From contig JAFGIX010000054.1 of assembly GCA_016929395.1 (NCBI GenBank), forward strand, positions 1 to 64,000: a DNA stretch of 64,000 bases. Reading direction: 5' to 3'. The position numbers and the translations under genes are program-made. How positions within the stretch are numbered: the stretch's first letter is position 1; each line of letters opens with the position of its first letter. This DNA is from Candidatus Zymogenus saltonus (GTDB taxonomy: Bacteria > Desulfobacterota > Zymogenia > Zymogenales > Zymogenaceae). Of this stretch, positions 1 to 64,000 are shown in pieces. The notes below the pieces were generated by a model, which was given only the letters and a program-made list of their open reading frames with translations, was not told the DNA's origin and did no database searches.

Positions 1-121
1 CAAGACAGGCCAAGAAAAGTGGCGGTTCAAGACTAGCATTGGTGTATACTCTTCTCCCTGTGTTGTGGACGGTGTGGTCTATTTCGGGAGTGGTGATGGC
101 TTTCTCTACGCGGTGAAATAA
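1..121 (+). CDS. C-terminal end of a PQQ-repeat protein (cut by window edge)
   Basis: An open frame running in from the left edge encodes about 40 residues and stops at 119-121. It contains one PQQ-type propeller blade with the KTGQEKWRFKT and VVYFG...FLYAVK signatures. These are nearly the same as the last blades of the protein starting at 159, and both proteins end in FLYAVK. It is therefore the tail of another member of the modular family that fills the next 15 kb. Its N-terminal domain lies outside the window, so membership in the shared-N-domain set is an inference. Confidence 0.8.
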   Translation, partial: KTGQEKWRFKTSIGVYSSPCVVDGVVYFGSGDGFLYAVK

Positions 122-158
122 GACAAATCTTGTAAAATTTACTCATAAGGGGTAAAAA

Positions 159-1607
159 ATGAAAACTGTAAAAGTAAATTTTCTTTTCATTATTACAGCA
201 CTTTTGTTTCTATCCCCAATGTACGTTGCTTCCAAGACAAAGACCATAAGCGGGACAATCGCCTCGGTCGAGGCGGGAAACGGGAGCGTGGGGACGACCA
301 TAACAATCAACCTCGGTTCCAACAATAACCTGAAAAAGGGCGACCTGGGATGGGTAAGCAAGGGGGATGAAAATATAGCTTATATCAAGATAATAACGGT
401 GGGCACAAACTCCGCCGCTGCTGTTGTTACCGCCCATGAAAACGTGGTGAAGGTAATGTCCGGGCTTCCTGTCCACTTTAAGGTGGAGGTGACCGAGGCA
501 AAGCCGGAATCGAAGCCGGATAAAAAAATTGGGGAAAAACCAAAAGAAGCACCGATATCAAAAACACAGGGAAAGATATATCCGTACATGCCGATGTTTC
601 GGGGGAACCCCGCCCGCACCGGCACGTGGATAACCAGGGGCGTTCCCGAAGCATCAGAAGTCCTCTGGAAGTTCAATACAAATAATCATGTTATATCTTT
701 ATCTCCTTGTGTTGTGGACGGTATTGTTTACTTCGGGAGTATTGATGGTTTTGGTTTTCTTCATGCTGTGGATACGAAGACAGGTCAAGAAAAGTGGCGG
801 TTCAAGACGGGTACTATAGAATCCTCCCCATGTGTCGTAGACAGTGTGGTCTATTTCGGGGGGGATTATCATCTCTACGCCGTTGATGCCAAGAAAGGTT
901 TTGAGAAGTGGCGGTTTAAGACTAGTGGTTATGTAGAATCCTCCCCCTGTGTTGTGAATGGGATTATCTATTTCGGGAGCAATGATGAAAATCTCTACGC
1001 CGTTGACACGAAGACAGGTCAAGAAAAGTGGCGGTTCAAGACGGGTAGTAGTTTTAGAGACTCCTCCCCATGCTTGATGGACGGCGTGGTCTACTTCGGG
1101 CGTGATGCTCTCTACGCTGTGGATGCAAAGACGGGGCAAGAGAAGTGGCGGTTCAAGAGGCCTGAATGTTTATATTCCTCCCCGTGTGTAGTGGACGGTG
1201 TGGTCTATTTCGGAAGCCAAGATTCCAATCTTTACGCCGTGGATGCAAGGACGGGTCAAGAGAAGTGGCGGTTTAAGACTGGTGGTTATGTATATTCCTC
1301 CCCCTGTGTTGTGCACGGGGTTGTCTATTTCGGGAGCAATGATGAAAATCTCTACGCCGTTGACACGAAGACAGCTCAAGAAAAGTGGCGGTTCAAAACG
1401 GGTGATAAAGTATCCTCCTCCCCCTGTGTCGTGGACGGTACGGTCTATTTCGGGTGTTGGGATGGTCATCTGTACGCCGTGGATATCAAAACAGGCCAGG
1501 AGAAGTGGTGGTTCAAGACGGGTTATAGAATATACTCATCTCCCTGTGTTTTAGACGGCGTGGTCTATTTCGGGTGTGCTAATGGTTTTCTATACGCGGT
1601 GAAATAA
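159..1607 (+). CDS. Exported modular protein: shared N-terminal domain plus PQQ-type beta-propeller
   Basis: The 482-residue product starts with a signal peptide (about residues 1-25). The family's shared N-terminal domain follows (about 26-112), with KTKTISGTI near its start and the core KKGDLGWVSKG. A Lys/Pro-rich linker leads to about eight 39-residue PQQ-type blades (168-482), each with SSPCVVDG, VYFGS, LYAVDxKTGQEKWRFKT. Such blades form beta-propellers that usually bind partners; I see no residues indicating a PQQ enzyme, so a scaffold or sensor in the periplasm is likelier. The start is supported by AAGGGG upstream. It heads a dense + strand run, 55 bp before the VWA gene. The repeats are highly alike at DNA level, so collapse or expansion is possible. 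Confidence 0.85.
   Translation: MKTVKVNFLFIITALLFLSPMYVASKTKTISGTIASVEAGNGSVGTTITINLGSNNNLKKGDLGWVSKGDENIAYIKIITVGTNSAAAVVTAHENVVKVMSGLPVHFKVEVTEAKPESKPDKKIGEKPKEAPISKTQGKIYPYMPMFRGNPARTGTWITRGVPEASEVLWKFNTNNHVISLSPCVVDGIVYFGSIDGFGFLHAVDTKTGQEKWRFKTGTIESSPCVVDSVVYFGGDYHLYAVDAKKGFEKWRFKTSGYVESSPCVVNGIIYFGSNDENLYAVDTKTGQEKWRFKTGSSFRDSSPCLMDGVVYFGRDALYAVDAKTGQEKWRFKRPECLYSSPCVVDGVVYFGSQDSNLYAVDARTGQEKWRFKTGGYVYSSPCVVHGVVYFGSNDENLYAVDTKTAQEKWRFKTGDKVSSSPCVVDGTVYFGCWDGHLYAVDIKTGQEKWWFKTGYRIYSSPCVLDGVVYFGCANGFLYAVK
690..1590 (+). repeat. Tandem 117-bp-type repeats coding for propeller blades
   Basis: Inside the gene at 159-1607 about eight consecutive units of near 117 bp repeat, each containing variants of gtctatttcggg and aagtggcggttcaag. 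They are coding repeats, not an array of spacers. Their close similarity suggests recent duplication or gene conversion. Confidence 0.75.
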
Positions 1608-1662
1608 GGAGACGTATTAAGAATTTTGATTTTCTAATTTTTACAGTGAGGATAATATTAAA

Positions 1663-3396
1663 ATGGACTTTCGAAGATTTTTTCTAAAAATATCCCTGTC
1701 CGTTCTTTTTATCTTCCTCTCGGCATCTCTCGTGTTTGGACAGGATTTAATCCACAAGAACGGCAAGGCCGAAGTCTATCTGCTCCCCGACAAGGTCGAG
1801 CATCGGGTAAAGGTGAAAAAGCTCATCGCAAGTGCGGTGATCCACGAAGAAATCAAACATGCCGATGTATTTTTAGAGCTATTTCTTGAAAATGACGGTA
1901 AAGTGGATTTCGTTGAGGTCAAATTTTTTGGCAATGAGTATACGGAAGAACAGAAAAAGGCGTGGAAAGAGCACATCCAGACAATGCCTGCATCATTTCA
2001 TCACGTTGAGCTGGCGGAAGTTTTCACCATCCCCAACACGAGGATGGCGAAGGTATTGGGAGGCCACTACAAATATTCTGTAACCATCATCAACAATCAA
2101 AAGGCCGCCGGGGAAGTAGTCACATTTCTGACCTTTATACCATCTGAGCTCATAGATATTGTCACAAGCCTTACGATGCCCGAGCTTGGTATCGAAAGCA
2201 TCGTTATTTCCGAAGGCAATTTCAGCCATGTAATTCCGCTGGGGAAAAAGCTCACAGAGATACCCGCCGTTCCAACGGAGGTCGACCTTAAAAACATAGG
2301 CATACCCGCCAAACCCACGATTACAGTAACGATAGATAAAAGCGGGAAAAACGAGATAGCGATGGGAGAGAAAATATCGCCGGAAATTGTCTATTCACCG
2401 GCCTCCTCCGATCTGACCGGAAAATCGCTTGTCATGGAGATTGTAAAAATCGAGATATTGCAAGATTATGCCAATGAGTTCACGCCTGGGTATACTCTAA
2501 AAAAAGGTCACATAAGCTACTCCAGAAGAAAGACCATCGAAGAAATTACCCTCTTAGACGCAACCGAGCTGAAAAAGCTAAATCTAAAACCGGACGATAT
2601 TATCAAAATAGTGCCGACAAAGGAATTCGTATTCAACAGCCCGAGAAAGCATGAGATCATTGTAAAAGTAGATAAGGCGGAAGCCAAAACGGATTTTATG
2701 GTGAAAGCACCGGAGGGACCAAGCCCTTCCATTACGATGTCTCTGCCGCCCACGACGGAGGAAAAGCCGCCCACCGTTGCCGAGAAGCCGAAAGGCCCGG
2801 ATATATCGTCTATATTGACCGAGTCTAAAGACACACAAAAAGACACGAATCTCCCGTCGATTCTCAAAAAGACGGATACGGAATCCGGGGTGCCAATTAC
2901 CGCGGGACCGGTGGGACTCTCCTATACAGTCCTTTTGATGGATGTCAGCGCCAGCATGGGAAGCAAGAGCAAGATATACCAGGCCATAGATATTGCCACG
3001 GACTACGTCAACAAGGCGGGGCCGAAGGACAGGATCGCGTTGATGAAGTTCAACAACAGCTCCAGGCTCCTTCACGATTTCAATGAAAAGAGAGGTATCA
3101 TAATTAGTTCCTTACATCGTTTAAAACCCGGCGGCGGCACGGCCTTGCGAGACGCTCTTTTGGATGCCATGAATGTTCTAGACAATGCGCCGGGGGGAAG
3201 AAGGATCGTCTACGTCATAACCGATGGTATTGACACGGCAAGCACCGCGACGATAGATCAACTCAAGTTCAAGGCAACCACTCTCGGTGTGGAGATAGAA
3301 ACCGTTCCCGTGGGATCGGACGCAAAACTGGATGTGCTGAAATCAATCTCGGGGATATCGGGAGGCTCAAAGACTAAAATATTGGAAAAAAGGTAG
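1663..3396 (+). CDS. Exported VWA-domain protein with a large unknown N-terminal part
   Basis: The 577-residue product has a signal peptide (about 1-26), roughly 390 residues I do not recognise, and a C-terminal von Willebrand factor A domain (about 420-577). The metal-binding MIDAS pieces are visible: DVSAS, the Thr in GGGTAL and the Asp in VITDG. VWA domains bind protein partners through a divalent metal. A Pro/Lys-rich linker (about 355-400) precedes the VWA domain. There is no C-terminal membrane segment, so the protein is probably periplasmic or outer-membrane associated. It sits 37 bp before a membrane Ser/Thr kinase. A second VWA protein lies at 11896 before the second set of modular proteins. 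Confidence 0.8.
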   Translation: MDFRRFFLKISLSVLFIFLSASLVFGQDLIHKNGKAEVYLLPDKVEHRVKVKKLIASAVIHEEIKHADVFLELFLENDGKVDFVEVKFFGNEYTEEQKKAWKEHIQTMPASFHHVELAEVFTIPNTRMAKVLGGHYKYSVTIINNQKAAGEVVTFLTFIPSELIDIVTSLTMPELGIESIVISEGNFSHVIPLGKKLTEIPAVPTEVDLKNIGIPAKPTITVTIDKSGKNEIAMGEKISPEIVYSPASSDLTGKSLVMEIVKIEILQDYANEFTPGYTLKKGHISYSRRKTIEEITLLDATELKKLNLKPDDIIKIVPTKEFVFNSPRKHEIIVKVDKAEAKTDFMVKAPEGPSPSITMSLPPTTEEKPPTVAEKPKGPDISSILTESKDTQKDTNLPSILKKTDTESGVPITAGPVGLSYTVLLMDVSASMGSKSKIYQAIDIATDYVNKAGPKDRIALMKFNNSSRLLHDFNEKRGIIISSLHRLKPGGGTALRDALLDAMNVLDNAPGGRRIVYVITDGIDTASTATIDQLKFKATTLGVEIETVPVGSDAKLDVLKSISGISGGSKTKILEKR

Positions 3397-3433
3397 AATA
3401 TTTAAATATGTATAATGGAAAAAGGAGTTAATC

Positions 3434-4897
3434 GTGAAATCAAGGTTTTCCTATTATGGCTTGGCGCTATTAATGTTTCTGTCATTTTCGAGTCAGATTT
3501 TCGCCAATGAGCTAAAGATTATACCAAAGAGCGGTTCGGGGCTTTTTCAGAGGGATCTAACCGGTATAAAAGTGACCCTCGACGGGGCAAGTGTATACAG
3601 TGGTATTTTGGATGATGAAGGATTGGTGAAAAGTTCAACCGGGAAATCAATTAATATTAAGCCGGGCGATTATACCCTCTCATTTACACTGGATGGATAT
3701 AAGCCCGCGAAGTTTGAAGTTATAATTCCCAAGACGCCGGAAGGATTGCCGATTCTGACAGTAAGCAGGGAGATATCTCTGATAAAACTGCCTCCACCAC
3801 CTGTCGAGGAGAGAGGTCCCGCACCAAGATTTAAATCCTTTATGGAAGACGAAGAATTCTGGGGATATGTGATGGTTATACTTCTCCTGTTGATTGCGGT
3901 GCTTGTTATCGTATTGTTGTTTATACTGATGCGAAGGAGATCATTATACATGGGAGGTGCGGCAGCTGCCAAGGATAAACCAAAGCTAAAGGCTTCAAAG
4001 ACAAAATCCAAAGCACCGCCGGCTGAATATGATGACGGGCCTATTGCTTCCAAAGAGCAGCGGTTTACGGGCAAGCGTTTCGGGAAATATCTGGTAACAA
4101 AGACTATAGCCAGGGGCGGTATGGCCTATGTTTTGGAGGCGGAGTTTGAAAAAGGTGGGGGCACTCAGAAGGCCGCCCTCAAGATACCTTACGAGAATTA
4201 TCAGGAAGATAAGGAGTTTGTCAATCGTTTCAACCAGGAGGCCGAACTGGGAGATATCCTGTTTCATGAGAATATCATTCAGTTGTATGAATATGGGAAG
4301 GCCGAAACGGGGACGAAGTTTATCGCTATGGAATACGTTGACGGGACTGACCTTAGAAAGCTCATCGAAAAGGAGGGCATATTGGAGCCTGAGCGATCCG
4401 CGAAGATAGTCATGGACGTTGCGAAGGCGCTTGATTATGCCCACAGCCAGAACCCGCCGGTGTACCACCGCGATATCAAACCCGAGAATGTCATGTTTAA
4501 AGACAAAAAAGGTCAAAGTCCCGCAATATTGACCGATTTCGGAATCGCCACGCAGGGGGGCACCATGGGAACCGGAAAGGCGTTGATCGGCACCGCCCTC
4601 TATTCATGCCCCGATGCCGCAAAGGGCCATCCCGTTTCACCGGGGTATGATATCTACTCGCTGGGCGTGGTTTTCTACGAGCTGTTGACCGGCGAGGTGC
4701 CGTTCAGCGGGCCTGATTTCTATACCATTATGCGGCGGCATGAGGAAGTGGAACCGAAGCCTCCGAGAGAGATAAATCCTGACGTGCCGGAAGAGCTTGA
4801 AGAGATAGTATTGAAGATGATGGAGAAGGACCCGAAGAAGAGATACAAAAAGGTAAAGGAGTTGTTGGTAACGCTGCGAGATTACCTCAACAGGTAA
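3434..4897 (+). CDS. Membrane Ser/Thr protein kinase with N-terminal extracytoplasmic domain
   Basis: The 487-residue product begins at a GTG with AAAGGAG upstream. It has a signal peptide (about 1-25), a PEGA/carboxypeptidase-regulatory-like beta domain (about 25-118: KVTLDG, PGDYTLSFTLDGYKPAKFEV), one transmembrane helix (about 142-165), a basic linker, and a C-terminal Hanks-type kinase (about 215-487). Seen in the kinase are the glycine loop IARGGMAYV, the ALK lysine, HRDIKPENV (catalytic Asp347) and DFG. The predicted topology is sensor outside, kinase inside, the reverse domain order of PknB-type kinases. The PP2C phosphatase at 8452 is its likely counterpart. Confidence 0.88.
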   Translation: MKSRFSYYGLALLMFLSFSSQIFANELKIIPKSGSGLFQRDLTGIKVTLDGASVYSGILDDEGLVKSSTGKSINIKPGDYTLSFTLDGYKPAKFEVIIPKTPEGLPILTVSREISLIKLPPPPVEERGPAPRFKSFMEDEEFWGYVMVILLLLIAVLVIVLLFILMRRRSLYMGGAAAAKDKPKLKASKTKSKAPPAEYDDGPIASKEQRFTGKRFGKYLVTKTIARGGMAYVLEAEFEKGGGTQKAALKIPYENYQEDKEFVNRFNQEAELGDILFHENIIQLYEYGKAETGTKFIAMEYVDGTDLRKLIEKEGILEPERSAKIVMDVAKALDYAHSQNPPVYHRDIKPENVMFKDKKGQSPAILTDFGIATQGGTMGTGKALIGTALYSCPDAAKGHPVSPGYDIYSLGVVFYELLTGEVPFSGPDFYTIMRRHEEVEPKPPREINPDVPEELEEIVLKMMEKDPKKRYKKVKELLVTLRDYLNR

Positions 4898-4927
4898 CAA
4901 GAAATTTTACCATAGGAGGAAAGGGAA

Positions 4928-6250
4928 ATGAAAAAGGCTTTATTGTTTGTGATTCTTCTATTCGCGATGGCAGTTGTAATAATGCCTTTATATACTGAGG
5001 CAACTACAAAGACCATAAGCGGGACAATAACGGTCGTGGAGGGCGGAAACGGGAGCGTCGGGACGACGATAAGGATAAATATCGGCTCCAGTAAAAATAT
5101 CAAAGAAGGCGACCTGGGCTGGGTGAGCAAAGGTAGTGAGGTGATTGCGTATATTAAAATTATATCTGTGCACAGTAATTCGGCAATAGCTATTGTGACG
5201 ACCCATCAGCACGTAGTGAAGGTGACTGCTGGGCTGCCGGTGGGGTTTAAGGTGGATGTAACCGAAACGAAGCCGGAGCCGAAGCCGGAGCGAAAGCCGG
5301 TGAAGAAATATCCCGTACAACCGGAATTTGTCATCAAACCCCAGTTTGATGATGCCGGGTCTTTCAGCGAGGGCCTGGCTCCGATAAACATCGGCGGCAA
5401 GAGGGGTTACATAGGCAAGACCGGGAAATATGTCGTCAACCCGCAGTTTGATGATGCTGGGAGTTTCAACGAGGGCCTGGCTCAGGTGAAAATCGGTGAT
5501 AAGTATGGCTATATCGATAAGACCGGGAAGTATGTTATTAACCCTTATCAGTTTGATGATGCCTACTCATTCAGCGAGGGCCTGGCTTGGGTAGAAATCG
5601 GAGGGAAGAAGGGCTACATCGACAAGACAGGGAAACTAGTAATCAAACCCCAGTTTGATGGAGCCTATCCTTTCAACGAAGGCCTGGCTACTGCATGGAT
5701 CGGCGATAAGGAGGGCTACATAGACAGGACCGGGAGATATATTATCAAACCGCAGTTTAATTTTACCCGGCCTTTCAGCGAGGGTCTGGCTTTTGTTCGT
5801 ATCGGCGACAAGGGCGGTTGCATAGACAAGACCGGGAAATATGTTTTTACCACGCAGTCTCTTTATGTCGGGGTTTTCAGCGAGGGTCTGGCTACGGTGT
5901 TTAACGGCAGCAAGAGAGGTTACATAGACAAGACCGGAAAAATTGTGATAACCCCGCAGTTTGAAGGGGTTGGTAATTTCAGCGAGGGCTTGGCTCGGGT
6001 AGAAATCGGTGGCAAGTACGGCTATATCGACAAGACCGGGAAGATTATCGTCAACCCAAAGTTTGATGATGCTTTAGGTTTTAGAGAGGGCCTGGCTTTA
6101 GTGAAAATCGGTAGTAAGTGGGGTTACATCGACAAGACCGGGAAGTATATCATCACCCCGCAGTTTGAAAATGCCGGTAATTTCAGAGAGGGCCTGGCTC
6201 CTGTTAAAATCGGCGGCAAGTACGGCTATATAAAAAATCCGTTGAAATAA
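4928..6250 (+). CDS. Exported modular protein: shared N-terminal domain plus nine WG repeats
   Basis: The 440-residue product has a signal peptide (about 1-26), the shared N-terminal domain (to about residue 113, core KEGDLGWVSKG), a linker of PEPKPERKP type, and nine 34-residue WG (KWG) repeats of the form PQFDxAxxFxEGLAxVKIGxKxGYIDKTGK. WG repeats are known from Leptospira, Bacteroidetes and other bacteria; their ligand is mostly unknown. AGGAGG lies before the ATG. The linker and repeats closely match the gene at 13083, whereas the N-domain is closest to the gene at 6288, so the gene looks chimeric. One blade (near 5855) is degenerate. Confidence 0.85.
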   Translation: MKKALLFVILLFAMAVVIMPLYTEATTKTISGTITVVEGGNGSVGTTIRINIGSSKNIKEGDLGWVSKGSEVIAYIKIISVHSNSAIAIVTTHQHVVKVTAGLPVGFKVDVTETKPEPKPERKPVKKYPVQPEFVIKPQFDDAGSFSEGLAPINIGGKRGYIGKTGKYVVNPQFDDAGSFNEGLAQVKIGDKYGYIDKTGKYVINPYQFDDAYSFSEGLAWVEIGGKKGYIDKTGKLVIKPQFDGAYPFNEGLATAWIGDKEGYIDRTGRYIIKPQFNFTRPFSEGLAFVRIGDKGGCIDKTGKYVFTTQSLYVGVFSEGLATVFNGSKRGYIDKTGKIVITPQFEGVGNFSEGLARVEIGGKYGYIDKTGKIIVNPKFDDALGFREGLALVKIGSKWGYIDKTGKYIITPQFENAGNFREGLAPVKIGGKYGYIKNPLK

Positions 6251-6362
6251 TTTCAGATTTTTTGAATTACAAGAACAGGAGAAATATATGAAATCGATTA
6301 AGATATTTGTCCTTCTTGGCATTATTTCTATCTTGGTTCTATCTCCAATGTACGTTGCTTCA
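6222..6362 (+). repeat. Duplicated block, copy 1: end of WG gene, spacer and start of next gene
   Basis: The end of the WG gene (aaaaaatccgttgaaataa), the 37-bp spacer with gaattacaagaacaggag, and the first ~75 bases of the next gene recur almost unchanged at 14386-14526. The block spans a gene junction, so a two-gene unit was duplicated. Confidence 0.8.
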
Positions 6363-7016
6363 AAGACAAAGACCATAAGCGGAGCGATAACTTCGGTTGA
6401 GGCAGGGAATGGGAGCGTGGGAACGACTATAAAGATAAATATTGGTTCCAGCAAAAATATAAAAGAAGGCGACCTGGGCTGGGTGAGCAAAGGCAGTGAG
6501 GTAATTGCGTATATCAAGATAATATCGGTGCACAGTAATTCTGCAATAGCCATTGTCACAACCCACCAGCACGTGGTGAAGGTGACGTCTGGCCTGTCGG
6601 TGGGGTTTAAGGTGGAAGTAACTGAGACAAAGCCGAAAAGTGACAAGGAAAAATCTGAAGAGTGGTTTAAAAAAGGGAGAGAACAACATAAAAAGGAACA
6701 CTATGAGGAAGCTGTTCGATCTTTTACAGAGGCAATAAAAATAAACCCAAATTATGAAGAAGCATACAAAAATAGAGCTTATTCATACAGTAGAATGAAA
6801 AAGTATACTCAAGCAATATCTGACTTTAAGAGAGCTTTGGAAATTAATCCGAACAATGAATATTACTATTGGGTTTTAGCCGTAACATATAAAAACTACG
6901 AGGGAACGTGGCACGGAACAGCCAAGGACTACTTACGAATAGGTTGTGAGCATGGTGATAGTAATTGTTGTAGAAACTATCATTGGCATTTAGAAGATCC
7001 AGGAAGTTATGAATAA
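6288..7016 (+). CDS. Exported modular protein: shared N-terminal domain plus TPR repeats
   Basis: The 242-residue product has a signal peptide (about 1-25), the shared N-terminal domain (to about residue 112), then about two clear TPR units (WFKKGREQHKKEHYEEAVRS and AYKNRAYSYSRMKKYTQAIS) and a Cys/His-containing tail (GCEHGDSNCCRNYHWH). TPRs are protein-protein interaction scaffolds. The ATG has AGGAG upstream. Signal peptide and spacer are almost identical to those of the PDZ protein at 14453. Base composition drops sharply to AT-rich at the start of the TPR part (near 6650), suggesting a different origin for that module. Confidence 0.82.
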   Translation: MKSIKIFVLLGIISILVLSPMYVASKTKTISGAITSVEAGNGSVGTTIKINIGSSKNIKEGDLGWVSKGSEVIAYIKIISVHSNSAIAIVTTHQHVVKVTSGLSVGFKVEVTETKPKSDKEKSEEWFKKGREQHKKEHYEEAVRSFTEAIKINPNYEEAYKNRAYSYSRMKKYTQAISDFKRALEINPNNEYYYWVLAVTYKNYEGTWHGTAKDYLRIGCEHGDSNCCRNYHWHLEDPGSYE

Positions 7017-7033
7017 GCAAATAGGGGAAAAAG

Positions 7034-8428
7034 ATGAAACCAATAAAAGCATATATACTTTTTACTATTATAACCTTCTTGATTCTATCTCCAGTGTATG
7101 TAGCTTCCAAGACAAAGACCATAAGCGGAACGATCACGGCCGTGGAGGGTGGAAACGGGAGCGTGGGAACGACGATAACGATTAACCTCGGTTCCAACAA
7201 TAACCTGAAAAAAGGCGATTTAGGTTGGGTTTCAAAGGGTGATGAAAATATAGCTTATATCAAGATATTGTCTGTCGAAAATAATTCTGCAATAGCCATT
7301 GTCACGACCCATGAGCATGTGGCAAAGGTCACTTCGGGGCTGAGAATCAGCTTTAAAGTGGATGTAAAGGAGGAGATTATACCGGAAAAGAAAACTGTTT
7401 CAAAAATTAAAGAACCGACTTTTCTGTGGCGATTTGGCAGGTTTAATATTGCTAATGTACCAGAAACTGTAAAGCCTCTTTTTTCTAATGGGACTATCTA
7501 TTTTGGATCCTCTGAATTGTATGCCCTTAACTCAATGACGGGAAAACAATGTTGGAAATTTGACAAGGATGTGTTTGAAAGTAGCATTTTTCCTATAAAC
7601 TCACCAATGGTTTATAGTAATACACTTTATGTATGTAACTCGTTTTCAATATGCGCTTTCAATATTGACACAGGGTATCTTTTTTGGGCGAAGCAAACCG
7701 AACAAGTCTACGATGGCCCCCCCGTTTTTATTGATAATATGTTATTTTATAGCGTAATTCATCAGGGTATTATAGCAAGAGATGCCAGAAGCGGCAGTTT
7801 GCTTTGGAGATATAAGACTTATGAAAGTATCTATAATGCCCCGATTATTTTTGATAGTAAAGTATATGGCTGGGATCAAGAACAAGTATATTGTCTGAAT
7901 TCAAAAACAGGAAGTTTAATATGGAAAAAGAAGGTAAAACCGAGAACAGAAGAAGTAGTGAATTACAAAAATACACTTATCATTCCCTGTGTTGAAGGAC
8001 TTTTTTGTCTGGATAAAGATTCTGGAGAGATTGTAAAACAGCAACGATATCCTTCTAATTTTGGTTTTGGGGATTTTTTTAGAGCACATTCTGTTATTAA
8101 TGGGAGTAATGTGTTCTATAACATCGAGAGCAGTTTAATATCAATAAATCTTGATTCCGGAAGGGTCAATTGGGAAGCGAAGTTAGAAGGTTCTACAAGA
8201 TTTTCAGCTCCAGTGTTGTCGAAAGGCAGGGTATATATTGGAGATAATGATGGTTATGTGTATGCTTTGGACGCTTACTCGGGAAAAATATTATGGAGGT
8301 ATACAGAAGAAAATATTAAGGAAGTTTATGGATTATGTGTGGAAAATAGTATTCTATATTTCATTTGTGTTGAGGGATTAAAACACACATCGGTAGATGG
8401 TTGGCTTTATGCTATCAAAATTCAATAA
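7034..8428 (+). CDS. Exported modular protein: shared N-terminal domain plus diverged PQQ-type propeller
   Basis: The 464-residue product has a signal peptide (about 1-25), the shared N-terminal domain (about 26-112) and a C-terminal half of diverged PQQ-type blades (IYFGSSELYALNSMTGKQCW, IARDARSGSLLWRYKT, VYALDAYSGKILWRYTE). Its N-domain is the same subtype (NNNLKKGDLGW) as that of the propeller protein at 159, but the blades are far more diverged and AT-rich. It lies 17 bp after the TPR gene and 23 bp before the phosphatase gene, so co-transcription is likely. It is probably a periplasmic binding scaffold; no enzyme residues are evident. Confidence 0.82.
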   Translation: MKPIKAYILFTIITFLILSPVYVASKTKTISGTITAVEGGNGSVGTTITINLGSNNNLKKGDLGWVSKGDENIAYIKILSVENNSAIAIVTTHEHVAKVTSGLRISFKVDVKEEIIPEKKTVSKIKEPTFLWRFGRFNIANVPETVKPLFSNGTIYFGSSELYALNSMTGKQCWKFDKDVFESSIFPINSPMVYSNTLYVCNSFSICAFNIDTGYLFWAKQTEQVYDGPPVFIDNMLFYSVIHQGIIARDARSGSLLWRYKTYESIYNAPIIFDSKVYGWDQEQVYCLNSKTGSLIWKKKVKPRTEEVVNYKNTLIIPCVEGLFCLDKDSGEIVKQQRYPSNFGFGDFFRAHSVINGSNVFYNIESSLISINLDSGRVNWEAKLEGSTRFSAPVLSKGRVYIGDNDGYVYALDAYSGKILWRYTEENIKEVYGLCVENSILYFICVEGLKHTSVDGWLYAIKIQ

Positions 8429-8451
8429 CCTCAAAATACGAGACAGAATAA

Positions 8452-9456
8452 ATGAAAAATACTCATACCCTACCTATAACCTTTTCATGGAGAACCGATA
8501 CCGGCAAAGTCAGAGAAAACAATGAAGACAGCTTCCTGGCCTTAAGACAAGCCGGTAAAAATCCCCTGAACATACGCTCCGTCCTCATTGTTGCCGATGG
8601 CATGGGCGGACACGTTGGCGGAGATAGGGCCAGCAGTTCCGTGGTGAGATTCGTTGATGAAATTTTCAAACCGAAGAGCGTCAGCAAGCTCGACAAATTT
8701 ATCGGTAAAGAAGATAAGGCGATTGTATCGATAATAAAAGCTGCGGATAAAAGAGTTAGAGATCTTTCTGGAGGGGATACACACAAAGCCCCTGGCACTA
8801 CCTTTACCGGGGCGTTCATAATAGACAATAAGGCATTGATTGGTCACGTTGGGGACAGCCGCGCTTATCATATCAGAAACGACGAAATTGTTCAGGTTAC
8901 CGAGGATCACTCCTACGTGGCGAGCCTTGTGCGGGATGGAAAACTCACTCCTGAAGAGGCGAAGGATTTCCCTCATAAAAACGTAATCTTAAAGTCATTG
9001 GGATCGGGCGAATCTCTGAAAGTTGATCCGCCGAGAAAAATCAATCTCTTGGATGGAGACATTTTGCTACTCTGTTCCGATGGCCTTTGGGATCTCGTGT
9101 CGGATACCGAGATATTGTCGATTATCCACAAATCGAAAAGCATAAAGATAGCAAGTGACAGACTCATAAAGCTGGCAAATCATCGTGGTGGGCACGACAA
9201 TATCACGGTAGTCATGGCGGAATTCGGCCAATTAAAGAGAAACCCAAAATTATTCAGTGATTTAAAAGAGCTCCCACGCATTCAACCATTGAGCAATAAA
9301 AACTTCAGAAATCTTTTGAAAGGGATTTTGGTGCTTCTCTCAATCTTGCTTGTTTTTATTATATGGCAAATCGTAAAGGATTATAGGGGAATCGAAAAAA
9401 ATGTAATGCCTCGTGCGGGGCAATCGACATCAAAGCCATTGGGAGATATCCCTTAG
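8452..9456 (+). CDS. PP2C-family Ser/Thr phosphatase with C-terminal membrane anchor
   Basis: The 334-residue product has the PP2C (PPM) motif series in order: TGKVRENNED near the N-terminus, VADGMGGHVGG (about 47-57), GTTFTGAFI, HVGDSRAY, LLCSDGLWD and GGHDNITVV. These Asp residues bind the two catalytic metals. A single hydrophobic helix (about 286-306) near the C-terminus would anchor it with the catalytic domain in the cytoplasm. It should remove phosphate from Ser/Thr targets of the two kinases at 3434 and 9576, between which it lies. Known families pair such phosphatases with PknB-type kinases; the pairing here is from context. Confidence 0.9.
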   Translation: MKNTHTLPITFSWRTDTGKVRENNEDSFLALRQAGKNPLNIRSVLIVADGMGGHVGGDRASSSVVRFVDEIFKPKSVSKLDKFIGKEDKAIVSIIKAADKRVRDLSGGDTHKAPGTTFTGAFIIDNKALIGHVGDSRAYHIRNDEIVQVTEDHSYVASLVRDGKLTPEEAKDFPHKNVILKSLGSGESLKVDPPRKINLLDGDILLLCSDGLWDLVSDTEILSIIHKSKSIKIASDRLIKLANHRGGHDNITVVMAEFGQLKRNPKLFSDLKELPRIQPLSNKNFRNLLKGILVLLSILLVFIIWQIVKDYRGIEKNVMPRAGQSTSKPLGDIP

Positions 9457-9575
9457 AATTAGGACGATGTGGGGGGAACATAGAGAATATAAAAATACCA
9501 ATTCCGATAGTCCAAATTTGAATTAAGTAAATTGTGAACGAGTATCCATTTTTTTAATTGTCGGAGTAAAAGATC

Positions 9576-11747
9576 ATGCCTATTTGCGGTAATTGTGATT
9601 ACAAAAATCCAAAAGATGCTGAATTCTGTAAGAAATGCGGGGCGAGGTTAAAAGGAGACGAAGATCCTTTTGTTGGGACGATCATTGAAAAACGATACGA
9701 GGTGCTCGAGAAGATAGCTGAAGGTGGGATGGGAACGATCTACAAAGCTCATGACAAAAGGCTTGATATAACCGTTGCTCTGAAAATACTTCATCCGGAG
9801 CTCGCTCGCAACAAGAAATTTCTTTCCCGCTTTGAGAACGAGGCGAAGACCGTCGCAAAACTGAGACACGAAAATATTGTCTTGGTAAACGATACCGGCC
9901 CTGTCAGGGATACCTATTTCATCTCGATGGATTATGTTGATGGAGATGACCTCGTGGAGATCATCAATGACAGGGGGCTGTTGTCTATTGATGAGGCCTT
10001 CTCCATCGCCTCGCAGGTGGCCGAAGGGCTGGCCTATGCCCATTCCAAGGGAATCCTTCATAGAGATATCAAGCCTGCCAATATCATCATAGACAGGTCA
10101 GGAAAGGCGGTGATTACAGATTTTGGGATATCCAAAGCATTGGGTGAAAAGGGTCAGACAACTACCGGGACATCTATCGGCACACCGGAATATATGAGTT
10201 TAGAACAAATCAAGGGGAAGAAGCTCGATGGGAGGACGGATATCTATTCGTTGGGAGTTGTGCTTTATGAGATGCTGACTGGGAAATCTCCATTTCGCTC
10301 AGATACAGGAGTGTCCGCCATCGCCAAGATACTGAGTGAAGAAGCGGAGCCAATAGAGAGTCTGCGTCCCGATATTCCAGGCTGGGCTCTAGGGCTGCTC
10401 GAAAGGGTGATGGAAAAGGATCGGGAAAAGAGAATCGAGACAGCAGATGAATTTATTACTGTAATAAAGAAAGAATCTGAAAAAGAGACCAAAACCTCCG
10501 AACCAAAACCAAGAAAAGCTGATAAAAGCAAAGCTCCTACAGCCCCGGACCTAATTAAGAAGAAGAGGAAGGATAAAGTACAAGAATTGAAACTAAAGCT
10601 AAAAACCCAAAAGCATGCCTTCCCACGTAATAGAAAACTTGTTATTGCAGCGCTGTCAATTCTCATTGTTATTGGTATATCAATAGCCTTATTTCCCTTG
10701 GTGCATACATGTTCAAGTATGAAGAGTGTAGATGATTACGATGAATTAAAATCAGGCCTTTACAGAGTGATGATTAAAGATAAATGGGGTTATGCCGATG
10801 ATAAAAAGGTGATGGTAGGTGAAGGATTCTTCCATATAATTATTGAGCCTCGATTTGATGAAGCTGGTGATTTCATCGATGGTATTGCAGTGGTGAAGAT
10901 GGGAGATAAGTATGGCTATATAGATAGAAGGGGATATTTCATCGCAGATCCTCGTTTTGATAAAGCTGAAAATTTCAGCGAAGGATTAGCCGAAGTAATG
11001 ATCGGTGATAAATATGGCTACATTGATAAAACGGGAAAATATGTAGCTGAACCTAAGTTTGATTTTATTGGTGATTTCATCGACGGTATTGCAAGAGTCA
11101 AGATTAATAATAAATATGGCTATATTGATAAAACAGGAAAATGTATAGCTGAAACTAAGTTTGATTTTATTGGTGATTTCATCGACGGTATTGCAAAAGT
11201 CAAGATTAATGATAAGTATGGCTATATTGATAAAACAGGAAAATATATAGCTGAACCTAGGTTTGATTTTATTGGTGATTTCATCAATGGCATTGCACGA
11301 GTAAAGATCAATGATAAATATGGCTATATTGACAAAACATGGAAATATATCGTAATCCCACGATTTGATAAAGCAAGTGATTTCGAGGGTGGTAGGGCGA
11401 AAGTGGAATCAGGGGGGAAATGGTGGTATATAGACCAAACTGGAGAACTAATCAAGGGAGAATGCCATTCAACGGAATCATCTGCATTGGGGTATCTGTC
11501 AGGCCCCGGAGATTCATGCAAATTTAGGGTACCTGTGTCGCGGAAAGAGAACAAACAATCCCCAATTAGATTTACTTGTGAAAACAAATCAGAAGATTTT
11601 TGGATTAGATTTATACATTCCGGCGGCAAGGAAACGAAATATTCTTTGAAAAAGTATACATCATTCTCGGCATGGGATTCAAGTGGTTACGTAAATATAT
11701 TAATCTATTCAAATTCAGGTTCCGGAGATTGGAAATGCAATTGGTAA
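9576..11747 (+). CDS. Ser/Thr protein kinase with N-terminal zinc ribbon and extracytoplasmic WG repeats
   Basis: The 723-residue product starts with a short zinc ribbon (CGNC...CKKCG, residues 4-22), then a Hanks kinase (about 38-300: IAEGGMGTIYKA, ALKIL, HRDIKPANI with Asp164, DFGISKA), a Lys/Pro-rich linker, a transmembrane helix (about 355-376), about seven WG repeats (398-628) and a unique tail (628-723) with four Cys. Kinase and zinc ribbon should be cytoplasmic and the WG repeats outside, where the WG proteins encoded at 4928 and 13083 are exported. The kinase may sense the same ligand or bind those proteins; that is inference. The 119-bp spacer upstream may hold a promoter, but I see no convincing boxes. 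Confidence 0.88.
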   Translation: MPICGNCDYKNPKDAEFCKKCGARLKGDEDPFVGTIIEKRYEVLEKIAEGGMGTIYKAHDKRLDITVALKILHPELARNKKFLSRFENEAKTVAKLRHENIVLVNDTGPVRDTYFISMDYVDGDDLVEIINDRGLLSIDEAFSIASQVAEGLAYAHSKGILHRDIKPANIIIDRSGKAVITDFGISKALGEKGQTTTGTSIGTPEYMSLEQIKGKKLDGRTDIYSLGVVLYEMLTGKSPFRSDTGVSAIAKILSEEAEPIESLRPDIPGWALGLLERVMEKDREKRIETADEFITVIKKESEKETKTSEPKPRKADKSKAPTAPDLIKKKRKDKVQELKLKLKTQKHAFPRNRKLVIAALSILIVIGISIALFPLVHTCSSMKSVDDYDELKSGLYRVMIKDKWGYADDKKVMVGEGFFHIIIEPRFDEAGDFIDGIAVVKMGDKYGYIDRRGYFIADPRFDKAENFSEGLAEVMIGDKYGYIDKTGKYVAEPKFDFIGDFIDGIARVKINNKYGYIDKTGKCIAETKFDFIGDFIDGIAKVKINDKYGYIDKTGKYIAEPRFDFIGDFINGIARVKINDKYGYIDKTWKYIVIPRFDKASDFEGGRAKVESGGKWWYIDQTGELIKGECHSTESSALGYLSGPGDSCKFRVPVSRKENKQSPIRFTCENKSEDFWIRFIHSGGKETKYSLKKYTSFSAWDSSGYVNILIYSNSGSGDWKCNW
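11046..11351 (+). repeat. Three near-identical 102-bp units inside the kinase WG region
   Basis: Units begin at 11046, 11148 and 11250 (gctgaacctaag-type starts) with exact 102-bp spacing and few differences, while flanking WG repeats of the same gene are diverged. This marks recent tandem duplication within the sensor part of the kinase. Confidence 0.85.
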
Positions 11748-11895
11748 TAACGTTAATGGAATACAAAATGCCCATAAAAATGTTTCATTGCAAAGAGTTT
11801 TTCTTATTGTTTATACCTATTCCAAAGTTTAATTGAATTTTTCTAATTCAGTTATCGAGTACTGATAGATAATCTCAATAATAGGAGAATAAAAT

Positions 11896-13032
11896 ATGAA
11901 AGAGAAATATAATCGCAAAGCCATTTTCCCCTTGTTTGGAACTTTAACAATTTTTTTTGTTCTCTCGATCTTACCGTGCCTTTCGGCCGAAAAAACTTCT
12001 AATCCATCTTCGAAATCACCTTCATCAAATATTGGCGTTGTGACCTTATCCCAGCTCAACCTCAAAGACTATCCCACCATCACTGCTTACCTCTCGATTA
12101 CCGATCCCGATGACAGGCCGATTAACCTCATTGATATAAAAGACCTCACGGTTACCGAAGAGGAGAAACCCGTAGGAGACCTCAAGATAATCGAGGCCGA
12201 TCCTGTGACTGACCCACTTTCGGTGGTTCTGGCTATCGATATCTCCGGGAGTATGGCGGGCAAACCACTGGAAAAGGCAAAGAACGCCGCAGAGGCCTTC
12301 GTAAATCTACTTGAGGTGGGGGACAAAGCCGCCATCGTCACATTTGATCAGGATGTTTATCAAGATATGCCCCTCACGGATGATAAAACTGCATTGGTCA
12401 ATACAATCCGTGGCCTCAAATACAAGGGAGATACCGCATTGTATCAGGCAATCATCGATTCGGCCGATGTATTAAAGGATGCACCCGATGGAAGGCGAAT
12501 CGTGATTATCCTGACCGATGGGAGAAACGATAAGGCCAACAGCACCTCCACCAAGGAAGATTCGGTCAGTGCGGCGGGTGTGGGCAGGGCAGTTGTCATT
12601 ACCGTGGGTCTGGGAAACGAGATAAACGCCGATGTGCTAAAATATATTGCCGAGGAGACGGGCGGGAGATTTTTCTTTGCCCCGAAGCCGGAAGACCTAA
12701 AGGAGATATATGAGCTTATCTCCGACCAGATACACGCCCAGTACCGCCTATCTTTTACATCCCCCTTTCCCGAGCGCCCCGATCGGGTTGTCCTTTTTCA
12801 CACCATCGATGTGGGCCTTCGTTACGGTGGCGAGAAGATCAGTGGAACAAGAGAATTTTTGGCCTCCACCAACCCCCCACCCAATACCGGGATACTTCTC
12901 GATTATCAGAAGAAAAATGTGGCGGAATCTGAATGGCAGGCTATCTTATACACGTTGATTGCTATCGCCTTTGTGTTGCTGGTGGTGATATTGTTGGTTT
13001 TGATACTAAAGGCGGTGAAGGCAAGGAAGTAG
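11896..13032 (+). CDS. Membrane-anchored VWA-domain protein
   Basis: The 378-residue product has a signal peptide (about 1-30), a short beta region (about 45-105), a VWA domain (about 109-275) with MIDAS residues DISGS, the Thr in GDTALY and LTDGRND, a beta-rich segment (275-340), and a C-terminal transmembrane helix (about 349-371) with a KAVKARK basic end. It should therefore face the periplasm and be held in the inner membrane. GGAG lies upstream of the ATG. Its relation to the VWA protein at 1663 is limited to the VWA fold. It may hold envelope partners for the kinases; no T6SS genes are near, so a PpkA-type role is unsupported. Confidence 0.82.
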   Translation: MKEKYNRKAIFPLFGTLTIFFVLSILPCLSAEKTSNPSSKSPSSNIGVVTLSQLNLKDYPTITAYLSITDPDDRPINLIDIKDLTVTEEEKPVGDLKIIEADPVTDPLSVVLAIDISGSMAGKPLEKAKNAAEAFVNLLEVGDKAAIVTFDQDVYQDMPLTDDKTALVNTIRGLKYKGDTALYQAIIDSADVLKDAPDGRRIVIILTDGRNDKANSTSTKEDSVSAAGVGRAVVITVGLGNEINADVLKYIAEETGGRFFFAPKPEDLKEIYELISDQIHAQYRLSFTSPFPERPDRVVLFHTIDVGLRYGGEKISGTREFLASTNPPPNTGILLDYQKKNVAESEWQAILYTLIAIAFVLLVVILLVLILKAVKARK

Positions 13033-13082
13033 GAGTTTTTCCTAAGAGACAATTTCATACCAAAAAATTGGAGGTGCTTTCC

Positions 13083-14414
13083 ATGAAAGGAAAAAAATAT
13101 TCATATGTACTGGTCTCTTTGCTGGTTTTTGCTTTCTTGATATCGCTTTCCACATTTTTGATGGCAAAGACGGAGACAAAGAGCGGGACAATTATTTCTG
13201 TAATAAGCGGGGATGGTAGCAAGGGAACGGTTATAAAGATAGACCTTGGGTACAGTGATAAGCTCAAAGAGAAGCAGCTGGGCTGGGTCACAAAAGACGG
13301 CGACGCGATTGCGTATATTGAGATCGTATCTCTCGAAAGCCATAAGGCCGTTGCTCTTGTAACGACCCACGAGAACGTTGAGAAAGTAACAACTGGGTTG
13401 TTGGTAAGCTTCAAGGTGGAAGTGTCCGAGACAAAGCCGGAGCCGAGGCCGGAGCGAAAACCGGTGAAGAAATATCCCGTACAACCGGAATTTGTCATCA
13501 CCCCGCAGTTTGATGATGCTGGGAGTTTCAACGAGGGCCTGGCTCAGGTGAAAATCGGTGATAAGTATGGCTACATCGATAAGACCGGGAAGATAGTAAT
13601 CAACCCGCAGTTTGATGGTGTCTGGGATTTCAGCGAGGGCCTGGCTAGTGTGAAAATCGGTGGTAAGTGGGGCTATATAGATAAGACAGGAAAGTATATC
13701 GTCAACCCGCAATTTGATTATGCCGATGTTTTCAGTGAGGGGCTGGCTTTGGTGAAAATCGGCGGCAAGTGGGGCTATATAGATAAGACCGGGAAATACG
13801 TCATCAAACCTCAGTTTGATCGTGCCAACCCTTTCAGCGAGGGACTGGCTCGTGTGGAAATCGGCGGCAAGTACGGCTTCATAGACAAGACCGGGAAGAC
13901 AATCATCAACCCACAGTTTGACCAAATCTATGATTTCAAAGAGGGCATGGCTAATATGAAAATAAGAGGTCTAAAGTCAGGCTTTATCGACAAGACCGGG
14001 AAATATGTAATCAGCCCTCAGTTTAATTCTGTTCGTTTTTTCAGCGAGGGGCTGGCGATGGTCGTTGTCGAAGGGAAGCGGGGCTTCATAGACAAGAGCG
14101 GGAAGATAGTCATCAACCTGCAGTTTGATGATGCAGATTGTTACAGCGAGGGCCTGGCTTGTGTGAAAATCGGCGGCAAGTGGGGCTATATAGATAAGAC
14201 CGGAAAAATTGTCATCACCCCGCAGTTTGATAGATCCGGGTCTTTCAGAGAGGGGCTAGCTATAGTGAGAATCGGTGAAAAAAGAGTCTACATCGACAAG
14301 ACCGGAAAGTATATTATCAATTTGCAGTTTGATGGTTACGGGCATTTCAGCGAAGGACTGGCTCAGGTGAAAATCGGTGATAAATGGGGCTACATAAAAA
14401 ATCCGCTGAAATAA
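13083..14414 (+). CDS. Exported modular protein: diverged shared N-terminal domain plus WG repeats
   Basis: I start this at the ATG at 13083, preceded by GGAGG; an open frame extends upstream to 12933 but that overlaps the VWA gene and lacks a signal peptide at its start. The 443-residue product has a signal peptide (about 1-27), the most diverged copy of the shared domain (core KEKQLGWVTKDG), the linker KPVKKYPVQPEFVI shared with the protein at 4928, and nine WG repeats. A stretch near 13505-13590 is almost identical in DNA to 5440-5530, pointing to recent exchange between the two WG genes. Probably periplasmic; ligand unknown. Confidence 0.85.
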   Translation: MKGKKYSYVLVSLLVFAFLISLSTFLMAKTETKSGTIISVISGDGSKGTVIKIDLGYSDKLKEKQLGWVTKDGDAIAYIEIVSLESHKAVALVTTHENVEKVTTGLLVSFKVEVSETKPEPRPERKPVKKYPVQPEFVITPQFDDAGSFNEGLAQVKIGDKYGYIDKTGKIVINPQFDGVWDFSEGLASVKIGGKWGYIDKTGKYIVNPQFDYADVFSEGLALVKIGGKWGYIDKTGKYVIKPQFDRANPFSEGLARVEIGGKYGFIDKTGKTIINPQFDQIYDFKEGMANMKIRGLKSGFIDKTGKYVISPQFNSVRFFSEGLAMVVVEGKRGFIDKSGKIVINLQFDDADCYSEGLACVKIGGKWGYIDKTGKIVITPQFDRSGSFREGLAIVRIGEKRVYIDKTGKYIINLQFDGYGHFSEGLAQVKIGDKWGYIKNPLK

Positions 14415-14526
14415 TTGCAACCCTTTTTGAATTACAAGAACAGGAGATATATATGAAATCGATGAGGATATTTGCCCTTCTTGGCATTATTTCTATCTTG
14501 GTTCTATCCCCAGTGTACGTTGCCTC
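14386..14526 (+). repeat. Duplicated block, copy 2: end of WG gene, spacer and start of next gene
   Basis: This is the second copy of the junction described at 6222-6362. It includes the last codons of the WG gene, the spacer with gaattacaagaacaggag, and the signal-peptide codons of the following gene. Confidence 0.8.
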
Positions 14527-15754
14527 CAAGACGAAGACCGTCAGCGGAATAATCACCTCGGTTGAGGCCGGGTCTGGAAGCGTGGGAACGACGATTAAGA
14601 TAAACATCGGCTCCAATAAGAAAATTAAAGAAGGCGACCTGGGATGGGTGACAAAGGGTGATGAAGCTATAGCTTATATCAAGATCATTTCAATTCATGG
14701 CAATTCGGCTGTTGCAGTTGTGACCGTTCATCAACATATTGAGAAGATAACATCAGGATTGTCGGTCCATTTTAAAGTTGATATCCACGATCCAAAGCCG
14801 AAACCTAAACCTGATACAAAAGCTGAACTCATTACTAAACTTGGTTTCACAGTGGAGAATGTAACAGACAGTATAGCAAAATATCTGGGGCTTCCAGATA
14901 CTAATGGTGTTATCATAACTCATGTAAAGAGTGGAAGTATTGGTTCAAGATTAGGATTAAAGAAAGGTTTTATTATACAAAAGTTAAATGATAGCAAAAT
15001 AAGAAACACAGCTGATCTTAAACAAGCAATAAAAAAGGTTGAAAAAACTGGTAACTATAGATTCTCAATATGGCATGACGGGCATTCTGTCACTTTTGTT
15101 TATAATGACCTAGAAAAAGTAAAAAAGGATTTAGATGATGAAGGTTATATAGGAGTTGTTGTTCAAAAGATAAATACAGAAATAGCAATGTCGTTAAAAA
15201 TGGAGAATCCAAGAGGTGTGTTAATAAGCGGAATTGAACCTGGGAGTCCTGCGGATAATGTAGATTTAATAGAATGTGATGTGATAATTAAATACAATGA
15301 CATAGAAGTAAACGAGCCTTCAGATCTTGTAAGACTTGCATCGAACTCAAAAATTGGAGAAAGAGTTTATATAACAATAATAAGACATGGAAAAGAAAAA
15401 GTTGTTTCCTTAAAAATGGCGAATAGAAAATGGTATCTTGGTTCATCTAAAAGTAAAAAAGGTTTTCTTGGAGTGGATTGTAAAGTGATTTATTCTGATC
15501 CTTTTGGTCCTTTTACTAAATCTGGTTCAATTAGGTTTGAAATCACAGGGATATTTCCTGGGAGTCCTGCAGATAATGTAAACCTTCAGAGAGGTGATAT
15601 TATTTATAAATTCAATAATAAAAAGATTGAAAGCAGTGATGATTTCAAAACATTGGTTGCTAATACAAAAGTTGGCGAGGGAGTGGTGGTCAATATTTTA
15701 AGAGAGGGTAAAAAGGTAGACATATACGTGAAGATCGGGAGAAAACCTGAATAG
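14453..15754 (+). CDS. Exported modular protein: shared N-terminal domain plus three PDZ domains
   Basis: The start is set at the ATG at 14453 (AGGAG upstream) because it gives the family signal peptide; the frame itself is open from 14384. The 433-residue product has a signal peptide, the shared N-terminal domain (core KEGDLGWVTKG), and three PDZ-like domains (about 133-215, 240-320 and 340-430), two with ExxSPADNV followed by GDIIYKFN-type strands. No protease domain is present, unlike HtrA/DegP or Tsp. PDZ domains bind C-terminal peptides, so it may present or tether envelope proteins. The PDZ part is distinctly AT-richer than the N-domain. It is the last gene of the run. Confidence 0.83.
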   Translation: MKSMRIFALLGIISILVLSPVYVASKTKTVSGIITSVEAGSGSVGTTIKINIGSNKKIKEGDLGWVTKGDEAIAYIKIISIHGNSAVAVVTVHQHIEKITSGLSVHFKVDIHDPKPKPKPDTKAELITKLGFTVENVTDSIAKYLGLPDTNGVIITHVKSGSIGSRLGLKKGFIIQKLNDSKIRNTADLKQAIKKVEKTGNYRFSIWHDGHSVTFVYNDLEKVKKDLDDEGYIGVVVQKINTEIAMSLKMENPRGVLISGIEPGSPADNVDLIECDVIIKYNDIEVNEPSDLVRLASNSKIGERVYITIIRHGKEKVVSLKMANRKWYLGSSKSKKGFLGVDCKVIYSDPFGPFTKSGSIRFEITGIFPGSPADNVNLQRGDIIYKFNNKKIESSDDFKTLVANTKVGEGVVVNILREGKKVDIYVKIGRKPE

Positions 15755-15902
15755 TCAGACTTCCGAATCATTAAATTGAAAAAGTTACGATTTCCCAAAA
15801 TTGTATAGTCGTATTAGTTACGGGTTGTATTAACAGTTTGCCTCCCTGAGAGATGTTATCAATTTACTCTTCTTAGTATACTTCCCACCTTATTTACCAT
15901 GA

Positions 15903-16140
15903 CCTTGCCCCCCAAAACGAGTCAATTTTAGAGTTAGAATTTGAGGTAAAATAGGCTCAGAAAGGAGGGACAAGGCAATATCAAGAAAACGACTTGCCGT
16001 AGAACAGATCATCAGCAAACTGAGAGAAGCAGAGATGGAACTGTCTCAGGGGTTAAACGTAAGAGAATGGATACATCGAATCTTTCAATGGGAAATTTAG
16101 GGACGAATTGCTGAATGGAGAGATATTTGATATACTGCAA
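15903..16140 (+). mobile_element. Internally deleted IS3-family remnant
   Basis: At 15978-16045 one frame reads SRKRLAVEQIISKLREAE, the typical start of an IS3-family OrfA. From about 16063 another frame reads GYIESFNGKFRDELLNGEIF, a C-terminal motif of the OrfB integrase. Everything between is missing. The upstream ccccccaaaacgagtcaatt resembles an IS left end. The right end is lost, and the remnant abuts a broken DUF262 gene, so insertion and later deletion shaped this border of the restriction island. Confidence 0.75.
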
Positions 16141-16149
16141 TATACTGCA

Positions 16150-16323
16150 ATATACCACAGTAAAAAAGTTGTCACTTTTTGCCGCAAATGCAATATCATC
16201 TAGTAACTCGACTATCTGGTCTTCACCCCATATATAGGGTCGCTGATAGTTTGGAGTCTTAAACCACTTACTGAAGGCGTCTCTAATGAATATCTTTTCA
16301 ATTTCGATTTTCGTTTTTGGCAT
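16150..16323 (-). pseudogene. 5' fragment of a DUF262 (GmrSD-type) gene
   Basis: Starting at the ATG at 16323, 13 bp after hsdR, about 55 residues resemble the N-terminus of DUF262 proteins, including TPNYQRPYIWGEDQIVELLDD with the family's YQRPYxW motif. Beyond about 16150 the frame runs into the IS3 remnant and similarity stops. DUF262 is found in GmrSD-type modified-DNA restriction enzymes and near type I systems. It was probably the fifth gene of the hsd operon before truncation. Confidence 0.65.
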
Positions 16324-16336
16324 TTATTTCCTCTTC

Positions 16337-19297
16337 TTATTCTCTTGCAGCTTCCCCTATCATCCCCTCAAAAAGTTTCCTCTTCAACATCGCATTGACC
16401 TTCGGGTCGTTCATCTTCTTATAGAGGTCAATCTTGGTGTTCACAAATTCTAGAAGCAAATCATCGAACACCTTGTCAAACTTGTATTTCTTGTTCTCTT
16501 TGGTATTGTTTCCGCTCAAAACCGCTTGAAGCCCCTCATCTCCATTGAGTTTCTCTTGAATGCGTTCTAGGTCAACTTTATCCTCATCGGTTAGATCGAC
16601 TCCATAGGTTTCGTTGAGAGTTTTAATTATTAAAGATAGGAGGTCTTTTTCACCTTTCTCATGCTTTACCTTTCCGTTACTCCATGTTACTACTCCATCC
16701 TTTTCTTCAGGTTTCGGACTTCCATTGAATGTCTTCTGTATTCTAAAGGAGTCTAAATCAACCGCATCCCGAATCTCGTCTGGGTAAATCGGCTTTCTCT
16801 TCGGCAGTTTCCTGTTGAGGTTTTTCCCGAATACGTATAATTTCTCCCATTCGATGTTCTGGAAGATGATAATTTGTGAGATAAATCCATACAGGCGGAC
16901 AAACCTCTGCAGGATTGACCGGAAGTCCTCCCGCTCTTCTTCAGTTCGCTCTCTCCATACTTCCACCACCCTATCAAGAATCGGTTGCATCCTTTCGGGT
17001 GGCTCCTTTGGATTGAAGAATATCTTGGCAAATTCCTCAATATGTTCTTTGGTGAATATCCCGAATTGCTCCAACTCATCTTCAAGGTTGTGGAGCTTAT
17101 TGGGATCGATTTCTTCCTCAAGGAAAGTCGTCTGGTAATAGGGTTGGAACGCATCCCGAATCTCTTCCGCCTCGTTCACGAAGTCAAGGATGAAGGTCTC
17201 AGACTTACCCCTCAACGTCCGGTTGAGCCTGCTCAACGTCTGCACCGCCTGAAGCCCACTCAACTTCTTGTCTACATACATGGTGTGGAGTAAAGGCTCA
17301 TCAAATCCGGTCTGGAACTTCTCGGCGACAATCAGTATTCGGTATTCGGGTGTCTTATAAGCATCCTGAATTGCCACCCTCGGTGGAAGCCTGTTAAGGC
17401 TCGTCTCGGTGTATTCTTCCGGTGAGTCGGGGTCTTTAACGGTTCCAGAAAAGGCTACCAGCGGTTTGTAGGGAAGGTTCATTTCCTCCATTACTTTCTT
17501 GAACATCAAGAAGTATTTTACCGCATGGAGCCTTGACCGAGTCACCACCATAGCCCTTCCGCGACCCTGAATGGCTCTTTCGGTTTTTTCAAGGAAGTGA
17601 TCCAACATTATCCGAGTCTTGGTCTCAAAAGTATGAGGTTGCAAGTCTACATAGGAGACTAAAAGACGTTTTGCCTTCTTTGTCTCATACTCTTTGTCGG
17701 TTTCCACCGTCTTCACCAGCTTGAAATACCTTTTATATGTCGTGTAGTTCTCAAGAATATTGAGTATAAATACCTCTTCAATCGCCTGCCTCATGGAATA
17801 GATATGGGTTGCCACGAAACTGCCGTCTTCGAGTTTTTGCCCGAAAAGCTCAAGCGTTTTATTCTTTGGGGTTGCGGTAAAGGCAAAGAAAGAAATATGT
17901 GGCTGTTTACCCCTTGCTCGAATTTCTTCGATAATATTATTAATCTCGTCTTCAGGGTCAAAGTCATCCCTGTCCTCTTCTTCCGCCTGTTCGAGGTTAA
18001 CGGAAAGAGTCTTCTTCAGGTGCTTCGCCGACTCTCCCGACTGGCTCGAATGAGCCTCGTCGAGGATCACGGCGAACTTATGACCAGCTAGTTTATCCGT
18101 ACTTTCTGAAATGACTGGAAATTTCTGGAGCGTGGTGATGATGATGTCCTTGCCTAATCCAAGGGCGTCCCTCAACTGAGCGGAGTTTATGTCTATCGGA
18201 TTGACTACCCCTGTCGTTTGCTCAAACTGCTTGATGGTGTTCTGGAGCTGCCTGTCGAGAATCTTCCGGTCGGTAACAACGATGATTGAATCGAACATCC
18301 TTTCCTTGTCCGTTTCTTTCCTATAGAAACTAGCAAGCTTGTGGGCGAGCCATGCAATAGAGTTTGATTTACCCGACCCCGCCGAGTGCTGAATCAGATA
18401 GTTATGGCCAACACCCTGCTGTCGGACGGCAGTCAGAAGCGTCCTGACGGCATCCAACTGGTGATATCTCGGAAAGATAAGGGTTTCGTATTCCTTCTCA
18501 AATAATCCCTTTTGCTTATCAAACTTCTTCTCGGTTATCTTCTGAATGTGGAGGTAGCTCTTCAATAGCTCAAGCAGCGTATCCGGCTGGAGTATGTCTT
18601 CCCACAGGTAGGCCGTCTTGTGGCCGTTGGGATTGACCGGATTTTCAGTTCCCTTGTTGAAGGGCAGAAACCTTGTGCCGTCTCCCTGCAACCGTGTGGT
18701 CATGAAGACCTTTTCGTTGCCAACGGCAAAGTGTACCAGGCACCGCTTAAACTGGAGCAAGGGTTCCTTCGGATCACGGTCTGTCTTGTACTGTTTAATG
18801 GCGTTTTCAACGAATTGGGCGGTGAGCGAGTTCTTCAGTTCCGCCGTGATGATGGGGATGCCGTTGAGGAATATAACGACATCAATCGTCTTCTCGTTTC
18901 TCTTGCTATAGGCAAGCTGTCTGACGATTGAGAACCTGTTCTGTTCATAGAGCCTCCGATGCTCCGGATTCATCCCGCTCGACGGCTTGAAGTATGCCAT
19001 GCGGAAGCTCGCTCCCCTGTCCTTGAAACCCTTACGCAATACTGCAAGCGTTCCCCTGCTCGTGATTTCGTCAGAAAGACGCCTGCAGAGTTTTGCGGGA
19101 GTGTCCGCCCCGTACTGCCTTTCGAGCTTCTCGTATTCCTTTGGCTGGGTGGATTTAACGAAGTCCAGCACCTCATCGGTAATGAGACACAACGATCTGT
19201 CGTATTCTTCGGACAGCCGTTTGAGGTATCCGGTGGAGAGGAGGTGTTCTTCGATATGCTCTTCAAAGTCCTTCTCAAGATATGATTGCGGTGTCAT
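16337..19297 (-). CDS. hsdR: Type I restriction enzyme, R (motor and nuclease) subunit
   Basis: The 986-residue product translocates DNA with ATP and cuts unmodified DNA in complex with HsdM and HsdS. The N-terminal nuclease core (DVVIFLNGIPIITAELKN) carries the Asp and ExK residues of the PD-(D/E)xK fold. The helicase part has Walker A AGSGKS, ILDEAHSSQSG (DEAH box), FTATPK and later motifs ending in QTLSRLNR. The length is normal for HsdR. The ATG has AAGGA upstream and lies 12 bp after the zinc-ribbon gene. It appears intact, so restriction could be active. Confidence 0.95.
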   Translation of the reverse strand: MTPQSYLEKDFEEHIEEHLLSTGYLKRLSEEYDRSLCLITDEVLDFVKSTQPKEYEKLERQYGADTPAKLCRRLSDEITSRGTLAVLRKGFKDRGASFRMAYFKPSSGMNPEHRRLYEQNRFSIVRQLAYSKRNEKTIDVVIFLNGIPIITAELKNSLTAQFVENAIKQYKTDRDPKEPLLQFKRCLVHFAVGNEKVFMTTRLQGDGTRFLPFNKGTENPVNPNGHKTAYLWEDILQPDTLLELLKSYLHIQKITEKKFDKQKGLFEKEYETLIFPRYHQLDAVRTLLTAVRQQGVGHNYLIQHSAGSGKSNSIAWLAHKLASFYRKETDKERMFDSIIVVTDRKILDRQLQNTIKQFEQTTGVVNPIDINSAQLRDALGLGKDIIITTLQKFPVISESTDKLAGHKFAVILDEAHSSQSGESAKHLKKTLSVNLEQAEEEDRDDFDPEDEINNIIEEIRARGKQPHISFFAFTATPKNKTLELFGQKLEDGSFVATHIYSMRQAIEEVFILNILENYTTYKRYFKLVKTVETDKEYETKKAKRLLVSYVDLQPHTFETKTRIMLDHFLEKTERAIQGRGRAMVVTRSRLHAVKYFLMFKKVMEEMNLPYKPLVAFSGTVKDPDSPEEYTETSLNRLPPRVAIQDAYKTPEYRILIVAEKFQTGFDEPLLHTMYVDKKLSGLQAVQTLSRLNRTLRGKSETFILDFVNEAEEIRDAFQPYYQTTFLEEEIDPNKLHNLEDELEQFGIFTKEHIEEFAKIFFNPKEPPERMQPILDRVVEVWRERTEEEREDFRSILQRFVRLYGFISQIIIFQNIEWEKLYVFGKNLNRKLPKRKPIYPDEIRDAVDLDSFRIQKTFNGSPKPEEKDGVVTWSNGKVKHEKGEKDLLSLIIKTLNETYGVDLTDEDKVDLERIQEKLNGDEGLQAVLSGNNTKENKKYKFDKVFDDLLLEFVNTKIDLYKKMNDPKVNAMLKRKLFEGMIGEAARE

Positions 19298-19309
19298 CAG
19301 TATTCCTTA

Positions 19310-19672
19310 TTAATCCCAACAGCCGATAGAAATAAATTCCATAGTCATCTTTCCGCACTTCGGGCAGAGGTACATAGTGTCAGGTAATTCAAAGAAATTG
19401 TCATCCTCAAGACGCCAGTCAAATATAACATTGTCTTCTTCTGATGAATCAATGGGAGCATGAACAGAAGGGTCGTCATAGAATATTACCGGCCTTTTGC
19501 AGTATGAGCACTTTGGGTTATCCTTTAGGTAGTTCTTGACGAACAGCTTCCTGCATTTAAGGCATATTGCCGGAGCGCCACAGTACTCTGTAAAATTCAA
19601 CATCCCGCCGCCTGCAAAGATTTCTTCGCTTTCAAAGCCGCATTCACATTTTGCTTGAAATACTGTTCCCAT
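19310..19672 (-). CDS. Small zinc-ribbon protein inside the type I RM operon
   Basis: The 120-residue product carries several Cys pairs (CECG, CLKC, CSYC, CPKCGKM), suggesting two or three small zinc ribbons, with an acidic middle part. I do not recognise a family. It sits between hsdS (1-bp gap) and hsdR (12-bp gap) and is surely co-transcribed with them. An accessory role such as DNA or protein binding for the restriction complex, or an anti-phage partner, is inferred from position only. It is not one of the standard Hsd subunits. Confidence 0.75.
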   Translation of the reverse strand: MGTVFQAKCECGFESEEIFAGGGMLNFTEYCGAPAICLKCRKLFVKNYLKDNPKCSYCKRPVIFYDDPSVHAPIDSSEEDNVIFDWRLEDDNFFELPDTMYLCPKCGKMTMEFISIGCWD

Positions 19673-19673
19673 A

Positions 19674-20987
19674 TCACTGCCTCACATCAAATTTGCCCGT
19701 GACAACATCTGAGATAATGGATGTTTTATATTCATTGAGCATTTCTATTGATTTTTGATGTTGCTCGATGAGATTGTAAATTTCTTTTGTTTTATTATCC
19801 AAATATCTTGAAATCTCATTTTGTTCATTTTGATTTGGCAGCATAATTAACAAATTCTTTATAAAGTTTTCTGGTATACGTTTTTGACCTGCAGCACCTG
19901 TCATGAATGCTTCACCTATTTTACGAAAAGAATCTTGTCTGGTGAGGTAAAATATAAACTTAGAATCAACATATTCAGAAGTTCTAAGAACATGTAGCTC
20001 AGTTGTGCCAAAACCGATACCATTTTTAAGTTCTCTTGCCAGAGCACCCTTACCATTTTCAAAACAAGGAGTTATTTTTGCAATTAATACATCACCATCG
20101 CCGAAATAAGTATAGCCTTCCCATACTTCATCTAATAGTCGAAAATCTTCTAAATAAAGCTCTCCTTCTTCACCAATCATTTCCATTGGCAAAAATGACA
20201 CTTCAGTATCTTTTGGAAAATGGGCAATTTCTTGTTTACTTGGATTTAATTGTACAGCAAATCGCATTCGCTTCACTCCCCAACCCTCCGGTATCTCGCC
20301 AATCCACTCGATGCCGGAATCCTTCATCTTGGCGCTGGGATTGAGGCCTTTTGTGACCGCATGGGTGATGACGGCGGTGCGGTATTCCTTCAGAAGCTCT
20401 ATTAGCCTCCGCTTCTTATCGATCAGGTTGTCTATCTGCAGGGTTTTTCGGTCGAGAAAATCGGCGATGGAGGTTTGTTCTGGTAAAGAGGGGAGTGTCA
20501 AAGGATAGTCGCAAACTTCTGGTTTACCTATATTATCTTGTGCTCCACCTCCACATTCATAGTCTATATGCCTCTTAAAAAAGTGGGAATCAATAACATA
20601 CTTTAAGAAAGCTTTAGTTGTCACTTCTTGGGGACGAACAATAGCAACACGCTGATTTAATAATGCATCTTCAGTCAAATTAAATACTGCAGTCTTACCG
20701 ATTGTCGCACCTGTTAAAGCAAGTAGTATATCACCATACTCAATTTTGAATTCGGAATGGCTCTTGAAAAAGCTCTTGGGCACCTTTTTTGTTTGGGATA
20801 AGTCTATATCCCTTTTTATATCCCCAATCCTTATAATTGCAATTCCTTCATCTACGTATGAATCCGAGTTAAATGCGAATCCATTTTTGAATTGGCAAAG
20901 ATATTTTAGTCGTTTCTTTTCCCAATGTTCTGGTATCTCCCCCAACCACTCGATACCACTATCCTTATACGCCGGATAACGCTTCAT
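19674..20987 (-). CDS. hsdS: Type I restriction-modification specificity subunit
   Basis: The 437-residue product shows the usual two target-recognition halves, each opening with a KDSGIEWxGEIPExW-type motif (residues about 8-24 and 222-238) and each followed by coiled-coil-like spacers. It determines the bipartite DNA target of the complex. It overlaps hsdM by 4 bp (ATGA at 20984-20987), implying translational coupling, and precedes the zinc-ribbon gene by 1 bp. The two recognition domains differ, so the target is likely asymmetric. No inverted repeats for phase variation are seen. Confidence 0.93.
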   Translation of the reverse strand: MKRYPAYKDSGIEWLGEIPEHWEKKRLKYLCQFKNGFAFNSDSYVDEGIAIIRIGDIKRDIDLSQTKKVPKSFFKSHSEFKIEYGDILLALTGATIGKTAVFNLTEDALLNQRVAIVRPQEVTTKAFLKYVIDSHFFKRHIDYECGGGAQDNIGKPEVCDYPLTLPSLPEQTSIADFLDRKTLQIDNLIDKKRRLIELLKEYRTAVITHAVTKGLNPSAKMKDSGIEWIGEIPEGWGVKRMRFAVQLNPSKQEIAHFPKDTEVSFLPMEMIGEEGELYLEDFRLLDEVWEGYTYFGDGDVLIAKITPCFENGKGALARELKNGIGFGTTELHVLRTSEYVDSKFIFYLTRQDSFRKIGEAFMTGAAGQKRIPENFIKNLLIMLPNQNEQNEISRYLDNKTKEIYNLIEQHQKSIEMLNEYKTSIISDVVTGKFDVRQ

Positions 20988-22696
20988 GGCTCCAGTATCT
21001 CCTTCAGCAACCCTTCCGTTTCCGCCTCCAGAGCCAGGATGTCCGCCTTGATTTCATCCAGTGAGCGAAGCGGCTGATATTTGTAGAAATACTTCGTAAA
21101 GCTTATCTCGTACCCAATAACGTCCCTGCTTCTGTCCATCCACGCATCGGGGACATGGGGTTTCACCTCCCGCCTAAAATATTCGTCTATACTCTCCTTC
21201 AACGGCACCTTCTCGTAATCCCTCAAGGACGTATCTGGTTTGGGATTACCTCTGGCATCCTTGACAACCTTACCCTTTTCAAGCAGAGGACGCTCTACAG
21301 TTACCTTTGTATATCCAAAATCACTGTTATCAAATATCTTGCACTGTTCTCCCTCCTGAAAGGCGGTGTAGATTTCGGTTATCTCAACTATCTGGTCATC
21401 ATGAATGTAGTTTCTTTTGTTCCCCAGACTCTTCTTCATCTTCTGATAAAAATCGACTGCGTTGACAAGCTGAACCTTGCCCTTTCGTCTCGCAGGTTTT
21501 TTGTTTGTGACAATCCAGACATAGGTGGCGATTCCCGTGTTGTAGAAAAGCTCGGTGGGCATGGCGATGATGGCTTCGAGCCAGTCATTTTCGATAATCC
21601 ACTTCCTGATATTGCTCTCCCCAGAACCTGCATCGCCCGTGAAGAGGGGGGAGCCGTTGAATATGATGGCGATTCGGCTTCCCTTCGGCTCCATCTTCGA
21701 GATCATGTGCTGGAGAAAGAGCATTTGCCCGTCGCTTATCCTCGGCAGTCCGGCATGAAATCGCCCGTTTGGGTTGCTTGATTCATTGGTGATGAACTCC
21801 CGTTCCTTCTTCCAGCTCACCCCAAAGGGGGGATTGGTGAGCATATAATTGAATCGCCTTCCTTTGAAGTTGTCATCGGAGAAACTCGTACCGAGTCGGA
21901 TATTATCTGCTTCCTCCCCCATTATGAGTACATCAGATTTTGCGATGGCGAAGGTCTGGTCGTTCAGCTCCTGACCGAACATAACGATTTCGACATCGGG
22001 GTTGATGTTCTTCTGGATGTATTCCTTCGAAAAGGTCAGCATACCGCCCGTCCCGCATGCAGGATCAAAGACCGTCCTGATAATCCCCTTTCCCTTCAGC
22101 TCATCGCCATGTTCGGCGAACAGCACATTGACCATTAAACGGATCACCTCACGAGGGGTATAATGCTCCCCTGCGGTCTCGTTCGACATTTCTGAAAACC
22201 GACGGAGCAACTCCTCGAAGATATACCCCATCTCGTGGTTGTTCACGACCTTGGGATGGAGATCGATTTCGGTGAACTTATCGACCAGCATGAACAGCAG
22301 ATTGTTTTTGGCAAGTTTCTGGACGGTTTTGTCTATTTTAAAATTCTCGATTATCTCCCCGACGTTGTCGCTGTATCCGTTGATGTAGTTGTTAAAGTTC
22401 AGCTCGATGTTTCCCGCATCTTGTGCAAGCCTGTAGAGATCAAACACGGAAGTATTGTAGAAGTTAAGCCCACCTGCAGCCTTGAGCAAGACCTGCTTGA
22501 GGTCGGGAAGCTTGTCCTTGAACTCATTGTACGTATGAATGACGGAATCTTTACGCTCTTCCAGGACACAATCCAGCCGTCTAAGCACAACGAAGGGAAG
22601 TATAACATCGCCGTATTCGTGCTGCTTGAACGAACCCCGAAGAATATCATCAGCGACCTGCCAGATGAAGTTTGCCTTTTGCTGGAAGTTGTTCAT
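20984..22696 (-). CDS. hsdM: Type I restriction-modification DNA methyltransferase subunit
   Basis: The 570-residue product is an adenine-N6 class methyltransferase. It has the HsdM N-terminal helical domain, the GEHYTPREV motif, the S-adenosylmethionine site FDPACGTGGM and the catalytic NPPFG. It protects host DNA and forms the complex with HsdS and HsdR. The gene is first in the hsd operon, transcribed leftwards from the AT-rich region at 22697-23200. The start is supported by AAGG about nine bases upstream. Confidence 0.95.
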   Translation of the reverse strand: MNNFQQKANFIWQVADDILRGSFKQHEYGDVILPFVVLRRLDCVLEERKDSVIHTYNEFKDKLPDLKQVLLKAAGGLNFYNTSVFDLYRLAQDAGNIELNFNNYINGYSDNVGEIIENFKIDKTVQKLAKNNLLFMLVDKFTEIDLHPKVVNNHEMGYIFEELLRRFSEMSNETAGEHYTPREVIRLMVNVLFAEHGDELKGKGIIRTVFDPACGTGGMLTFSKEYIQKNINPDVEIVMFGQELNDQTFAIAKSDVLIMGEEADNIRLGTSFSDDNFKGRRFNYMLTNPPFGVSWKKEREFITNESSNPNGRFHAGLPRISDGQMLFLQHMISKMEPKGSRIAIIFNGSPLFTGDAGSGESNIRKWIIENDWLEAIIAMPTELFYNTGIATYVWIVTNKKPARRKGKVQLVNAVDFYQKMKKSLGNKRNYIHDDQIVEITEIYTAFQEGEQCKIFDNSDFGYTKVTVERPLLEKGKVVKDARGNPKPDTSLRDYEKVPLKESIDEYFRREVKPHVPDAWMDRSRDVIGYEISFTKYFYKYQPLRSLDEIKADILALEAETEGLLKEILEP

Positions 22697-23200
22697 TGAG
22701 TTGAACCTTCAGAATTATTACTCGTTTTGGTCAATTAGATTAAATGGATTTAGTCTTTTAAAGAAGATTATATATTTATTTCTTACTTCGACTGGTTTTC
22801 GGGTCTGTCATCAGAAAAACTGCCAGTAGTATTTCTGACTAACCGAATCAAAAGAGGTAATGCTACTTTGCTTAGTAATATTAGCTTTTATAGGATAAAA
22901 AGTAAAGATTTTTAGCAAAGGTATTTTTTAAAGTTGATTTTTTAATGCCCAAGTCGGCAATTAATAAATAGCCTTGTGCTTTGATAATAGGGGAGGTAAA
23001 AAATAGAGCGATTTGGTATTAGAGATGAAAATAGAGGGTCTGCGTTATATTCATTATCATGTGTTGTTCAAGAAAGTCTTTTTACGAATCCCAACGATAA
23101 TAGAAAAAATAAAACAAAATTGAAGTATAGTTCAATTTGTAACAGTATTTTCAGAAATTATTTTTGGAATTGTCTTAAAATACATTTTCCGCAGATTAGG
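22697..23200. other. AT-rich intergenic region between divergent hsdM and MerR-like gene
   Basis: About 500 bases without a convincing gene. On the minus strand a TATAAT box lies at 22767-22772, a possible -10 for hsdM, but no good -35 is seen. No CRISPR repeats or RNA gene is apparent. Confidence 0.5.
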
Positions 23201-23239
23201 TAAATTATACTTGACGGTATAATTTAGATATGCTATAAT
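23201..23239 (+). promoter_or_regulatory. Sigma70-type promoter with a palindrome centred on the -35 box
   Basis: TTGACG (23211-23216), 17-bp spacer, TATAAT (23234-23239) with an extended TGc. Perfect 10-bp arms taaattatac (23201-23210) and gtataattta (23217-23226) flank the -35 hexamer exactly. A repressor dimer there would block RNA polymerase. The downstream gene encodes a MerR-like protein, so autoregulation is possible. Confidence 0.75.
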
Positions 23240-23267
23240 TGGCACAAAATTGGGGTAAAATTGAAAC

Positions 23268-24062
23268 ATGTCAAAAGATAAAGTAAAAGAAACTAACGGA
23301 GATGAGGTTTTAAAGGCAAGTGATGTGCAAAAATGCGCTGGTATTTCTTATCGCCAGCTAAATGACTGGGATTCTAAAGGCATTATATCTTCTTCAAGAA
23401 AAAAAAAGGCTGGTTGGCGAACTTTCTCTACAAAGGAAGTTTTTATGCTGATGATCTGCAAGGAAATTAGAGATAAGTTTGGCACGCCTTTAGAATCTCT
23501 TGGTTTCATTAAATCATTTATGCTACAGGATAAAGCTGATCATTTCAGATATGCTTTGGAGATGATGGCTCTTTATGGATTAAATGTCTATCTGCTGACA
23601 GATCTCAAAGAAACTTTCATAATGGATAATGAGTTGGAGTTCAGGGATTTATTCAAATTAGGCTTTTTTAGGGGAGAGGAGTCAAAAAGTTATATTTTTA
23701 TCAGCATCAATCCAATTGTTAATCGTATGTCAGAAGCAAGAGGTATCCAGACCTTTAAAGCGGACGGTCGTCTTGTTATAGAGTTAGACAAAATGGCAGC
23801 TAAAGGCTTTGAATTGCAACAGATTTTACAAGGTGGTAATTACTCTAAAGTAATCATTCAGCTTAAAAATGGTCAAATTTTTCAAGTAGATACTGAAGAA
23901 GAACTGGGAGAGGAGGAGAAGGAAAACTTAAATAGAGAATTGATGAAAGTGTTTGGATCGGAGAAATACGGAAATCTCATGCTAAAAATGCATGATGGGG
24001 AAATCACGAGAGCAACCCGAACCTTACACAAAAAAGTAAAAAAGGCGACAGAAAGAACCTGA
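23268..24062 (+). CDS. MerR-like helix-turn-helix regulator of the island
   Basis: The 264-residue product has an N-terminal MerR-type winged helix (about 14-75: SDVQKCAGISYRQLNDWDSKG, GWRTFSTKEVFML). The remaining 190 residues (acidic near 205-225) do not resemble the short coiled coil of classical MerR proteins, and I cannot name a ligand. It is transcribed from the strong promoter with an operator-like palindrome just upstream. It lies between the RM operon and the recombinase module, so it may control either. AT-rich composition fits the island rather than the chromosome. Confidence 0.75.
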   Translation: MSKDKVKETNGDEVLKASDVQKCAGISYRQLNDWDSKGIISSSRKKKAGWRTFSTKEVFMLMICKEIRDKFGTPLESLGFIKSFMLQDKADHFRYALEMMALYGLNVYLLTDLKETFIMDNELEFRDLFKLGFFRGEESKSYIFISINPIVNRMSEARGIQTFKADGRLVIELDKMAAKGFELQQILQGGNYSKVIIQLKNGQIFQVDTEEELGEEEKENLNRELMKVFGSEKYGNLMLKMHDGEITRATRTLHKKVKKATERT

Positions 24063-24153
24063 GCCAAGTGAATTAGTTAATTGTCCGAAGCGACAGAGAG
24101 ACCCTGAGTGACGGACTTAATGGCGTAGTAAAATAGCGCCTTGGGTTTATATT

Positions 24154-24375
24154 ATGCTCTCTGTCTCGGAATGTCGCAAAAGACTAAAAAATTCACATTT
24201 AACAGACTTACAAATAGAACTAATACGGGACTCTCTTTATCAATTAGCTGAGATAATCGTATTAGGCTATGAAAAGGAAAAAAATGACAACGGAAAAACA
24301 GATAATGGCAAATCGGAAAAATGGTTTACTGGGCGGTGTAAAGACAGAAGAAGGAAAACAGATATCCCGTCTTAA
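24154..24375 (+). CDS. Small conserved-type element protein
   Basis: The 73-residue product opens with MLSVSECRKRLKNS and LTDLQIELIRDSLYQLAEII, a pattern I know from small uncharacterised proteins next to resolvase-type recombinases. It has no recognisable catalytic motif. Its 3' half overlaps the next gene in another frame by about 90 bases. No clear ribosome binding site is seen, and a partial hairpin (24092-24100 with 24157-24165) could mask its start. Moderate confidence that it is expressed. Confidence 0.5.
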   Translation: MLSVSECRKRLKNSHLTDLQIELIRDSLYQLAEIIVLGYEKEKNDNGKTDNGKSEKWFTGRCKDRRRKTDIPS

Positions 24376-24802
24376 TGCAGTAAAATATGGCTTTTTCAGT
24401 AAAATCCTAATTGAAGCAGACAAGTTGTCAAATCAGGATTTATGTGAGGATATTTATAATGTTTTTAAACCTAACAATGCCTATGAGGCTTTACTAGTGG
24501 AGATTATTCTCTCTAATCTTCTTACCTATCGTCGTATATGTATCATTGAGAGTGAACTCACGCAAAAGACCTTAAAAAGTAATCCTCTTGAATTCTCATT
24601 TGGCCAGAAATCTTTTGAATGTAAAATGGAACGTGATTTTACAGCTGAATTACTGAAGTTCCAGCGGTATAAAGTATCATGCTTCAATATGATAATCAAA
24701 ACACAACATGAGTTGGAACGACTCAGACGTATAAATAGCGGAGAAGAAATCCCTCCGCCGGAGGTTAGTGATATTAACATATTAGTCAGTACTAGTCAGT
24801 AA
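24284..24802 (+). CDS. Uncharacterised element protein near the recombinase
   Basis: The start at 24284 is preferred because AAAGGA precedes it at good distance; an in-frame ATG also exists at 24269. The 172-residue product opens with IMANRKNGLLGGVKTEEGKQ and SRLNAVKYGF, resembling a widespread uncharacterised family with ANRxNAxxSTGPKTxEGK and LNAxKHG near the N-terminus. The rest is helical and charged. The family commonly lies beside site-specific recombinases; its role is unknown. It overlaps the previous small gene. Confidence 0.65.
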   Translation: MTTEKQIMANRKNGLLGGVKTEEGKQISRLNAVKYGFFSKILIEADKLSNQDLCEDIYNVFKPNNAYEALLVEIILSNLLTYRRICIIESELTQKTLKSNPLEFSFGQKSFECKMERDFTAELLKFQRYKVSCFNMIIKTQHELERLRRINSGEEIPPPEVSDINILVSTSQ

Positions 24803-24925
24803 TTCGGTTCGTTCTGAAAAATCATTATTGAGAGAAATGGGTAATAATCAATGATACGGGAATTGATTTCAAGTCATCTTTAGATACGAATGGAAAAGTA
24901 ATATAAAATATTTTTGGAATATGTA

Positions 24926-26425
24926 ATGAAGGCAATAATCTACTGTAGAGTGTCTACAAAAGAGCAAGCTGAGCAGGGTTTTAGCCTTGAAGCACAGGAA
25001 AAAGACTGTAGGAAGTTTGCTTATAATAATGGTTATGATGTAGATAAGGTCTTTATTGAAAGAGGTGAGAGCGCAAAAACCACTGAAAGAACACAGCTAC
25101 AAAAACTAATCAAATATGCGGTCGAAAACAAAAAAAGCCTGTCCTTTTTAATTATATGGAAATATGACCGTCTTGCCCGTAATCTTACCGATCAAACACT
25201 TCTTGTAAAAAATTTTACCTCATTAGACATTAGGGTTCTATCAGTTACAGAGAACAATGAAGATAATTCTGTTGGGCGACTAATGAGGAATATTATTGGT
25301 TCATTTGCTCAATATGAAAATGATGTCAAAACTGAGAGAACAATTAATGGGATGAAACAAGCAGTTCAACATGGAAGATGGTGTTGGAAAGCTCCTATTG
25401 GCTATAAGATGTCAAGAGATGCCGAAAATAAGCCTTTATTAGTTCCCTCAGAGGATAGTCGATTCATAGTTGAGATTTTCGAGCTATTTGCCTCTGGTCT
25501 TCATAGGCAAACCGAGATTGTAGATAAACTAAAAAAAGAGGGTCTTAAGAATATATCTAAACCTCTAATAAATAAGATTCTAAGGAATCCTCTTTATGCT
25601 GGATTAATTAAAGTCAGTTGGTTTCCAGACTACATTAATGGACTGCATAAACCACTTATTTCGCAGGAACAGTTCTTCAAAGCATACGCCATCCTTCATG
25701 GAAAGAAACCAACAGTAACAACAAAAAGTAGAAATAATCCTGACTTTCCGTTGCGTAATTTCGTTCGATGTCCAAAATGCGATCAGAAGCTAACGGCAGG
25801 ATGGTCTACTGGGAGAAAAGGGGTAAAGTATCCCTATTATCATTGCCGGACTAAAGGTTGCTCTTTGAATATCAGGAAAGAGGACTTCGAAAGGAAGTTT
25901 CTTGATTATCTGACGTGTTTTCAACCTAACGAAGAAGTAATGAATTTATTTGAAGAGATCGTTTTGGATGTTTGGAAAACAAAGCAAGCAGAAATGATTA
26001 AAACTGAAAATCGTATTGAAAGAGAGCTAAAGGATTTAAAGGAAAGAAAAAACAGAATCGATGATTTGGTGATAGATGGGGTTTTTGACGAGGGAACTTA
26101 TAGGGAAAAGTCAGATGCATTAAGAGATGAAATGTTACTGAAGCAAGTCGAGTTAGACGATTCAAAAATTCACTTTGTTGATTTTGAAGAGTGCTTAAAA
26201 TACTGCAAATATGTTCTGTCAAATCTCGGAAGTTTTTGGGAAAATGCCGATATTGACCTACGGCAACGGTTCCAAAGTCTTATATTTCCTGAAAAACTCT
26301 ATTATGAGAGCAAAACTTTTAGAACCACAAAAATTCCCTATATTATCAAAAAGTTACAGGACAAAAGTCCCGAAAAATTGCATTTGGCGTCCCCAAGGGG
26401 ATTTGAACCCCTGTCGCCGGCGTGA
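24926..26425 (+). CDS. Large serine recombinase (resolvase/integrase type)
   Basis: About 499 residues from the ATG at 24926; a TTG at 24914 is the alternative start and neither has a good ribosome binding site. The N-terminal resolvase domain begins AIIYCRVSTKEQAEQGFSLE with the nucleophilic Ser in YCRVST. It is followed by the recombinase domain, a zinc beta-ribbon (CPKC...YHCRTKGC) and a coiled coil. It should cut and join the att sites of the island. The last codons (ASPRGFEPLSPA) are antisense to tRNA-Glu, and the stop codon lies in the tRNA's anticodon-stem region, so the gene's end was fixed by integration there. Confidence 0.9.
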   Translation: MKAIIYCRVSTKEQAEQGFSLEAQEKDCRKFAYNNGYDVDKVFIERGESAKTTERTQLQKLIKYAVENKKSLSFLIIWKYDRLARNLTDQTLLVKNFTSLDIRVLSVTENNEDNSVGRLMRNIIGSFAQYENDVKTERTINGMKQAVQHGRWCWKAPIGYKMSRDAENKPLLVPSEDSRFIVEIFELFASGLHRQTEIVDKLKKEGLKNISKPLINKILRNPLYAGLIKVSWFPDYINGLHKPLISQEQFFKAYAILHGKKPTVTTKSRNNPDFPLRNFVRCPKCDQKLTAGWSTGRKGVKYPYYHCRTKGCSLNIRKEDFERKFLDYLTCFQPNEEVMNLFEEIVLDVWKTKQAEMIKTENRIERELKDLKERKNRIDDLVIDGVFDEGTYREKSDALRDEMLLKQVELDDSKIHFVDFEECLKYCKYVLSNLGSFWENADIDLRQRFQSLIFPEKLYYESKTFRTTKIPYIIKKLQDKSPEKLHLASPRGFEPLSPA

Positions 26426-26462
26426 AAGGCCGGTATCCTAGGCCAGACTAGACGATGGGGAC
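26385..26462 (-). tRNA. tRNA-Glu (UUC anticodon)
   Basis: Read on the minus strand from 26462, the sequence begins gtccccatcgtctag, has the anticodon arm ccggc-ctttcac-gccgg (anticodon TTC), the T arm ggggttcaaatcccc, the acceptor tggggac, discriminator G and an encoded CCA (26385-26387). It closely matches bacterial tRNA-Glu. Its 3' half is overlapped in antisense by the recombinase gene, which is typical of an island inserted at a tRNA 3' end. Confidence 0.95.
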
Positions 26463-26790
26463 GCAAAACTCCACTAATTTTAATCAGACTCTCTTGCTCA
26501 GATTCTCTCGCCTTTCGCCTTTCGTTCGATATCACCCCCGCCCCGAATCACGTGATCCAGATCGACCGGAGGCCGAAAGAAAATTCCGAGAATTCCATAA
26601 ACTAGTAATATATCAAAAAATTTGGAAAATACCAACACTTTTTTTATAAAAAGGCGCAAATTTCTTTTAGGCCGTACAATGAACGGAAAAACCGTAAAAT
26701 TTCTTTGAATTATTTTTATCGATGTGATATTGGACAGATACTAAAAGAGTAAAGTATTTTAATAAAATATCCTGATATAGTGATCGTGAA
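26463..26790. other. Intergenic region upstream of the O-antigen-ligase-type gene
   Basis: No gene is seen in 328 bases. A weak promoter candidate for the downstream gene is TTGAAT (26705-26710), 17-bp spacer and TATTGG (26728-26733) with an extended TG. The tRNA promoter should also lie here on the minus strand, but I cannot point to clear boxes. Confidence 0.35.
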
Positions 26791-28203
26791 ATGTCTAAAA
26801 AAACGTCTGATGACAGAGGCGTTACGAAAAGGTTGAAGGAAAACCCCGTTAAGGCCCTCGGGAGTTTCATCTGTGACCCCTATTCGTACATCCTCCTCAT
26901 ATCCTTTTTCGAGACCTCCTTCAACTATTTGAGAAAAGGCTACGTCTCGGTCTATATGGTCCTTCTCATCGCCGGTTTTCTCATCCAGTTTTACCGCCTT
27001 CTAAAAGCCAGAGAGCTCTTCGGACTTGTAAAGAGCGAGCTGGCTTACCGGTTTATCCTGCCGATGTCCCTCTTCATCGTCCTCCTGGCGGTCTCCCTTA
27101 TAGGGGCCCAGTCTCATAAAGTGGGCGTCCACTTCATCAAAAACTATATCGGCTCCGGGATGCTCGTCTTTCTCATCGCGACAAACATAAAAAGTACAGA
27201 TAAGATAAAGAGGGTCCTGACCCTCCTCTCCATTATGGCCGTCGTCAACGCCGTCTTCGGGATGCTTCAGGTCTATGTGAGCTCCCGCTTCTACCTCGTT
27301 CCCTACCTCTACCCAATAAAAAACGCCTTTTATTTTAATTCCGCGGTCTTGCCGAACGCCTTCGGGCTCTTCATGATGAACTTCAACTTCGGCTTCACGA
27401 TTATGCTGGGAGCGCTGAATATTCTGTCAAGGTTCTTCAACGAAAAGAGAACGGGGTGGAAGATCATCTTCTTCTTGGCCTGGGCTGTAGTCCTTTACGG
27501 TTACCTTATAAGCTTTTTGAGATCGAGCATAATCGCGCTTCTCCTCGGCGCAATTGTAATCGTTGTTGCGACCGTATTGATTAACAGAGGGAGAGGCGCC
27601 TCCCCCTCTCTGGTCAAGAGGCTTTTGGCGATCTCCCTCGTTACGCTGATAATAGTCCCGTCGATCTTCGCCCAGGTTCACTTCTTCAGCAAGAGGGATA
27701 ACATCATCACTAATAAATATAAGGAACGGATCATAAGATCGAAAGTGGAATCGGACGAGGCAAGGATCGTCCTTTACAAGCTCGGCCTTCGGATATTTCT
27801 CGACCATCCCTTGAAGGGGATCGGCATTGGGAACTATAAGACGGAAAAGGTAAAATATCTAAAGGATTCTGATGTAAGTAATATAGAGGTTATCGGCAAG
27901 CTCGATTCCCACAACGTATTTATGGAGATATTATGCGGGGCGGGGATTTTAGGCCTTATCACTTATCTCTACTTGATGCTCTTTCCGGTTGTCAGGAGCG
28001 TGAAGGTTATTTTTAAAGAGAAGGTCACGGATGACGCCCGTGTTATCTACATACTCCTCCTGGCGTATTTCTGTGCCGCCCTCTTCGATTCCAACTTCCA
28101 TAACTTCTTCTTCGAGAATATGCTCTGGATCGGGATCGGCCTTTTCTACTCTATGGAGTTGAAGGGGAGGGAGCGGGTCGGGTCCACAAGCGAGTCTCGC
28201 TGA
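26791..28203 (+). CDS. O-antigen ligase / polymerase (Wzy/WaaL) family membrane protein
   Basis: The 470-residue product is mostly hydrophobic with about ten to twelve membrane helices. The large periplasmic loop typical of the O-antigen ligase family lies around residues 295-370. Recognisable pieces are SFLRSSIIALLLG, HPLKGIGIGNY and the loop's SHNVFMEILCGAGILGLI, where the His is a conserved family residue. Such proteins polymerise or transfer polysaccharides or attach sugars in the envelope. It stands alone beside tRNA-Glu, so the substrate cannot be told. Confidence 0.82.
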   Translation: MSKKTSDDRGVTKRLKENPVKALGSFICDPYSYILLISFFETSFNYLRKGYVSVYMVLLIAGFLIQFYRLLKARELFGLVKSELAYRFILPMSLFIVLLAVSLIGAQSHKVGVHFIKNYIGSGMLVFLIATNIKSTDKIKRVLTLLSIMAVVNAVFGMLQVYVSSRFYLVPYLYPIKNAFYFNSAVLPNAFGLFMMNFNFGFTIMLGALNILSRFFNEKRTGWKIIFFLAWAVVLYGYLISFLRSSIIALLLGAIVIVVATVLINRGRGASPSLVKRLLAISLVTLIIVPSIFAQVHFFSKRDNIITNKYKERIIRSKVESDEARIVLYKLGLRIFLDHPLKGIGIGNYKTEKVKYLKDSDVSNIEVIGKLDSHNVFMEILCGAGILGLITYLYLMLFPVVRSVKVIFKEKVTDDARVIYILLLAYFCAALFDSNFHNFFFENMLWIGIGLFYSMELKGRERVGSTSESR

Positions 28204-28712
28204 TTAGGCGCTTCGGTTGACGTTTCATAGGGGGCTGTTTCGGTTAAGCATTGATATACCCACACGGCTTAAAAAGCCACAGCCTGCGGCAAACACTCGG
28301 GTCGAAAGGGATCTCCCGCCTCACGCCGCTCTCTTAATGTATCGAAATGTTTTTCAGCCAGAAAAATCGCCGTTTTGGATATTACAATTCACCTTCATCG
28401 GTAAGGGAGTTTTTTCAAAAACCTGACCGTAAACTTCCGGCCTGTCACCTTGGGTAGGTCAAACGACATTTTGTCAGTACAGATTCTGCAATTTTGTTGA
28501 TAAGTCGCTTGAAAAAATGTAATATTGAGTTCCCTTTGAGTGGCACGGGGAGAAAGTCGAAAGTAGTGGGAGGCGATTTGCATTTTAATCGGGGGATCGG
28601 CCGACGGGCTTTTGAGCCGGCAAAGATGTTGTTTAATAAAGAGACATGAAGCTTCGATATTAATAATAAGTAAATAGATTTTTAAGACATTAAAAATGAG
28701 AGGAGGCTTGAT
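28204..28712. other. Intergenic region between O-antigen ligase-type gene and larA-like gene
   Basis: About 500 bases with no convincing gene; a long minus-strand open frame here is the shadow of the larA-like gene. The only signal I can support is the promoter-like pair at 28497-28525. Confidence 0.4.
28497..28525 (+). promoter_or_regulatory. Candidate sigma70 promoter for larA-like gene
   Basis: TTGATA (28497-28502), 17-bp spacer, TAATAT (28520-28525). It would give a leader of about 180 bases before the start at 28713. Confidence 0.4.
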
Positions 28713-29939
28713 ATGAAGATAGGACTGCCGGAGCTTGTGTGGTACGGCAATACCACCCTCGAGATAGACCTCCCGGACGAGTGGGACGTGGAGATATGTC
28801 CCATGCGGGGGGCGGGCAGAAGGCCTCTTACCCCGGCGGAGATGGAGGAGGCGATAAAAAAACCGATCGGCTCTCCTGGATTGAAGGAGCTCGCCAAGAA
28901 CAAGAAGAGCGCCGTCATAATATTCGACGACATCACAAGGCCCACCAGGGTCTACGAGATAGCCCCTATGGTTATCCGGGAGCTCGTCTCCGGGGGGATC
29001 AAGGAGGACGCAATAACGTTCGTCTGCGCCCTGGGGAACCACGGCGCCCACACGAGCCACGAGTTCAGGAAGAAGCTGGGGACCGACATATTGGAGAGGT
29101 TTCGTGTCTTCAACCACAACCCTTACGAGAACTGCGAGTACGTGGGGGAGACCTCCCGCGGGACAAGATTGATGATAAACAGGGAGGTCATGGAGGCCGA
29201 CATCAAGATCGGGATCGGCTGCGTTACCGCCCACGCAAACGTAGGCTTCTCCGGCGGGGGGAAGATACTCCTGCCGGGGGTCGCCCACTATGACAGCTCC
29301 TCCCACTACCACATCGAGGTAAACGCCCAGGCGCCAGAAACGACGGGCCTCGGCAAGTTCGATAACAATGTCCTTCGCTTCAACATCGAGGAGGCGGCGA
29401 GGATGGCGGGGCTCGATTTCAAGATAGACGTGATCGTGAACGATAGGGGGGCCACTACGGCGCTCTTCGCAGGGGACTTTCTGGAGCAGCACGTAAAGGC
29501 CGTTGAGCTGGCAAAGGACGTCTACGCCGCCGAGCCGAGGCCGAGAAACAAGGACCTCGTCATTGTAAACGCCTTCGCCAAGGCGAACGAGATGGCGATA
29601 GCAATCCTATGCGGAGGTCTCGGGCTTGAGAACTTCACCGGCACGATCGTGGTTATCGCCAACGCCCCGGAGGGACAGGTCGTCCACTACCTCCTCCGCT
29701 CCTTCGGCAGGAGCTACGGCGGGAGGCAGTACCCGGCCGGTACGATACCCCCGTCTTTCAACGTCATCATCATGGCCCCATACATGGACAGGAACTTCGG
29801 CGACTGGCTCTCCAATCCGGAGGCGATTACGTGGACGAAGAGCTGGGACGAGACGTTGAAAATCTTAAAGGGATCGTTCGGTGACGGGAGCAGGGTGGCT
29901 GTGGTGCCAAACGCTACCATGCAGTATTACGACTCGTAA
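28713..29939 (+). CDS. larA: LarA-like (DUF2088) nickel-pincer racemase/epimerase
   Basis: The 408-residue product has the LarA family layout. Asp73 and Arg76 in FDDITRPTR correspond to the substrate-binding Asp/Arg of LarA. Lys184 in GFSGGGKILLPG is at the same number as the lysine that carries the nickel-pincer cofactor in Lactobacillus plantarum LarA. A His-rich ALGNHGAHTSHEF follows the expected position. It would race or epimerise a 2-hydroxy acid, not necessarily lactate. No larB, larC or larE cofactor genes are in the window. A strong AGGAGG precedes the ATG. Confidence 0.82.
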   Translation: MKIGLPELVWYGNTTLEIDLPDEWDVEICPMRGAGRRPLTPAEMEEAIKKPIGSPGLKELAKNKKSAVIIFDDITRPTRVYEIAPMVIRELVSGGIKEDAITFVCALGNHGAHTSHEFRKKLGTDILERFRVFNHNPYENCEYVGETSRGTRLMINREVMEADIKIGIGCVTAHANVGFSGGGKILLPGVAHYDSSSHYHIEVNAQAPETTGLGKFDNNVLRFNIEEAARMAGLDFKIDVIVNDRGATTALFAGDFLEQHVKAVELAKDVYAAEPRPRNKDLVIVNAFAKANEMAIAILCGGLGLENFTGTIVVIANAPEGQVVHYLLRSFGRSYGGRQYPAGTIPPSFNVIIMAPYMDRNFGDWLSNPEAITWTKSWDETLKILKGSFGDGSRVAVVPNATMQYYDS

Positions 29940-30068
29940 ATCTGGTTTTCACCTTAAATATCGAAAGGCATTTAAAAAGAATTATTAGCAAGACGGTTTG
30001 TAAAGGGGCTTTCGGCCGCAATTGGGTGCACTTTAAAGACAGATGATTATAAAAATAGGAGGAAATCG

Positions 30069-30416
30069 ATGAAGGTGATTAGCCTGAAGGACGTTGAGAA
30101 GATAAGGCCCGAGATGGAGGGGGCAGAGGGTGTCTTGAAGCAGGTCCCTATCGGTTTGGCGGATGGCTCCCCGAACTTCTCATTTCGGGTGTTCACCATA
30201 GAGCCGGGCGGCCACACGCCCTACCACACGCACCCCTTCGAACACATCAACTATGTCATCGAGGGCCGGGGGGAGATAATCGACGGGAAGGGTGACGCAA
30301 AGGCCGTCTCCCCGGGTGACTTCGCCCTGATAAAGCCTAACGAGAAGCACCAGTACAGAAACTCCGCTGACGCCCCCCTCATGGTTATCTGCGCCGTCCC
30401 TAAGGAGTACGAGTGA
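30069..30416 (+). CDS. Small cupin-domain protein
   Basis: The 115-residue product is a single cupin barrel. Metal ligands are visible: GGHTPYHTHPFEHINYVIEG (His, His and Glu of motif 1) and GDFALIKPNEKHQYRN (motif 2). Such proteins bind a metal and act as small dioxygenases, isomerases or sugar-binding proteins; the substrate cannot be told. AGGAGG precedes the ATG. It lies 129 bp after the larA-like gene and may be co-transcribed with it. Confidence 0.85.
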   Translation: MKVISLKDVEKIRPEMEGAEGVLKQVPIGLADGSPNFSFRVFTIEPGGHTPYHTHPFEHINYVIEGRGEIIDGKGDAKAVSPGDFALIKPNEKHQYRNSADAPLMVICAVPKEYE

Positions 30417-30684
30417 CTGCCGGTGCCGGTGAGCCGATAGATTTAAGTGATATAAAGAAAGCTTCTGGAGGCTCTTCACGCATCAGGTTTTGAACAATTC
30501 AATTGGTAAATATCACCCCGCTTACCTGAAACCCTAATCCCTATATCCCAAATCTGCTGCAAATCGGTTGCAATTCGGAGATTTTATTGCTAAACTATAG
30601 TTAGGGGGGAGACACTGTCTATCCCCCGTTGTGTAATTGTAGGAGACACGCTGTAGACGTTGAAGAGGTGCGATAAGTAGCAGT

Positions 30685-32223
30685 ATGGTAAAAAAACCGG
30701 TTATCTTGATCATCATGGACGGATGGGGGATAAGGGAAGGAGCCGAGTATAACGCAATCGCAGCGGCCGAGACGCCCAACGTGGACGCCATGATAGCGAA
30801 ATACCCATTCACGACGCTCGGGGCGAGCGGATCGAGCGTAGGACTCCCGGACGGCCAGATGGGAAACAGCGAGGTCGGCCACCTGAACCTGGGCGCGGGG
30901 AGGATCGTCTATCAGGATTACACAAGGGTGAACAAGGCGATAGAGGACGGAAGCTTCTACAAGAACGAGGCCGTCCTTGATCTGATCGACAAGGTGAAGA
31001 GAAGCGGCGGCGCTCTCCATATCATGGGGCTTTTATCGGACGGGGGCGTTCACAGCCACATAGAGCACATCTTCGCGGCGGTTCGGGCGGCGAAGGAGGG
31101 CGGGCTGAAAGAGGTATACTTCCACGCCTTTCTTGACGGCAGGGATACCCCCCCCACCAGCGGCGCCGGGTATATGTCCCGGCTGGTGAATTTCTTCAAG
31201 GCGGAAAAGATCGGGGCGATAGCATCAGTCGGCGGCAGGTACTGGGGGATGGACAGGGACAACCGCTGGGACAGGGTTAAGAAGGGATACGATGCGATAG
31301 TCTTGGGTGTGGGGAGATTGGGGGAAGACCCGGTCGGCGCGATAGAGTCGGCCTACAAGATGGGAGAGACGGACGAGTTCGTTCAGCCCACGGCCATCGT
31401 AAAAGGGGGCAGACCGGTGGGGCCGATAAAAGATGGCGACGGGGTCTTTTTTGTAAACTTCCGGGCGGACCGAGCCAGGGAGATCACGAGGGCGCTGACG
31501 TTTCCGAGCTTTAACGGCTTTATCAGAGAAAAGGTGCCGACCCTCGCGGGTTTTCTTACCATGACCGAGTACGAAGACGATTTCGGTCTGCCGATGGCGT
31601 TTCCGCCCATCGATCTAAAAAATATACTCGGCGAGATAATAAGCGGGATGGGCGAGAAGCAGCTCAGGATAGCCGAGACGGAGAAGTACGCCCACGTCAC
31701 CTTTTTCTTCTCCGGCGGGGTGGAGGAGGAGTTCCCAGGCGAGGCGAGGGTGCTTATTCCCTCGCCGAAGGAAGTGGCCACGTATGACTTGAAGCCGGAG
31801 ATGAGCGCCCGGGAGGTGGCGTCTGCCGTGATCGACCGAATCGATCAGAAAAAATTCTCCCTTATAGTCCTGAACTTTGCCAACCCCGACATGGTGGGAC
31901 ACTCCGGGGTGATGGATGCGGCGGTTGTGGCTGTGGGCGTCGTAGATGAGTGCGTGGGAAAGGTGGTCGAGGCGGCAAGGCGGGCGGGATACACGGCCCT
32001 TATTACCGCGGACCACGGAAACGCCGAGGAGATGTGGGATTACAAAAACAATATGCCCCATACCGCCCACACAACGAATCGCGTTCCGTTTATTGCGGTC
32101 GACGACGAATTTGTCGGGCGATCCCTCAGGTCAGGGATCCTGGCGGACGTCGCCCCCACGATCCTTGCGATTATGGGGATTGCGGCTCCCGCGGAGATGA
32201 CGGGGTCATCCCTCTTGGAGTGA
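30685..32223 (+). CDS. gpmI: 2,3-bisphosphoglycerate-independent phosphoglycerate mutase
   Basis: The 512-residue product interconverts 3- and 2-phosphoglycerate in glycolysis and gluconeogenesis. Seen are the N-terminal metal site IIMDGWG, the phospho-acceptor Ser62 in MGNSEVGH, FLDGRDTPP, NFRADRARE, and the C-terminal NPDMVGHSG and TADHGNAE metal sites. The length is typical (about 510). The ATG at 30685 begins right at the conserved KPVILIIMDGWG. It appears as a single-gene unit with a weak hairpin after it. Confidence 0.96.
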   Translation: MVKKPVILIIMDGWGIREGAEYNAIAAAETPNVDAMIAKYPFTTLGASGSSVGLPDGQMGNSEVGHLNLGAGRIVYQDYTRVNKAIEDGSFYKNEAVLDLIDKVKRSGGALHIMGLLSDGGVHSHIEHIFAAVRAAKEGGLKEVYFHAFLDGRDTPPTSGAGYMSRLVNFFKAEKIGAIASVGGRYWGMDRDNRWDRVKKGYDAIVLGVGRLGEDPVGAIESAYKMGETDEFVQPTAIVKGGRPVGPIKDGDGVFFVNFRADRAREITRALTFPSFNGFIREKVPTLAGFLTMTEYEDDFGLPMAFPPIDLKNILGEIISGMGEKQLRIAETEKYAHVTFFFSGGVEEEFPGEARVLIPSPKEVATYDLKPEMSAREVASAVIDRIDQKKFSLIVLNFANPDMVGHSGVMDAAVVAVGVVDECVGKVVEAARRAGYTALITADHGNAEEMWDYKNNMPHTAHTTNRVPFIAVDDEFVGRSLRSGILADVAPTILAIMGIAAPAEMTGSSLLE

Positions 32224-32249
32224 CCGGACGTCGACGGACACTATCTCTT

Positions 32250-32302
32250 TGAAGAAGAAACCTTTTTCAAGGCCGGAAAAAATACTCCGGTTCTTCTTTT
32301 TG
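32250..32302 (+). terminator. Possible terminator after gpmI
   Basis: An imperfect hairpin: outer arms agaagaaacc / ggttcttct with a bulge, inner ccgga / tccgg, followed by ttcttctttttg. The stem is not ideal. Confidence 0.4.
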
Positions 32303-32441
32303 TGTTGCGTGTTTTTTATTGATTTGCAGATCCCGATGTGTGAAAATTCGACGCCTAATATAGATTGAAAGCCGATGAGTTTGACCCATCGAAGGGATTT
32401 GACGGTTTTATTGATATTATCTGTTATTTTGGGATGAGAAT

Positions 32442-33428
32442 ATGTGTTTTGATCTTCTGATGAACTCCTTATTGACTGCTATCGGTTTTGTGCTTCTTAT
32501 ATGGGGTGCGGGTCTCCTTGTCAACGGCGCGGTGAGCCTGGCCAAGAGGGCCGGAATATCAAACCTCGTCATAGGGTTGACGCTCGTAGCCTTCGGGACG
32601 TCCGCCCCGGAGCTTGCGGCCTCGCTGAACGCCGCACTCAAAGGGATCGGTGACATCGCCTGCGGCAACATCGTGGGGAGCAACATCGCAAACCTCGGCC
32701 TCGTTATGGGAGCGTCGGCGATATTCATGCCGATCGCCATAAAGAAGAACACTGCCTTCTGGGAAATCCCCTTTGTCATCATACTCAGCGTAGTCTTCTG
32801 GCTCATGGAAAAGGACCTTCTCTTCAACCGCTTTGACGGAGTCGTCTTGATAATCCTCTTTCTGGTATTTACGATCTACTGTATCATAACGGCAAAGGCG
32901 GATACCGATGTCGAATTGGATATGATAGAGATAGAAATTGTCAAGGAAAAGTCCCTTTCGATCTCCAGGGCGTTCTTCTATGCGGCCTCCGGGATCGTCT
33001 TTCTGGCGGCCGGATCGGACTACCTGGTCAAGGGCGCCACGGGGCTCGCCGTCAACTTCGGTGTGTCGGAGGCCGTTATCGCAGTCTCCATAGTGGCGCT
33101 CGGGACATCTCTCCCGGAGCTGATAACCTCCGTGATTGCTGCGTACAAGGGGGAGGGCGACATCAGCATCGGTAACATACTGGGCAGTAATATCTTCAAC
33201 TTTCTCATCGTTGGTGGAGTTTCGGCCCTGGTCAGGCCGTTTACCCTCTCAAGGCGGATATTTGCGTTCGACACGCCTGTAATGCTCTTCATAACCGTTA
33301 TCCTCTTCACTATCGTGACCACAAGGAGGAAGATTGGGAGGATAGAGGGGGTCTTTTACGTTCTCTTCTACTTCGCCTATATCGCCGTTGTCTATATCTT
33401 CCCCGACGGCCTCTTTATATCTAAATAG
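32442..33428 (+). CDS. CaCA-family cation/Ca2+ antiporter (YrbG-like)
   Basis: The 328-residue product has about ten membrane helices in two inverted halves. Each half carries the family alpha repeat: GLTLVAFGTSAPELAAS with GNIVGSNIANLG, and VSIVALGTSLPELITS with GNILGSNIFNF. The Glu residues in SAPEL and SLPEL bind the ion. It probably exports Ca2+ in exchange for Na+, K+ or H+. The start at 32442 is preceded by GGGATGAG; an in-frame ATG at 32460 is an alternative. A terminator follows at 33607. Confidence 0.92.
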   Translation: MCFDLLMNSLLTAIGFVLLIWGAGLLVNGAVSLAKRAGISNLVIGLTLVAFGTSAPELAASLNAALKGIGDIACGNIVGSNIANLGLVMGASAIFMPIAIKKNTAFWEIPFVIILSVVFWLMEKDLLFNRFDGVVLIILFLVFTIYCIITAKADTDVELDMIEIEIVKEKSLSISRAFFYAASGIVFLAAGSDYLVKGATGLAVNFGVSEAVIAVSIVALGTSLPELITSVIAAYKGEGDISIGNILGSNIFNFLIVGGVSALVRPFTLSRRIFAFDTPVMLFITVILFTIVTTRRKIGRIEGVFYVLFYFAYIAVVYIFPDGLFISK

Positions 33429-33606
33429 GAGTGTCTTTGGTATTCTGTTTTTTATAGGGAATTTCCAATATCTGGATGACGCCGGAGGGGCCTTGAGGGG
33501 GGGTGGGGGGAAAGAGGCTCGTCCGTTTTCCCCTGACCTCACGATTTATGTCCAACTGCGGTGGCGATAAAGATATTAGGTAGATACATTAAAACATTAA
33601 TATTTA

Positions 33607-33640
33607 GGCCCGTGAAGAGATTCACGGGCCGTTTTATTGT
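33607..33640 (+). terminator. Rho-independent terminator after the antiporter gene
   Basis: A perfect 10-bp stem ggcccgtgaa / ttcacgggcc with a gaga tetraloop, followed by gttttattgtt. Confidence 0.85.
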
Positions 33641-33717
33641 TAGGGGTATCATTTTGGCTTCAATCACCCTTCGGTTCTTAGGGAGGCCGTTTACGAAGAG
33701 GTCTTTTCATTTTTTTC

Positions 33718-33746
33718 TTGACATAGAAAAAGTTCCTATATATACA
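33718..33746 (+). promoter_or_regulatory. Near-consensus sigma70 promoter for the V4R-like gene
   Basis: TTGACA (33718-33723), exactly 17 bp, TATACA (33741-33746). Transcription should begin near 33753, inside the palindrome that follows. Confidence 0.75.
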
Positions 33747-33777
33747 AGAGATATATATACTTTGTATATATATCTCT
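33747..33777. promoter_or_regulatory. Long perfect palindrome over the predicted transcription start
   Basis: Arms agagatatatatac and gtatatatatctct (14 bp each) flank ttt. It directly abuts the -10 box and is not followed by a T run, so it is not a terminator. It fits an operator for a dimeric repressor or a 5' mRNA hairpin. Confidence 0.75.
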
Positions 33778-33815
33778 CTACGGAGGAATACTGCGTACAG
33801 ACGTGAGGGGGTGCT

Positions 33816-34436
33816 ATGGAAGACAGGTTGGTCAGCAACATGACATTCAGGGTGATGCTCTTGGGCATTAACGAGATAGTGGGGCAGAACGGCCTCGACG
33901 TTGTCCTAAACTTCACCGGATTGACCAAATACAGGAACGCAATCCCGCCCAACAACGACCTCGTCGAGGACTGCTGGATATCTGAGGCGACCGGGCTCGA
34001 CAAGGGGATCGAGGAGATATTCGGCGGCAATGGCGCCGCGGCGATCCTCGTTCAGGTGGGGAAAAAGCAGGCGGTCTGGGGCCTCGAAGAAAACGGGGAG
34101 GTGGCGGGACAGCTCAAAAAAACCATGGATGGCAAGGGCGATTTCGAGCGGATAAAGATGATCCTCACAATAACCGCTACGATCATCTCCGCCCAGATGA
34201 ACACCGAGGTATGGATCGAGGAGGATGATGACGCCGTGTACTACTGCGACAAGAGCGCAACTCACTGCTTTAACCGAACCAGTATATTGCCGGTCTGCTT
34301 TGTGACCGTGGGCTTTCTCCTCGGGCTGGTCGAGTGGGCCACCGGAAAGAACGACTGGAGGGTCAAGGAGACCCGATGCATGGCCCTCGGCGAGGAATAC
34401 TGCGCCTATCGTGTTTCGAAGAGGGTGGAGCACTGA
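33816..34436 (+). CDS. V4R-like (4-vinyl-reductase type) ligand-binding protein
   Basis: The 206-residue product ends with the pattern GLVEWATGKNDWRVKETRCM and ALGEEYCAYRVSK, which resembles V4R domains, small-molecule-binding domains found in XylR-type regulators, chlorophyll enzymes and stand-alone proteins. Other Cys residues (CDKSATHCFN) could bind metal or the ligand. No DNA-binding or catalytic domain is present. GAGGGGG precedes the ATG. The gene is a single unit under a near-consensus promoter with a start-site palindrome, so its expression is probably tightly controlled. Assignment to V4R is by motif similarity. Confidence 0.6.
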   Translation: MEDRLVSNMTFRVMLLGINEIVGQNGLDVVLNFTGLTKYRNAIPPNNDLVEDCWISEATGLDKGIEEIFGGNGAAAILVQVGKKQAVWGLEENGEVAGQLKKTMDGKGDFERIKMILTITATIISAQMNTEVWIEEDDDAVYYCDKSATHCFNRTSILPVCFVTVGFLLGLVEWATGKNDWRVKETRCMALGEEYCAYRVSKRVEH

Positions 34437-34750
34437 AGCGGGGGCCGATAGATAATCCGTTTGTCGCCTTGTCTTTGGGGCCGTTCAAATAGACGGTCGT
34501 TTATACCAATTCTCGATTACTATCTAGGGAAGAACTGTAATTTTCCAAGGGGGTTGAAAACCTCCCTTTTTATTGACTTTCAGATCCAATCATCAAAAAA
34601 TCCCATTTCAAGCCATAAGTTTTTCGAAAAACAGGTTGAAACCGGCAAAACCGTAGTTATATTATAGTAAAGCAGTAAGGATTTGAGACAGTAGAGCTGA
34701 ATTTCTCTTTGTCCGGTCAATATTAAAGAAAAACCTTAAGGTAAAAAACC
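34437..34750. other. Intergenic region upstream of msrBA
   Basis: This 314-base gap shows no gene; the one supported signal is the promoter at 34636-34663. Confidence 0.45.
34636..34663 (+). promoter_or_regulatory. Candidate promoter for the methionine sulfoxide reductase gene
   Basis: TTGAAA (34636-34641), 16-bp spacer, TATATT (34658-34663), about 85 bases before the start codon. Confidence 0.55.
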
Positions 34751-35596
34751 ATGAAAGAGGAAGAGATAAAAAATAGACTTAACCCCCAGGAATACCATGT
34801 ATTGAGGGAGAGGGGGACGGAGCCCCCCTTCAGCGGGAAATATTACAAAAACAAGATGAGGGGGGAATACTCGTGCAAGGTCTGCGGGAATAAGTTGTTT
34901 GAGTCTGAAACAAAGTTCGATTCGGGCACCGGCTGGCCGAGCTTTTTTGACGTGGAAAAAGACTCCGTTGAGCTTAAGCAAGACAGGAGCCACGGCATGG
35001 TGCGCACCGAGGTCGTCTGCAAGAGGTGCGGGAGCCATCTGGGACATTTGTTTGACGACGGGCCGAGGCCCACCGGAAAGAGGTACTGCATAAACTCGGT
35101 CTCCCTCGATTTTACGGGAGACGAGACGGAGACTAAGAGGGCGGCGTTCGGGGCGGGGTGCTTCTGGCAGGTGGAGGAGGTCTTCAGAAACGTCAAGGGC
35201 GTCGTCAATACGACGGTCGGGTACGCCGGGGGGGACAAGGAGAACCCGACCTACAGGGAGGTCTGCGGGAACAAGACCGGCCACGCGGAGACACTCCTCG
35301 TGGAGTACAACCCGAAGGAGGTCTCGTACAGGGAGCTTCTCGACGTCTTTTTCGCCCTGCACGACCCGACCCAACTGAACAGGCAGGGGCCGGATATAGG
35401 GAGCCAGTACAGGTCGGTGATATTTTTCTATGACAAAGCGCAGAAAGACGAGGCGCTGAAAGCAATAGGTGAAAAACAGAAGAAGTGCAGCAAGAAGATA
35501 GTCACCGAGGTCGTACCGGCGTCGAACTTCTACAGGGCGGAGGAGTACCATCAGCGCTATCTGGAGAAGAGGGGAATGAAGAGCTGCGGCATTTAG
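34751..35596 (+). CDS. msrBA: MsrB-MsrA fusion, methionine sulfoxide reductase
   Basis: The 281-residue product joins two repair enzymes. The N-terminal MsrB part (about 5-125) has two zinc CxxC pairs (CKVCG, CKRCG) and catalytic Cys113 in RYCINSVSLDF. The C-terminal MsrA part (about 130-281) has catalytic Cys137 in GAGCFWQVEEVF, followed by VGYAGG and GPDIGSQYRS. A C-terminal Cys in KSCGI may serve as resolving residue. Together they reduce both R and S forms of methionine sulfoxide. There is no signal peptide, so it is cytoplasmic. The Gln after GCFW replaces the more usual Gly. Confidence 0.95.
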   Translation: MKEEEIKNRLNPQEYHVLRERGTEPPFSGKYYKNKMRGEYSCKVCGNKLFESETKFDSGTGWPSFFDVEKDSVELKQDRSHGMVRTEVVCKRCGSHLGHLFDDGPRPTGKRYCINSVSLDFTGDETETKRAAFGAGCFWQVEEVFRNVKGVVNTTVGYAGGDKENPTYREVCGNKTGHAETLLVEYNPKEVSYRELLDVFFALHDPTQLNRQGPDIGSQYRSVIFFYDKAQKDEALKAIGEKQKKCSKKIVTEVVPASNFYRAEEYHQRYLEKRGMKSCGI

Positions 35597-35732
35597 ACGA
35601 AGCGGGCGGGGTGCTGTAAGTGCCTTATTATCGGCGCTGAGAGGCAATCCGGCCTTCTATGAAATCGAACGGCTAAATTAAGCATATCCTGTAGCTCCCA
35701 CATTTGTGGACGTGGTTAGTCAGATATAACAA

Positions 35733-35775
35733 AGGGGGGACAGACTCCCGTCTGCACCCCCTAAATTTCTTTATT
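35733..35775. terminator. Hairpin between convergent msrBA and acyl-CoA ligase genes
   Basis: aggggg and ccccct outer arms, two mismatches, and inner cagac / gtctg around tccc, followed by an AT-rich tail aaatttcttt. The position between convergent genes supports a shared terminator. Confidence 0.5.
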
Positions 35776-35882
35776 TCAAGAACTACACGCTCTTAGACAT
35801 TACTTTTTAAAATTTCTTCTACCTCGGATTCCCATCTATCAGCGTTTGATGTAACATCCCTTCAATTCCAAAATCCCTTTTA

Positions 35883-37436
35883 TTACACCTTCCTGTCCCT
35901 CCCCTCCCAGAACGGGGCGCGAAGCTCGTGCTTTAAGACCTTGCCCAGGGCGCTTCTCGGGAGCATATCCACGAAGTCCACGCTTTTAGGCTTCTTATAG
36001 CTGGCGATGTTCGCCTTGCAGTGTGAAATAACGTCCTCTTCGGTGATCTCCGCTCCCGGGGTCTTTACCAATATCGCCTTTACCGACTCGCCCCACTCGT
36101 CGTCCGGAACGCCGATCACTGCCACCTCGAAGACGCCTTCCAAGAGGAGGATCGCCTCCTCCACCTCCCTCGGGTAGATGTTCTCGCCGCCGGAGATTAT
36201 CATATCCTTCTTCCGGTCGGCGATGAAGAGGTAGCCGTACTCATCGAAGTATCCCATGTCCCCAGTGTAGTACCAGCCGTCCCTTATGGCTTCGGCGGTG
36301 GCATCCACCATCTTGTGGTATCCCTTCATGACATTGTCGCCCCTCCCTATGATCTCGCCCGTCACGCCCGGCGGGCAGTCATTCCCCTTTTCGTCGATGA
36401 TCCTCACCTCCACGTTGCTGATGGGCCTGCCGGCGGACCCGAGCCACTTTACCTTGTGCTCCGGCCCGTCCAGGACGTGGTCATCGGGGATGAGCATGGT
36501 GAGCGTCGGGCTCATCTCCGTCATCCCGAAGAACTGGATGAAGTCGCACTTGAACTTCTCCAGGGAGCGTCTCAGGAGATCGACCGGCATGGGGGCCGTG
36601 GCGTAGATCACCTGCCTTAGGGAGCTGAGGTCGTACTTGTCTATGTCCGGGTGGTCGAGGAGGAACTTGAATATCACAGGCGTGAACCCGACGGCGGTGA
36701 TCTTCTCGTCCTGCATCGTCTTTAAGACCGTGGGGATGTCGAAGGAGTGGATGAACGTCACCTTTCCTCCGATCAGAACGAGGTTGATGAGGACGAAGAT
36801 GGCTATGTGAAAGATCGGCAGCAGCCCGAGGACGTTCATGTCCCTTGTCATCTCCATCTCGATTATTGTGCTTACCGCGTTTGCCATCATGTTCTTATGG
36901 GTGAGCATGACCCCCTTCGGTCGTCCCGTCGTTCCGCTCGTGTAGAGCTGGAGGAAGGTGTCGTCCATCGAGACTTCGACCAAAGGCTCGTCCGCGGGGT
37001 ATTTGGCTATCAGCTCCTCGTAGTCGATCATCTCTTCGTCGATTTTGCCGTCAACGGCTATATATTTCAGCTTCTTAGGTATCTGCTCCTTCGTCGGCCC
37101 ATAGAGGTGCTCGAACCTCTTGGAGAAGAGGACGATATTCGCCTCCGAGTCGTCGATCAGAAAGGCCAGCTCCTTGGGGGAGAGGCGCCAGTTCAGGTTT
37201 GTGGATACCGCCCCGATTTTTGCCAGGGCAAACAGGATCTCCCCGTAGTGGTTGGAGTTGTGGCAGACGACCGCCACCCTCTCGTCCTTTTTCACACCCA
37301 TCTCCAAAAGGGCGTGGGCGAGGCGGTTCGTCCTGTCGTTAAACTCCTTGTAGGTGAGCCTCGTCCCCTCGAATACGACCGCCTCCTTTTCCGGAAACCA
37401 CTTCGCGGCTCTTGTAAGGATATCGCCGATAAGCAT
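35883..37436 (-). CDS. Acyl-CoA ligase (AMP-forming), long-chain fatty acid type
   Basis: The 517-residue product activates a carboxylic acid with ATP and CoA. It shows the AMP-binding core YTSGTTGRPKGVMLTH, FFGMTEMSPT, the adenylate motif YTGDMGYFDEYGYL, DRKKDMIISGGENIYP, and the C-terminal Lys in PRSALGKVLK. The substrate is not clear; fatty or aromatic acids are likely given the neighbours. GGAGG lies eight bases before the ATG. It is the second gene of a leftward pair with the flavoprotein gene at 37522-38499. Confidence 0.93.
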   Translation of the reverse strand: MLIGDILTRAAKWFPEKEAVVFEGTRLTYKEFNDRTNRLAHALLEMGVKKDERVAVVCHNSNHYGEILFALAKIGAVSTNLNWRLSPKELAFLIDDSEANIVLFSKRFEHLYGPTKEQIPKKLKYIAVDGKIDEEMIDYEELIAKYPADEPLVEVSMDDTFLQLYTSGTTGRPKGVMLTHKNMMANAVSTIIEMEMTRDMNVLGLLPIFHIAIFVLINLVLIGGKVTFIHSFDIPTVLKTMQDEKITAVGFTPVIFKFLLDHPDIDKYDLSSLRQVIYATAPMPVDLLRRSLEKFKCDFIQFFGMTEMSPTLTMLIPDDHVLDGPEHKVKWLGSAGRPISNVEVRIIDEKGNDCPPGVTGEIIGRGDNVMKGYHKMVDATAEAIRDGWYYTGDMGYFDEYGYLFIADRKKDMIISGGENIYPREVEEAILLLEGVFEVAVIGVPDDEWGESVKAILVKTPGAEITEEDVISHCKANIASYKKPKSVDFVDMLPRSALGKVLKHELRAPFWEGRDRKV

Positions 37437-37521
37437 AGTAAACCTCCAATATAAGAATCAAAATCTTAATATCTATAATCCAAAAATCTACTTCAGTACA
37501 AAATAAAAAAGCCTTATATTT

Positions 37522-38499
37522 TTATTCTTTCACAATCGCCTTGTTGAGCCTTTCCATTACCTCCTCCGCCTCGGAGACGATATCTTTTACTATTTCGTTG
37601 ATGCCCTTTATCTCATCTATGAGTCCTATCCCCTCACCCATCGATATGAGGCCCATATCCACATCCCCCTTCTCGTTTGCCGCCTTTCCCATCTTGTCCG
37701 CCGCAAAGGTCAATAACTCTTCCATGGTCCCCCCGTCCGCCTCTATCTCGGCGAGCTTTTTCGCCGCCTCGTTTTTTATCGACCTCACCGGCATCGAGAT
37801 CGATTTCAGAAGTACCATGGTGTCGGTCTCCGCGGCCTTTGTTAACCACTCCTTATAGTTTTTGTGGATGCCGGACTCCTCCGAGGCCAGAAACCTCGTC
37901 CCCATCAGCACCCCCTCGGCTCCTAAGGCCAGGGCCGAAACAAGGCTTTTCCCGTTCGTTATGCCGCCCCCGGCGATCACGGGTATCTTTAGAAGCCTCG
38001 ACGCTTTGTTGACCAGTATCTGAGTGGTTATCTCCGCCCCGCCCACGTAGCCGGCGCACTCAAAGCCGACCACTATAACGGCGTCAACGCCGATATCCTC
38101 CGCCTTTTTTGCGAACCTCACCTGGGGGACCTTGTGGATTATCGGGATATTCGCCTCTTTCAATATCGGGACGAAGCGGTCAGGGGCGCGGCCGGCGGTC
38201 TCGAATGCGGCTACCTTCTCTTTAATCCCCAGCTCGAGAAAGTCCATGACGATTTCGCCCGGGTCCACGTTCGGGAGAAGAGAGATGTTAAGGCCGATGG
38301 GGCCGTCCGTCAGGTCTTTCGTCTTCCTGATCTCTTCTCTGAGCTCGCCGACGCCCTTGAACGAGGCGGTGGGAATGAAGCCGACCCCCCCGGCGTTGGC
38401 CACCGCGGCCACCATCTTTGAGAAAGACACCCAGTGCATCCCTCCCATCAGGATGGGATATTTTATCCCGAGAAGTTCGGTTACCCTTGTCTTTATCAT
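37522..38499 (-). CDS. Nitronate monooxygenase / FabK-like FMN protein
   Basis: I start this at the ATG at 38499, preceded by GGAGGT; the frame is open further upstream but without support. The 325-residue product is a TIM-barrel flavoprotein with IKYPILMGGMHWVS at the N-terminus, GFECAGYVGG, PVIAGGGITNG and ALGAEGVLMGTRFLASEES, typical of the 2-nitropropane dioxygenase family. The family includes nitronate monooxygenases and the enoyl-ACP reductase FabK; the fatty-acid context makes a role on acyl thioesters or a protective role possible, but the sequence does not decide. Confidence 0.88.
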   Translation of the reverse strand: MIKTRVTELLGIKYPILMGGMHWVSFSKMVAAVANAGGVGFIPTASFKGVGELREEIRKTKDLTDGPIGLNISLLPNVDPGEIVMDFLELGIKEKVAAFETAGRAPDRFVPILKEANIPIIHKVPQVRFAKKAEDIGVDAVIVVGFECAGYVGGAEITTQILVNKASRLLKIPVIAGGGITNGKSLVSALALGAEGVLMGTRFLASEESGIHKNYKEWLTKAAETDTMVLLKSISMPVRSIKNEAAKKLAEIEADGGTMEELLTFAADKMGKAANEKGDVDMGLISMGEGIGLIDEIKGINEIVKDIVSEAEEVMERLNKAIVKE

Positions 38500-38814
38500 A
38501 TGACCTCCAGAACAGCTTTGGATTGGAATCAAAAGAGATCTCGGCAAGATTGGAAACAAGCTCCAAGTTCCCAATAGCCTTACCAAAATAGGTTATGGCT
38601 GTCAACCTTTTTCATTTAAGTTTTTACCTTAATGACAAAAAGGGAAAAAGTTTTTTAAAACACGGTTTTTCAAAACGTCTTGAATTTTCGTTATGTTGCT
38701 TTACGCCCTTGACAAAAGGGGAAAAAGACAATATTGTTTTGTTGTCGTATTTGCGTTTTATTGGATCTCTTCGAGAGCGATCGTTTTTTAAAAATGGAAA
38801 AGGAGCTGAGCAAA
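38500..38814. other. Divergent intergenic region before the enoyl-CoA hydratase gene
   Basis: No gene is seen. Besides the + strand promoter at 38709-38737, a minus-strand TTGACA lies at 38600-38605, but a fitting -10 for the flavoprotein gene is not clear. Confidence 0.45.
38709..38737 (+). promoter_or_regulatory. Candidate promoter for the enoyl-CoA hydratase gene
   Basis: TTGACA (38709-38714), 17-bp spacer, TATTGT (38732-38737), about 75 bases before the chosen start codon. Confidence 0.55.
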
Positions 38815-39603
38815 ATGTCGAAGGATGTTGTTTTGACGGAAAGAGACGGCTTAAACCTGATCGTTACAATAAACAGGAACGAGAAGAGGAACGCACTGAA
38901 CGAGGATATAATATACGGGCTTCGGGATGTCTTTGAGAGCATCAAGACCGACTCTCAGGTGAGGTGCATTATCGTAAGGGGGGAGGGAAAGGGCTTTTCA
39001 GCCGGGATAGACTTCAGCTTTCTTGCGGGCCTCGGGCTTATCGGGGGGAGCGGGGACTTGGTCCGCTCCAAGATCGCAGAGGCGCAGTCGATCATCAACC
39101 TGATAACTGATATCGAGAAGCCGGTGATCTACGCGATCCACGGTTTCTGCTTCGGAATGGCGCTGGAGGTGATACTCTCCGGCGATTTCCGGATAGCGAG
39201 GAAGGGGACCGAGTTCGGCATTCAGGAGGTGGCCGTAGGATTCATCCCGGACGTGGGGGGGATAACGAGGCTGACGCGGCTTTTGGGGCCGGTAAAGGCG
39301 AAGGAGCTCATAATGACCGCGAAGATCATCGACGCCGACGAGGCGAAGGAGATTCAGCTCGTCAACGATGTGGTTCAGGACGAGATGGAGGGGGCCCTAG
39401 CACTGGCGTCACAATTGAACAAGAACGCACCGCTGGCGGTGGGGCTGGCAAAGAAGCTGATCAACCGCGGCCAGCACATGGATACCCGGTCATTCTTGGA
39501 GCTGGAGGCGATAGGCCAGTCGACGCTCATGCACACAAATGACGTGAAGGAGGGGATAACGGCAAAGCTGGAGAAGAGGGAGGCAAAATTTAAGGGGGAG
39601 TAG
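38815..39603 (+). CDS. Enoyl-CoA hydratase/isomerase family protein
   Basis: The start at 38815 has AGGAG ten bases upstream; in-frame ATG codons upstream (38794 and earlier) lack this and would add unconserved residues. The 262-residue product is a crotonase-fold enzyme with the oxyanion-hole segments RGEGKGFSAGIDFSFL and HGFCFGMALEVILSGDFRIA, and VGFIPDVGGITRL in the active-site region. It probably hydrates or isomerises an unsaturated acyl-CoA. The Asp in IPDVGG resembles dienoyl-CoA isomerases as well, so the exact reaction is open. Confidence 0.9.
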   Translation: MSKDVVLTERDGLNLIVTINRNEKRNALNEDIIYGLRDVFESIKTDSQVRCIIVRGEGKGFSAGIDFSFLAGLGLIGGSGDLVRSKIAEAQSIINLITDIEKPVIYAIHGFCFGMALEVILSGDFRIARKGTEFGIQEVAVGFIPDVGGITRLTRLLGPVKAKELIMTAKIIDADEAKEIQLVNDVVQDEMEGALALASQLNKNAPLAVGLAKKLINRGQHMDTRSFLELEAIGQSTLMHTNDVKEGITAKLEKREAKFKGE

Positions 39604-39890
39604 GATTTCCCGGTCGGGACGGTTTTTGTTTCAAGACGATGCCCCGAGACGGTTTTTTATATTCAAAATTCGTTTTGATGGCCTATTTAATTGGACATTT
39701 CCGCGTGGTGTCGCTATTATATTAACTTAACTGTTTCAGCACGGTTGTCCGGGCACGATGGATTTTTGTCCGGCGGATTTCTCGATGAGGGGGGCCGCAA
39801 TTATATGTATATCGTGGCATCGTTTTGAAACTGGTTGGTATAAAGCTGATATGTCAATATGTTAGTGGATTAAAGTGAAAGGTTAGAGCT

Positions 39891-40715
39891 ATGGCAAAGA
39901 AATACGAGGTATTCGAGGTCGAAAAGAAGGATCATGTCGCCTGGTTGTTCATGAACCGCCCCGAAAAGAGAAACGCCGTGGGGAAGATCTTCTTTAAGGA
40001 GATATTGGAGGTCATGGGGGAGCTGGAGGACGACGACGATGTGCGCGTGGTGATCCTGGCGGGGAGGGGAAAATGCTTCACCGCCGGGACCGACCTCTTC
40101 GACCTGTTCAGCGAGGTCCCCGGGATCGCCGAGAAGGGCGTTATGGGGAGGAAGCGCTACAATCTGGTGAAGTTCATCATCGACGGGCAGGAGTCGATAT
40201 CGGTGTTCGACAAGTTCAGAAAGCCCGTGATAGCGGCCATCCACCACTACTGCATAGGGGCGGGCGTCGACATCATCACGGCGTGCGATATAAGGCTCGC
40301 CACGGAGGACGCCCTGTTTTCCGTCAGGGAGGCGAGGCTCGGGGTCGTGGCGGACGTGGGCACGCTCCAGAGGCTCCCGAGGATCGTGGGGGAGGGCTAC
40401 GCAAAGGAGCTGACCTATACGACAAAGGACATCAGCGCCAAGAGGGCAAACGAGATAGGGCTTATAAACTGTGTCTACAAGGACATCGACGCCCTGTACG
40501 CCGGGGCGGAGGCGATGGCGAAAGAGATCGCCGAGCAGTCGCCGCTGGCGGTCATGTCGGCGAAGGAGGTCATGAACTACTGCAGGGACAAGAGCGTTGC
40601 CGACGGACTGAACTACGTGGCCCAGAGGAGCGCCAACATCCTCCCCTCGGAGGACATCTTTGAAGCCTTAAAGGCGTTTACCGAGAAGAGAAAACCTGAC
40701 TTTAAGGGCGAGTAA
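39891..40715 (+). CDS. Delta3,5-delta2,4-dienoyl-CoA isomerase (ECH1-like)
   Basis: The 274-residue crotonase-fold protein carries SVREARLGVVADVGTLQRLP. Glu147 and Asp155 are spaced eight residues apart, as are the catalytic Glu196 and Asp204 of mammalian ECH1, and ADVGTLQRLP is that enzyme's signature. It would move the double bonds of 3,5-dienoyl-CoA during oxidation of unsaturated fatty acids with odd-numbered double bonds. The oxyanion-hole region reads GRGKCFTAGTDL and HHYCIGAGVDI. It sits between the enoyl-CoA hydratase and an acyl-CoA ligase, supporting a beta-oxidation role. Confidence 0.88.
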   Translation: MAKKYEVFEVEKKDHVAWLFMNRPEKRNAVGKIFFKEILEVMGELEDDDDVRVVILAGRGKCFTAGTDLFDLFSEVPGIAEKGVMGRKRYNLVKFIIDGQESISVFDKFRKPVIAAIHHYCIGAGVDIITACDIRLATEDALFSVREARLGVVADVGTLQRLPRIVGEGYAKELTYTTKDISAKRANEIGLINCVYKDIDALYAGAEAMAKEIAEQSPLAVMSAKEVMNYCRDKSVADGLNYVAQRSANILPSEDIFEALKAFTEKRKPDFKGE

Positions 40716-40791
40716 TTGAGATTAATTCTATAAAAGACATCCAATTTAAAAAAGGATAGAAATTTATTTAATTAAATTTAGGGAGGAGTAG

Positions 40792-42462
40792 ATGAAAGAG
40801 AAGTTATGGTATAAGTCTTATGCGCCTGGGATTGAGAAGAACCTCAAGTACGAGAAGGTCACAATATCTAATGCTCTGACGAGGTCAGCGGAGAGATTTC
40901 CCGACAACGTGGCCATCGACTTCATGGGAAAGCGGATTACCTACAAAGAGCTCAACGGGATGGTAAACCAGTTTTCAAGGGCGCTCCTTGACCTCGGTGT
41001 CAAAAAGGGGGACAAGGTCGCGGTATGCATCCCCAACATACCCCAGCTTATCGTGGCGAATCTCGCAATATTCAGAATAGGAGCGGTGGCGGTTCAGAAC
41101 AATCCCCTCTACTCCGAGCGGGAGCTTCAGTACCAGCTTGACGACTCCGACTCAACCGTAATAATCACCTTTTCTCTCCTCGTGCCCCGGGTCCAGAAGA
41201 TCATGTCGGGGACGAAGATAAAGAAGATAATAGCGTGCCACATTCACTCATATCTGCCCTTTCCGATAAAACAGCTTTTCCCGATAGTCAAAAAGGCGAT
41301 GTATCGCAAGATCGAGCCTACCGAAGACCTATTGATCTTCAAAGACCTTATAAAAAAATATTCCACGGAGCCGGTCAAGGACGAAAGCAAGTGGGACGAA
41401 CTTTCAACTCTTTTGTACACCGGCGGAACCACGGGGGTCAGCAAGGGGGTTATGCTCTCCCACGCGAACATCAGCTCCAACGTCCAGCAGATCGTCGGCT
41501 GGTTTACAGACATGGAGCCGGGGGTGCACCAGATGGTGGGCACCATACCGGTGTTTCACTCGGCGGGATTTACCGTGGTTCAGAACGTTAATATCTGGCA
41601 GGGATGGGAAAATATCTTGATAGCGAGGCCGGAGGCGGAGACGATCGCTAAGATCGTAAAGAAATACAAGCCCTCGATACTCCCAGGCGTCCCGACTATC
41701 TTCGTGGGACTTCTGAACAACCCGAAGTTCAGGAGCATGGACCTCTCTTTCATAAAGGGATTTTTCTCCGGGGCGGCACCCTTGGCGATGGATACGATAA
41801 GGGACCTTAAGGAGCTTACCGGCGCCACGATGGTGGAAGTCTACGGAATGACCGAGGCGTCCCCCGTGGCCACCGGCACCCCCTGGGGCGGGGAGATCAA
41901 GGCGGGGACGGTGGGGATTCCGTTTCCGGACACCGATGTCAAGATAGTCGACGTGGAGACCGGGAAGAAGGAGATGAAGGTCGGGGAGTCGGGCGAGATA
42001 ATCATCAAGGGACCGCAGATAATGATGGGCTATTACAAAAAGCCGGAGGAGACCAAGAACTCCCTCAAGAACGGGTATTTCTACACGGGAGACATCGGCG
42101 TATTCGACGAGGACGGCTACCTGAAGATCGTCGACAGAAAGAAGGACATGATAATAGCCGGCGGCTACAACATATATCCGGTGGAGTTGGACAACACCCT
42201 CTTCGACCACCCGAAGATCCTCGAGGCGTGCACCATCGGGGTGCCTGACAAATATCGCGGCGAGACGGTAAAGGCCTTTATCGTCCCGAAGGCGGGGGAG
42301 ACTCTGACCGAGGAGGAGGTGATCGCCTTTTGCAAGGAGAGGCTCGCCGCATATAAGGTTCCGAAGATCATCGAGTTCATGGACGAGCTGCCGAAGAGCG
42401 CCATAGGAAAAGTCCTGAGACGGGAGCTCAAGAAGATGGATCTCGAGAAGGCTGGGAAGTAA
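40792..42462 (+). CDS. Acyl-CoA ligase (AMP-forming), second copy
   Basis: The 556-residue product has the AMP-binding core LLYTGGTTGVSKGVMLSH (Gly replaces the common Ser), VYGMTEASPV, the adenylate motif FYTGDIGVFDEDGYLK, DRKKDMIIAGGYNIYP and the C-terminal Lys in KSAIGKVLRR. It is closest in style to bacterial FadD long-chain ligases. A strong GGGAGGAG precedes the ATG. It lies 76 bp after the dienoyl-CoA isomerase gene, so fatty acid activation and double-bond handling are probably co-expressed. Confidence 0.93.
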   Translation: MKEKLWYKSYAPGIEKNLKYEKVTISNALTRSAERFPDNVAIDFMGKRITYKELNGMVNQFSRALLDLGVKKGDKVAVCIPNIPQLIVANLAIFRIGAVAVQNNPLYSERELQYQLDDSDSTVIITFSLLVPRVQKIMSGTKIKKIIACHIHSYLPFPIKQLFPIVKKAMYRKIEPTEDLLIFKDLIKKYSTEPVKDESKWDELSTLLYTGGTTGVSKGVMLSHANISSNVQQIVGWFTDMEPGVHQMVGTIPVFHSAGFTVVQNVNIWQGWENILIARPEAETIAKIVKKYKPSILPGVPTIFVGLLNNPKFRSMDLSFIKGFFSGAAPLAMDTIRDLKELTGATMVEVYGMTEASPVATGTPWGGEIKAGTVGIPFPDTDVKIVDVETGKKEMKVGESGEIIIKGPQIMMGYYKKPEETKNSLKNGYFYTGDIGVFDEDGYLKIVDRKKDMIIAGGYNIYPVELDNTLFDHPKILEACTIGVPDKYRGETVKAFIVPKAGETLTEEEVIAFCKERLAAYKVPKIIEFMDELPKSAIGKVLRRELKKMDLEKAGK

Positions 42463-42852
42463 ACGACTCCTCACCGCTTGATGGTTTTTTAGAGGATGGG
42501 ACGGACCTCTTTTACGATTTGCTTCAGTGGGGGGATGTTGTTTGAGATAGGCCGATGATTCGACTTCAACGGGAGAAATCTTAAAGGGCAGGCAGGTGTT
42601 ATCTTAGACATTTTGAATCAGGGAAAATCGAAAGGATAAGACGCTTCAACATAAAGCAAAGGAGGTCTGTTTGTAGTCTTTTAGGGATAGGGATTCCGAT
42701 CTCCAAGGATATCGGGCGTCTATAAAGATTTAGCCCATGCTGAGAAAAAGCTGTTTTGGATATGTCAATCTATGCTAAAATGGTAGCTGGTCGTTGATGG
42801 AAAATGTGGTGATAGGATAAGGCGGTATCGTTAAGGACGACGGTGAAAAGTC
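42463..42852. other. Intergenic region before the PATAN-receiver gene
   Basis: No gene is seen in 390 bases. An extended -10 box, TGCTAAAAT, lies at 42773-42781 without a recognisable -35; it could drive the next gene. Confidence 0.4.
42773..42781 (+). promoter_or_regulatory. Extended -10 box before the PATAN-receiver gene
   Basis: TGCTAAAAT, about 70 bases upstream of the start codon at 42853; no good -35 partner. Confidence 0.3.
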
Positions 42853-43833
42853 ATGGATGATGTTAAGGAAAAAATCCCTCAGATCGAAGGCCATTTCACG
42901 GCGTTGTCTATGATAAGCCTGGTGCAGGGTATCTCCGGCAATAAAAAGATGTTGATAATCCTTTATTCCAAAGATGGGAAAGAGGGCAAGCTTTATTTCG
43001 ATAGCTCAAGGATAGTGGGGGCAAGCCTTGGAGATACGTTCAGGGGGGAGAAGGCCTTCTTCAGGCTGATCGAGTGGGAGAACGCGCGTTTTCAGGCCTT
43101 TGAGGTGAATAAAATAAAGCCTGAAAACAATAATATCAAGATGGAGCTTTCACATCTGCTCCTGGAGGGACTCCGGCAGAAGGATGAGAAGGAGAAGATC
43201 AAGGAGCGTATTCTGCCCATTTACAAGATAAAGCGGGCCGAGGGGTCTTTTGATCTGTCGTCAAGGGAAAGGGATTTGTGGGAGATCATTAATCCACGAG
43301 GGAGCTTTGTCATTGATCTGGTTAACGCCACGTCCATAACCGATTTCGAAGCCTACGAGGCACTGACGTCTCTGATGTTGAAAAAGGCGCTCCAGTTTGT
43401 AAAGATCAAGACTCTCGTGATCGACGACAGCGCCTTCATGATAAAGATACTCAAGGATATACTTGAAGGTATTTACAGAGACACAATGGCGATAAAGACG
43501 CTGGAAAACGGGGCCGACGCAATAAGGGCGATAAACTCCTCCGACCCCGAGGCCGTCCCCGATCTCATCTTCACCGATATACTTATGGAGGGAACCGGCG
43601 GGATGGAGGTAATAAAGGCCGCGAGGGAAAGGGACAAGCCGATAAACACCATTGCGGTGACCACGCTCCAGAGGGAGATGAGGGACATCCTGAAGGCAGG
43701 CGCGAATTACCTCCACAAGGACTGGATTACCAATGACGACATAGAGGATATTGTCAAGGATCTGGTCGAGAGGACCATCTCCGGGGAGCTGTCCGTTATC
43801 GGCGGGAGCCTCGAAAGTAAAAAAAAAGCATGA
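42853..43833 (+). CDS. PATAN (DUF4388) - receiver domain signalling protein
   Basis: The 326-residue product has an N-terminal PATAN/DUF4388 domain (about 10-80: GHFTALSMISLVQGI, GKLYFDSSRIVGAS, GEKAFFRLIEW), a linker, and a response-regulator receiver domain (about 185-310). Receiver features seen are VIDDSAF (acid pocket), the phospho-acceptor Asp in FTDILMEG, the Thr in AVTT and the Lys in HKDW. No output domain follows, so it acts by protein contact, as PATAN proteins do in gliding and gene-regulation circuits of deltaproteobacteria and cyanobacteria. A histidine kinase partner is not in the window. Confidence 0.88.
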   Translation: MDDVKEKIPQIEGHFTALSMISLVQGISGNKKMLIILYSKDGKEGKLYFDSSRIVGASLGDTFRGEKAFFRLIEWENARFQAFEVNKIKPENNNIKMELSHLLLEGLRQKDEKEKIKERILPIYKIKRAEGSFDLSSRERDLWEIINPRGSFVIDLVNATSITDFEAYEALTSLMLKKALQFVKIKTLVIDDSAFMIKILKDILEGIYRDTMAIKTLENGADAIRAINSSDPEAVPDLIFTDILMEGTGGMEVIKAARERDKPINTIAVTTLQREMRDILKAGANYLHKDWITNDDIEDIVKDLVERTISGELSVIGGSLESKKKA

Positions 43834-44019
43834 CAATAACCATATAGGGGGCTTTTCTCTCAAAAGGGCGTAAGCTGCCTTGTGCCGCATGCGTTTTGGA
43901 GATCATTATCAAATCCAGTTATCTTCAATCCTTTCGTCGGCGGGTCTGATCGGCGGGTGAAGCTGCAGTGGGGTGGTCGCTTTTTGTCAATATTTTGCGT
44001 TTTGAAATAAAAAAATGTC

Positions 44020-44056
44020 GCCCCGAAAGATATGGTAATATCTTTCGGGGCCTTTT
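44020..44056. terminator. Strong terminator between convergent genes
   Basis: A perfect 14-bp stem gccccgaaagatat / atatctttcggggc with a ggta loop, then cttttt. On the minus strand a T run also follows after a short gap, so it may serve both genes. Confidence 0.9.
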
Positions 44057-44081
44057 TAAGTACGAAATTTTTTTAAAACCG

Positions 44082-46571
44082 TCACTCCGGCACCATTGTC
44101 AGCCTGTATTTAGCATCCTTCTCCACCTGATTTCTGTAAAGCATCAGGGTCCTGAACTCGAAATTGTACCACATATCGAACTGGTCGTCGTAGTGGGGGC
44201 TCATGAAGTTGCCGGAGATACCCGGCATGGAGACTACCTTTGAGTTCCTGTTGTCGGAGCAGTCTATGACGTGCCTTGCCTGGGATATGCCTGATGGTCT
44301 GTAAGGATCGTTAAGCATGGGCGTTGTGGCATAGGGCACGATAAATCCCCCGCTCATCGGATACGGCCCTATGTCGGCGAAATATTTGAGGAGGGGCACT
44401 TTCTTGCTGAAGGGGTGCTCGAGGGTCAGCGTGAACATCTCCCCCCAGACCCAGCCGTCTATGTTTTTGCCGCGCTCCTTTTCGAGAAACTTAACGGCGT
44501 CCCTGAAGCTCTTGGCGAGCATGTCGCCCCTCTTTTCTATCTCAGGCGTGTCGGGATCGTCGAACCATTTCGAGTCTTCGTCTTTCATTATATTGCCCAA
44601 TCCCTTGAAGACATTGGAGTTCACCTTGATAAACTCGTTGTAGAGGTCATCCCCCAGCCGGTTCGAGAAACTGTTTTTTACCATATGGACGAGGGTCGCC
44701 TGGAAGATCGCCGGGGCGATCTCACCCTTGTCGGACATATAGTCCCAGCTTGAAAGCTCCTCAAGTGCCCTCTTTTCATTGTCGGTGAGTTCTTTCCCCT
44801 TCAGCGATTCTATTATCAGGGGAACGAAGTCCCTCCCCATGACGACGTAGACGTCGCCGTAAACCTTGTTTATATCCTCCATACCGAAGCCGCCCTTCTC
44901 CGAAATCGTCTCTTCGATTATCTCGTTGACCCTGAGCGCCCTGTAATGTGACGAACATACGTTGCCCAGTTCAAATGGGTAGTCCACCGGCACGGGGTAG
45001 CGGGAGTTGGAGGAGTTGATAAATCCCTTCTTTGGATTTTTGACGATCGGTTTTTTATCCGGGGAAACATATCCCTGCCACTCATATTCACCAGTCCAAC
45101 CGGGCATGGGCAGGCTCCCGCTAAATCCCATCCTTATCGGTATTCCGGCGCCGAGAATGTAGCCGAGGTCCCCGTTGCTGTCGCCGACAATCATATGTGC
45201 GGCGGGAAAGCCCCAGTCACCGAAGCCCTTTATGAAGCTGTCTACGTCATTCATCTTTTCGGTAACAAGATAGGCCACTTCAAACTGGTTTGTGATATCG
45301 GTCCCGGCCCAGCGCATAGAGAGGAGTTCATCCTTGGAAACGACCCCCTTTACCGCATCGGCGATGATGTCGTCGACGACCGGCCCGTGAACCGTCAGCC
45401 TTACATTCAGCTCAACGTCTTTACCCCCCTTGACCTTTATTATCTCCTTTTTGATCTCCATGTCTTCCCATTTGCCCTTATAGAGATACTGGTCTCTGTT
45501 TTCGGGATTTACCCTTTCAATGTAGAAGTCGAGTTCGTCAACAAAAGCGCCGGTATACACCCATCCGGCGGTTTCGATTTGCCCGCTCCAAAAAACCGGC
45601 AGTCCAACGGATACTTGACCGGAGATATTGGTAGTCGGGGTTACCATGTGACACTCGTAAAACATACTGGGTATACTCTTTGGTATGTGACAGTCGTGGG
45701 CCAAGATAGGCATCCCGGTCTTTGACTTTTCGCCGGATATGCCGAAGTTATTGCAGGCCTCAGTTATAGGTGAAAGACCTATCTCCGTCAACTTCGTTTC
45801 GGCTTCGCCCATGACGTTAAGGAGCTTTAGGGAGGTGTCATCGTCGTAACCACCGGCCAGCGCCGGGCTGTTTTCATATATCCCCCCCTCTTTATCGTAA
45901 AGGGCGGTTTTCGATGGATTGTAATAATCCAATTCATATTCCCTGTTCGGCGGGAATATCTCTGATGCCATCTCATCTCCCACGTGGTCTATGAATGTAG
46001 CGTACATTAGATCCCTTTTAAAGGAGGAAGAGAAAAACCAGCTGTTAAAAACGGTGATCGAGATCACATCCTCCGGCTTCCAAGGTCCCGGCTTGTGGTT
46101 GAGGAGGAGAAACTCGAAGGGTAACGGCTCCTCCATATTTTCGATGTAGTGGTTGATCCCCTTTACGTAGGCTTCGAGGACGGCCTTTGGCTCTGGAGAC
46201 ATGTCTTCGTAGACTTTCTTGACGTCGCAGGGCGAGAAGACGGTCCTGTAAAGTATATCCGCCTTGACCATATCCTTTCCGAATATCTCGGAGAGCCTCC
46301 CCTTGCCGGCGGCCCTAATAATCTCCATCTGGAAGAGGCGGTCCTGGGCCGTCGCGTAACCTATGGCGAAATAAGCGTCCTCGTTGTTTTCCGCAAAGAT
46401 ATGGGGGACGCCGTAGGAGTCACGGATGATCTCGACCTTTTCTTTTAGCCCCTTGACCTTAATCTCCCCGTTATAGTCGGCAACCGTGGATTTTAGATAG
46501 CCGAAAAAGACTCCCACTGTGCCCAACAAAAGAATCAGAATTATTGCCAATGTCCATTTCAAGAATCTCAT
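44082..46571 (-). CDS. Penicillin-acylase-family Ntn-hydrolase with Cys nucleophile
   Basis: The second ATG (46571) is chosen because GGAGG lies five bases before it; an ATG at 46583 would add four residues. The 829-residue product has an N-terminal signal or anchor helix (about 2-24), the alpha-chain part (SYGVPHIFAENNEDAYFAIG, AQDRLFQMEIIRAAGKGRLS) and the beta-chain part beginning near residue 273. There the usual GSNNW motif reads EACNNF, so the N-terminal nucleophile after self-cleavage would be Cys. The following SGEKSKTGMPILAHDCHI matches the family. It probably hydrolyses an amide (acyl-homoserine lactone, lipid or peptide-like) in the periplasm. Confidence 0.88.
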   Translation of the reverse strand: MRFLKWTLAIILILLLGTVGVFFGYLKSTVADYNGEIKVKGLKEKVEIIRDSYGVPHIFAENNEDAYFAIGYATAQDRLFQMEIIRAAGKGRLSEIFGKDMVKADILYRTVFSPCDVKKVYEDMSPEPKAVLEAYVKGINHYIENMEEPLPFEFLLLNHKPGPWKPEDVISITVFNSWFFSSSFKRDLMYATFIDHVGDEMASEIFPPNREYELDYYNPSKTALYDKEGGIYENSPALAGGYDDDTSLKLLNVMGEAETKLTEIGLSPITEACNNFGISGEKSKTGMPILAHDCHIPKSIPSMFYECHMVTPTTNISGQVSVGLPVFWSGQIETAGWVYTGAFVDELDFYIERVNPENRDQYLYKGKWEDMEIKKEIIKVKGGKDVELNVRLTVHGPVVDDIIADAVKGVVSKDELLSMRWAGTDITNQFEVAYLVTEKMNDVDSFIKGFGDWGFPAAHMIVGDSNGDLGYILGAGIPIRMGFSGSLPMPGWTGEYEWQGYVSPDKKPIVKNPKKGFINSSNSRYPVPVDYPFELGNVCSSHYRALRVNEIIEETISEKGGFGMEDINKVYGDVYVVMGRDFVPLIIESLKGKELTDNEKRALEELSSWDYMSDKGEIAPAIFQATLVHMVKNSFSNRLGDDLYNEFIKVNSNVFKGLGNIMKDEDSKWFDDPDTPEIEKRGDMLAKSFRDAVKFLEKERGKNIDGWVWGEMFTLTLEHPFSKKVPLLKYFADIGPYPMSGGFIVPYATTPMLNDPYRPSGISQARHVIDCSDNRNSKVVSMPGISGNFMSPHYDDQFDMWYNFEFRTLMLYRNQVEKDAKYRLTMVPE

Positions 46572-46947
46572 TAAAACCTCCATTAGAATTTTAAAATATT
46601 TTATCTATCTGGAAATCGAAGTCAATAGATATTCCACGGAATTTTTTAAAAAGCCCGAATTTGACGTGTTTTTTCTTATCTCGATATTTTCACCGGGGGG
46701 GGGCAAATTTGGGGAAAATGCTCAATATCTGTGGAGAAATCCCGTAAACAGACCTGTTTAAAAAAATAGAAAAAAATAATAATGCAGACTTACGTATTCA
46801 AGAAAATATGCTATAATATAAATAGTATTTAATACTATTTAGCCTAAATATTTAGCCAAAAAAGGTTTCATTGATATTCTTGCCGCTGACTGTGGTGTTT
46901 CTAAAATTTGAAAGATATATTTAAATTCAAAGAAAGAGGAGATAATC
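46572..46947. other. Divergent intergenic region upstream of the FAD/Fe-S gene
   Basis: About 375 AT-rich bases with no gene. It holds the -10 box and palindrome listed at 46812-46840; a promoter for the acylase on the minus strand is not evident. Confidence 0.45.
46812..46840 (+). promoter_or_regulatory. -10 box followed by a start-site palindrome
   Basis: TATAAT (46812-46817) with a weak -35 near 46790, then arms aaatagtat (46820-46828) and atactattt (46832-46840) around tta. The palindrome covers the predicted transcription start, like the one at 33747. Confidence 0.55.
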
Positions 46948-49900
46948 ATGGAAAGTTTAAATAATAAACAGCGCTCGTTCCTTGAAGATAAATTCAGGGA
47001 TCGGGTCTGTTTCGATAAAACGGAGATGAAGCTCTACGGCCATGATATCGGAGCGATGCCGAACATGATAAAGCCGATCATCGGAAACACCGTCCCCAAT
47101 GCCGTAGTCCAGCCGAACACGGAGGAGGAGCTCGTTGAGCTTGTGCGCTGGGCAAAAGAGAACAGGATCCCCTTGACGCCCAGGGCTAAGGCGTCCTCCG
47201 GCTACGGCGGGGCGATACCGGTGAATAACGGGGTGGTGGTCGATTTCTTCCGCCTGAATCGCGTCCTCGACATAGACAAGAAGAACAAGACCGTCAGAGT
47301 CCAGGCGGGCACGGTCTGGGAGAAGGTCGACGCCGCCCTTAAGAGAGAGGACCTGACCGTCAAGCTCTACCCCTCAAGTTACCCCGGCTCCACCGTGGGC
47401 GGGTGGCTGGCTCAGGGGGGGACGGGGATCGGCTCCTTCGAGTCCGGCTGGTTTAGGGACAACGTGGTGGGCGCCCGCGTTGTCATGTCCGACGGGGAGG
47501 TTAAAGAGATGAAGGGGAAAGACCTCGACATGGTCTCGGATGCCGAGGGGATCACCGGCTTGATCGTCGACCTTACCATGAAGGTAATGGATAACGAGGA
47601 GCTTGACGTGGTGGCGATCGGCTGCCCGAATCCTAAAGATACCCAGAGGCTCATCGAGATGATGATCGAGGAAAAGCTTCCCATCTGGTCGCTGGTGTTC
47701 ATCAATCCGAGGATGGCGGAGCTGAAAAACAGGGCGCCCCTCATGCTCATGCACGGCCACCCCGTTGAGGAGCGCGTCCTCCTTCCAGCCTCCTACATCC
47801 TTACCGTTGCCTATCGGAAGAAGAACGCCGGCCTGGTGATGGAGAAGCTCAGTGAGATCGTAAAGCCCTGCGAGGCGGAGATATTGAGCGAAAGAATCGC
47901 GGACCACGAGTGGGAGAACAGGTTCAAGCTGATGGTGGTAAAGCGCCTGGGGCCGAGCCTCATCCCCACCGAGGTGGTCATACCCCTGTCTGCGCTTGGC
48001 GACGTCATGGAGGAGATCGAGCGAAAGGTCAATCAGCCGATCGTCAAGGAGGGCGTGATAATAAAAGAAAGCAGGGACGGCAGGCCGGAGGTGGTCATCC
48101 TGGGCTTTATCCCGGGCGACCAGAGGAAGTTCAGCTTCAACTTCGTCTACAGCCTCGCCATGACCGTCATCAAGATCGCGGAGAGGCACGGCGGGAGGGC
48201 ATACAGCACCGGCCTATATTTTGCCAAGAAGGCCCCCCAGATACTTGGCAAGAAGAGGCTCAAGAGGCTCAAAAAATTCAAGAAGGGCTCGGATCCGAAG
48301 GGGATATTCAATCCGAAGAAGGTGATAAAAAACGGCTTTATCGGGACCTTTATGAAGGTCGCCGGCCTCTTCGAGCCTTTTGCGAGACCCTTCGGGAACC
48401 ACATCATAACAAAGGTCGGGGAGCTGCCGACTATGCCTGTCAGGGATATCCCCCCCGACGTCGCCTGGTACGCCTACAGCTGCTCCCAGTGCGGCTATTG
48501 CGTGGAGGAGTGCGACCAGTTCTACGGCCGGGGGTGGGAGAGCCAGTCCCCCCGCGGGAAGTGGTACTGGCTGAGGGAGTACATGGAGGGGAGGGAGGAT
48601 TGGGATCAGTCGATGGTGGACACGTTTATTGTCTGCACCACCTGCGAGCTCTGCAACTTCCGCTGCTCGGCGGCGCTTCCCATCGAGGCCTCCTGGATGA
48701 AGCTGAGGGGAAGGCTGATCCAGGAGGAGAAGAAGATGACCTTTCCCCCCTTCGAGATGATGGCGGCGGCCCTCAAGAAAGAGGGGGACATCTGGGCGGG
48801 ATACAGGAAGGACCGCTCCAACTGGTTCCCGAAGGAGCTTGTTAAAAAGCACGGTCCCGGGGTAAAGTCGAAGAACGTCTATTTTGCAGGGTGCACCGCA
48901 AGCTACGTAGAGAACGACATCGGGATGGCCTCGGTGACGCTTCTGGACGAGGCGGGGGTGGACTTCACGTTTCTGGGGAACAAGGAGAGCTGCTGCGGAA
49001 CGCCGATGCTTGTTGCCGGGAAATGGGACGTCTTTGCGGACATAATGAGGAGCAACATCAAGGCGGTGAAGGCCTCGGGCGCCGACACGGTGATCTCGTC
49101 GTGCCCCGCCTGCGACATGATGTGGCGCCACACGTATCCGGAGTGGGCGAAGAAGCTCGGGATAGACTACGACATCACCGCAAAGCACTACAGCGAGGTC
49201 GTTACCGAAAGGATAAAGGAGGGGAAGTTCTTGTTTCCGAAAAACGGGAAGAAAAAGGCGACCGTAACCTGGCACGACTCCTGCCACATCGGCCGGGTCT
49301 CCGGCGTCTACGAGCCGCCGAGGGAGTTGATCAGGGCTATCCCGAACACGAAGCTCGTGGAGATGCGCCACAACAGGCAGGAGGGGCACTGCTGCGGAAG
49401 CGTCCTTACCCTCATAAAGGAACCGCCGGTGGCAGCAGACATAGGCAAGGAGAGGCTGGACGAGGCGGTGGAGGCGGGGGCCGAAAAAGTCCTGGCCCTA
49501 TGCCCCTGCTGCGAGTTTCAGCTTCGGGTCTCGGCGGACAAGAAGGAGATTCCGGTCGAGGTTATCGACCTTGCCCGCTACGCCTCGGAGGCGTTGGGGT
49601 ACGACTTTCCCGACCCGAACCTGGAGGTCAAGAGGCAGTGGGCCGTCTTTGAGGCGATGATAGACCTCATGACGCCTCAGGGATTTGCCGAGCTTATGGG
49701 CACGATGTGGCCGGAGCTGATCAACGCCATGCCGCTTAAGATGGGACCGATGATGAGAATCATGGGGAAGATCCCGGGGGCATTGAGTCTGATGAAGCCG
49801 ATCTTCCCGATCCTCTTTCCGCTGCTCCTTCCGATGATGATGCCGAAGGTGATGAATACGATGCTATCCCGGGTGGCGGAGAAGATCCCCATGCCGGACT

Positions 49901-50028
49901 ACATGGCCGAGCAGATGCCGGACATGATGCCGAAGGTGATGGATAACCTCATGCCCCACATGATAGGGGACGTGGTGCCCCTCGTTACGCAGCCGATGAT
50001 CGACTACCTCAGGGGGAAAGAGGGATAA
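46948..50028 (+). CDS. FAD-binding oxidase fused to an Fe-S / CCG-domain reductase
   Basis: The 1026-residue product combines a GlcD-type flavin half (PCMH FAD-binding domain about 40-230, e.g. PGSTVGGWLAQGGTGIGSFE, then an FAD-oxidase C-terminal domain) with a GlpC-type half. The latter has two [4Fe-4S] motifs, CSQCGYCVEEC (about 512-522) and CTTCELCNFRC (about 564-574), and two CCG domains (CCGTP near 681, CCGSV near 815). It probably oxidises a 2-hydroxy acid or similar donor and passes electrons onward. A Met-rich tail (about 905-1026) with helical hydrophobic stretches is not part of the usual family and may bind membrane or partner. GAGGAG precedes the ATG. Confidence 0.9.
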   Translation: MESLNNKQRSFLEDKFRDRVCFDKTEMKLYGHDIGAMPNMIKPIIGNTVPNAVVQPNTEEELVELVRWAKENRIPLTPRAKASSGYGGAIPVNNGVVVDFFRLNRVLDIDKKNKTVRVQAGTVWEKVDAALKREDLTVKLYPSSYPGSTVGGWLAQGGTGIGSFESGWFRDNVVGARVVMSDGEVKEMKGKDLDMVSDAEGITGLIVDLTMKVMDNEELDVVAIGCPNPKDTQRLIEMMIEEKLPIWSLVFINPRMAELKNRAPLMLMHGHPVEERVLLPASYILTVAYRKKNAGLVMEKLSEIVKPCEAEILSERIADHEWENRFKLMVVKRLGPSLIPTEVVIPLSALGDVMEEIERKVNQPIVKEGVIIKESRDGRPEVVILGFIPGDQRKFSFNFVYSLAMTVIKIAERHGGRAYSTGLYFAKKAPQILGKKRLKRLKKFKKGSDPKGIFNPKKVIKNGFIGTFMKVAGLFEPFARPFGNHIITKVGELPTMPVRDIPPDVAWYAYSCSQCGYCVEECDQFYGRGWESQSPRGKWYWLREYMEGREDWDQSMVDTFIVCTTCELCNFRCSAALPIEASWMKLRGRLIQEEKKMTFPPFEMMAAALKKEGDIWAGYRKDRSNWFPKELVKKHGPGVKSKNVYFAGCTASYVENDIGMASVTLLDEAGVDFTFLGNKESCCGTPMLVAGKWDVFADIMRSNIKAVKASGADTVISSCPACDMMWRHTYPEWAKKLGIDYDITAKHYSEVVTERIKEGKFLFPKNGKKKATVTWHDSCHIGRVSGVYEPPRELIRAIPNTKLVEMRHNRQEGHCCGSVLTLIKEPPVAADIGKERLDEAVEAGAEKVLALCPCCEFQLRVSADKKEIPVEVIDLARYASEALGYDFPDPNLEVKRQWAVFEAMIDLMTPQGFAELMGTMWPELINAMPLKMGPMMRIMGKIPGALSLMKPIFPILFPLLLPMMMPKVMNTMLSRVAEKIPMPDYMAEQMPDMMPKVMDNLMPHMIGDVVPLVTQPMIDYLRGKEG

Positions 50029-50099
50029 TCTATGACCTAAAAGGCTCCTGGACAGGATGGTCGATCGTGTGGATTCGGCCGATAAAGATCAAAACTAAA

Positions 50100-50142
50100 A
50101 AAGGCCCGGTCGAGTGAGCTGTTCTCACCCCGCCGGGCCTTT
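50100..50142. terminator. Bidirectional terminator between convergent genes
   Basis: Perfect arms aaaggcccgg (50100-50109) and ccgggccttt (50133-50142) with an inner gtgag / ctcac stem. The T run is better on the minus strand, fitting the phosphoesterase gene at 50272. Confidence 0.8.
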
Positions 50143-50271
50143 ATGCCCTCCGCAGTCGTTAAGACCGGGAGTCGAACCGAGTGGATGGAAGCGGGAGGCG
50201 CCGTGGCACAAATCGACATTGAAGTTAGTCGGATGGCAAAGGACGGCCCCCCCCTGACAATTTAGATAGTT

Positions 50272-50913
50272 CTATACCCTGAAAATTAATTCGGAGAGGC
50301 ACTCGAAGCCGCGCCTTTCGTTAAAGCGGCGGATTTCCGCCCTGATTTCCCTGTCCGACACCTCGATTGTCCCGATGTGCCCCCACTCCGCCCCGGGGTA
50401 GACGTCTCCGGGATTCATGGCCAGAACGCCGCCGACGACCTCCAGGAAGGGCCTGTGGGTGTGGCCAAAGAGGACCGCCCTTGCCCCCTCCTTTTTCGCC
50501 CTCACCGCGAGGGCTTTCAGCCTCTTCCTCCACTTATCCTCCCCGTAGTAGGGATTTATGTCGAAGGTGTGACCGTGTGTTGCATAGATTTTTATCCCCC
50601 GGACGGTGAAAAAAATCTCGTTTGAAAAGGACTCGATTCCGGTCAAGCCATTGGTTTTTCCGTCCCGGTTGTCCGCAGAATCTACGCTGATGTCCCGAGA
50701 TGTCAAGGTGTCTGAGCCGAAATAGGGGGGGGCCGTCTTGTCCTCGTTTCCGAGGATACCGATCGATCTTAAGTCGAACCTATCGTTCAGGGCGATGAGG
50801 TCTCCGGCGTGGTCGCCGAGATGAAGAAGGAGATCGAGGGGGAGGACTTTTTCGATAATTAGGGACGCCCTCTTAACGTTTCCGTGAGTGTCCGATATAA
50901 CGCCGATCTTCAT
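50272..50913 (-). CDS. YfcE/MJ0936-type metallophosphoesterase
   Basis: The 213-residue product has the calcineurin-like metal motifs in order: GVISDTHGN, HLGDHAGD, GNED, ATHGHT and FGHTHRPF. These bind two metals and hydrolyse phosphodiesters. An insertion of about 25 residues (DKTAPPYFGSDTLTSRDISV region) follows the GNED motif and is longer than in E. coli YfcE. It is cytoplasmic, stands alone, and ends at a strong terminator at 50100-50142. The start lacks a strong ribosome binding site. Confidence 0.88.
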   Translation of the reverse strand: MKIGVISDTHGNVKRASLIIEKVLPLDLLLHLGDHAGDLIALNDRFDLRSIGILGNEDKTAPPYFGSDTLTSRDISVDSADNRDGKTNGLTGIESFSNEIFFTVRGIKIYATHGHTFDINPYYGEDKWRKRLKALAVRAKKEGARAVLFGHTHRPFLEVVGGVLAMNPGDVYPGAEWGHIGTIEVSDREIRAEIRRFNERRGFECLSELIFRV

Positions 50914-51107
50914 TTTTTTATTCGAGTTAGAGATGACGCCCCTTTTTCCCCATCCATTTTTAGAACAGACTAAGATCGAGGAAAGGCAAAAAGATTAATC
51001 CGTAAAATAGTCAAAGCCGATGCCCCCTCAGAACAGAGCGGAGATTTGCGGGCGTATTCCCCTCACCTCTTACGTCTCCATTGTAACTCGAGGACGGGTC
51101 AAACCCC

Positions 51108-51716
51108 CTACTTGGTCTTAAGCCTCTTGCAGGCATCCGCAATGCCGAGCTCACAGGCTGTTATGAGATCTTCGGCGGACTTTTCCTTGTTGCCCATATC
51201 GTAATACACCTTGGCCCTGGCGTAGTATGCGTGGCCGAAATCGGGCTTGTTCTTTATCGCATCGTTAAGGTCTGTCAGCGCCTTGCCGTTGTCGCCTATC
51301 TTCATGTACCCGACCGCCCTGTAATAGTAAACCCTGGCTACGTTCGGGTCCATCTTTATGGAGCTCGAAAAATCCTCGATCGCCTTTGTGTAATCCTTCT
51401 TCTGGGCGTACGCCAGCCCCCTGAAATAGTAGGCCGGGGCGAGGCCGGAGTCGAGGGAGAGTACCTTGTCGAAGTCCGATATCGATTTATCGAACTCGCC
51501 CGCGGTCAAGAGAAGCGTCCCCCGATAAAAGAGGGACATGATATTATTCGGATCTATCTCCAACGCCTTGTTGAAGCACTCGTGTGCCTCGGCGAACTCC
51601 ATGGCGTCCAAATGTTTCTTACCCTTATTCTTCCACTCTTCGGCTGTCTCTGCGTACGAAAACGCGGCCTGAAACAGAAAACATAACGATACAAAAAGCA
51701 AAACTCCCTTTTTCAT
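51108..51716 (-). CDS. Exported TPR protein
   Basis: The 202-residue product has a signal peptide (about 1-22, cleaved after SYA) and about four TPR units (EWKNKGKKHLDAMEFAEAHE, ISLFYRGTLLLTAGEFDKSI-like, AYYFRGLAYAQKKDYTKAIE, VYYYRAVGYMKIGDNGKALT), ending in a short ELGIADACKRL tail. It should be a periplasmic protein scaffold. GGAGGA precedes the ATG. The tail resembles the end of the TPR module in the protein at 6288 (GCEHGDSNCC), although the rest of the two proteins differ. No partner is evident nearby. Confidence 0.85.
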   Translation of the reverse strand: MKKGVLLFVSLCFLFQAAFSYAETAEEWKNKGKKHLDAMEFAEAHECFNKALEIDPNNIMSLFYRGTLLLTAGEFDKSISDFDKVLSLDSGLAPAYYFRGLAYAQKKDYTKAIEDFSSSIKMDPNVARVYYYRAVGYMKIGDNGKALTDLNDAIKNKPDFGHAYYARAKVYYDMGNKEKSAEDLITACELGIADACKRLKTK

Positions 51717-51811
51717 CGATTTCCTCCGGTTCTTCTACTAAGGTGATCTTAAGTCTCCCCTTCCATCGGAACGGCGTGCTCCAAGTCGGGACAAAAAAAT
51801 CACCTATTTGA

Positions 51812-52273
51812 TCATAATTTCTTTATCATCGCCACTTCCCCGCAGTCTGGAAAGTTCACACACTTGATGCAGTGGGACCAGACCTTGTGGGGCAGAGTCG
51901 ACTTGTCGACTATCGTAAATCCGAATCTCTCGAAATATTCCGGGATGTACGTAAGAACGAACACCCGCCCTATTCCGAGGCCTTCGGCGTCCTCCAGACA
52001 CGCCTCTACCAGCATCTTCCCTATTCCGTTCCTCTTCTTCCCCTCTCTTACCGCGAAGGAGCGTATCTCCGCAAGGTCCTCCCACGTGACGTTGAGAGAC
52101 GCCGTGCCCGCTATCTCTTCATTTCCGTCGGCGTTGTCCATATAGACGAAGAACGAACGAAGCCTGTCGTAAATCTCCGACAGTGAAACGGGGAGCATCA
52201 CCCCGGACTTGCCGTAGGGCTCTATCAACGCCCTGATCTCTTGCGCATCCTTTACATGGGCCTTTCTGATCAT
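51812..52273 (-). CDS. GNAT acetyltransferase, ArgA-like N-acetylglutamate synthase
   Basis: The 153-residue single-domain GNAT protein has the acetyl-CoA loop region RSFAVREGKKRNGIGKMLVE and the C-terminal pattern STLPHKVWSHCIKCVNFPDC with EVAMIKK. That pattern is typical of short N-acetylglutamate synthases, which start arginine biosynthesis by acetylating glutamate. The Cys residues near the end are a family feature. Other arg genes are not in the window, so the role rests on family similarity. AAGGA precedes the ATG. Confidence 0.82.
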   Translation of the reverse strand: MIRKAHVKDAQEIRALIEPYGKSGVMLPVSLSEIYDRLRSFFVYMDNADGNEEIAGTASLNVTWEDLAEIRSFAVREGKKRNGIGKMLVEACLEDAEGLGIGRVFVLTYIPEYFERFGFTIVDKSTLPHKVWSHCIKCVNFPDCGEVAMIKKL

Positions 52274-52336
52274 CTAAATTCCTTTGGTTTAGCCCCCGAT
52301 CCTCTAAAAATAAAAGAGAGAGCCCTTATTAATAAT

Positions 52337-52355
52337 CCGATCTTGAAAAGATCGG
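52337..52355 (-). terminator. Hairpin after recN
   Basis: A perfect stem ccgatctt / aagatcgg with a three-base loop, followed on the minus strand by attattaataag. The weak T run makes this a modest terminator call. Confidence 0.5.
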
Positions 52356-52394
52356 CTCTGATTACGGTCGGCGGTTGATGTTTCCGAACCTCGA

Positions 52395-54131
52395 CTAATT
52401 GTGTCTCCCCTTACCCGCGTCGAGAGCGGACTTAATCATCTCCTTTGCGTGCCTCAGCGTCGTCTCGGTTATCGTCTCCCCGCCCAGCATCCGGGCTATC
52501 TCCATGACCCTCTCGTCCTGGGAGAGGCGCTCGACCTTTGTTATCGTCCTGTTTAGCCTTGTCTCCTTTACGACCGAGTAGTGGGTGTCGGCAAAGCCGG
52601 CGATCTGCGGGAGGTGGGTTATGCAGATCACCTGCTGGTGGAAGCTCACCTCCCTGAGCTTTCTCCCCACCACCTGGGCGATTCCCCCGCCTATGCCGGA
52701 GTCGACCTCATCGAAGATCAGGGTCGGGATGACCTGTGTCTCGGCAAGGGTCTTCTTCATGGAGAGGAGTATTCTCGACAGCTCCCCCCCGGAGGCTACC
52801 CTTGCCAAGGGCCTTGGCTCCTCGCCGATGTTCGGGGAGATGAGAAACTGGAGACGGTCTATCCCCTTTCCGGTAATGACATATCCTCCGGCCGAGAGCT
52901 TGTCGTCGCCGGTCGCCCTGTCCCTTTCGATTGCGACGGTAAAGGTCGTCCCGCCCATCCCGAGGGATTTCACCTCGTCGACGATCTTGCTGGAAAAGAT
53001 TTTGGAGACCCGGCCTCTCATCTCGGAAAGGGAGTTGGAGAGGGAAAACGCCCTTTCCCGCTCCGCCTCGATCTTCTTTTCGAGCTCTTCCATCCTCTCC
53101 TCGCTCTTCTCGATTCCGGTAAGCTCCTCTTTCGCCCTCTCCCCGAAGGCTATGATGTCGGCCGTCGACGCATCCGGCGAGGGGGCGTACTTCTTCTTGA
53201 GGGAGGAGATGAGCCTCAGCCTCTCCTCGACCTCTTCGAGCCTCTTGGGATCGAAAGAGATCTTGGATGAATAGGCGGAAAGCTCCTTTGCGGCGTCCTC
53301 AATGATGTATAGGGCGCCGCTCAGCGATTCCACGAGGGGGGAGATCTCGCCGTCGATGTTGGCGATCTCCTTCAGGTTCGCAAGGGCCGACCCCACAAGC
53401 TCCTGGGCCGATCCCTCTATGGCATAGAGGCTTCCCCTCGCCTCCTCGGCCCTTTTGTAGAGCTTTTCCGCGTTTGCAAGAATTACCCTCTCCGACTTAA
53501 GCCCCTCCTCCTCCCCGCTTACGAGCTTCGCCTCCTCTATCTCCTTTATCTGAAACCTTAAGAATTCCTCCTTCCTCGCCTTCTCCCGCTCGTCAAACTT
53601 GATCGAGTCAAGCTCCTCGATCAGTTTTTTGAGCCTCCCCACCGATTGGGCGACCTCCATTCTCAACGGCATCAGCCTTCCGTACTCGTCGATGACGTCC
53701 AGGTGCCGCTCCGGCCTCAGGAGGGTCTGGTGTTCGTGCTGCCCGGAGATGTTTATAAGCTCCTCTCCCACCTCCGAGAGGGTGGTAATCGTCGAGAGGG
53801 AGCCGTTTATGAAAATCCTGTTCTTCCCCGCCTTGGAGATGACCCTTTTTATCACAAGCTCATTTCCGCCCCCCTCTATCCCCCTCTTGGACAGGAAGTC
53901 GTAAATGGGGTTCTTTTCCGGGAGGGTGAACAGCGCCTCGACCACCGCCTCCTCGGAGCCGGTCCTTATGAGGTCGCTCTGTGCCCTGTCGCCCAAAATC
54001 AGGTTCACGGCGTTTATGATGATCGACTTTCCCGCCCCCGTCTCTCCGCTCAGGATGTTCAACCCATTCGAGAACGTGACGGTAAGCTGGTCAATAATGG
54101 CGAAGTCCTTTATGGTAAGCTCGACAAGCAT
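52395..54131 (-). CDS. recN: DNA repair protein RecN
   Basis: The 578-residue SMC-like ATPase has Walker A GETGAGKS near the N-terminus, SGQHEHQTLL, long coiled-coil segments in the middle, the signature-region ASGGELSRI and Walker B LIFDEVDSGIGGG. RecN acts at double-strand breaks, holding DNA for RecA-dependent repair. The length is typical (about 555-580). Its ATG lies one base after the nadK stop codon, so the two genes are coupled. GGTGAG serves as ribosome binding site. Confidence 0.96.
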   Translation of the reverse strand: MLVELTIKDFAIIDQLTVTFSNGLNILSGETGAGKSIIINAVNLILGDRAQSDLIRTGSEEAVVEALFTLPEKNPIYDFLSKRGIEGGGNELVIKRVISKAGKNRIFINGSLSTITTLSEVGEELINISGQHEHQTLLRPERHLDVIDEYGRLMPLRMEVAQSVGRLKKLIEELDSIKFDEREKARKEEFLRFQIKEIEEAKLVSGEEEGLKSERVILANAEKLYKRAEEARGSLYAIEGSAQELVGSALANLKEIANIDGEISPLVESLSGALYIIEDAAKELSAYSSKISFDPKRLEEVEERLRLISSLKKKYAPSPDASTADIIAFGERAKEELTGIEKSEERMEELEKKIEAERERAFSLSNSLSEMRGRVSKIFSSKIVDEVKSLGMGGTTFTVAIERDRATGDDKLSAGGYVITGKGIDRLQFLISPNIGEEPRPLARVASGGELSRILLSMKKTLAETQVIPTLIFDEVDSGIGGGIAQVVGRKLREVSFHQQVICITHLPQIAGFADTHYSVVKETRLNRTITKVERLSQDERVMEIARMLGGETITETTLRHAKEMIKSALDAGKGRHN

Positions 54132-54132
54132 T

Positions 54133-54999
54133 TTATCTCACCCCGCCCCACCTCAGTTTCGTTCGCAGAACGTCGTAGTAATCCCTCTCCGGCGGCTCGA
54201 TGAGGCGCACCTTCCTCTTCGACTTTGATACCGTAATGGTTCTTCCCTCCGGGAAATCCACCCCGACCTGTCCGTCGAGGGTCACGTAGACGGTGCCGTC
54301 GCCGGACAGCAGCCTTATCTCGATCTTCGATTCCTCCGGGACGAGAATTGGCCTGTTCGTCAGGGTGTGGGGGCAGATCGGGTTGATAATGATGGCAGAC
54401 AACGTCGGGTGCACAACAGGCCCCCCCGCGGAGAGGGAGTAGCCCGTCGATCCCGTTGGGGTTGACACTATAAGGCCGTCGGCGTTGTACGTCGTCAGGT
54501 ACGCCCCGTTCACCATGACCTCGAGGTTTATGATCCTCGCAAGGACGCCCTTGTTTATCACGACGTCGTTTAAGACCGAGTATTCCGACTTCTTTCCGTC
54601 GGCCGTTGGAATCTCGGCCTTCAGCATCATCCTCTCTTCTATCCTGAAGTCGCCGGAAATGACCTTCTCGATCGTCTCATTCAGCTCCTCCAGGGCTATC
54701 TCGGTAAGGAAGCCGAGGCTTCCGAGGTTGACTCCGAGGATCGGTATCTCGCTTTTCCCAACCAGCCTCGCAGCGTAAAGGAGGGTCCCGTCGCCGCCGA
54801 GGACTATGATAAGGTCGGAGCTCTTCGGGACGTCCTCGATGTTGAAAGACGAGCTCTCCCCCGTGAGGCTTGCGGTCTCATTGTCGAGGATCGTCTCGAT
54901 TCCCCTATCCTTCAAGAACGGGATCAGCCCCCTTACCGTGTCGATCGCCTCGGGCTTGTTTTTCTTCGCGACGATCCCAATTTTCTTTATTTTTTCCAT
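54133..54999 (-). CDS. nadK: NAD kinase
   Basis: The 288-residue product phosphorylates NAD to NADP. Family motifs are visible: LGGDGTLLYAAR with the catalytic Asp, GVNLGSLGFLTE, and VSTPTGSTGYSLSAGGP. It is cytoplasmic and of usual size. It lies immediately upstream of recN, a common nadK-recN order in many bacteria. GGGAG precedes the ATG. Confidence 0.96.
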   Translation of the reverse strand: MEKIKKIGIVAKKNKPEAIDTVRGLIPFLKDRGIETILDNETASLTGESSSFNIEDVPKSSDLIIVLGGDGTLLYAARLVGKSEIPILGVNLGSLGFLTEIALEELNETIEKVISGDFRIEERMMLKAEIPTADGKKSEYSVLNDVVINKGVLARIINLEVMVNGAYLTTYNADGLIVSTPTGSTGYSLSAGGPVVHPTLSAIIINPICPHTLTNRPILVPEESKIEIRLLSGDGTVYVTLDGQVGVDFPEGRTITVSKSKRKVRLIEPPERDYYDVLRTKLRWGGVR

Positions 55000-55189
55000 C
55001 TCTCCCGATCAAGTCAGGTTCCGATCTCGTGCGGTATACCTTTTCACTTTTTCTCTTCAAGAACGACATTATCATTCATATCATATATCATTTTAACTGT
55101 CCATAGGGTTTTTTAAGGTTTGGTTCTGCCCCTCTATTTTTGGCAAAGGTGAATGGACATTTTCACTTTTTATTTAATTCTTTTTAGTG

Positions 55190-55217
55190 TTGACTGAAAA
55201 AAATAGTGTGTTATAAT
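55190..55217 (+). promoter_or_regulatory. Sigma70-type promoter before the PQQ-repeat gene
   Basis: TTGACT (55190-55195), 16-bp spacer, TATAAT (55212-55217), about 30 bases before the GTG at 55251, leaving a very short leader. Confidence 0.65.
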
Positions 55218-55250
55218 TTTAAACTGAATTAGTGTTGAATCGGTGAAGAA

Positions 55251-56408
55251 GTGGACACTCTGCTCCCGCTGAAAAGAGAAGACCAGCTGAGGGCTCCAAA
55301 GATACTCTGGACGAGGAGGCTTTCTGAGGCGATCCTTAATCCTATTGAGGTGGTCGATCGATTTATTGTCGTGGAATCGGGCGGCTGTCTCTATGCCTTT
55401 GACGCCGTCGACGGCACCGTAGCCGACAACATCTATTTCAACAACAGGATGAGAAACTCCGGCTCTCACTACTTCTCCTTTTCGGGCCTCGACGAGCTTG
55501 ACATAAAGGATTTGGTCAGCACGCCCATCGAGTCCCAGGCCATCGAATCAAACTCCATCTACGATCTCTCCACCCTGAAGAGAATCTACAGGCGGGACGG
55601 CGGTATGGCGGGGGTTCCCCTCATTGTCGGTAAAAAGGCGTATTTCGGGTTTATAAGTGAATGGCAGGATTCCTTTGTAATCGCCTTTGACCTTGAGAAG
55701 GGTGAAGTCGTCTGGGAGAAGGGCCTGGATGGCCATCAGACGATCCTCAAGTTCCCTCCCACCACCGACGGCGAAAGACTGTATATAAGGAACCTCTCCC
55801 ACCTCATGGCTCTGGACATCAGGACGGGCCGTGAGGTCTGGAACACGAAGCTCACGGGGAAGGAGAAGGAGGAGGGATTCAGGGACCTTATCTTTTTTTC
55901 GGCCCCGGTAATGTACAACAGGTCCCTCTATCTTTTCAGGGATGAATACATAATCCCCTACCGCCCCAAGACGGGGGAGACGAACTACAACTCCTGGAGG
56001 AGGTATCTGGGCTCCATCGGTCTCAACGCAATGGAGGCGGGCCCGCCGCCGATTATCTCGAGGGACAAGCTCTTTACCGCCGGAGGACTCTACTTCATCA
56101 GCGGACAGCTCGCCTCGATAGGCGGTGATCCGGGCGGATTTTCAAGGATATCCTCCTACGACATGGCCCAAAAAAAGGCCCTCTGGGAGATTGATACGGG
56201 TCACGCCTCCGTGGACAAGATGACGCTCGGGGGCAAATTTCTCGTGACCGCCGATTTCAAGGGGAAGGTCCTCTGTCTGTCCTCCATAACGGGGGACATC
56301 CTCTGGGGCAGCAGGCTCGAGGGAGGTGTTCGGGTAAAGCCGGTGATCTTCTTCGGGAGGGCATACTTCGCCACGGACAGGGGTCTCCTCTACTGTCTCG
56401 CCCTTTAA
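55251..56408 (+). CDS. PQQ-type beta-propeller protein without signal peptide
   Basis: The 385-residue product starts at GTG 55251, since an in-frame stop lies at 55236 and no other start fits. It has about seven PQQ-type blades (CLYAFDAVDG, VIAFDLEKGEVVWEKG, LMALDIRTGREVW, VLCLSSITGDILWGS). No signal peptide or lipobox is seen, so it is probably cytoplasmic, unlike the exported propeller proteins at 159 and 7034. I find no catalytic or quinone-binding residues; it is likely a scaffold. The ribosome binding site is weak (ggtgaag). Function unknown. Confidence 0.75.
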   Translation: MDTLLPLKREDQLRAPKILWTRRLSEAILNPIEVVDRFIVVESGGCLYAFDAVDGTVADNIYFNNRMRNSGSHYFSFSGLDELDIKDLVSTPIESQAIESNSIYDLSTLKRIYRRDGGMAGVPLIVGKKAYFGFISEWQDSFVIAFDLEKGEVVWEKGLDGHQTILKFPPTTDGERLYIRNLSHLMALDIRTGREVWNTKLTGKEKEEGFRDLIFFSAPVMYNRSLYLFRDEYIIPYRPKTGETNYNSWRRYLGSIGLNAMEAGPPPIISRDKLFTAGGLYFISGQLASIGGDPGGFSRISSYDMAQKKALWEIDTGHASVDKMTLGGKFLVTADFKGKVLCLSSITGDILWGSRLEGGVRVKPVIFFGRAYFATDRGLLYCLAL

Positions 56409-56725
56409 TCTCCATTCGCCGTCGTTTCGGGGTCGCCGGGATTTTTAATATTTGATTCCAGCCCGGCTGAATTCCTTATATTTAGCAAACCGGCGATTGA
56501 TGGTAATCTTTCTCTAAATACACATGTCTTTCCCGTCATTTTGGAGGCCGGTCCCGTTGTTGTCCAATATTTATCTGTAGGCGATCTCGGCCCGCGTCGT
56601 TTTCACCCCCCCCTCTCTCAATACAAATGTGACAGAAATCACAGCGCCCTTTTCGTTTCCGTAGTAACCTTACGACAGGATAGGGTTTTATCCTGAAAAA
56701 ATCGACTGAAAAAGGAGAAAGGAAT
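56409..56725. other. Intergenic region with a 5' leader hairpin
   Basis: No gene is seen in this 317-base gap. A hairpin, caggata / tatcctg around gggttt, lies at 56676-56695, about 30 bases before the lipoprotein start. No clear promoter. Confidence 0.4.
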
Positions 56726-57172
56726 ATGAATATAGAAAGAATCAAGACGGTAAGGGGAGGAACGAGGGGGATCAAAAGGATTAAGACGGGGGTCGCCGCT
56801 TTGGCCATAGTCTTTTTCGTCTTCGGCTGTGCCTACGGATACGGGAGCGGGATGGGCGGCTATGTCGGCCCGAACGCCCTCTGGGGCGCCCTCTACGGGG
56901 CGAGCATCGGCGCGGCGATAGGCTCCTCCTCGGGACACACCACCGAGGGCGCCCTCTACGGGGCGCTCGCCGGGTATATCCTCGGCGGGGGACTCGGGTT
57001 CGGAGCGGGGATGAACAACTACAACAACCAGAATCGGTACTATGGGAACAATACCCAGAACAATCCATTTTATCCAAATGAAAATCCCCAGGATAAAGAG
57101 AAGTACGGGCCATACGACACAAATCCAACACCGGACAAGAACAGCGGGACGGGAATCAACTATAGCTACTAA
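56726..57172 (+). CDS. Glycine-zipper lipoprotein
   Basis: The 148-residue product has a basic N-terminus, a hydrophobic segment (about 23-35) ending in the lipobox-like VFGC, so Cys36 is probably lipidated. Then come Gly/Ala-rich stretches (YGASIGAAIGSSSGH, YGALAGYILGGGLGFGAG), typical of glycine-zipper outer-membrane proteins such as SlyB/OmpA-linked types. The C-terminal part is Asn/Pro/Tyr-rich and disordered. It probably sits in the outer membrane. A strong AGGAGAAAGG precedes the ATG. Confidence 0.8.
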   Translation: MNIERIKTVRGGTRGIKRIKTGVAALAIVFFVFGCAYGYGSGMGGYVGPNALWGALYGASIGAAIGSSSGHTTEGALYGALAGYILGGGLGFGAGMNNYNNQNRYYGNNTQNNPFYPNENPQDKEKYGPYDTNPTPDKNSGTGINYSY

Positions 57173-57486
57173 TCCAATGGTACAAATAGACGCGAAGATC
57201 GAAGTTCAATAGACGACTATAATAATAGGGGCGGGGAGCATTATCCAACAATACGATCTGGAGATCCCCGTCTTCGGTTATCTCTGGTGATTTTGAATTG
57301 GCGATCGGTATGGGCTTAAGCCTGGTTTTTAAAATGGGTTGTTGAAAAGGAAAAAAAGTAAGTTTATTTGATGGGCCCCATATTTTGGGGCCCTTTTTTT
57401 GGACAATTTACAATATATTATGTATTATAATGTGACGCGAGATTTCTATGTTAAAAGTATTGTAAATATTACCAGGAAAAAACGAT
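57173..57486. other. Intergenic region with terminator and weak promoter
   Basis: No gene is seen in this 314-base gap. The terminator at 57373 is clear. A TATAAT at 57426-57431, 55 bases before the next start, may be the -10 for the lipoprotein gene, but the nearest -35-like TGGACA (57400-57405) is 20 bases away. Confidence 0.45.
57373..57400 (+). terminator. Rho-independent terminator after the glycine-zipper gene
   Basis: Perfect stem gggcccca / tggggccc with a tattt loop and a run of seven T. Confidence 0.92.
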
Positions 57487-57954
57487 ATGAAGGCAAACCT
57501 GAAATTCTATCTTTCTCTTTTTATCTCCGCCCTTCTCCTCTCCGGCTGCGCCCATATGAAGGGGGGAAGGTTCGGAGTGGCGTCGGTAAGGGACCTCGCT
57601 GTTGAGACTGCGGCCTCCCTTGCCGACTGTTATCAGCAGAAGGACGTCGAGAAATTCATGACCCTGGTGTCTCCGAAGTTTCTGGGCGGGTACGGCAGGT
57701 TCGAGGAGGAGCTGACCGGGCGCCTCTCGGAGATCGAGTCGGTCAAGATCGAGCTGGTTGTGAAAAAGGTCGACGAGGGGGAGGATCGGGTTTTTGTGGA
57801 GACCGAGTGGAGCGGCGCTGTAATCGGCGCCGACGGAAGGAAAGAGGATATCTCCGGCAAGAGCGGATTTACGTTTATTCGTTATGACAAGAACGTCCTG
57901 AAGCTCTTCTCGGTTTCCGGGGATAGTGTTTTTCTGGGGGGTTCGCCCAGATAG
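57487..57954 (+). CDS. Small lipoprotein, function unknown
   Basis: The 155-residue product has a signal peptide ending in the lipobox LLSGC (Cys21), so it is a lipoprotein; Ala at the next position gives no inner-membrane retention signal. The remaining part alternates helices and strands (SLADCYQQKDVEKFMTLVSP, VFVETEWSG) and resembles SnoaL/NTF2-like folds, but I cannot assign a family. AGGAAA precedes the ATG. It is its own transcription unit after the terminator at 57373. Confidence 0.78.
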   Translation: MKANLKFYLSLFISALLLSGCAHMKGGRFGVASVRDLAVETAASLADCYQQKDVEKFMTLVSPKFLGGYGRFEEELTGRLSEIESVKIELVVKKVDEGEDRVFVETEWSGAVIGADGRKEDISGKSGFTFIRYDKNVLKLFSVSGDSVFLGGSPR

Positions 57955-58461
57955 CGCCTCTGTCGATTTTGCCGAATCTTGGCCCCTTGAGGAATATTAT
58001 AAAGAGCCGATTCACAAACGGGATTTGGACAATTTCCCTAGGTGCGGCCTTGAAAAGATTTAAAATCAAGCGGTATAGTCGACAGGAGACGCTCCGTCAT
58101 TGAGTTCCACAAGAAAGCACCGCTTTTACAAACCTAAAAACCATATCTGCATATAAACAGACCTCGATCTTGACAATCCAAAATACACCCTAAATATTTT
58201 GTTGAAAAAGGCCTCTTTTGTGTTAAGATTATTGATGCAGCGGATTATGGGAATGCAAAAAACTACGGGCACCTTTGTGTTGGTGCTGGGAGACATTGCG
58301 GGGAATGTTTAGTAAAAATTTTAAAAATTTTTTTAGCGAAAATGGTAATCCGGATGTACACATTTTTGGGTTTCCGATAGTGTAAAAGATACTGTAATCG
58401 CAATTCCCGTTTATAGGGGAAAGGGTAATTAATTGATGGAGTTTATCATAGGAGATAGAGT
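57955..58461. other. Intergenic region before yebC
   Basis: About 500 bases without a supported gene. It includes the promoter candidate at 58202-58229 and a second TTGACA at 58170 without a good -10. Confidence 0.45.
58202..58229 (+). promoter_or_regulatory. Candidate promoter for yebC-ruvCAB
   Basis: TTGAAA (58202-58207), 16-bp spacer, TAAGAT (58224-58229) with an extended TGt. It would give a leader of about 225 bases. Confidence 0.45.
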
Positions 58462-59211
58462 ATGTCAGGCCATTCCAAGTGGCACAGTATCAAGCACAAA
58501 AAGGGGGCTGTGGACGCCAAGCGGGGCAAGATGTTCACGAAGCTGATCAAGGAGATAACCGTGGCGGCAAGGATGGGAGACCCTGACCCGGAGACGAACC
58601 CGAGGCTGAGGACGGCCGTCGCCGCCGCCAAGGCCGCGAACATGCCCAAGGACAACATCGAGAGGGCTATAAAGAAGGGAGCCGGGGAGCTCGGCAGCGT
58701 CAACTACGAAGAGGTAATATACGAGGGATACGGACCGGCCGGCGTTGCGGTTATGGTTGAGAGCCTTACCGACAACAAGAACCGAACTGTCGCCGATATC
58801 CGCTATATATTTTCAAAGAACTCCGGGAATCTGGGGGAGAACGGCTGCGTGAGCTGGCTGTTTGAAAAACGGGGCGTAATCTCGGTTGAGGGGCATGGCA
58901 CCGACGCCGATGAGCTCTTGAACATCGCCCTGGAGGCGGGGGCGCTCGACGTCAACGAGGAGGGGAACTCGTTCGAGGTGATTACGGAGTTTGCCGATTT
59001 CGAGGACGTTAGGGATGCCGTCAAGAAGGGCGGATTTAAGATAATCACGGCGGAGATAACCATGCTCCCCAAAAACACGGTGGCCCTTGAGGGTAAGGAT
59101 GCGGAAAAGATGTTGAGGCTTATGGACGCCCTGGAGGACAACGACGACGTCCAGAAGGCGTTTGCCAATTTTGATATACCGGAAGAGATAATGGAGGAGC
59201 TGGATATTTGA
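58462..59211 (+). CDS. yebC: YebC/PmpR-family protein (TACO1-like)
   Basis: The 249-residue product begins [20 protein letters not shown], the family hallmark, followed by [13 protein letters not shown] and [13 protein letters not shown]. YebC proteins act as transcription factors in some bacteria and assist ribosomes on proline runs. It is the first gene of the yebC-ruvC-ruvA-ruvB cluster, an order common in deltaproteobacteria and others. AGGAG precedes the ATG. Its stop overlaps the presumed start region of ruvC. Confidence 0.96.
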
Positions 59212-59701
59212 CTCAAGGGTATTAGGAGTCGATCCCGGGATAACGGTTACCGGCTACGGCGTGATAACGGGAGGGAAATCGCCCACGGTGGTGTCGGCGG
59301 GGGAAATCAAGCCGGCCTCGCGCCTTACCATGGCGGAGAAGCTGGAGGCGATCTTTCGGGAGACGGAAGAGGTCATCGAAAAGACCTCCCCGGATGCCGT
59401 GGCGGTGGAGGGGATCTTTCACGCCAAGAACGTGAAGAGCGTGATAAGGCTCGGCCACGCCAGGGGCGTAATCCTCCTTGCGGCGGCGAGAGCCAACCTT
59501 GTTGTTTACGAGTATTCCCCGAGGGAGGTGAAGGCGGCGGCGACCGGATACGGCGCCGCAGAAAAGGCCCAGGTTGAAAAGATGATCAAGCGGATACTCA
59601 ATCTTCCCGACGACGTCGGAAGCCATGCGTGCGACGCCCTCGCCGTTGCCCTCTGCCATCTTCATACCTTTAAGGTCACATCAAGCAAGGAGCGGGCATG
59701 A
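59204..59701 (+). CDS. ruvC: Holliday junction resolvase RuvC (start unclear)
   Basis: The frame encodes [19 protein letters not shown] with the first catalytic Asp, then [10 protein letters not shown] (second acidic residue) and [12 protein letters not shown] (last acidic residues). The product resolves Holliday junctions with RuvAB. No ATG, GTG or TTG precedes the Asp motif in this frame: the first is GTG 59261, which would delete the catalytic Asp. I place the 5' end at ATA 59204, five bases after GGAGGAG. Alternatively TTG 59208, which overlaps the yebC stop as TTGA, is the start and one base is missing in the aaggg run. The gene overlaps ruvA by four bases. Confidence 0.85.
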
Positions 59702-60333
59702 TAGCGCTGCTTCGGGGAAGGATAATTCAAAAATCGCTCGATTCCATCGTGCTTGACGTCGGCGGTGTGGGCTATCAGGTGTTCTTGCCCCTCACGACCT
59801 ATTCCGAGCTTCCCGACGTGGAAGGCGAAACTTCCCTTCATATATACACCTACGTCAGGGAGGACGCGATCGTCCTCTTCGGCTTTACAAGCGGGAGGGA
59901 GAGAGGGATATTTATCGACCTCATCGGGATTTCGGGCGTGGGGCCAAAGGCCGCCGTGGCGATACTCTCCGGGATATCGCCCGCGGAGCTTGAGGACGCA
60001 ATCCTCGCAGGCGACCCGGAGAGGCTGACTGCTGTCCCCGGCATCGGCAAAAAGACGGCGGAGAGGATAGTCCTGGAGTTAAAAAGCAAAGTTGAGAAGA
60101 GGATAAAGAAGGAAGGGATCGAGAGGCTCGATGTGGATTCGGCTCTTGTCTCCGACGTTACCGAAGCGCTGGTAAACCTCGGTTACAAGAGGCAGCAGGC
60201 GCAAGTTGCGGTTAGGACGGCCCTCAGGAAATTCGAGGGCGGGGACGACAGGGGGATCGGGGGGGATGCCGTGGAGGGGAAGGACCCCGGGGAGGTGTTG
60301 AAAGATTCTCTCAAGATTCTTTCGGGGAATTGA
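59698..60333 (+). CDS. ruvA: Holliday junction branch migration protein RuvA
   Basis: The 211-residue product begins [20 protein letters not shown] and contains the two helix-hairpin-helix motifs (ISGVGPKAAVAILSG and VPGIGKKTAERIVLEL) that bind junction DNA, plus the C-terminal domain III (EALVNLGYKRQQA) that contacts RuvB. The ATG overlaps the ruvC stop (ATGA). A Gly/Asp-rich linker near residue 180-200 is slightly longer than usual. Confidence 0.97.
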   Translation: MIALLRGRIIQKSLDSIVLDVGGVGYQVFLPLTTYSELPDVEGETSLHIYTYVREDAIVLFGFTSGRERGIFIDLIGISGVGPKAAVAILSGISPAELEDAILAGDPERLTAVPGIGKKTAERIVLELKSKVEKRIKKEGIERLDVDSALVSDVTEALVNLGYKRQQAQVAVRTALRKFEGGDDRGIGGDAVEGKDPGEVLKDSLKILSGN

Positions 60334-60342
60334 GGAAAGTAA

Positions 60343-61362
60343 ATGGACGATCGCATCAGCAGTCCCACAAGGGCCCAGGACGAGGTCAAGTTCGAGGAGA
60401 GTCTAAGGCCCCGGCTCCTCTCGGAGTTCGTAGGGCAGGCGGGGATAAAGGAGAACCTGGACGTCTTCATTAGGGCGGCCCTCAAAAGGGGGGAGACGCT
60501 CGATCACGTCCTCCTATACGGCCCGCCGGGGTTGGGAAAGACGACCCTCGCCCACATAATACGCCACGAGCTGGGCGTTGGGATTCGGGCCACATCCGGG
60601 CCGGTCATCGAGCGCCCCGGCGACCTGGCGGCGATCCTCACCAGCATCGAGGAGAAAGAGATCCTCTTCATTGACGAGATTCACAGGCTGAGCCCCGTCG
60701 TGGAGGAGATCCTCTACCCTGCTATGGAGGACTACGAGATAGACGTGGTGATCGGCCAGGGGCCGAGCGCCAGGAGCATAAAGCTGGGGCTCAACCGCTT
60801 TACCCTTATAGGGGCGACCACCAGGGCGGGGCTCATCACCTCCCCGCTGAGGGATCGCTTCGGCGTTGTCTCCCGGCTCGATTTTTACACGAGCGAAGAT
60901 CTCTTGCAGATCACCATCCGCTCTGCCAAGATACTCGGCGTTGAAGTAACCGACGACGGCGCCTGGGAGATAGCGTCGCGGTCGCGGGGAACCCCGAGGG
61001 TGTCCAACAGGCTCTTGAGGAGGGTCAGGGATTTTGCGGAGGTCAAGGCGGACGGAGTCATCACAAAAAAGGTGGCAAAAGAGGCCCTCTATATGCTTGA
61101 CGTCGACGAGGCCGGCTTCGACGAGATGGACAGGAAGCTGATGCTGACGATCATCGACAAGTTCGACGGCGGCCCCGTCGGGATAGAAACTTTGTCCGCT
61201 GCCGTCAGCGAGGAGAAGGACACGATAGAGGACCTGTACGAATCGTACCTTATCCAAGAGGGGTACATCAACAGGACGCCCCGGGGCAGGGTGGCCACGA
61301 GACTTGCTTATGAGCATTTCAAGAGGAAACCCAAGGGTGCTCAAAAGGGCCTCTTTGAATGA
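60343..61362 (+). CDS. ruvB: Holliday junction helicase motor RuvB
   Basis: The 339-residue AAA+ ATPase has Walker [12 protein letters not shown], Walker [10 protein letters not shown], the sensor region GATTRAGL and the C-terminal winged helix ([15 protein letters not shown]). It drives branch migration with RuvA. The ATG follows GAGGAAA, nine bases after the ruvA stop. The length is typical. Confidence 0.97.
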
Positions 61363-61503
61363 ATTTTCTTGCGAATAATCTTGAAATATGTTATAGGTAT
61401 TTGATATGAGGGAGTCTATATATTAAATCTTCATCAGCAAGGTGGGCAAGCATTGGGGTATTGGGACATTGGGGTATTTAAAGAATTAGGAATTATATAG
61501 GCC

Positions 61504-61923
61504 ATGATACCGGGATTTAATCATAATGTCCGCTACAAGGGTATTCTCTATCACGTCCAGACCGAGGACAGTGGAGTTGATAACCCGGTCATTACAACGC
61601 TCCTTTACAAGTCCGGGACCATCCTTTCGTCAAAACGCACCAGCTACTCGGACATCTTGAACTCCGATAAGATGGACGAGGTGGTCAAGGAGATAATGAA
61701 GGAGCAGCACAAGATGATGCTCTATGACCTGAAAAACGGTGTGTTTGACGGTGAAAAAGAAGTTCCCAAGGTTGAGATACCCGAAGACGTTCCCGAGAAG
61801 ATCGAAGAGCTGGAGACGACCAGAGAGGAGCTGGATTTTGGGGACGGGGTGATCTCCGAGAAATCGTTGGACGAGGTCATTCTCGATTACCTTGCTGCGG
61901 AGGAATCGGGGTCAGAAGATTAA
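61504..61923 (+). CDS. Conserved protein of unknown function
   Basis: The 139-residue product opens with GFNHNVRYKGILYHVQTEDS and continues NPVITTLLYKSGTILSSKRT, a pattern I know from an uncharacterised family common in deltaproteobacteria. The C-terminal 45 residues are acidic and probably disordered. There is no signal peptide, membrane helix or catalytic motif. It lies alone between ruvB and ftsE. The ribosome binding site is poor. Confidence 0.75.
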   Translation: MIPGFNHNVRYKGILYHVQTEDSGVDNPVITTLLYKSGTILSSKRTSYSDILNSDKMDEVVKEIMKEQHKMMLYDLKNGVFDGEKEVPKVEIPEDVPEKIEELETTREELDFGDGVISEKSLDEVILDYLAAEESGSED

Positions 61924-61935
61924 ATCAAAAACAGT

Positions 61936-62006
61936 AAAAAAAATCATTTCCGGGAAAGAGATATGCTTAAAATGTGGGTGTTTATCTCCGGGCAATGATT
62001 TTTTTT
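61936..62006. terminator. Large inverted repeat ending in a T run
   Basis: Perfect 13-bp arms aaaaaaaatcatt (61936-61948) and aatgatttttttt (61994-62006) enclose an inner gagata / tatctc stem. It may terminate the upstream gene; the A and T runs form part of the stem, as in some bidirectional terminators. Confidence 0.55.
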
Positions 62007-62121
62007 AGAGGGTCGAGCCTAATACCAATTGAGACAGATGTCCTTTCCATGACCTTCTTATATATATGTGTGGTTTGGGCAATACATCTAAAAACCGCTT
62101 AAATGAGCGCAAATACACGAA

Positions 62122-62775
62122 ATGATCCGCCTCTATCACGTATATAAAAATTACGGCACCGGAGTCGACGCCCTTTCCGATATAAATCTTCACGTGGACA
62201 GAGGGGAGTTCGTCTTTATCACCGGGCCCAGCGGGGCCGGTAAAACCACGCTTTTGAAGCTCCTCTTCATGGCGGAGAGGGCGACAAAAGGGCAGATATT
62301 GATAAACGATCTTAATATCGAGACGTTAAAGAGGAGGAAGATCCCGTATCTCAGGAGGGCCATAGGAGTTGTATTTCAGGATTTTAAGCTCCTGAACTCC
62401 ATTACCGTTCTCGACAACGTCTCGTTCCCCCTGGAGGTGCTGGGACTGCCGAGGCGGGAGATAAGAAAAAGGGTTATGAGGGTGCTTAAATTTGTCGGAT
62501 TGAACAAGAAATATAAACATTATCCCCTGGAGCTTTCGGGCGGTGAACAACAGCGGGTGGCGATTGCGAGGGCAGTGGTTAACGAGCCCCCCATACTCCT
62601 TGCCGACGAGCCTACCGGGAATCTCGATTCCGAGCTTACCCTCGACATAATCAGGCTTTTGGACTACATACACAAGAGGGGAGCCACGGTAATCATGGCG
62701 ACTCACAACAAGGATATCGTCGAGCGGTTTCACAAGAGGCTTGTGTCTCTCGATCGGGGAAGGATTGCAAATTAG
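62122..62775 (+). CDS. ftsE: Cell division ATP-binding protein FtsE
   Basis: The 217-residue ABC ATPase has Walker [10 protein letters not shown], the Q-loop VFQDFKLL, the signature [14 protein letters not shown], Walker [13 protein letters not shown] and the switch His in MATHNKD. With FtsX it controls peptidoglycan hydrolysis at the septum through EnvC. The stop codon directly abuts the ftsX ATG. The start lacks a strong ribosome binding site. Confidence 0.95.
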
Positions 62776-63675
62776 ATGTTATTGACGAGGATTTCTTATT
62801 TTCTAAGAAAGACCTTCTCAAATATCAGGGCGTATCCTCTGGTTAATCTCCTTTCAATTACGACAATTTCGATAGCTTTATTTATCTTTTTTACATATCT
62901 GCTTTTATACATAAATTTAAACGAGCTTCTTATCAGCTTGGGGGAGGAGGTTCAGATTACGGCCTATCTCGCCGACTTCCTCTCGGACGAGGCGGCCGAC
63001 GGGCTTGAAAAAGACATCCTCGAAATCAAGGAGGTCGAGGGGGCAACATATATTTCCAAAGAAGACGCCCTCAAATATCTCGGGGAGATTTTTTCCGGTC
63101 AGGGCGATGTCCTGGAGGGGCTCTCGAAAAATCCCCTCCCGGCGTCGTTCGAGGTGAAGCTCAAAAAAAGATTCAGGACGCCCGAGGACGTGGCCCTCGT
63201 GGCGAAGAAGATCGAAAGAATGAACGGCGTGGATGACGTCGTGTTCGCCAGGGAGTGGCTCTCCAGGTTCTACGAGGTCCAAAAGATCGTGAAGGTAGCG
63301 GGTATTATCATCGGGGTTGTGCTGTCCGTGGCGGTGATCGCCATAATAGCCATAACAATAAAGCTCACCCTCTACGCCAAGAGGGACGAGATTGACATAA
63401 TGAAGCTCGTGGGGGGGACAAACTCCTTCATCAAGATTCCCATGATCTTCGAGGGGATGATGCAGGGATTTTTGGGGTCCGTAATAGCCGTTGGGGCGCT
63501 CTTTTTGACTTATCGCTATTTTATGGAACATTATTACAAGGATGTTGGTCTCTTCTTTGGGGGAATCGAGGTTAATTTCTTTGATCCTGAGATCATTATT
63601 TATTTCTTCATCTTCGGGATCTCACTCGGATTATTCGGGAGCATTATCTCCTTCGGCAGGATGCTGAAGACTTAG
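62776..63675 (+). CDS. ftsX: Cell division membrane protein FtsX
   Basis: The 299-residue product has four membrane helices (about 22-44, 175-197, 222-245 and 270-292) with the FtsX extracytoplasmic loop between the first two (about 50-165). KLVGGTNSFIKIPMIFEG is the family's conserved stretch after helix two. It transmits ATP-driven movement of FtsE to the murein hydrolase activator EnvC, the next gene. Confidence 0.94.
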   Translation: MLLTRISYFLRKTFSNIRAYPLVNLLSITTISIALFIFFTYLLLYINLNELLISLGEEVQITAYLADFLSDEAADGLEKDILEIKEVEGATYISKEDALKYLGEIFSGQGDVLEGLSKNPLPASFEVKLKKRFRTPEDVALVAKKIERMNGVDDVVFAREWLSRFYEVQKIVKVAGIIIGVVLSVAVIAIIAITIKLTLYAKRDEIDIMKLVGGTNSFIKIPMIFEGMMQGFLGSVIAVGALFLTYRYFMEHYYKDVGLFFGGIEVNFFDPEIIIYFFIFGISLGLFGSIISFGRMLKT

Positions 63676-63696
63676 AACCATTTTATCAGATGGGGT

Positions 63697-64000
63697 ATGG
63701 TTGTTTCTGAAAAAAAACGTCACCTGTTCCTGTTTGCAATCATTTTTTCGGCAGGGCTTCTTTTGTCTCCAGGCTTCGGGGCGGCGGACAGCATCGGGAA
63801 AAAGAAGGGAGAACTGACCGAGATTGAGAAGAAGATAAAAGAGAAGAAGGGGGAGATAAATAAGACCAAGAAGAAGGAGAAATCTATTATCGGGGAGATC
63901 TCCCGGATGGACAGGGAGCTGAAAAAGAACGAAAAGGAGATCTCGTATATCGGCTACAAGATAGACAACACGACGTCCTCTATAGAGGACCTCGAGGCAA
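63697..64000 (+). CDS. N-terminal part of an EnvC-like murein hydrolase activator (cut by window edge)
   Basis: From ATG 63697 the frame is open to the end (about 101 codons). It has a signal peptide (FLFAIIFSAGLLLSPGFGA) and then a long Lys/Glu-rich coiled coil (EIEKKIKEKKGEINKTKKKE), as in EnvC, which binds FtsX. The catalytic-like LytM (M23) domain expected at the C-terminus lies outside the window. It follows ftsX by 21 bp in the usual ftsE-ftsX-envC order. Confidence 0.85.
   Translation, partial: MVVSEKKRHLFLFAIIFSAGLLLSPGFGAADSIGKKKGELTEIEKKIKEKKGEINKTKKKEKSIIGEISRMDRELKKNEKEISYIGYKIDNTTSSIEDLEA

Follow-up and report, generated by a model that had tools for sequence, protein, structure and literature searches.

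What role might exported proteins that share one N-terminal domain, and differ in the heads behind it, play among Ser/Thr kinases? The start of contig JAFGIX010000054.1 of Candidatus Zymogenus saltonus (C54 below) raises this question, since there such proteins are encoded in a same-strand array of 11 genes, with gaps of 17–148 bp by their coordinates, in which two transmembrane Ser/Thr kinases, a PP2C phosphatase and two VWA proteins are interleaved. We analysed the first 64,000 nucleotides of the contig (the window, position 1 of which is position 1 of C54). The features concerned are as follows.

1–120, + strand: C-terminal tail (~39 residues, from sequence) of a protein with a PQQ-type propeller, truncated where the contig begins
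159–1607, + strand: exported barrel and PQQ-type propeller with 8 blade motifs (N-domain 240–503, propeller about 759–1601)
1663–3396, + strand: VWA protein with an N-terminal hydrophobic segment (VWA about 2926–3363)
3434–4897, + strand: transmembrane Ser/Thr kinase (TM from aa 139–157 onward, kinase domain 4094–4849)
4928–6250, + strand: exported barrel and nine WG repeats (barrel 5009–5272, WG 5324–6223, AF2 model)
6288–7016, + strand: exported barrel and two TPRs (barrel 6369–6632, TPRs 6675–6857, GC3 step between)
7034–8428, + strand: exported barrel and PQQ_2-type propeller (barrel 7115–7375, best propeller stretch 7646–8302, GC3 step between)
8452–9456, + strand: PP2C phosphatase with a C-terminal TM segment (aa 284–302)
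9576–11747, + strand: zinc ribbon, Ser/Thr kinase (9696–10442), TM (aa 352–370) and six WG repeats (10833–11423)
11896–13032, + strand: N-terminal hydrophobic segment, VWA (12223–12714) and TM (aa 345–363)
13083–14414, + strand: exported barrel and nine WG repeats (barrel 13173–13436, WG 13488–14387)
14453–15754, + strand: exported barrel and three PDZ domains (barrel 14534–14794, PDZ 14831–15736, GC3 step)
16337–22696, − strand: type I restriction-modification system (HsdR 16337–19297, HsdS 19674–20987, HsdM 20984–22696), in the same low-GC stretch
24914–26425, + strand: large serine recombinase (best NCBIfam relatives CcrB and XisF, below cut-off), the frame of which enters tRNA-Glu
26385–26462, − strand: tRNA-Glu (ttc), at the junction of the low-GC and normal-GC parts

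The original prediction, that six complete genes (159, 4928, 6288, 7034, 13083 and 14453) join a signal peptide and a shared domain to PQQ-type, WG, TPR or PDZ modules, held for all six in both coordinates and modules. The gene at the contig edge had been counted as a probable seventh; its PQQ-type tail is there, its N-domain is not visible because the contig begins within it, and the true seventh member lies on contig C86. Longer 5' starts are possible for genes 13083 (12933) and 14453 (14384) according to the ORF listing; the starts given here are preceded by good Shine-Dalgarno-like sequences and are consistent with those of the other family members. (Note that a terminator scan found no terminator-like site in the intergenic gaps of the array. 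Because promoter-like sites were not above chance, 40 when compared to 34.0 ± 6.2, and terminator-like sites were below their chance number, the scan is barely informative in either direction.)

The N-domain comprises ~85 residues, and the other five copies are 56–76% identical to that of gene 159; a query 99% identical to the gene 6288 N-domain matched all six genes at E values of 1.2e-49 to 6.8e-28. All six proteins have an N-terminal hydrophobic segment by hydropathy, and their starts resemble signal peptides by eye. The divergent seventh member (C86:112523-113872) is 28% identical over 87 residues and carries nine WG repeats.

The claim that a common exported base has been combined with differing heads is borne out by evidence in the DNA for recombination both between and within genes. 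In particular, the N-modules are mosaic: 8 of 60 overlapping maxchi triplets reached the permutation floor (p 5e-4), and in gene 6288 the first three 10-codon blocks are 83–97% like gene 14453 and blocks 6–9 are 87–97% like gene 4928. Moreover, amino-acid-stratified GC3 changes stepwise between base and head, with z values of 4.37 (6288), 4.27 (7034) and 5.06 (14453), when compared to −2.52 to 2.67 in 29 control genes picked by hand from those of the window. The step in gene 159 is weak (z 2.94, slightly over the highest control), and genes 4928 and 13083 have none. We regard the existence of the family and its history of recombination as close to certain. Gene fusion has left a direct record in the compositional seam at which base and head meet, and the locus is a clear natural case of module swapping even if a link to the kinases fails. 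Mosaic N-modules and compositional steps would also suit a system of antigenic or receptor variation, with the cassette being joined to new heads again and again in a population, and both the WG blades and the repeated PQQ blades of gene 159 (70-nt units 66–83% identical to a reference copy) could recombine. We nevertheless think such a system highly improbable: the island was seen in one genome only, so that variation from strain to strain is not visible, and the serine recombinase at the far edge is the one recombination enzyme noticed.

The heads themselves are of binding type, as had been proposed: two genes have a PQQ propeller, two have nine WG repeats, one has two TPRs and one has three PDZs. 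The cut-off of PF14903 was passed by nine WG repeats in gene 4928, nine in gene 13083 and six in kinase 9576. An AF2 model of the 4928 WG array (pLDDT 89.5) is propeller-like, and its best VIA matches are propellers, including eIF2A (8dys, Z 16.1) and Cake9 (Z 15.8); by sequence, no solved relative of the array was found beyond one match at chance level (E 0.07). The locus offers a testable prediction, namely that a propeller is closed by nine WG repeats. No open-access paper was found that brings together WG repeats and a propeller, one of the searches being for the whole word and so missing the plural. The propellers of the PQQ type gave PQQ_2 and ACSF4-type matches; among solved structures gene 159 is best matched by the Cake designs and 3hxj, followed by kinase-linked propellers and BamB. 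With BamB and other PQQ-repeat propellers the array proteins have the propeller in common, but they add a barrel in front of it. We did not take gene 159 to be BamB (157 of 285 bits, BamB models being below cut-off) or a PQQ-dependent dehydrogenase (131.5 bits compared with 480.05 for PQQ_enz_alc_DH, NCBIfam), nor gene 14453 to be a protease of the HtrA/DegP type, as its Pfam matches over cut-off are all to PDZ and degP_htrA_DO scored 176.1 of 416.2 bits. (PF13616 rotamase and other weak Pfam matches in the array proteins were taken as chance.)

We then come to the base that these heads share. Structure prediction of the N-domain, which had been suggested at the outset, gave an AF2 model (pLDDT 86.1, pTM 0.75) of a six-stranded barrel with the fold of the rotary-ATPase N-barrel, and on the strength of this model the domain very probably has a barrel fold. 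Among the matches listed (50 rows, Foldseek and VIA), all are rotary-type ATPases or the related FliI, with a Z of 10.0 and an rmsd of 2.3 over 74 for 6fkf_D; no Foldseek match reached E 0.001. Solved structures searched by sequence yielded four weak chains (best E 0.025), which we put down to chance. When N-domain profiles were aligned by hhalign with 30 FlgT_C-type domains, a kind of barrel that is common across the phylum, the values were 93.4–94.5%, compared with at most 11.1% in 150 shuffles of the columns and less than 1% with reversed profiles. (Note that the shuffle control used one master sequence of five, and the hhalign comparisons took in all 30 domains.) The cut-off of PF16538 (27 bits) was not reached by the N-domains, five of eight copies matching at E ≤ 10 with a best E of 0.016; the best PF16538 match in the own genome had 12 bits (E 0.93). 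A reciprocal profile, built from 17 of the 30 FlgT_C-type domains plus that of genome G153, had matches at E ≤ 1 in three stretches of one protein on contig C25, and the seven N-domains were not among them. Judged by sequence profiles, the N-domain is linked to FlgT_C-type barrels yet is no member of PF16538 by the tests made, and as a kind of domain it is not entirely new. An excerpt of PMC4446572 reports that FlgT-C resembles the F1 beta N-domain (the rotary-ATPase N-barrel) and calls the role of FlgT-C itself 'not completely clear'; the excerpts of PMC7693769, PMC8855297 and PMC9957290 mention only FlgT rings or WG-repeat genes. The six-stranded barrel, by model, is what the N-domain shares with FlgT-C and the ATPase barrels. 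It differs in having no loop between strands 3 and 4, which is present in most FlgT_C-type members, and in being N-terminal, ahead of the repeat heads, whereas the FlgT_C-type domain is near the C-terminus in 24 of 30 proteins.

The genes among which the barrel proteins are encoded suggest what they might be for. Kinase 3434 has an N-terminus that is signal-like by eye and under the hydropathy threshold, with an outer part of ~110 residues preceding its TM; the WG repeats of kinase 9576 would, from its predicted topology, lie outside. The 1663 protein has by eye a DxSxS...T...D pattern, which we take to be the VWA motif, and the 11896 protein passed the cut-off of TIGR03436 narrowly. Because of their N-terminal hydrophobic segments, both VWA proteins are probably not cytosolic. 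No FHA, the partner expected in the T6SS threonine phosphorylation pathway (PpkA/PppA/Fha), was among the Pfam matches listed for the 11 array proteins. Our best explanation, which we think has an even chance of being right as a whole, is that the island array encodes recombined barrel proteins that serve the kinase cassette. Recombination has put a cassette of signal peptide and six-stranded barrel ahead of a nine-repeat WG propeller, an eight-repeat PQQ propeller, a second PQQ-type propeller, TPRs and a triple PDZ; the array genes, with their operon-like packing, would be co-transcribed; and the two transmembrane kinases would have opposite topologies, each with a domain outside the inner membrane. 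All of these proteins would dock through the barrel onto an envelope partner, either a VWA protein or a kinase's outer part; in the periplasm the heads would bind proteins, peptides or glycans, thereby setting the output of kinase and phosphatase. The proteins may, as proposed originally, be envelope binders on a common base; that they are periplasmic subunits of this particular kinase cassette we hold a little more tentatively than the explanation as a whole. It is unlikely, in our estimation, that the array amounts to a receptor repertoire made by recombination, with a moving cassette on foreign heads and exchangeable subunits docking onto a core of kinase, VWA protein and phosphatase.

Receptor-type bacterial Ser/Thr kinases with a PP2C partner resemble the array in having a kinase with an outer WG domain, an adjoining PP2C and like repeat heads, but in the array most heads are separate exported proteins on a common base. 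An excerpt of PMC1262709 records bacterial kinases with PQQ, TPR or VWA parts. The array is a new variant assembled from known parts. No description of its layout, a common barrel base with exchanged heads, was found in the open-access literature searched, and no open-access paper searched names Zymogenia. Were the link to the kinases true, this would be a bacterial kinase system with its sensing heads as separate exported proteins on one base, the heads having been diversified through gene fusion and not point changes; the barrel would serve generally for docking in the envelope, and the role of FlgT_C-type barrels would become testable.

The proximity to type I restriction genes and to a GmrSD_N fragment (below its cut-off), which follow directly after the array, would fit a defence cassette, TerY-P-like or PD-T4-6-like, in which the exported proteins would face the phage as sensors or decoys. 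The TerY-P triad consists of VWA, PP2C and kinase, three domain types that the array likewise has together in one cluster, but the array VWA proteins look exported by their N-terminal hydrophobic segments. PD-T4-6 models of PADLOC gave scores for both kinases; among the matches listed, however, these cover the kinase domain and little else (the best 25 of 35 fall within aa 188–486 of 3434 and aa 3–375 of 9576), and we read them as probably generic. An effector such as a nuclease was not found among the 11 genes, and we consider defence improbable.

A stronger rival is that the barrel proteins are a family of tandem paralogues in the periplasm, which happen to share an island with the kinases and have no signalling role, the barrel being a general module for stability, processing or localisation that has spread by recombination between neighbours. 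We hold this to be doubtful, and still the most serious alternative to our preferred reading, that the barrel proteins serve the kinases. It is at odds with the interleaving of kinase, phosphatase and VWA genes with barrel genes on one strand, and with a kinase that bears the same kind of WG head. Consistent with it, many WG proteins lack the barrel, and these are encoded away from kinases: there are 13 WG ORFs in this genome, and the three on C54 are all in the array (one itself a kinase), but for none of the other 10 does a kinase place lie within 14 kb on the same contig. Exported WG-repeat proteins (PF14903) are numerous in this genome and family, and like those of the array have nine WG repeats mostly 34 residues apart and a signal-like start; the C86 member excepted, they lack a barrel between that start and the WG repeats (N-domain profile, by eye).

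It had been expected that other lineages would have the N-domain next to kinase genes. A profile search of the phylum found the family in its own genome and, among 394 other genomes, one clear member, in G002, a Candidatus Zymogenaceae MAG; the kinase neighbourhood is not repeated there. That relative stands alone, as a lipoprotein-like gene with a PQQ propeller among housekeeping-type neighbours. Reading by eye of the ORFs in its stretch of 19.9 kb showed no kinase, and on C86 there is no kinase place at E ≤ 1e-8, so the kinase link did not recur in either case. Because no neighbourhood of N-domain and kinase was found elsewhere, their proximity in the array could be accidental co-residence in the island. 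In G153 the search gave a weak match, the E of 0.0019 being that for one genome; since 395 genomes were searched, this match by itself is close to chance, and its domain is closer by hhalign to FlgT_C-type barrels (95.8%) than to the N-domain profile (77.5%). Searches of genome contigs found no relatives with the N-domain of the window and with the G002 protein one locus only, G002's own. The N-domain was not found in viral contigs (two short patterns searched) and had no match in plasmids. The close N-domain family is rare. (Coverage within the family is four genomes, G000–G003, too few for a claim about distribution inside it.)

The array probably lies in a mobile genomic island, the low-GC stretch to the left of tRNA-Glu (GC 0.424, compared with 0.523 to the right). 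Other signs of an island are the serine recombinase, the type I restriction system and the N-terminal region of the 1663 VWA protein, which was found in this genome and in none of the other 246 of the 247 searched. Its right edge is likely at the serine recombinase and tRNA-Glu, and its left end is cut off by the contig start. A search for another copy of the tRNA 3' end, allowing up to 3 mismatches, found none that would mark the other end of the island; serine recombinases require just a short core, so such an end may nonetheless exist. It is possible that the end of C86 joins the start of C54: when the last 3 kb of C86 were compared by blast with C54:1-16000, matches fell in the WG regions and none at the C54 start. 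When the ORFs at the tRNA-Glu sites of G002 (C57) and G003 were read, no serine recombinase was seen, and none of the relatives' sites is a clean empty site because synteny differs. The G001 site has just 440 bp on the relevant side and is uninformative. A second match to the tRNA-Glu site in G002, on C85, is 85% identical.

Eleven genes occupy positions 159–15754 on a single strand, with intergenic gaps of 17–148 bp (ORF coordinates), none of which contains a terminator-like site in a site scan. Six of the eleven (named by their start coordinates 159, 4928, 6288, 7034, 13083 and 14453) encode a signal-like start followed by a shared domain, the N-domain, and a C-terminal module, or head; ORF calls, domain searches and hydropathy thereby bear out the original prediction of six complete genes that join an exported start and a common domain to varied heads. 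According to domain searches, the other five encode two Ser/Thr kinases (3434 and 9576), one PP2C and two VWA proteins. Inspection by eye suggests that the catalytic motifs are intact: HRDIKPxN and DFG in the kinases, the acidic motifs in the PP2C and DxSxS in the VWA proteins. Hydropathy places a transmembrane segment between the N-terminal part and the kinase domain of 3434 (whose signal-like start was seen by eye only); in 9576 such a segment follows the kinase domain and precedes six WG repeats. The non-kinase parts of both would lie outside. At E ≤ 1e-8, six kinase places were found across the genome, and this array accounts for two of these. A seventh gene had also been proposed at the window edge, where a PQQ tail is present and nothing beyond that tail is visible. 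The genome comprises 3.76 Mb in 92 contigs, the window being the initial 64 kb of contig C54, and sequence and profile searches located a true, divergent seventh N-domain member on another contig, C86. (On C86, a prophage-like stretch with terminase-, primase- and integrase-like ORFs, L008 1–10700 by eye, lies upstream of two WG genes, one of which carries the N-domain.)

Structure prediction of the N-domain, which the original prediction had called for, was run with AlphaFold2 on the six window copies and gave a six-stranded barrel (pLDDT 86.1, pTM 0.75). All 50 Foldseek matches listed for this model were rotary-type ATPases (F, V/A, G1) or FliI, with a best E of 9e-3 and none below 1e-3 among them. 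Re-examination of Foldseek's own candidates with VIA-align gave Z 10.0 and an rmsd of 2.3 over 74 residues for chloroplast F1, and Z 9.4–9.9 for further matches, many with rmsd 1.9–2.7 and others with 5–8 where the alignment extends into the tail. The C-terminal domain of FlgT is described as resembling the N-domain of F1 beta (PMC4446572). Pfam FlgT_C matched five of eight N-domain copies at E ≤ 10 (best E 0.016, under the cut-off). Comparison of the N-domain profile with 30 FlgT_C-type domains of the phylum gave 93.4–94.5% with five masters, against at most 11.1% in 150 column shuffles and less than 1% with reversed profiles. Conversely, a FlgT_C-type profile retrieved no N-domain from the genome, and we therefore consider that the N-domain is a divergent relative of the FlgT_C-type barrel group and not a member of PF16538. 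FlgT_C-type domains themselves are widespread in the phylum, occurring at E ≤ 1e-3 in 101 of 297 genomes and over the cut-off in 35. The sole place in the own genome matched by the FlgT_C-type profile at E ≤ 1 is an exported-looking LysM protein (by eye) that bears FlgT_C-type barrel stretches (contig C25, L097 901–2100).

The N-domain profile matched three of 395 genomes: the own genome seven times, its family relative G002 once, and G153 once and weakly. None was found by this search in G001 (same genus, 88% complete) or G003 (same family). (In G153, a FlgT_C-type barrel ends a 219-residue lipoprotein-like protein with a charged middle part, L049 1459–2118, minus strand.) In the G002 protein, a lipobox-like N-terminus is combined with a PQQ propeller. 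Genes resembling ftsEX and ctpA (identified by eye) lie a few kb from its gene, and no kinase was seen in the 19.9-kb stretch around it.

The WG heads of 4928 (4928–6250), 13083 (13083–14414) and the C86 member (L008 17524–18873) each consist of nine repeats, most of them spaced at 34 residues. For 4928, the predicted structure (pLDDT 89.5, pTM 0.69) aligns in VIA-align with propellers across about 290–310 residues, the best being 9qzc_i (Z 17.8, rmsd 3.3), followed by chains of eIF3-containing complexes (Z 15.2–16.4), which we take to be eIF3b, and eIF2A (8dys, Z 16.1), with rmsd 3.2–3.6. The designed proteins Cake9 and Cake10 gave Z 15.8–15.9 and rmsd 4.2. The eIF3b and eIF2A propellers are described as nine-bladed (PMC10570035), and Cake9 as a nine-fold symmetric design whose truncated versions adopted either eight or nine blades (PMC7734218). 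The 4928 head likely closes into a nine-bladed ring; this is not certain, because Foldseek itself superposed the structures poorly (rmsd 7.7 to >30, TM 0.22–0.40 by query length, 50 matches). A sequence search found no solved relative of the 13083 WG array. Eleven of the 13 WG ORFs in the genome span about 8–9 repeats, the other two being the kinase (5.8 repeats) and a seven-repeat ORF. The head of 159 has eight PQQ blade motifs. Exported-looking proteins without the barrel also occur: several WG-repeat genes in G002 (L033, L034; contigs C44 and C60), in tandem on C44, and, in the normal-GC part of the window, a TPR protein (51108–51716). A PQQ-like protein (55251–56408, by eye) in that part likewise lacks the barrel.

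Two observations point to swapping of modules: the N-modules are mosaics, and in three genes base and head differ in GC3. Genes 6288 and 14453 are 90, 97 and 83% identical over the first three 10-codon blocks, and their 5' untranslated stretches are also similar; 6288 and 4928 are 87–97% identical over blocks 6–9. In a maxchi analysis, eight of 60 triplets (which overlap) reached the permutation floor of 5e-4, or ~0.03 after Bonferroni correction for 60 tests; the strongest signal came from 6288 compared with 4928 and 14453. GC3 falls from base to head in 6288 (0.55/0.28), 7034 (0.52/0.28) and 14453 (0.47/0.22), with amino-acid-stratified z of 4.37, 4.27 and 5.06, compared with −2.52 to 2.67 for 29 other window genes cut at the same place. 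The heads of these three genes are compositionally foreign to their base. The step is z 2.94 in 159 and absent from 4928 (−0.51) and 13083 (−0.19), and therefore the seam is not common to all six. Such a pattern would arise if the cassette had been fused to foreign heads, and also if the base had been converted by a copy with higher GC.

Each part of the array is of a known kind or near one; PQQ, TPR or VWA parts, for example, have been described in bacterial kinases (PMC1262709). The open-access literature searched yielded no description of the layout, in which a single barrel base is shared by several swapped heads and the genes lie among those of kinases. Because the barrel genes are interleaved with kinase genes and kinase 9576 itself has a WG head, the reading we favour is that the exported proteins are periplasmic binding subunits for the kinase/phosphatase/VWA core, with the barrel as their common docking part. 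We regard such a functional link as a serious possibility, a little short of probable; the main argument against it is that no second neighbourhood of N-domain and kinase was found.

GC content is 0.424 over 1–26384 versus 0.523 over 26385–64000. Near this step, within 24914–26462, the frame of a large serine recombinase (closest NCBIfam models CcrB and XisF, both under cut-off) runs antisense into tRNA-Glu, and the interval from the array to the tRNA contains a type I restriction system. The region 1–26384 looks like a genomic island with its left end missing; no second tRNA fragment was found as its other end. Adjoining the restriction genes is a 103-residue GmrSD_N-type fragment (16012–16323; 32.2 of 33.2 bits), probably a remnant.

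Follow-up and report, generated by a model that had tools for sequence, protein, structure and literature searches.

The window analyzed here is a stretch of 64,000 nucleotides from Candidatus Zymogenus saltonus that begins at the start of its contig (JAFGIX010000054.1, C54). Near this end lie 11 genes, extending from 159 to 15754, all on the + strand and separated by gaps of 17-148 bases:

159-1607, + strand: predicted exported protein, N-terminal module (N-module) and PQQ (Pfam, N-module comparison)
1663-3396, + strand: vWA protein with a signal-like N terminus
3434-4897, + strand: second membrane kinase, kinase domain C-terminal (Pfam)
4928-6250, + strand: predicted exported protein, N-module and nine WG units (Pfam, repeat HMM)
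6288-7016, + strand: predicted exported protein, N-module and TPR (Pfam)
7034-8428, + strand: predicted exported protein, N-module and PQQ (Pfam)
8452-9456, + strand: PP2C phosphatase with a C-terminal membrane helix (Pfam, NCBIfam)
9576-11747, + strand: Ser/Thr kinase of 723 residues with predicted exoplasmic WG repeats (open reading frame, Pfam)
11896-13032, + strand: vWA protein with a signal-like N terminus and a C-terminal helix (Pfam); ortholog in genome G003, 60.5%
13083-14414, + strand: predicted exported protein, N-module and nine WG units (Pfam, repeat HMM, structure model)
14453-15754, + strand: predicted exported protein, N-module and three PDZ domains (Pfam)

Promoter matches in the cluster were near the level of shuffled sequence, and terminator matches were below it, so that neither was informative. 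Contig C86 ends in another WG protein with an N-module, and no overlap was found between that contig and the start of the window. Just downstream of the cluster are genes resembling those of a type I restriction-modification system and of a serine recombinase (16337-22696, - strand; 24914-26425, + strand).

The N-module, of ~90 residues, is common to the six predicted exported proteins encoded at 159, 4928, 6288, 7034, 13083, and 14453. It follows a signal peptide and is joined to quite different C-terminal repeats, an arrangement also present at L035:8524-9873. The genes that encode it are local duplicates with up to 85% DNA identity. Among 148 genomes of the phylum, it was found in seven copies in the source genome (six of them in the cluster) and in one copy, with PQQ, in G002, and in no others. 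The module was assigned to no Pfam family, with only a weak lead to FlgT_C (E = 0.055) in one of the seven, and no convincing solved relative was found.

The kinase encoded at 9576-11747 is composed of the following segments:

9585-9650, + strand: zinc ribbon, residues 4-25 (Zn_Ribbon_1, E = 1.5e-5)
9696-10442, + strand: kinase domain, residues 41-289 (Pkinase, E = 9.2e-55; VALK, HRD, and DFG motifs)
10629-10721, + strand: membrane helix region, residues ~352-382 (hydropathy; the sole membrane-like segment)
10749-11453, + strand: WG array, comprising a degenerate unit (residues 392-409) and six units (residues 427-626) (Pfam, repeat HMM)
11454-11744, + strand: C-terminal tail, residues 627-723 (~97 residues), without a Pfam match

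A complete Hanks-type kinase domain, with the catalytic motifs VALK67, HRD162, and DFG182 in place, is followed by one membrane helix, and the basic stretch preceding this helix suggests a cytoplasmic kinase domain, with the WG array on the outer side of the cytoplasmic membrane. No vWA domain was found by Pfam in the kinase itself, this domain being carried by separate proteins. The zinc ribbon, which scores 25.1 bits against a Pfam cut-off of 25, had been described as an unusual addition; it is present, but the N-terminal CxxC...CxxC motif before the kinase domain is common to related kinases of the family and is therefore not unusual. The tail has a weak likeness to a C-terminal domain that is triplicated in a zinc-ribbon kinase homologue of G003:C19 (L060:7965-10193). 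This homologue has HGA in place of HRD and is likely to be a pseudokinase.

The Pfam family WG_beta_rep (PF14903) matches the kinase in six stretches with 211 bits against a cut-off of 25.6 (E = 1.4e-63). An HMM of the unit, built on the repeats of the source genome itself, places the units at residues 427-461, 461-495, 495-529, 529-563, 563-597, and 597-626 and the degenerate unit at 392-409; the units are 34 residues long, and units 3-5 are nearly identical. The same repeat family is present in the proteins at 4928 and 13083, for which Pfam reports eight and nine stretches, respectively, and the repeat HMM nine units each; both proteins have signal-peptide-like N termini and are predicted to be exported. 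The original prediction that the kinase carries WG repeats beyond its membrane helix and shares them with these soluble neighbors is thus borne out by Pfam, the repeat HMM, and hydropathy.

The original prediction went on to propose that the proteins either compete for one ligand or associate through their WG arrays. In the form considered here, the exported WG proteins would be direct partners that set kinase activity by binding the kinase array or by competing for its ligand. Consistent with such a partnership, the repeats are of one family within one same-strand cluster, the arrays of the kinase and of the exported proteins are all predicted to be outside the cytoplasm, and their co-location beats chance, because the probability of another WG region within 8 kb is ~3% (seven other regions, 3.76 Mb). 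In contrast, no special pairing of the arrays was found. The arrays at 4928 and 13083 are among the best blastp matches of the kinase array (48-49%), but all WG arrays have close similarity to these two. With an additive correction for array typicality, the kinase array shows no clear excess of similarity to 4928 (z = 1.2) or 13083 (z = 0.5); the value for 4928 and 13083 compared with each other is z = 3.7. The numbers of units are also unlike, seven (one of them degenerate) in the kinase versus nine in each exported protein.

The shared repeats could instead be a by-product of local duplication and domain shuffling in a WG-rich genome, with no functional link between the proteins. The abundance of the repeats (99 in 13 proteins, distributed over eight regions of the source genome), the local duplication of the N-module genes, and the 74% DNA identity of the two exported WG arrays over their full length are in keeping with this explanation. 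However, the kinase array shows no particular closeness to its local counterparts, and the z values given above do not support a recent donation of repeats from the neighbors to the kinase. The compact same-strand cluster, which also includes the phosphatase and vWA genes, suggests a common use, and we regard an origin as a by-product as unlikely.

The number of units peaks at nine, in 20 of the 37 WG proteins counted (loci L031-L037 and L062-L109), which suggests that the WG array is constrained and of fixed size, perhaps closed rather than open-ended. The model of the 13083 protein (pLDDT 91.7) has regularly repeating strands, and its best solved matches include BamB and Ika8, a computationally designed eight-bladed propeller, with TM scores of ~0.44-0.49 by target length. 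In the model of the kinase exodomain, pLDDT is mostly >90 over the WG units and weaker after them, and the TM scores by query (~0.2-0.3) are low for every match listed. A closed ring of four-stranded blades, as in a beta-propeller, was not seen directly in either model, and a search by sequence for solved WG structures gave none that was convincing.

The combination of a kinase domain with WG repeats was rare in the genomes surveyed. No other WG protein of the source genome was seen with a kinase domain. WG repeats were above threshold in 25 of 297 genomes of the phylum, and a search of these 25 with the whole kinase found a kinase domain and WG repeats in one frame only in the 9576-11747 protein; the wide occurrence of WG repeats in Ser/Thr kinases without WG neighbors, which the original prediction had named as the observation that would speak against it, was not seen there. 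A wider draw of 395 genomes, with at most two candidates scored per genome, gave no such combination among the matches listed, and a scan of the genome collection with the whole kinase gave a single match, from a Lokiarchaeota assembly, that was confined to the WG part. Fusions of this kind nevertheless exist outside the phylum, as a plasmid of Pseudanabaena galeata encodes a kinase (WP_342593582.1) with an N-terminal Cys motif, a kinase domain, and C-terminal WG repeats. Its gene stands alone, with no annotated WG, PP2C, or vWA neighbor, which argues against the partnership considered above. No relevant paper was found on WG repeats together with kinases, and KWG is absent from the text of two kinase surveys (PMC1262709, PMC2176072). 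At L037:4550-9742 (G000:C22), a 1378-residue, apparently cytoplasmic protein has C-terminal WG repeats, and the WG protein encoded after it shows no obvious signal peptide.

In a tree of kinase domains, the 9576-11747 kinase is the sister of G002:C62 (L051; support 98/96), and G003:C20 (L054) is in the next group out (81/84). The alignments with both relatives stop at residues 379-380, the end of the helix, and beyond it both carry PQQ where the 9576-11747 kinase has WG. The PP2C is also shared (52% in G002 and 49% in G003) and is encoded near the kinases of these relatives, the ortholog in G002 lying beside the sister kinase; the vWA protein is shared with G003. Because this kinase/PP2C/vWA core is common to relatives that have PQQ at the same point, the exodomain would appear to be an exchangeable sensor, taken from among the repeat domains that the family also exports, the direction of the exchange between WG and PQQ being judged from just four genomes of the family.

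Kinases with SH3b domains in G000 and G003 sit in clusters with PP2C genes (L056:4879-10682 and L053:7894-14228). The G000 cluster (L056) includes an exported PQQ protein and a YkuD L,D-transpeptidase with a LytR_C domain, and the transpeptidase points to signaling at the cell envelope or cell wall. Exported SH3b, PQQ, TPR, and WG proteins occur together in G002, where no kinase was seen on the stretches read. WG, PQQ, and SH3b are found both in exported proteins and in kinases, so that the same modules serve both roles. The PQQ and SH3b kinases are not consistently located beside exported proteins bearing the same module, and neither G002:C62 nor G003:C20 has an exported PQQ neighbor in the stretches read. 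This weighs further against control of the kinase by its exported WG neighbors, which, on balance, we consider rather unlikely. A more specific version, in which the nine-unit exported proteins are putative soluble co-receptors or decoys for the seven-unit kinase and repeat-to-repeat contact outside the cytoplasm would control phosphorylation inside, is distinctly improbable.

Alternatively, the kinase system of the cluster could act against phages or in stress responses instead of sensing the envelope. The PADLOC kinase models PD-T4-6 and mad6 match, and restriction-modification-like genes adjoin the cluster. However, these models match the generic kinase domain, in both kinases of the cluster alike; the PADLOC match to the PP2C is weak, and the vWA, WG, and PDZ proteins have none. 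Identification as a defense system was rejected on these grounds, and we attach very little probability to it.

The interpretation that we favor, and hold to be reasonably probable, is that the 9576-11747 protein is an envelope-sensing transmembrane kinase similar to PrkC and PknB, with WG repeats as its exoplasmic sensor and the PP2C as its antagonist. Most likely, the WG domain would bind a ligand or some component of the envelope and thereby change the clustering or the activity of the kinase, and the adjacent membrane PP2C (8452-9456) would reverse the phosphorylation. The exported WG, PQQ, TPR, and PDZ neighbors are probably envelope partners or co-regulated products of the locus; for the WG proteins, co-location is what points to a partner role. 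WG repeats are widespread, and no function for them was found in the literature searched; the WG kinase and its PQQ sister offer a direct route to asking what the WG domain senses, and they show that, in one small bacterial family, sensors are exchanged while the kinase/phosphatase core is conserved.

Bacterial Ser/Thr kinases joined to PQQ, SH3b, WD40, TPR, and PASTA are known (PMC1262709, PMC2176072, PMC2877116). The PASTA kinases PrkC, PknB, and Stk1 have the same arrangement of a cytoplasmic kinase, one helix, and C-terminal exoplasmic repeats, with an adjacent PP2C, in their case of the Stp1 type, but their repeats are PASTA rather than WG, and the 9576-11747 kinase has an additional N-terminal zinc ribbon. 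Its best NCBIfam model is that of the PASTA kinases (NF033483), which covers only residues 34-373 and scores 339.4 bits against a cut-off of 450, and Pfam finds no PASTA match in it; the best model for the 8452-9456 PP2C is Stp1 (NF033484), with 227.8 bits, below the cut-off of 230. In the PpkA-type kinase of type VI secretion, the vWA domain is on the kinase itself, which is not so here. The Pseudanabaena kinase has a similar order of domains but no apparent membrane helix, whereas the 9576-11747 kinase is membrane-spanning and encoded in a cluster. G002:C62 and G003:C20 resemble it in kinase domain, helix position, and nearby PP2C, and G003 also in the vWA protein, but differ in their PQQ exodomains. 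What is new here is the WG exodomain on a membrane kinase, exchanged for PQQ in its sister.
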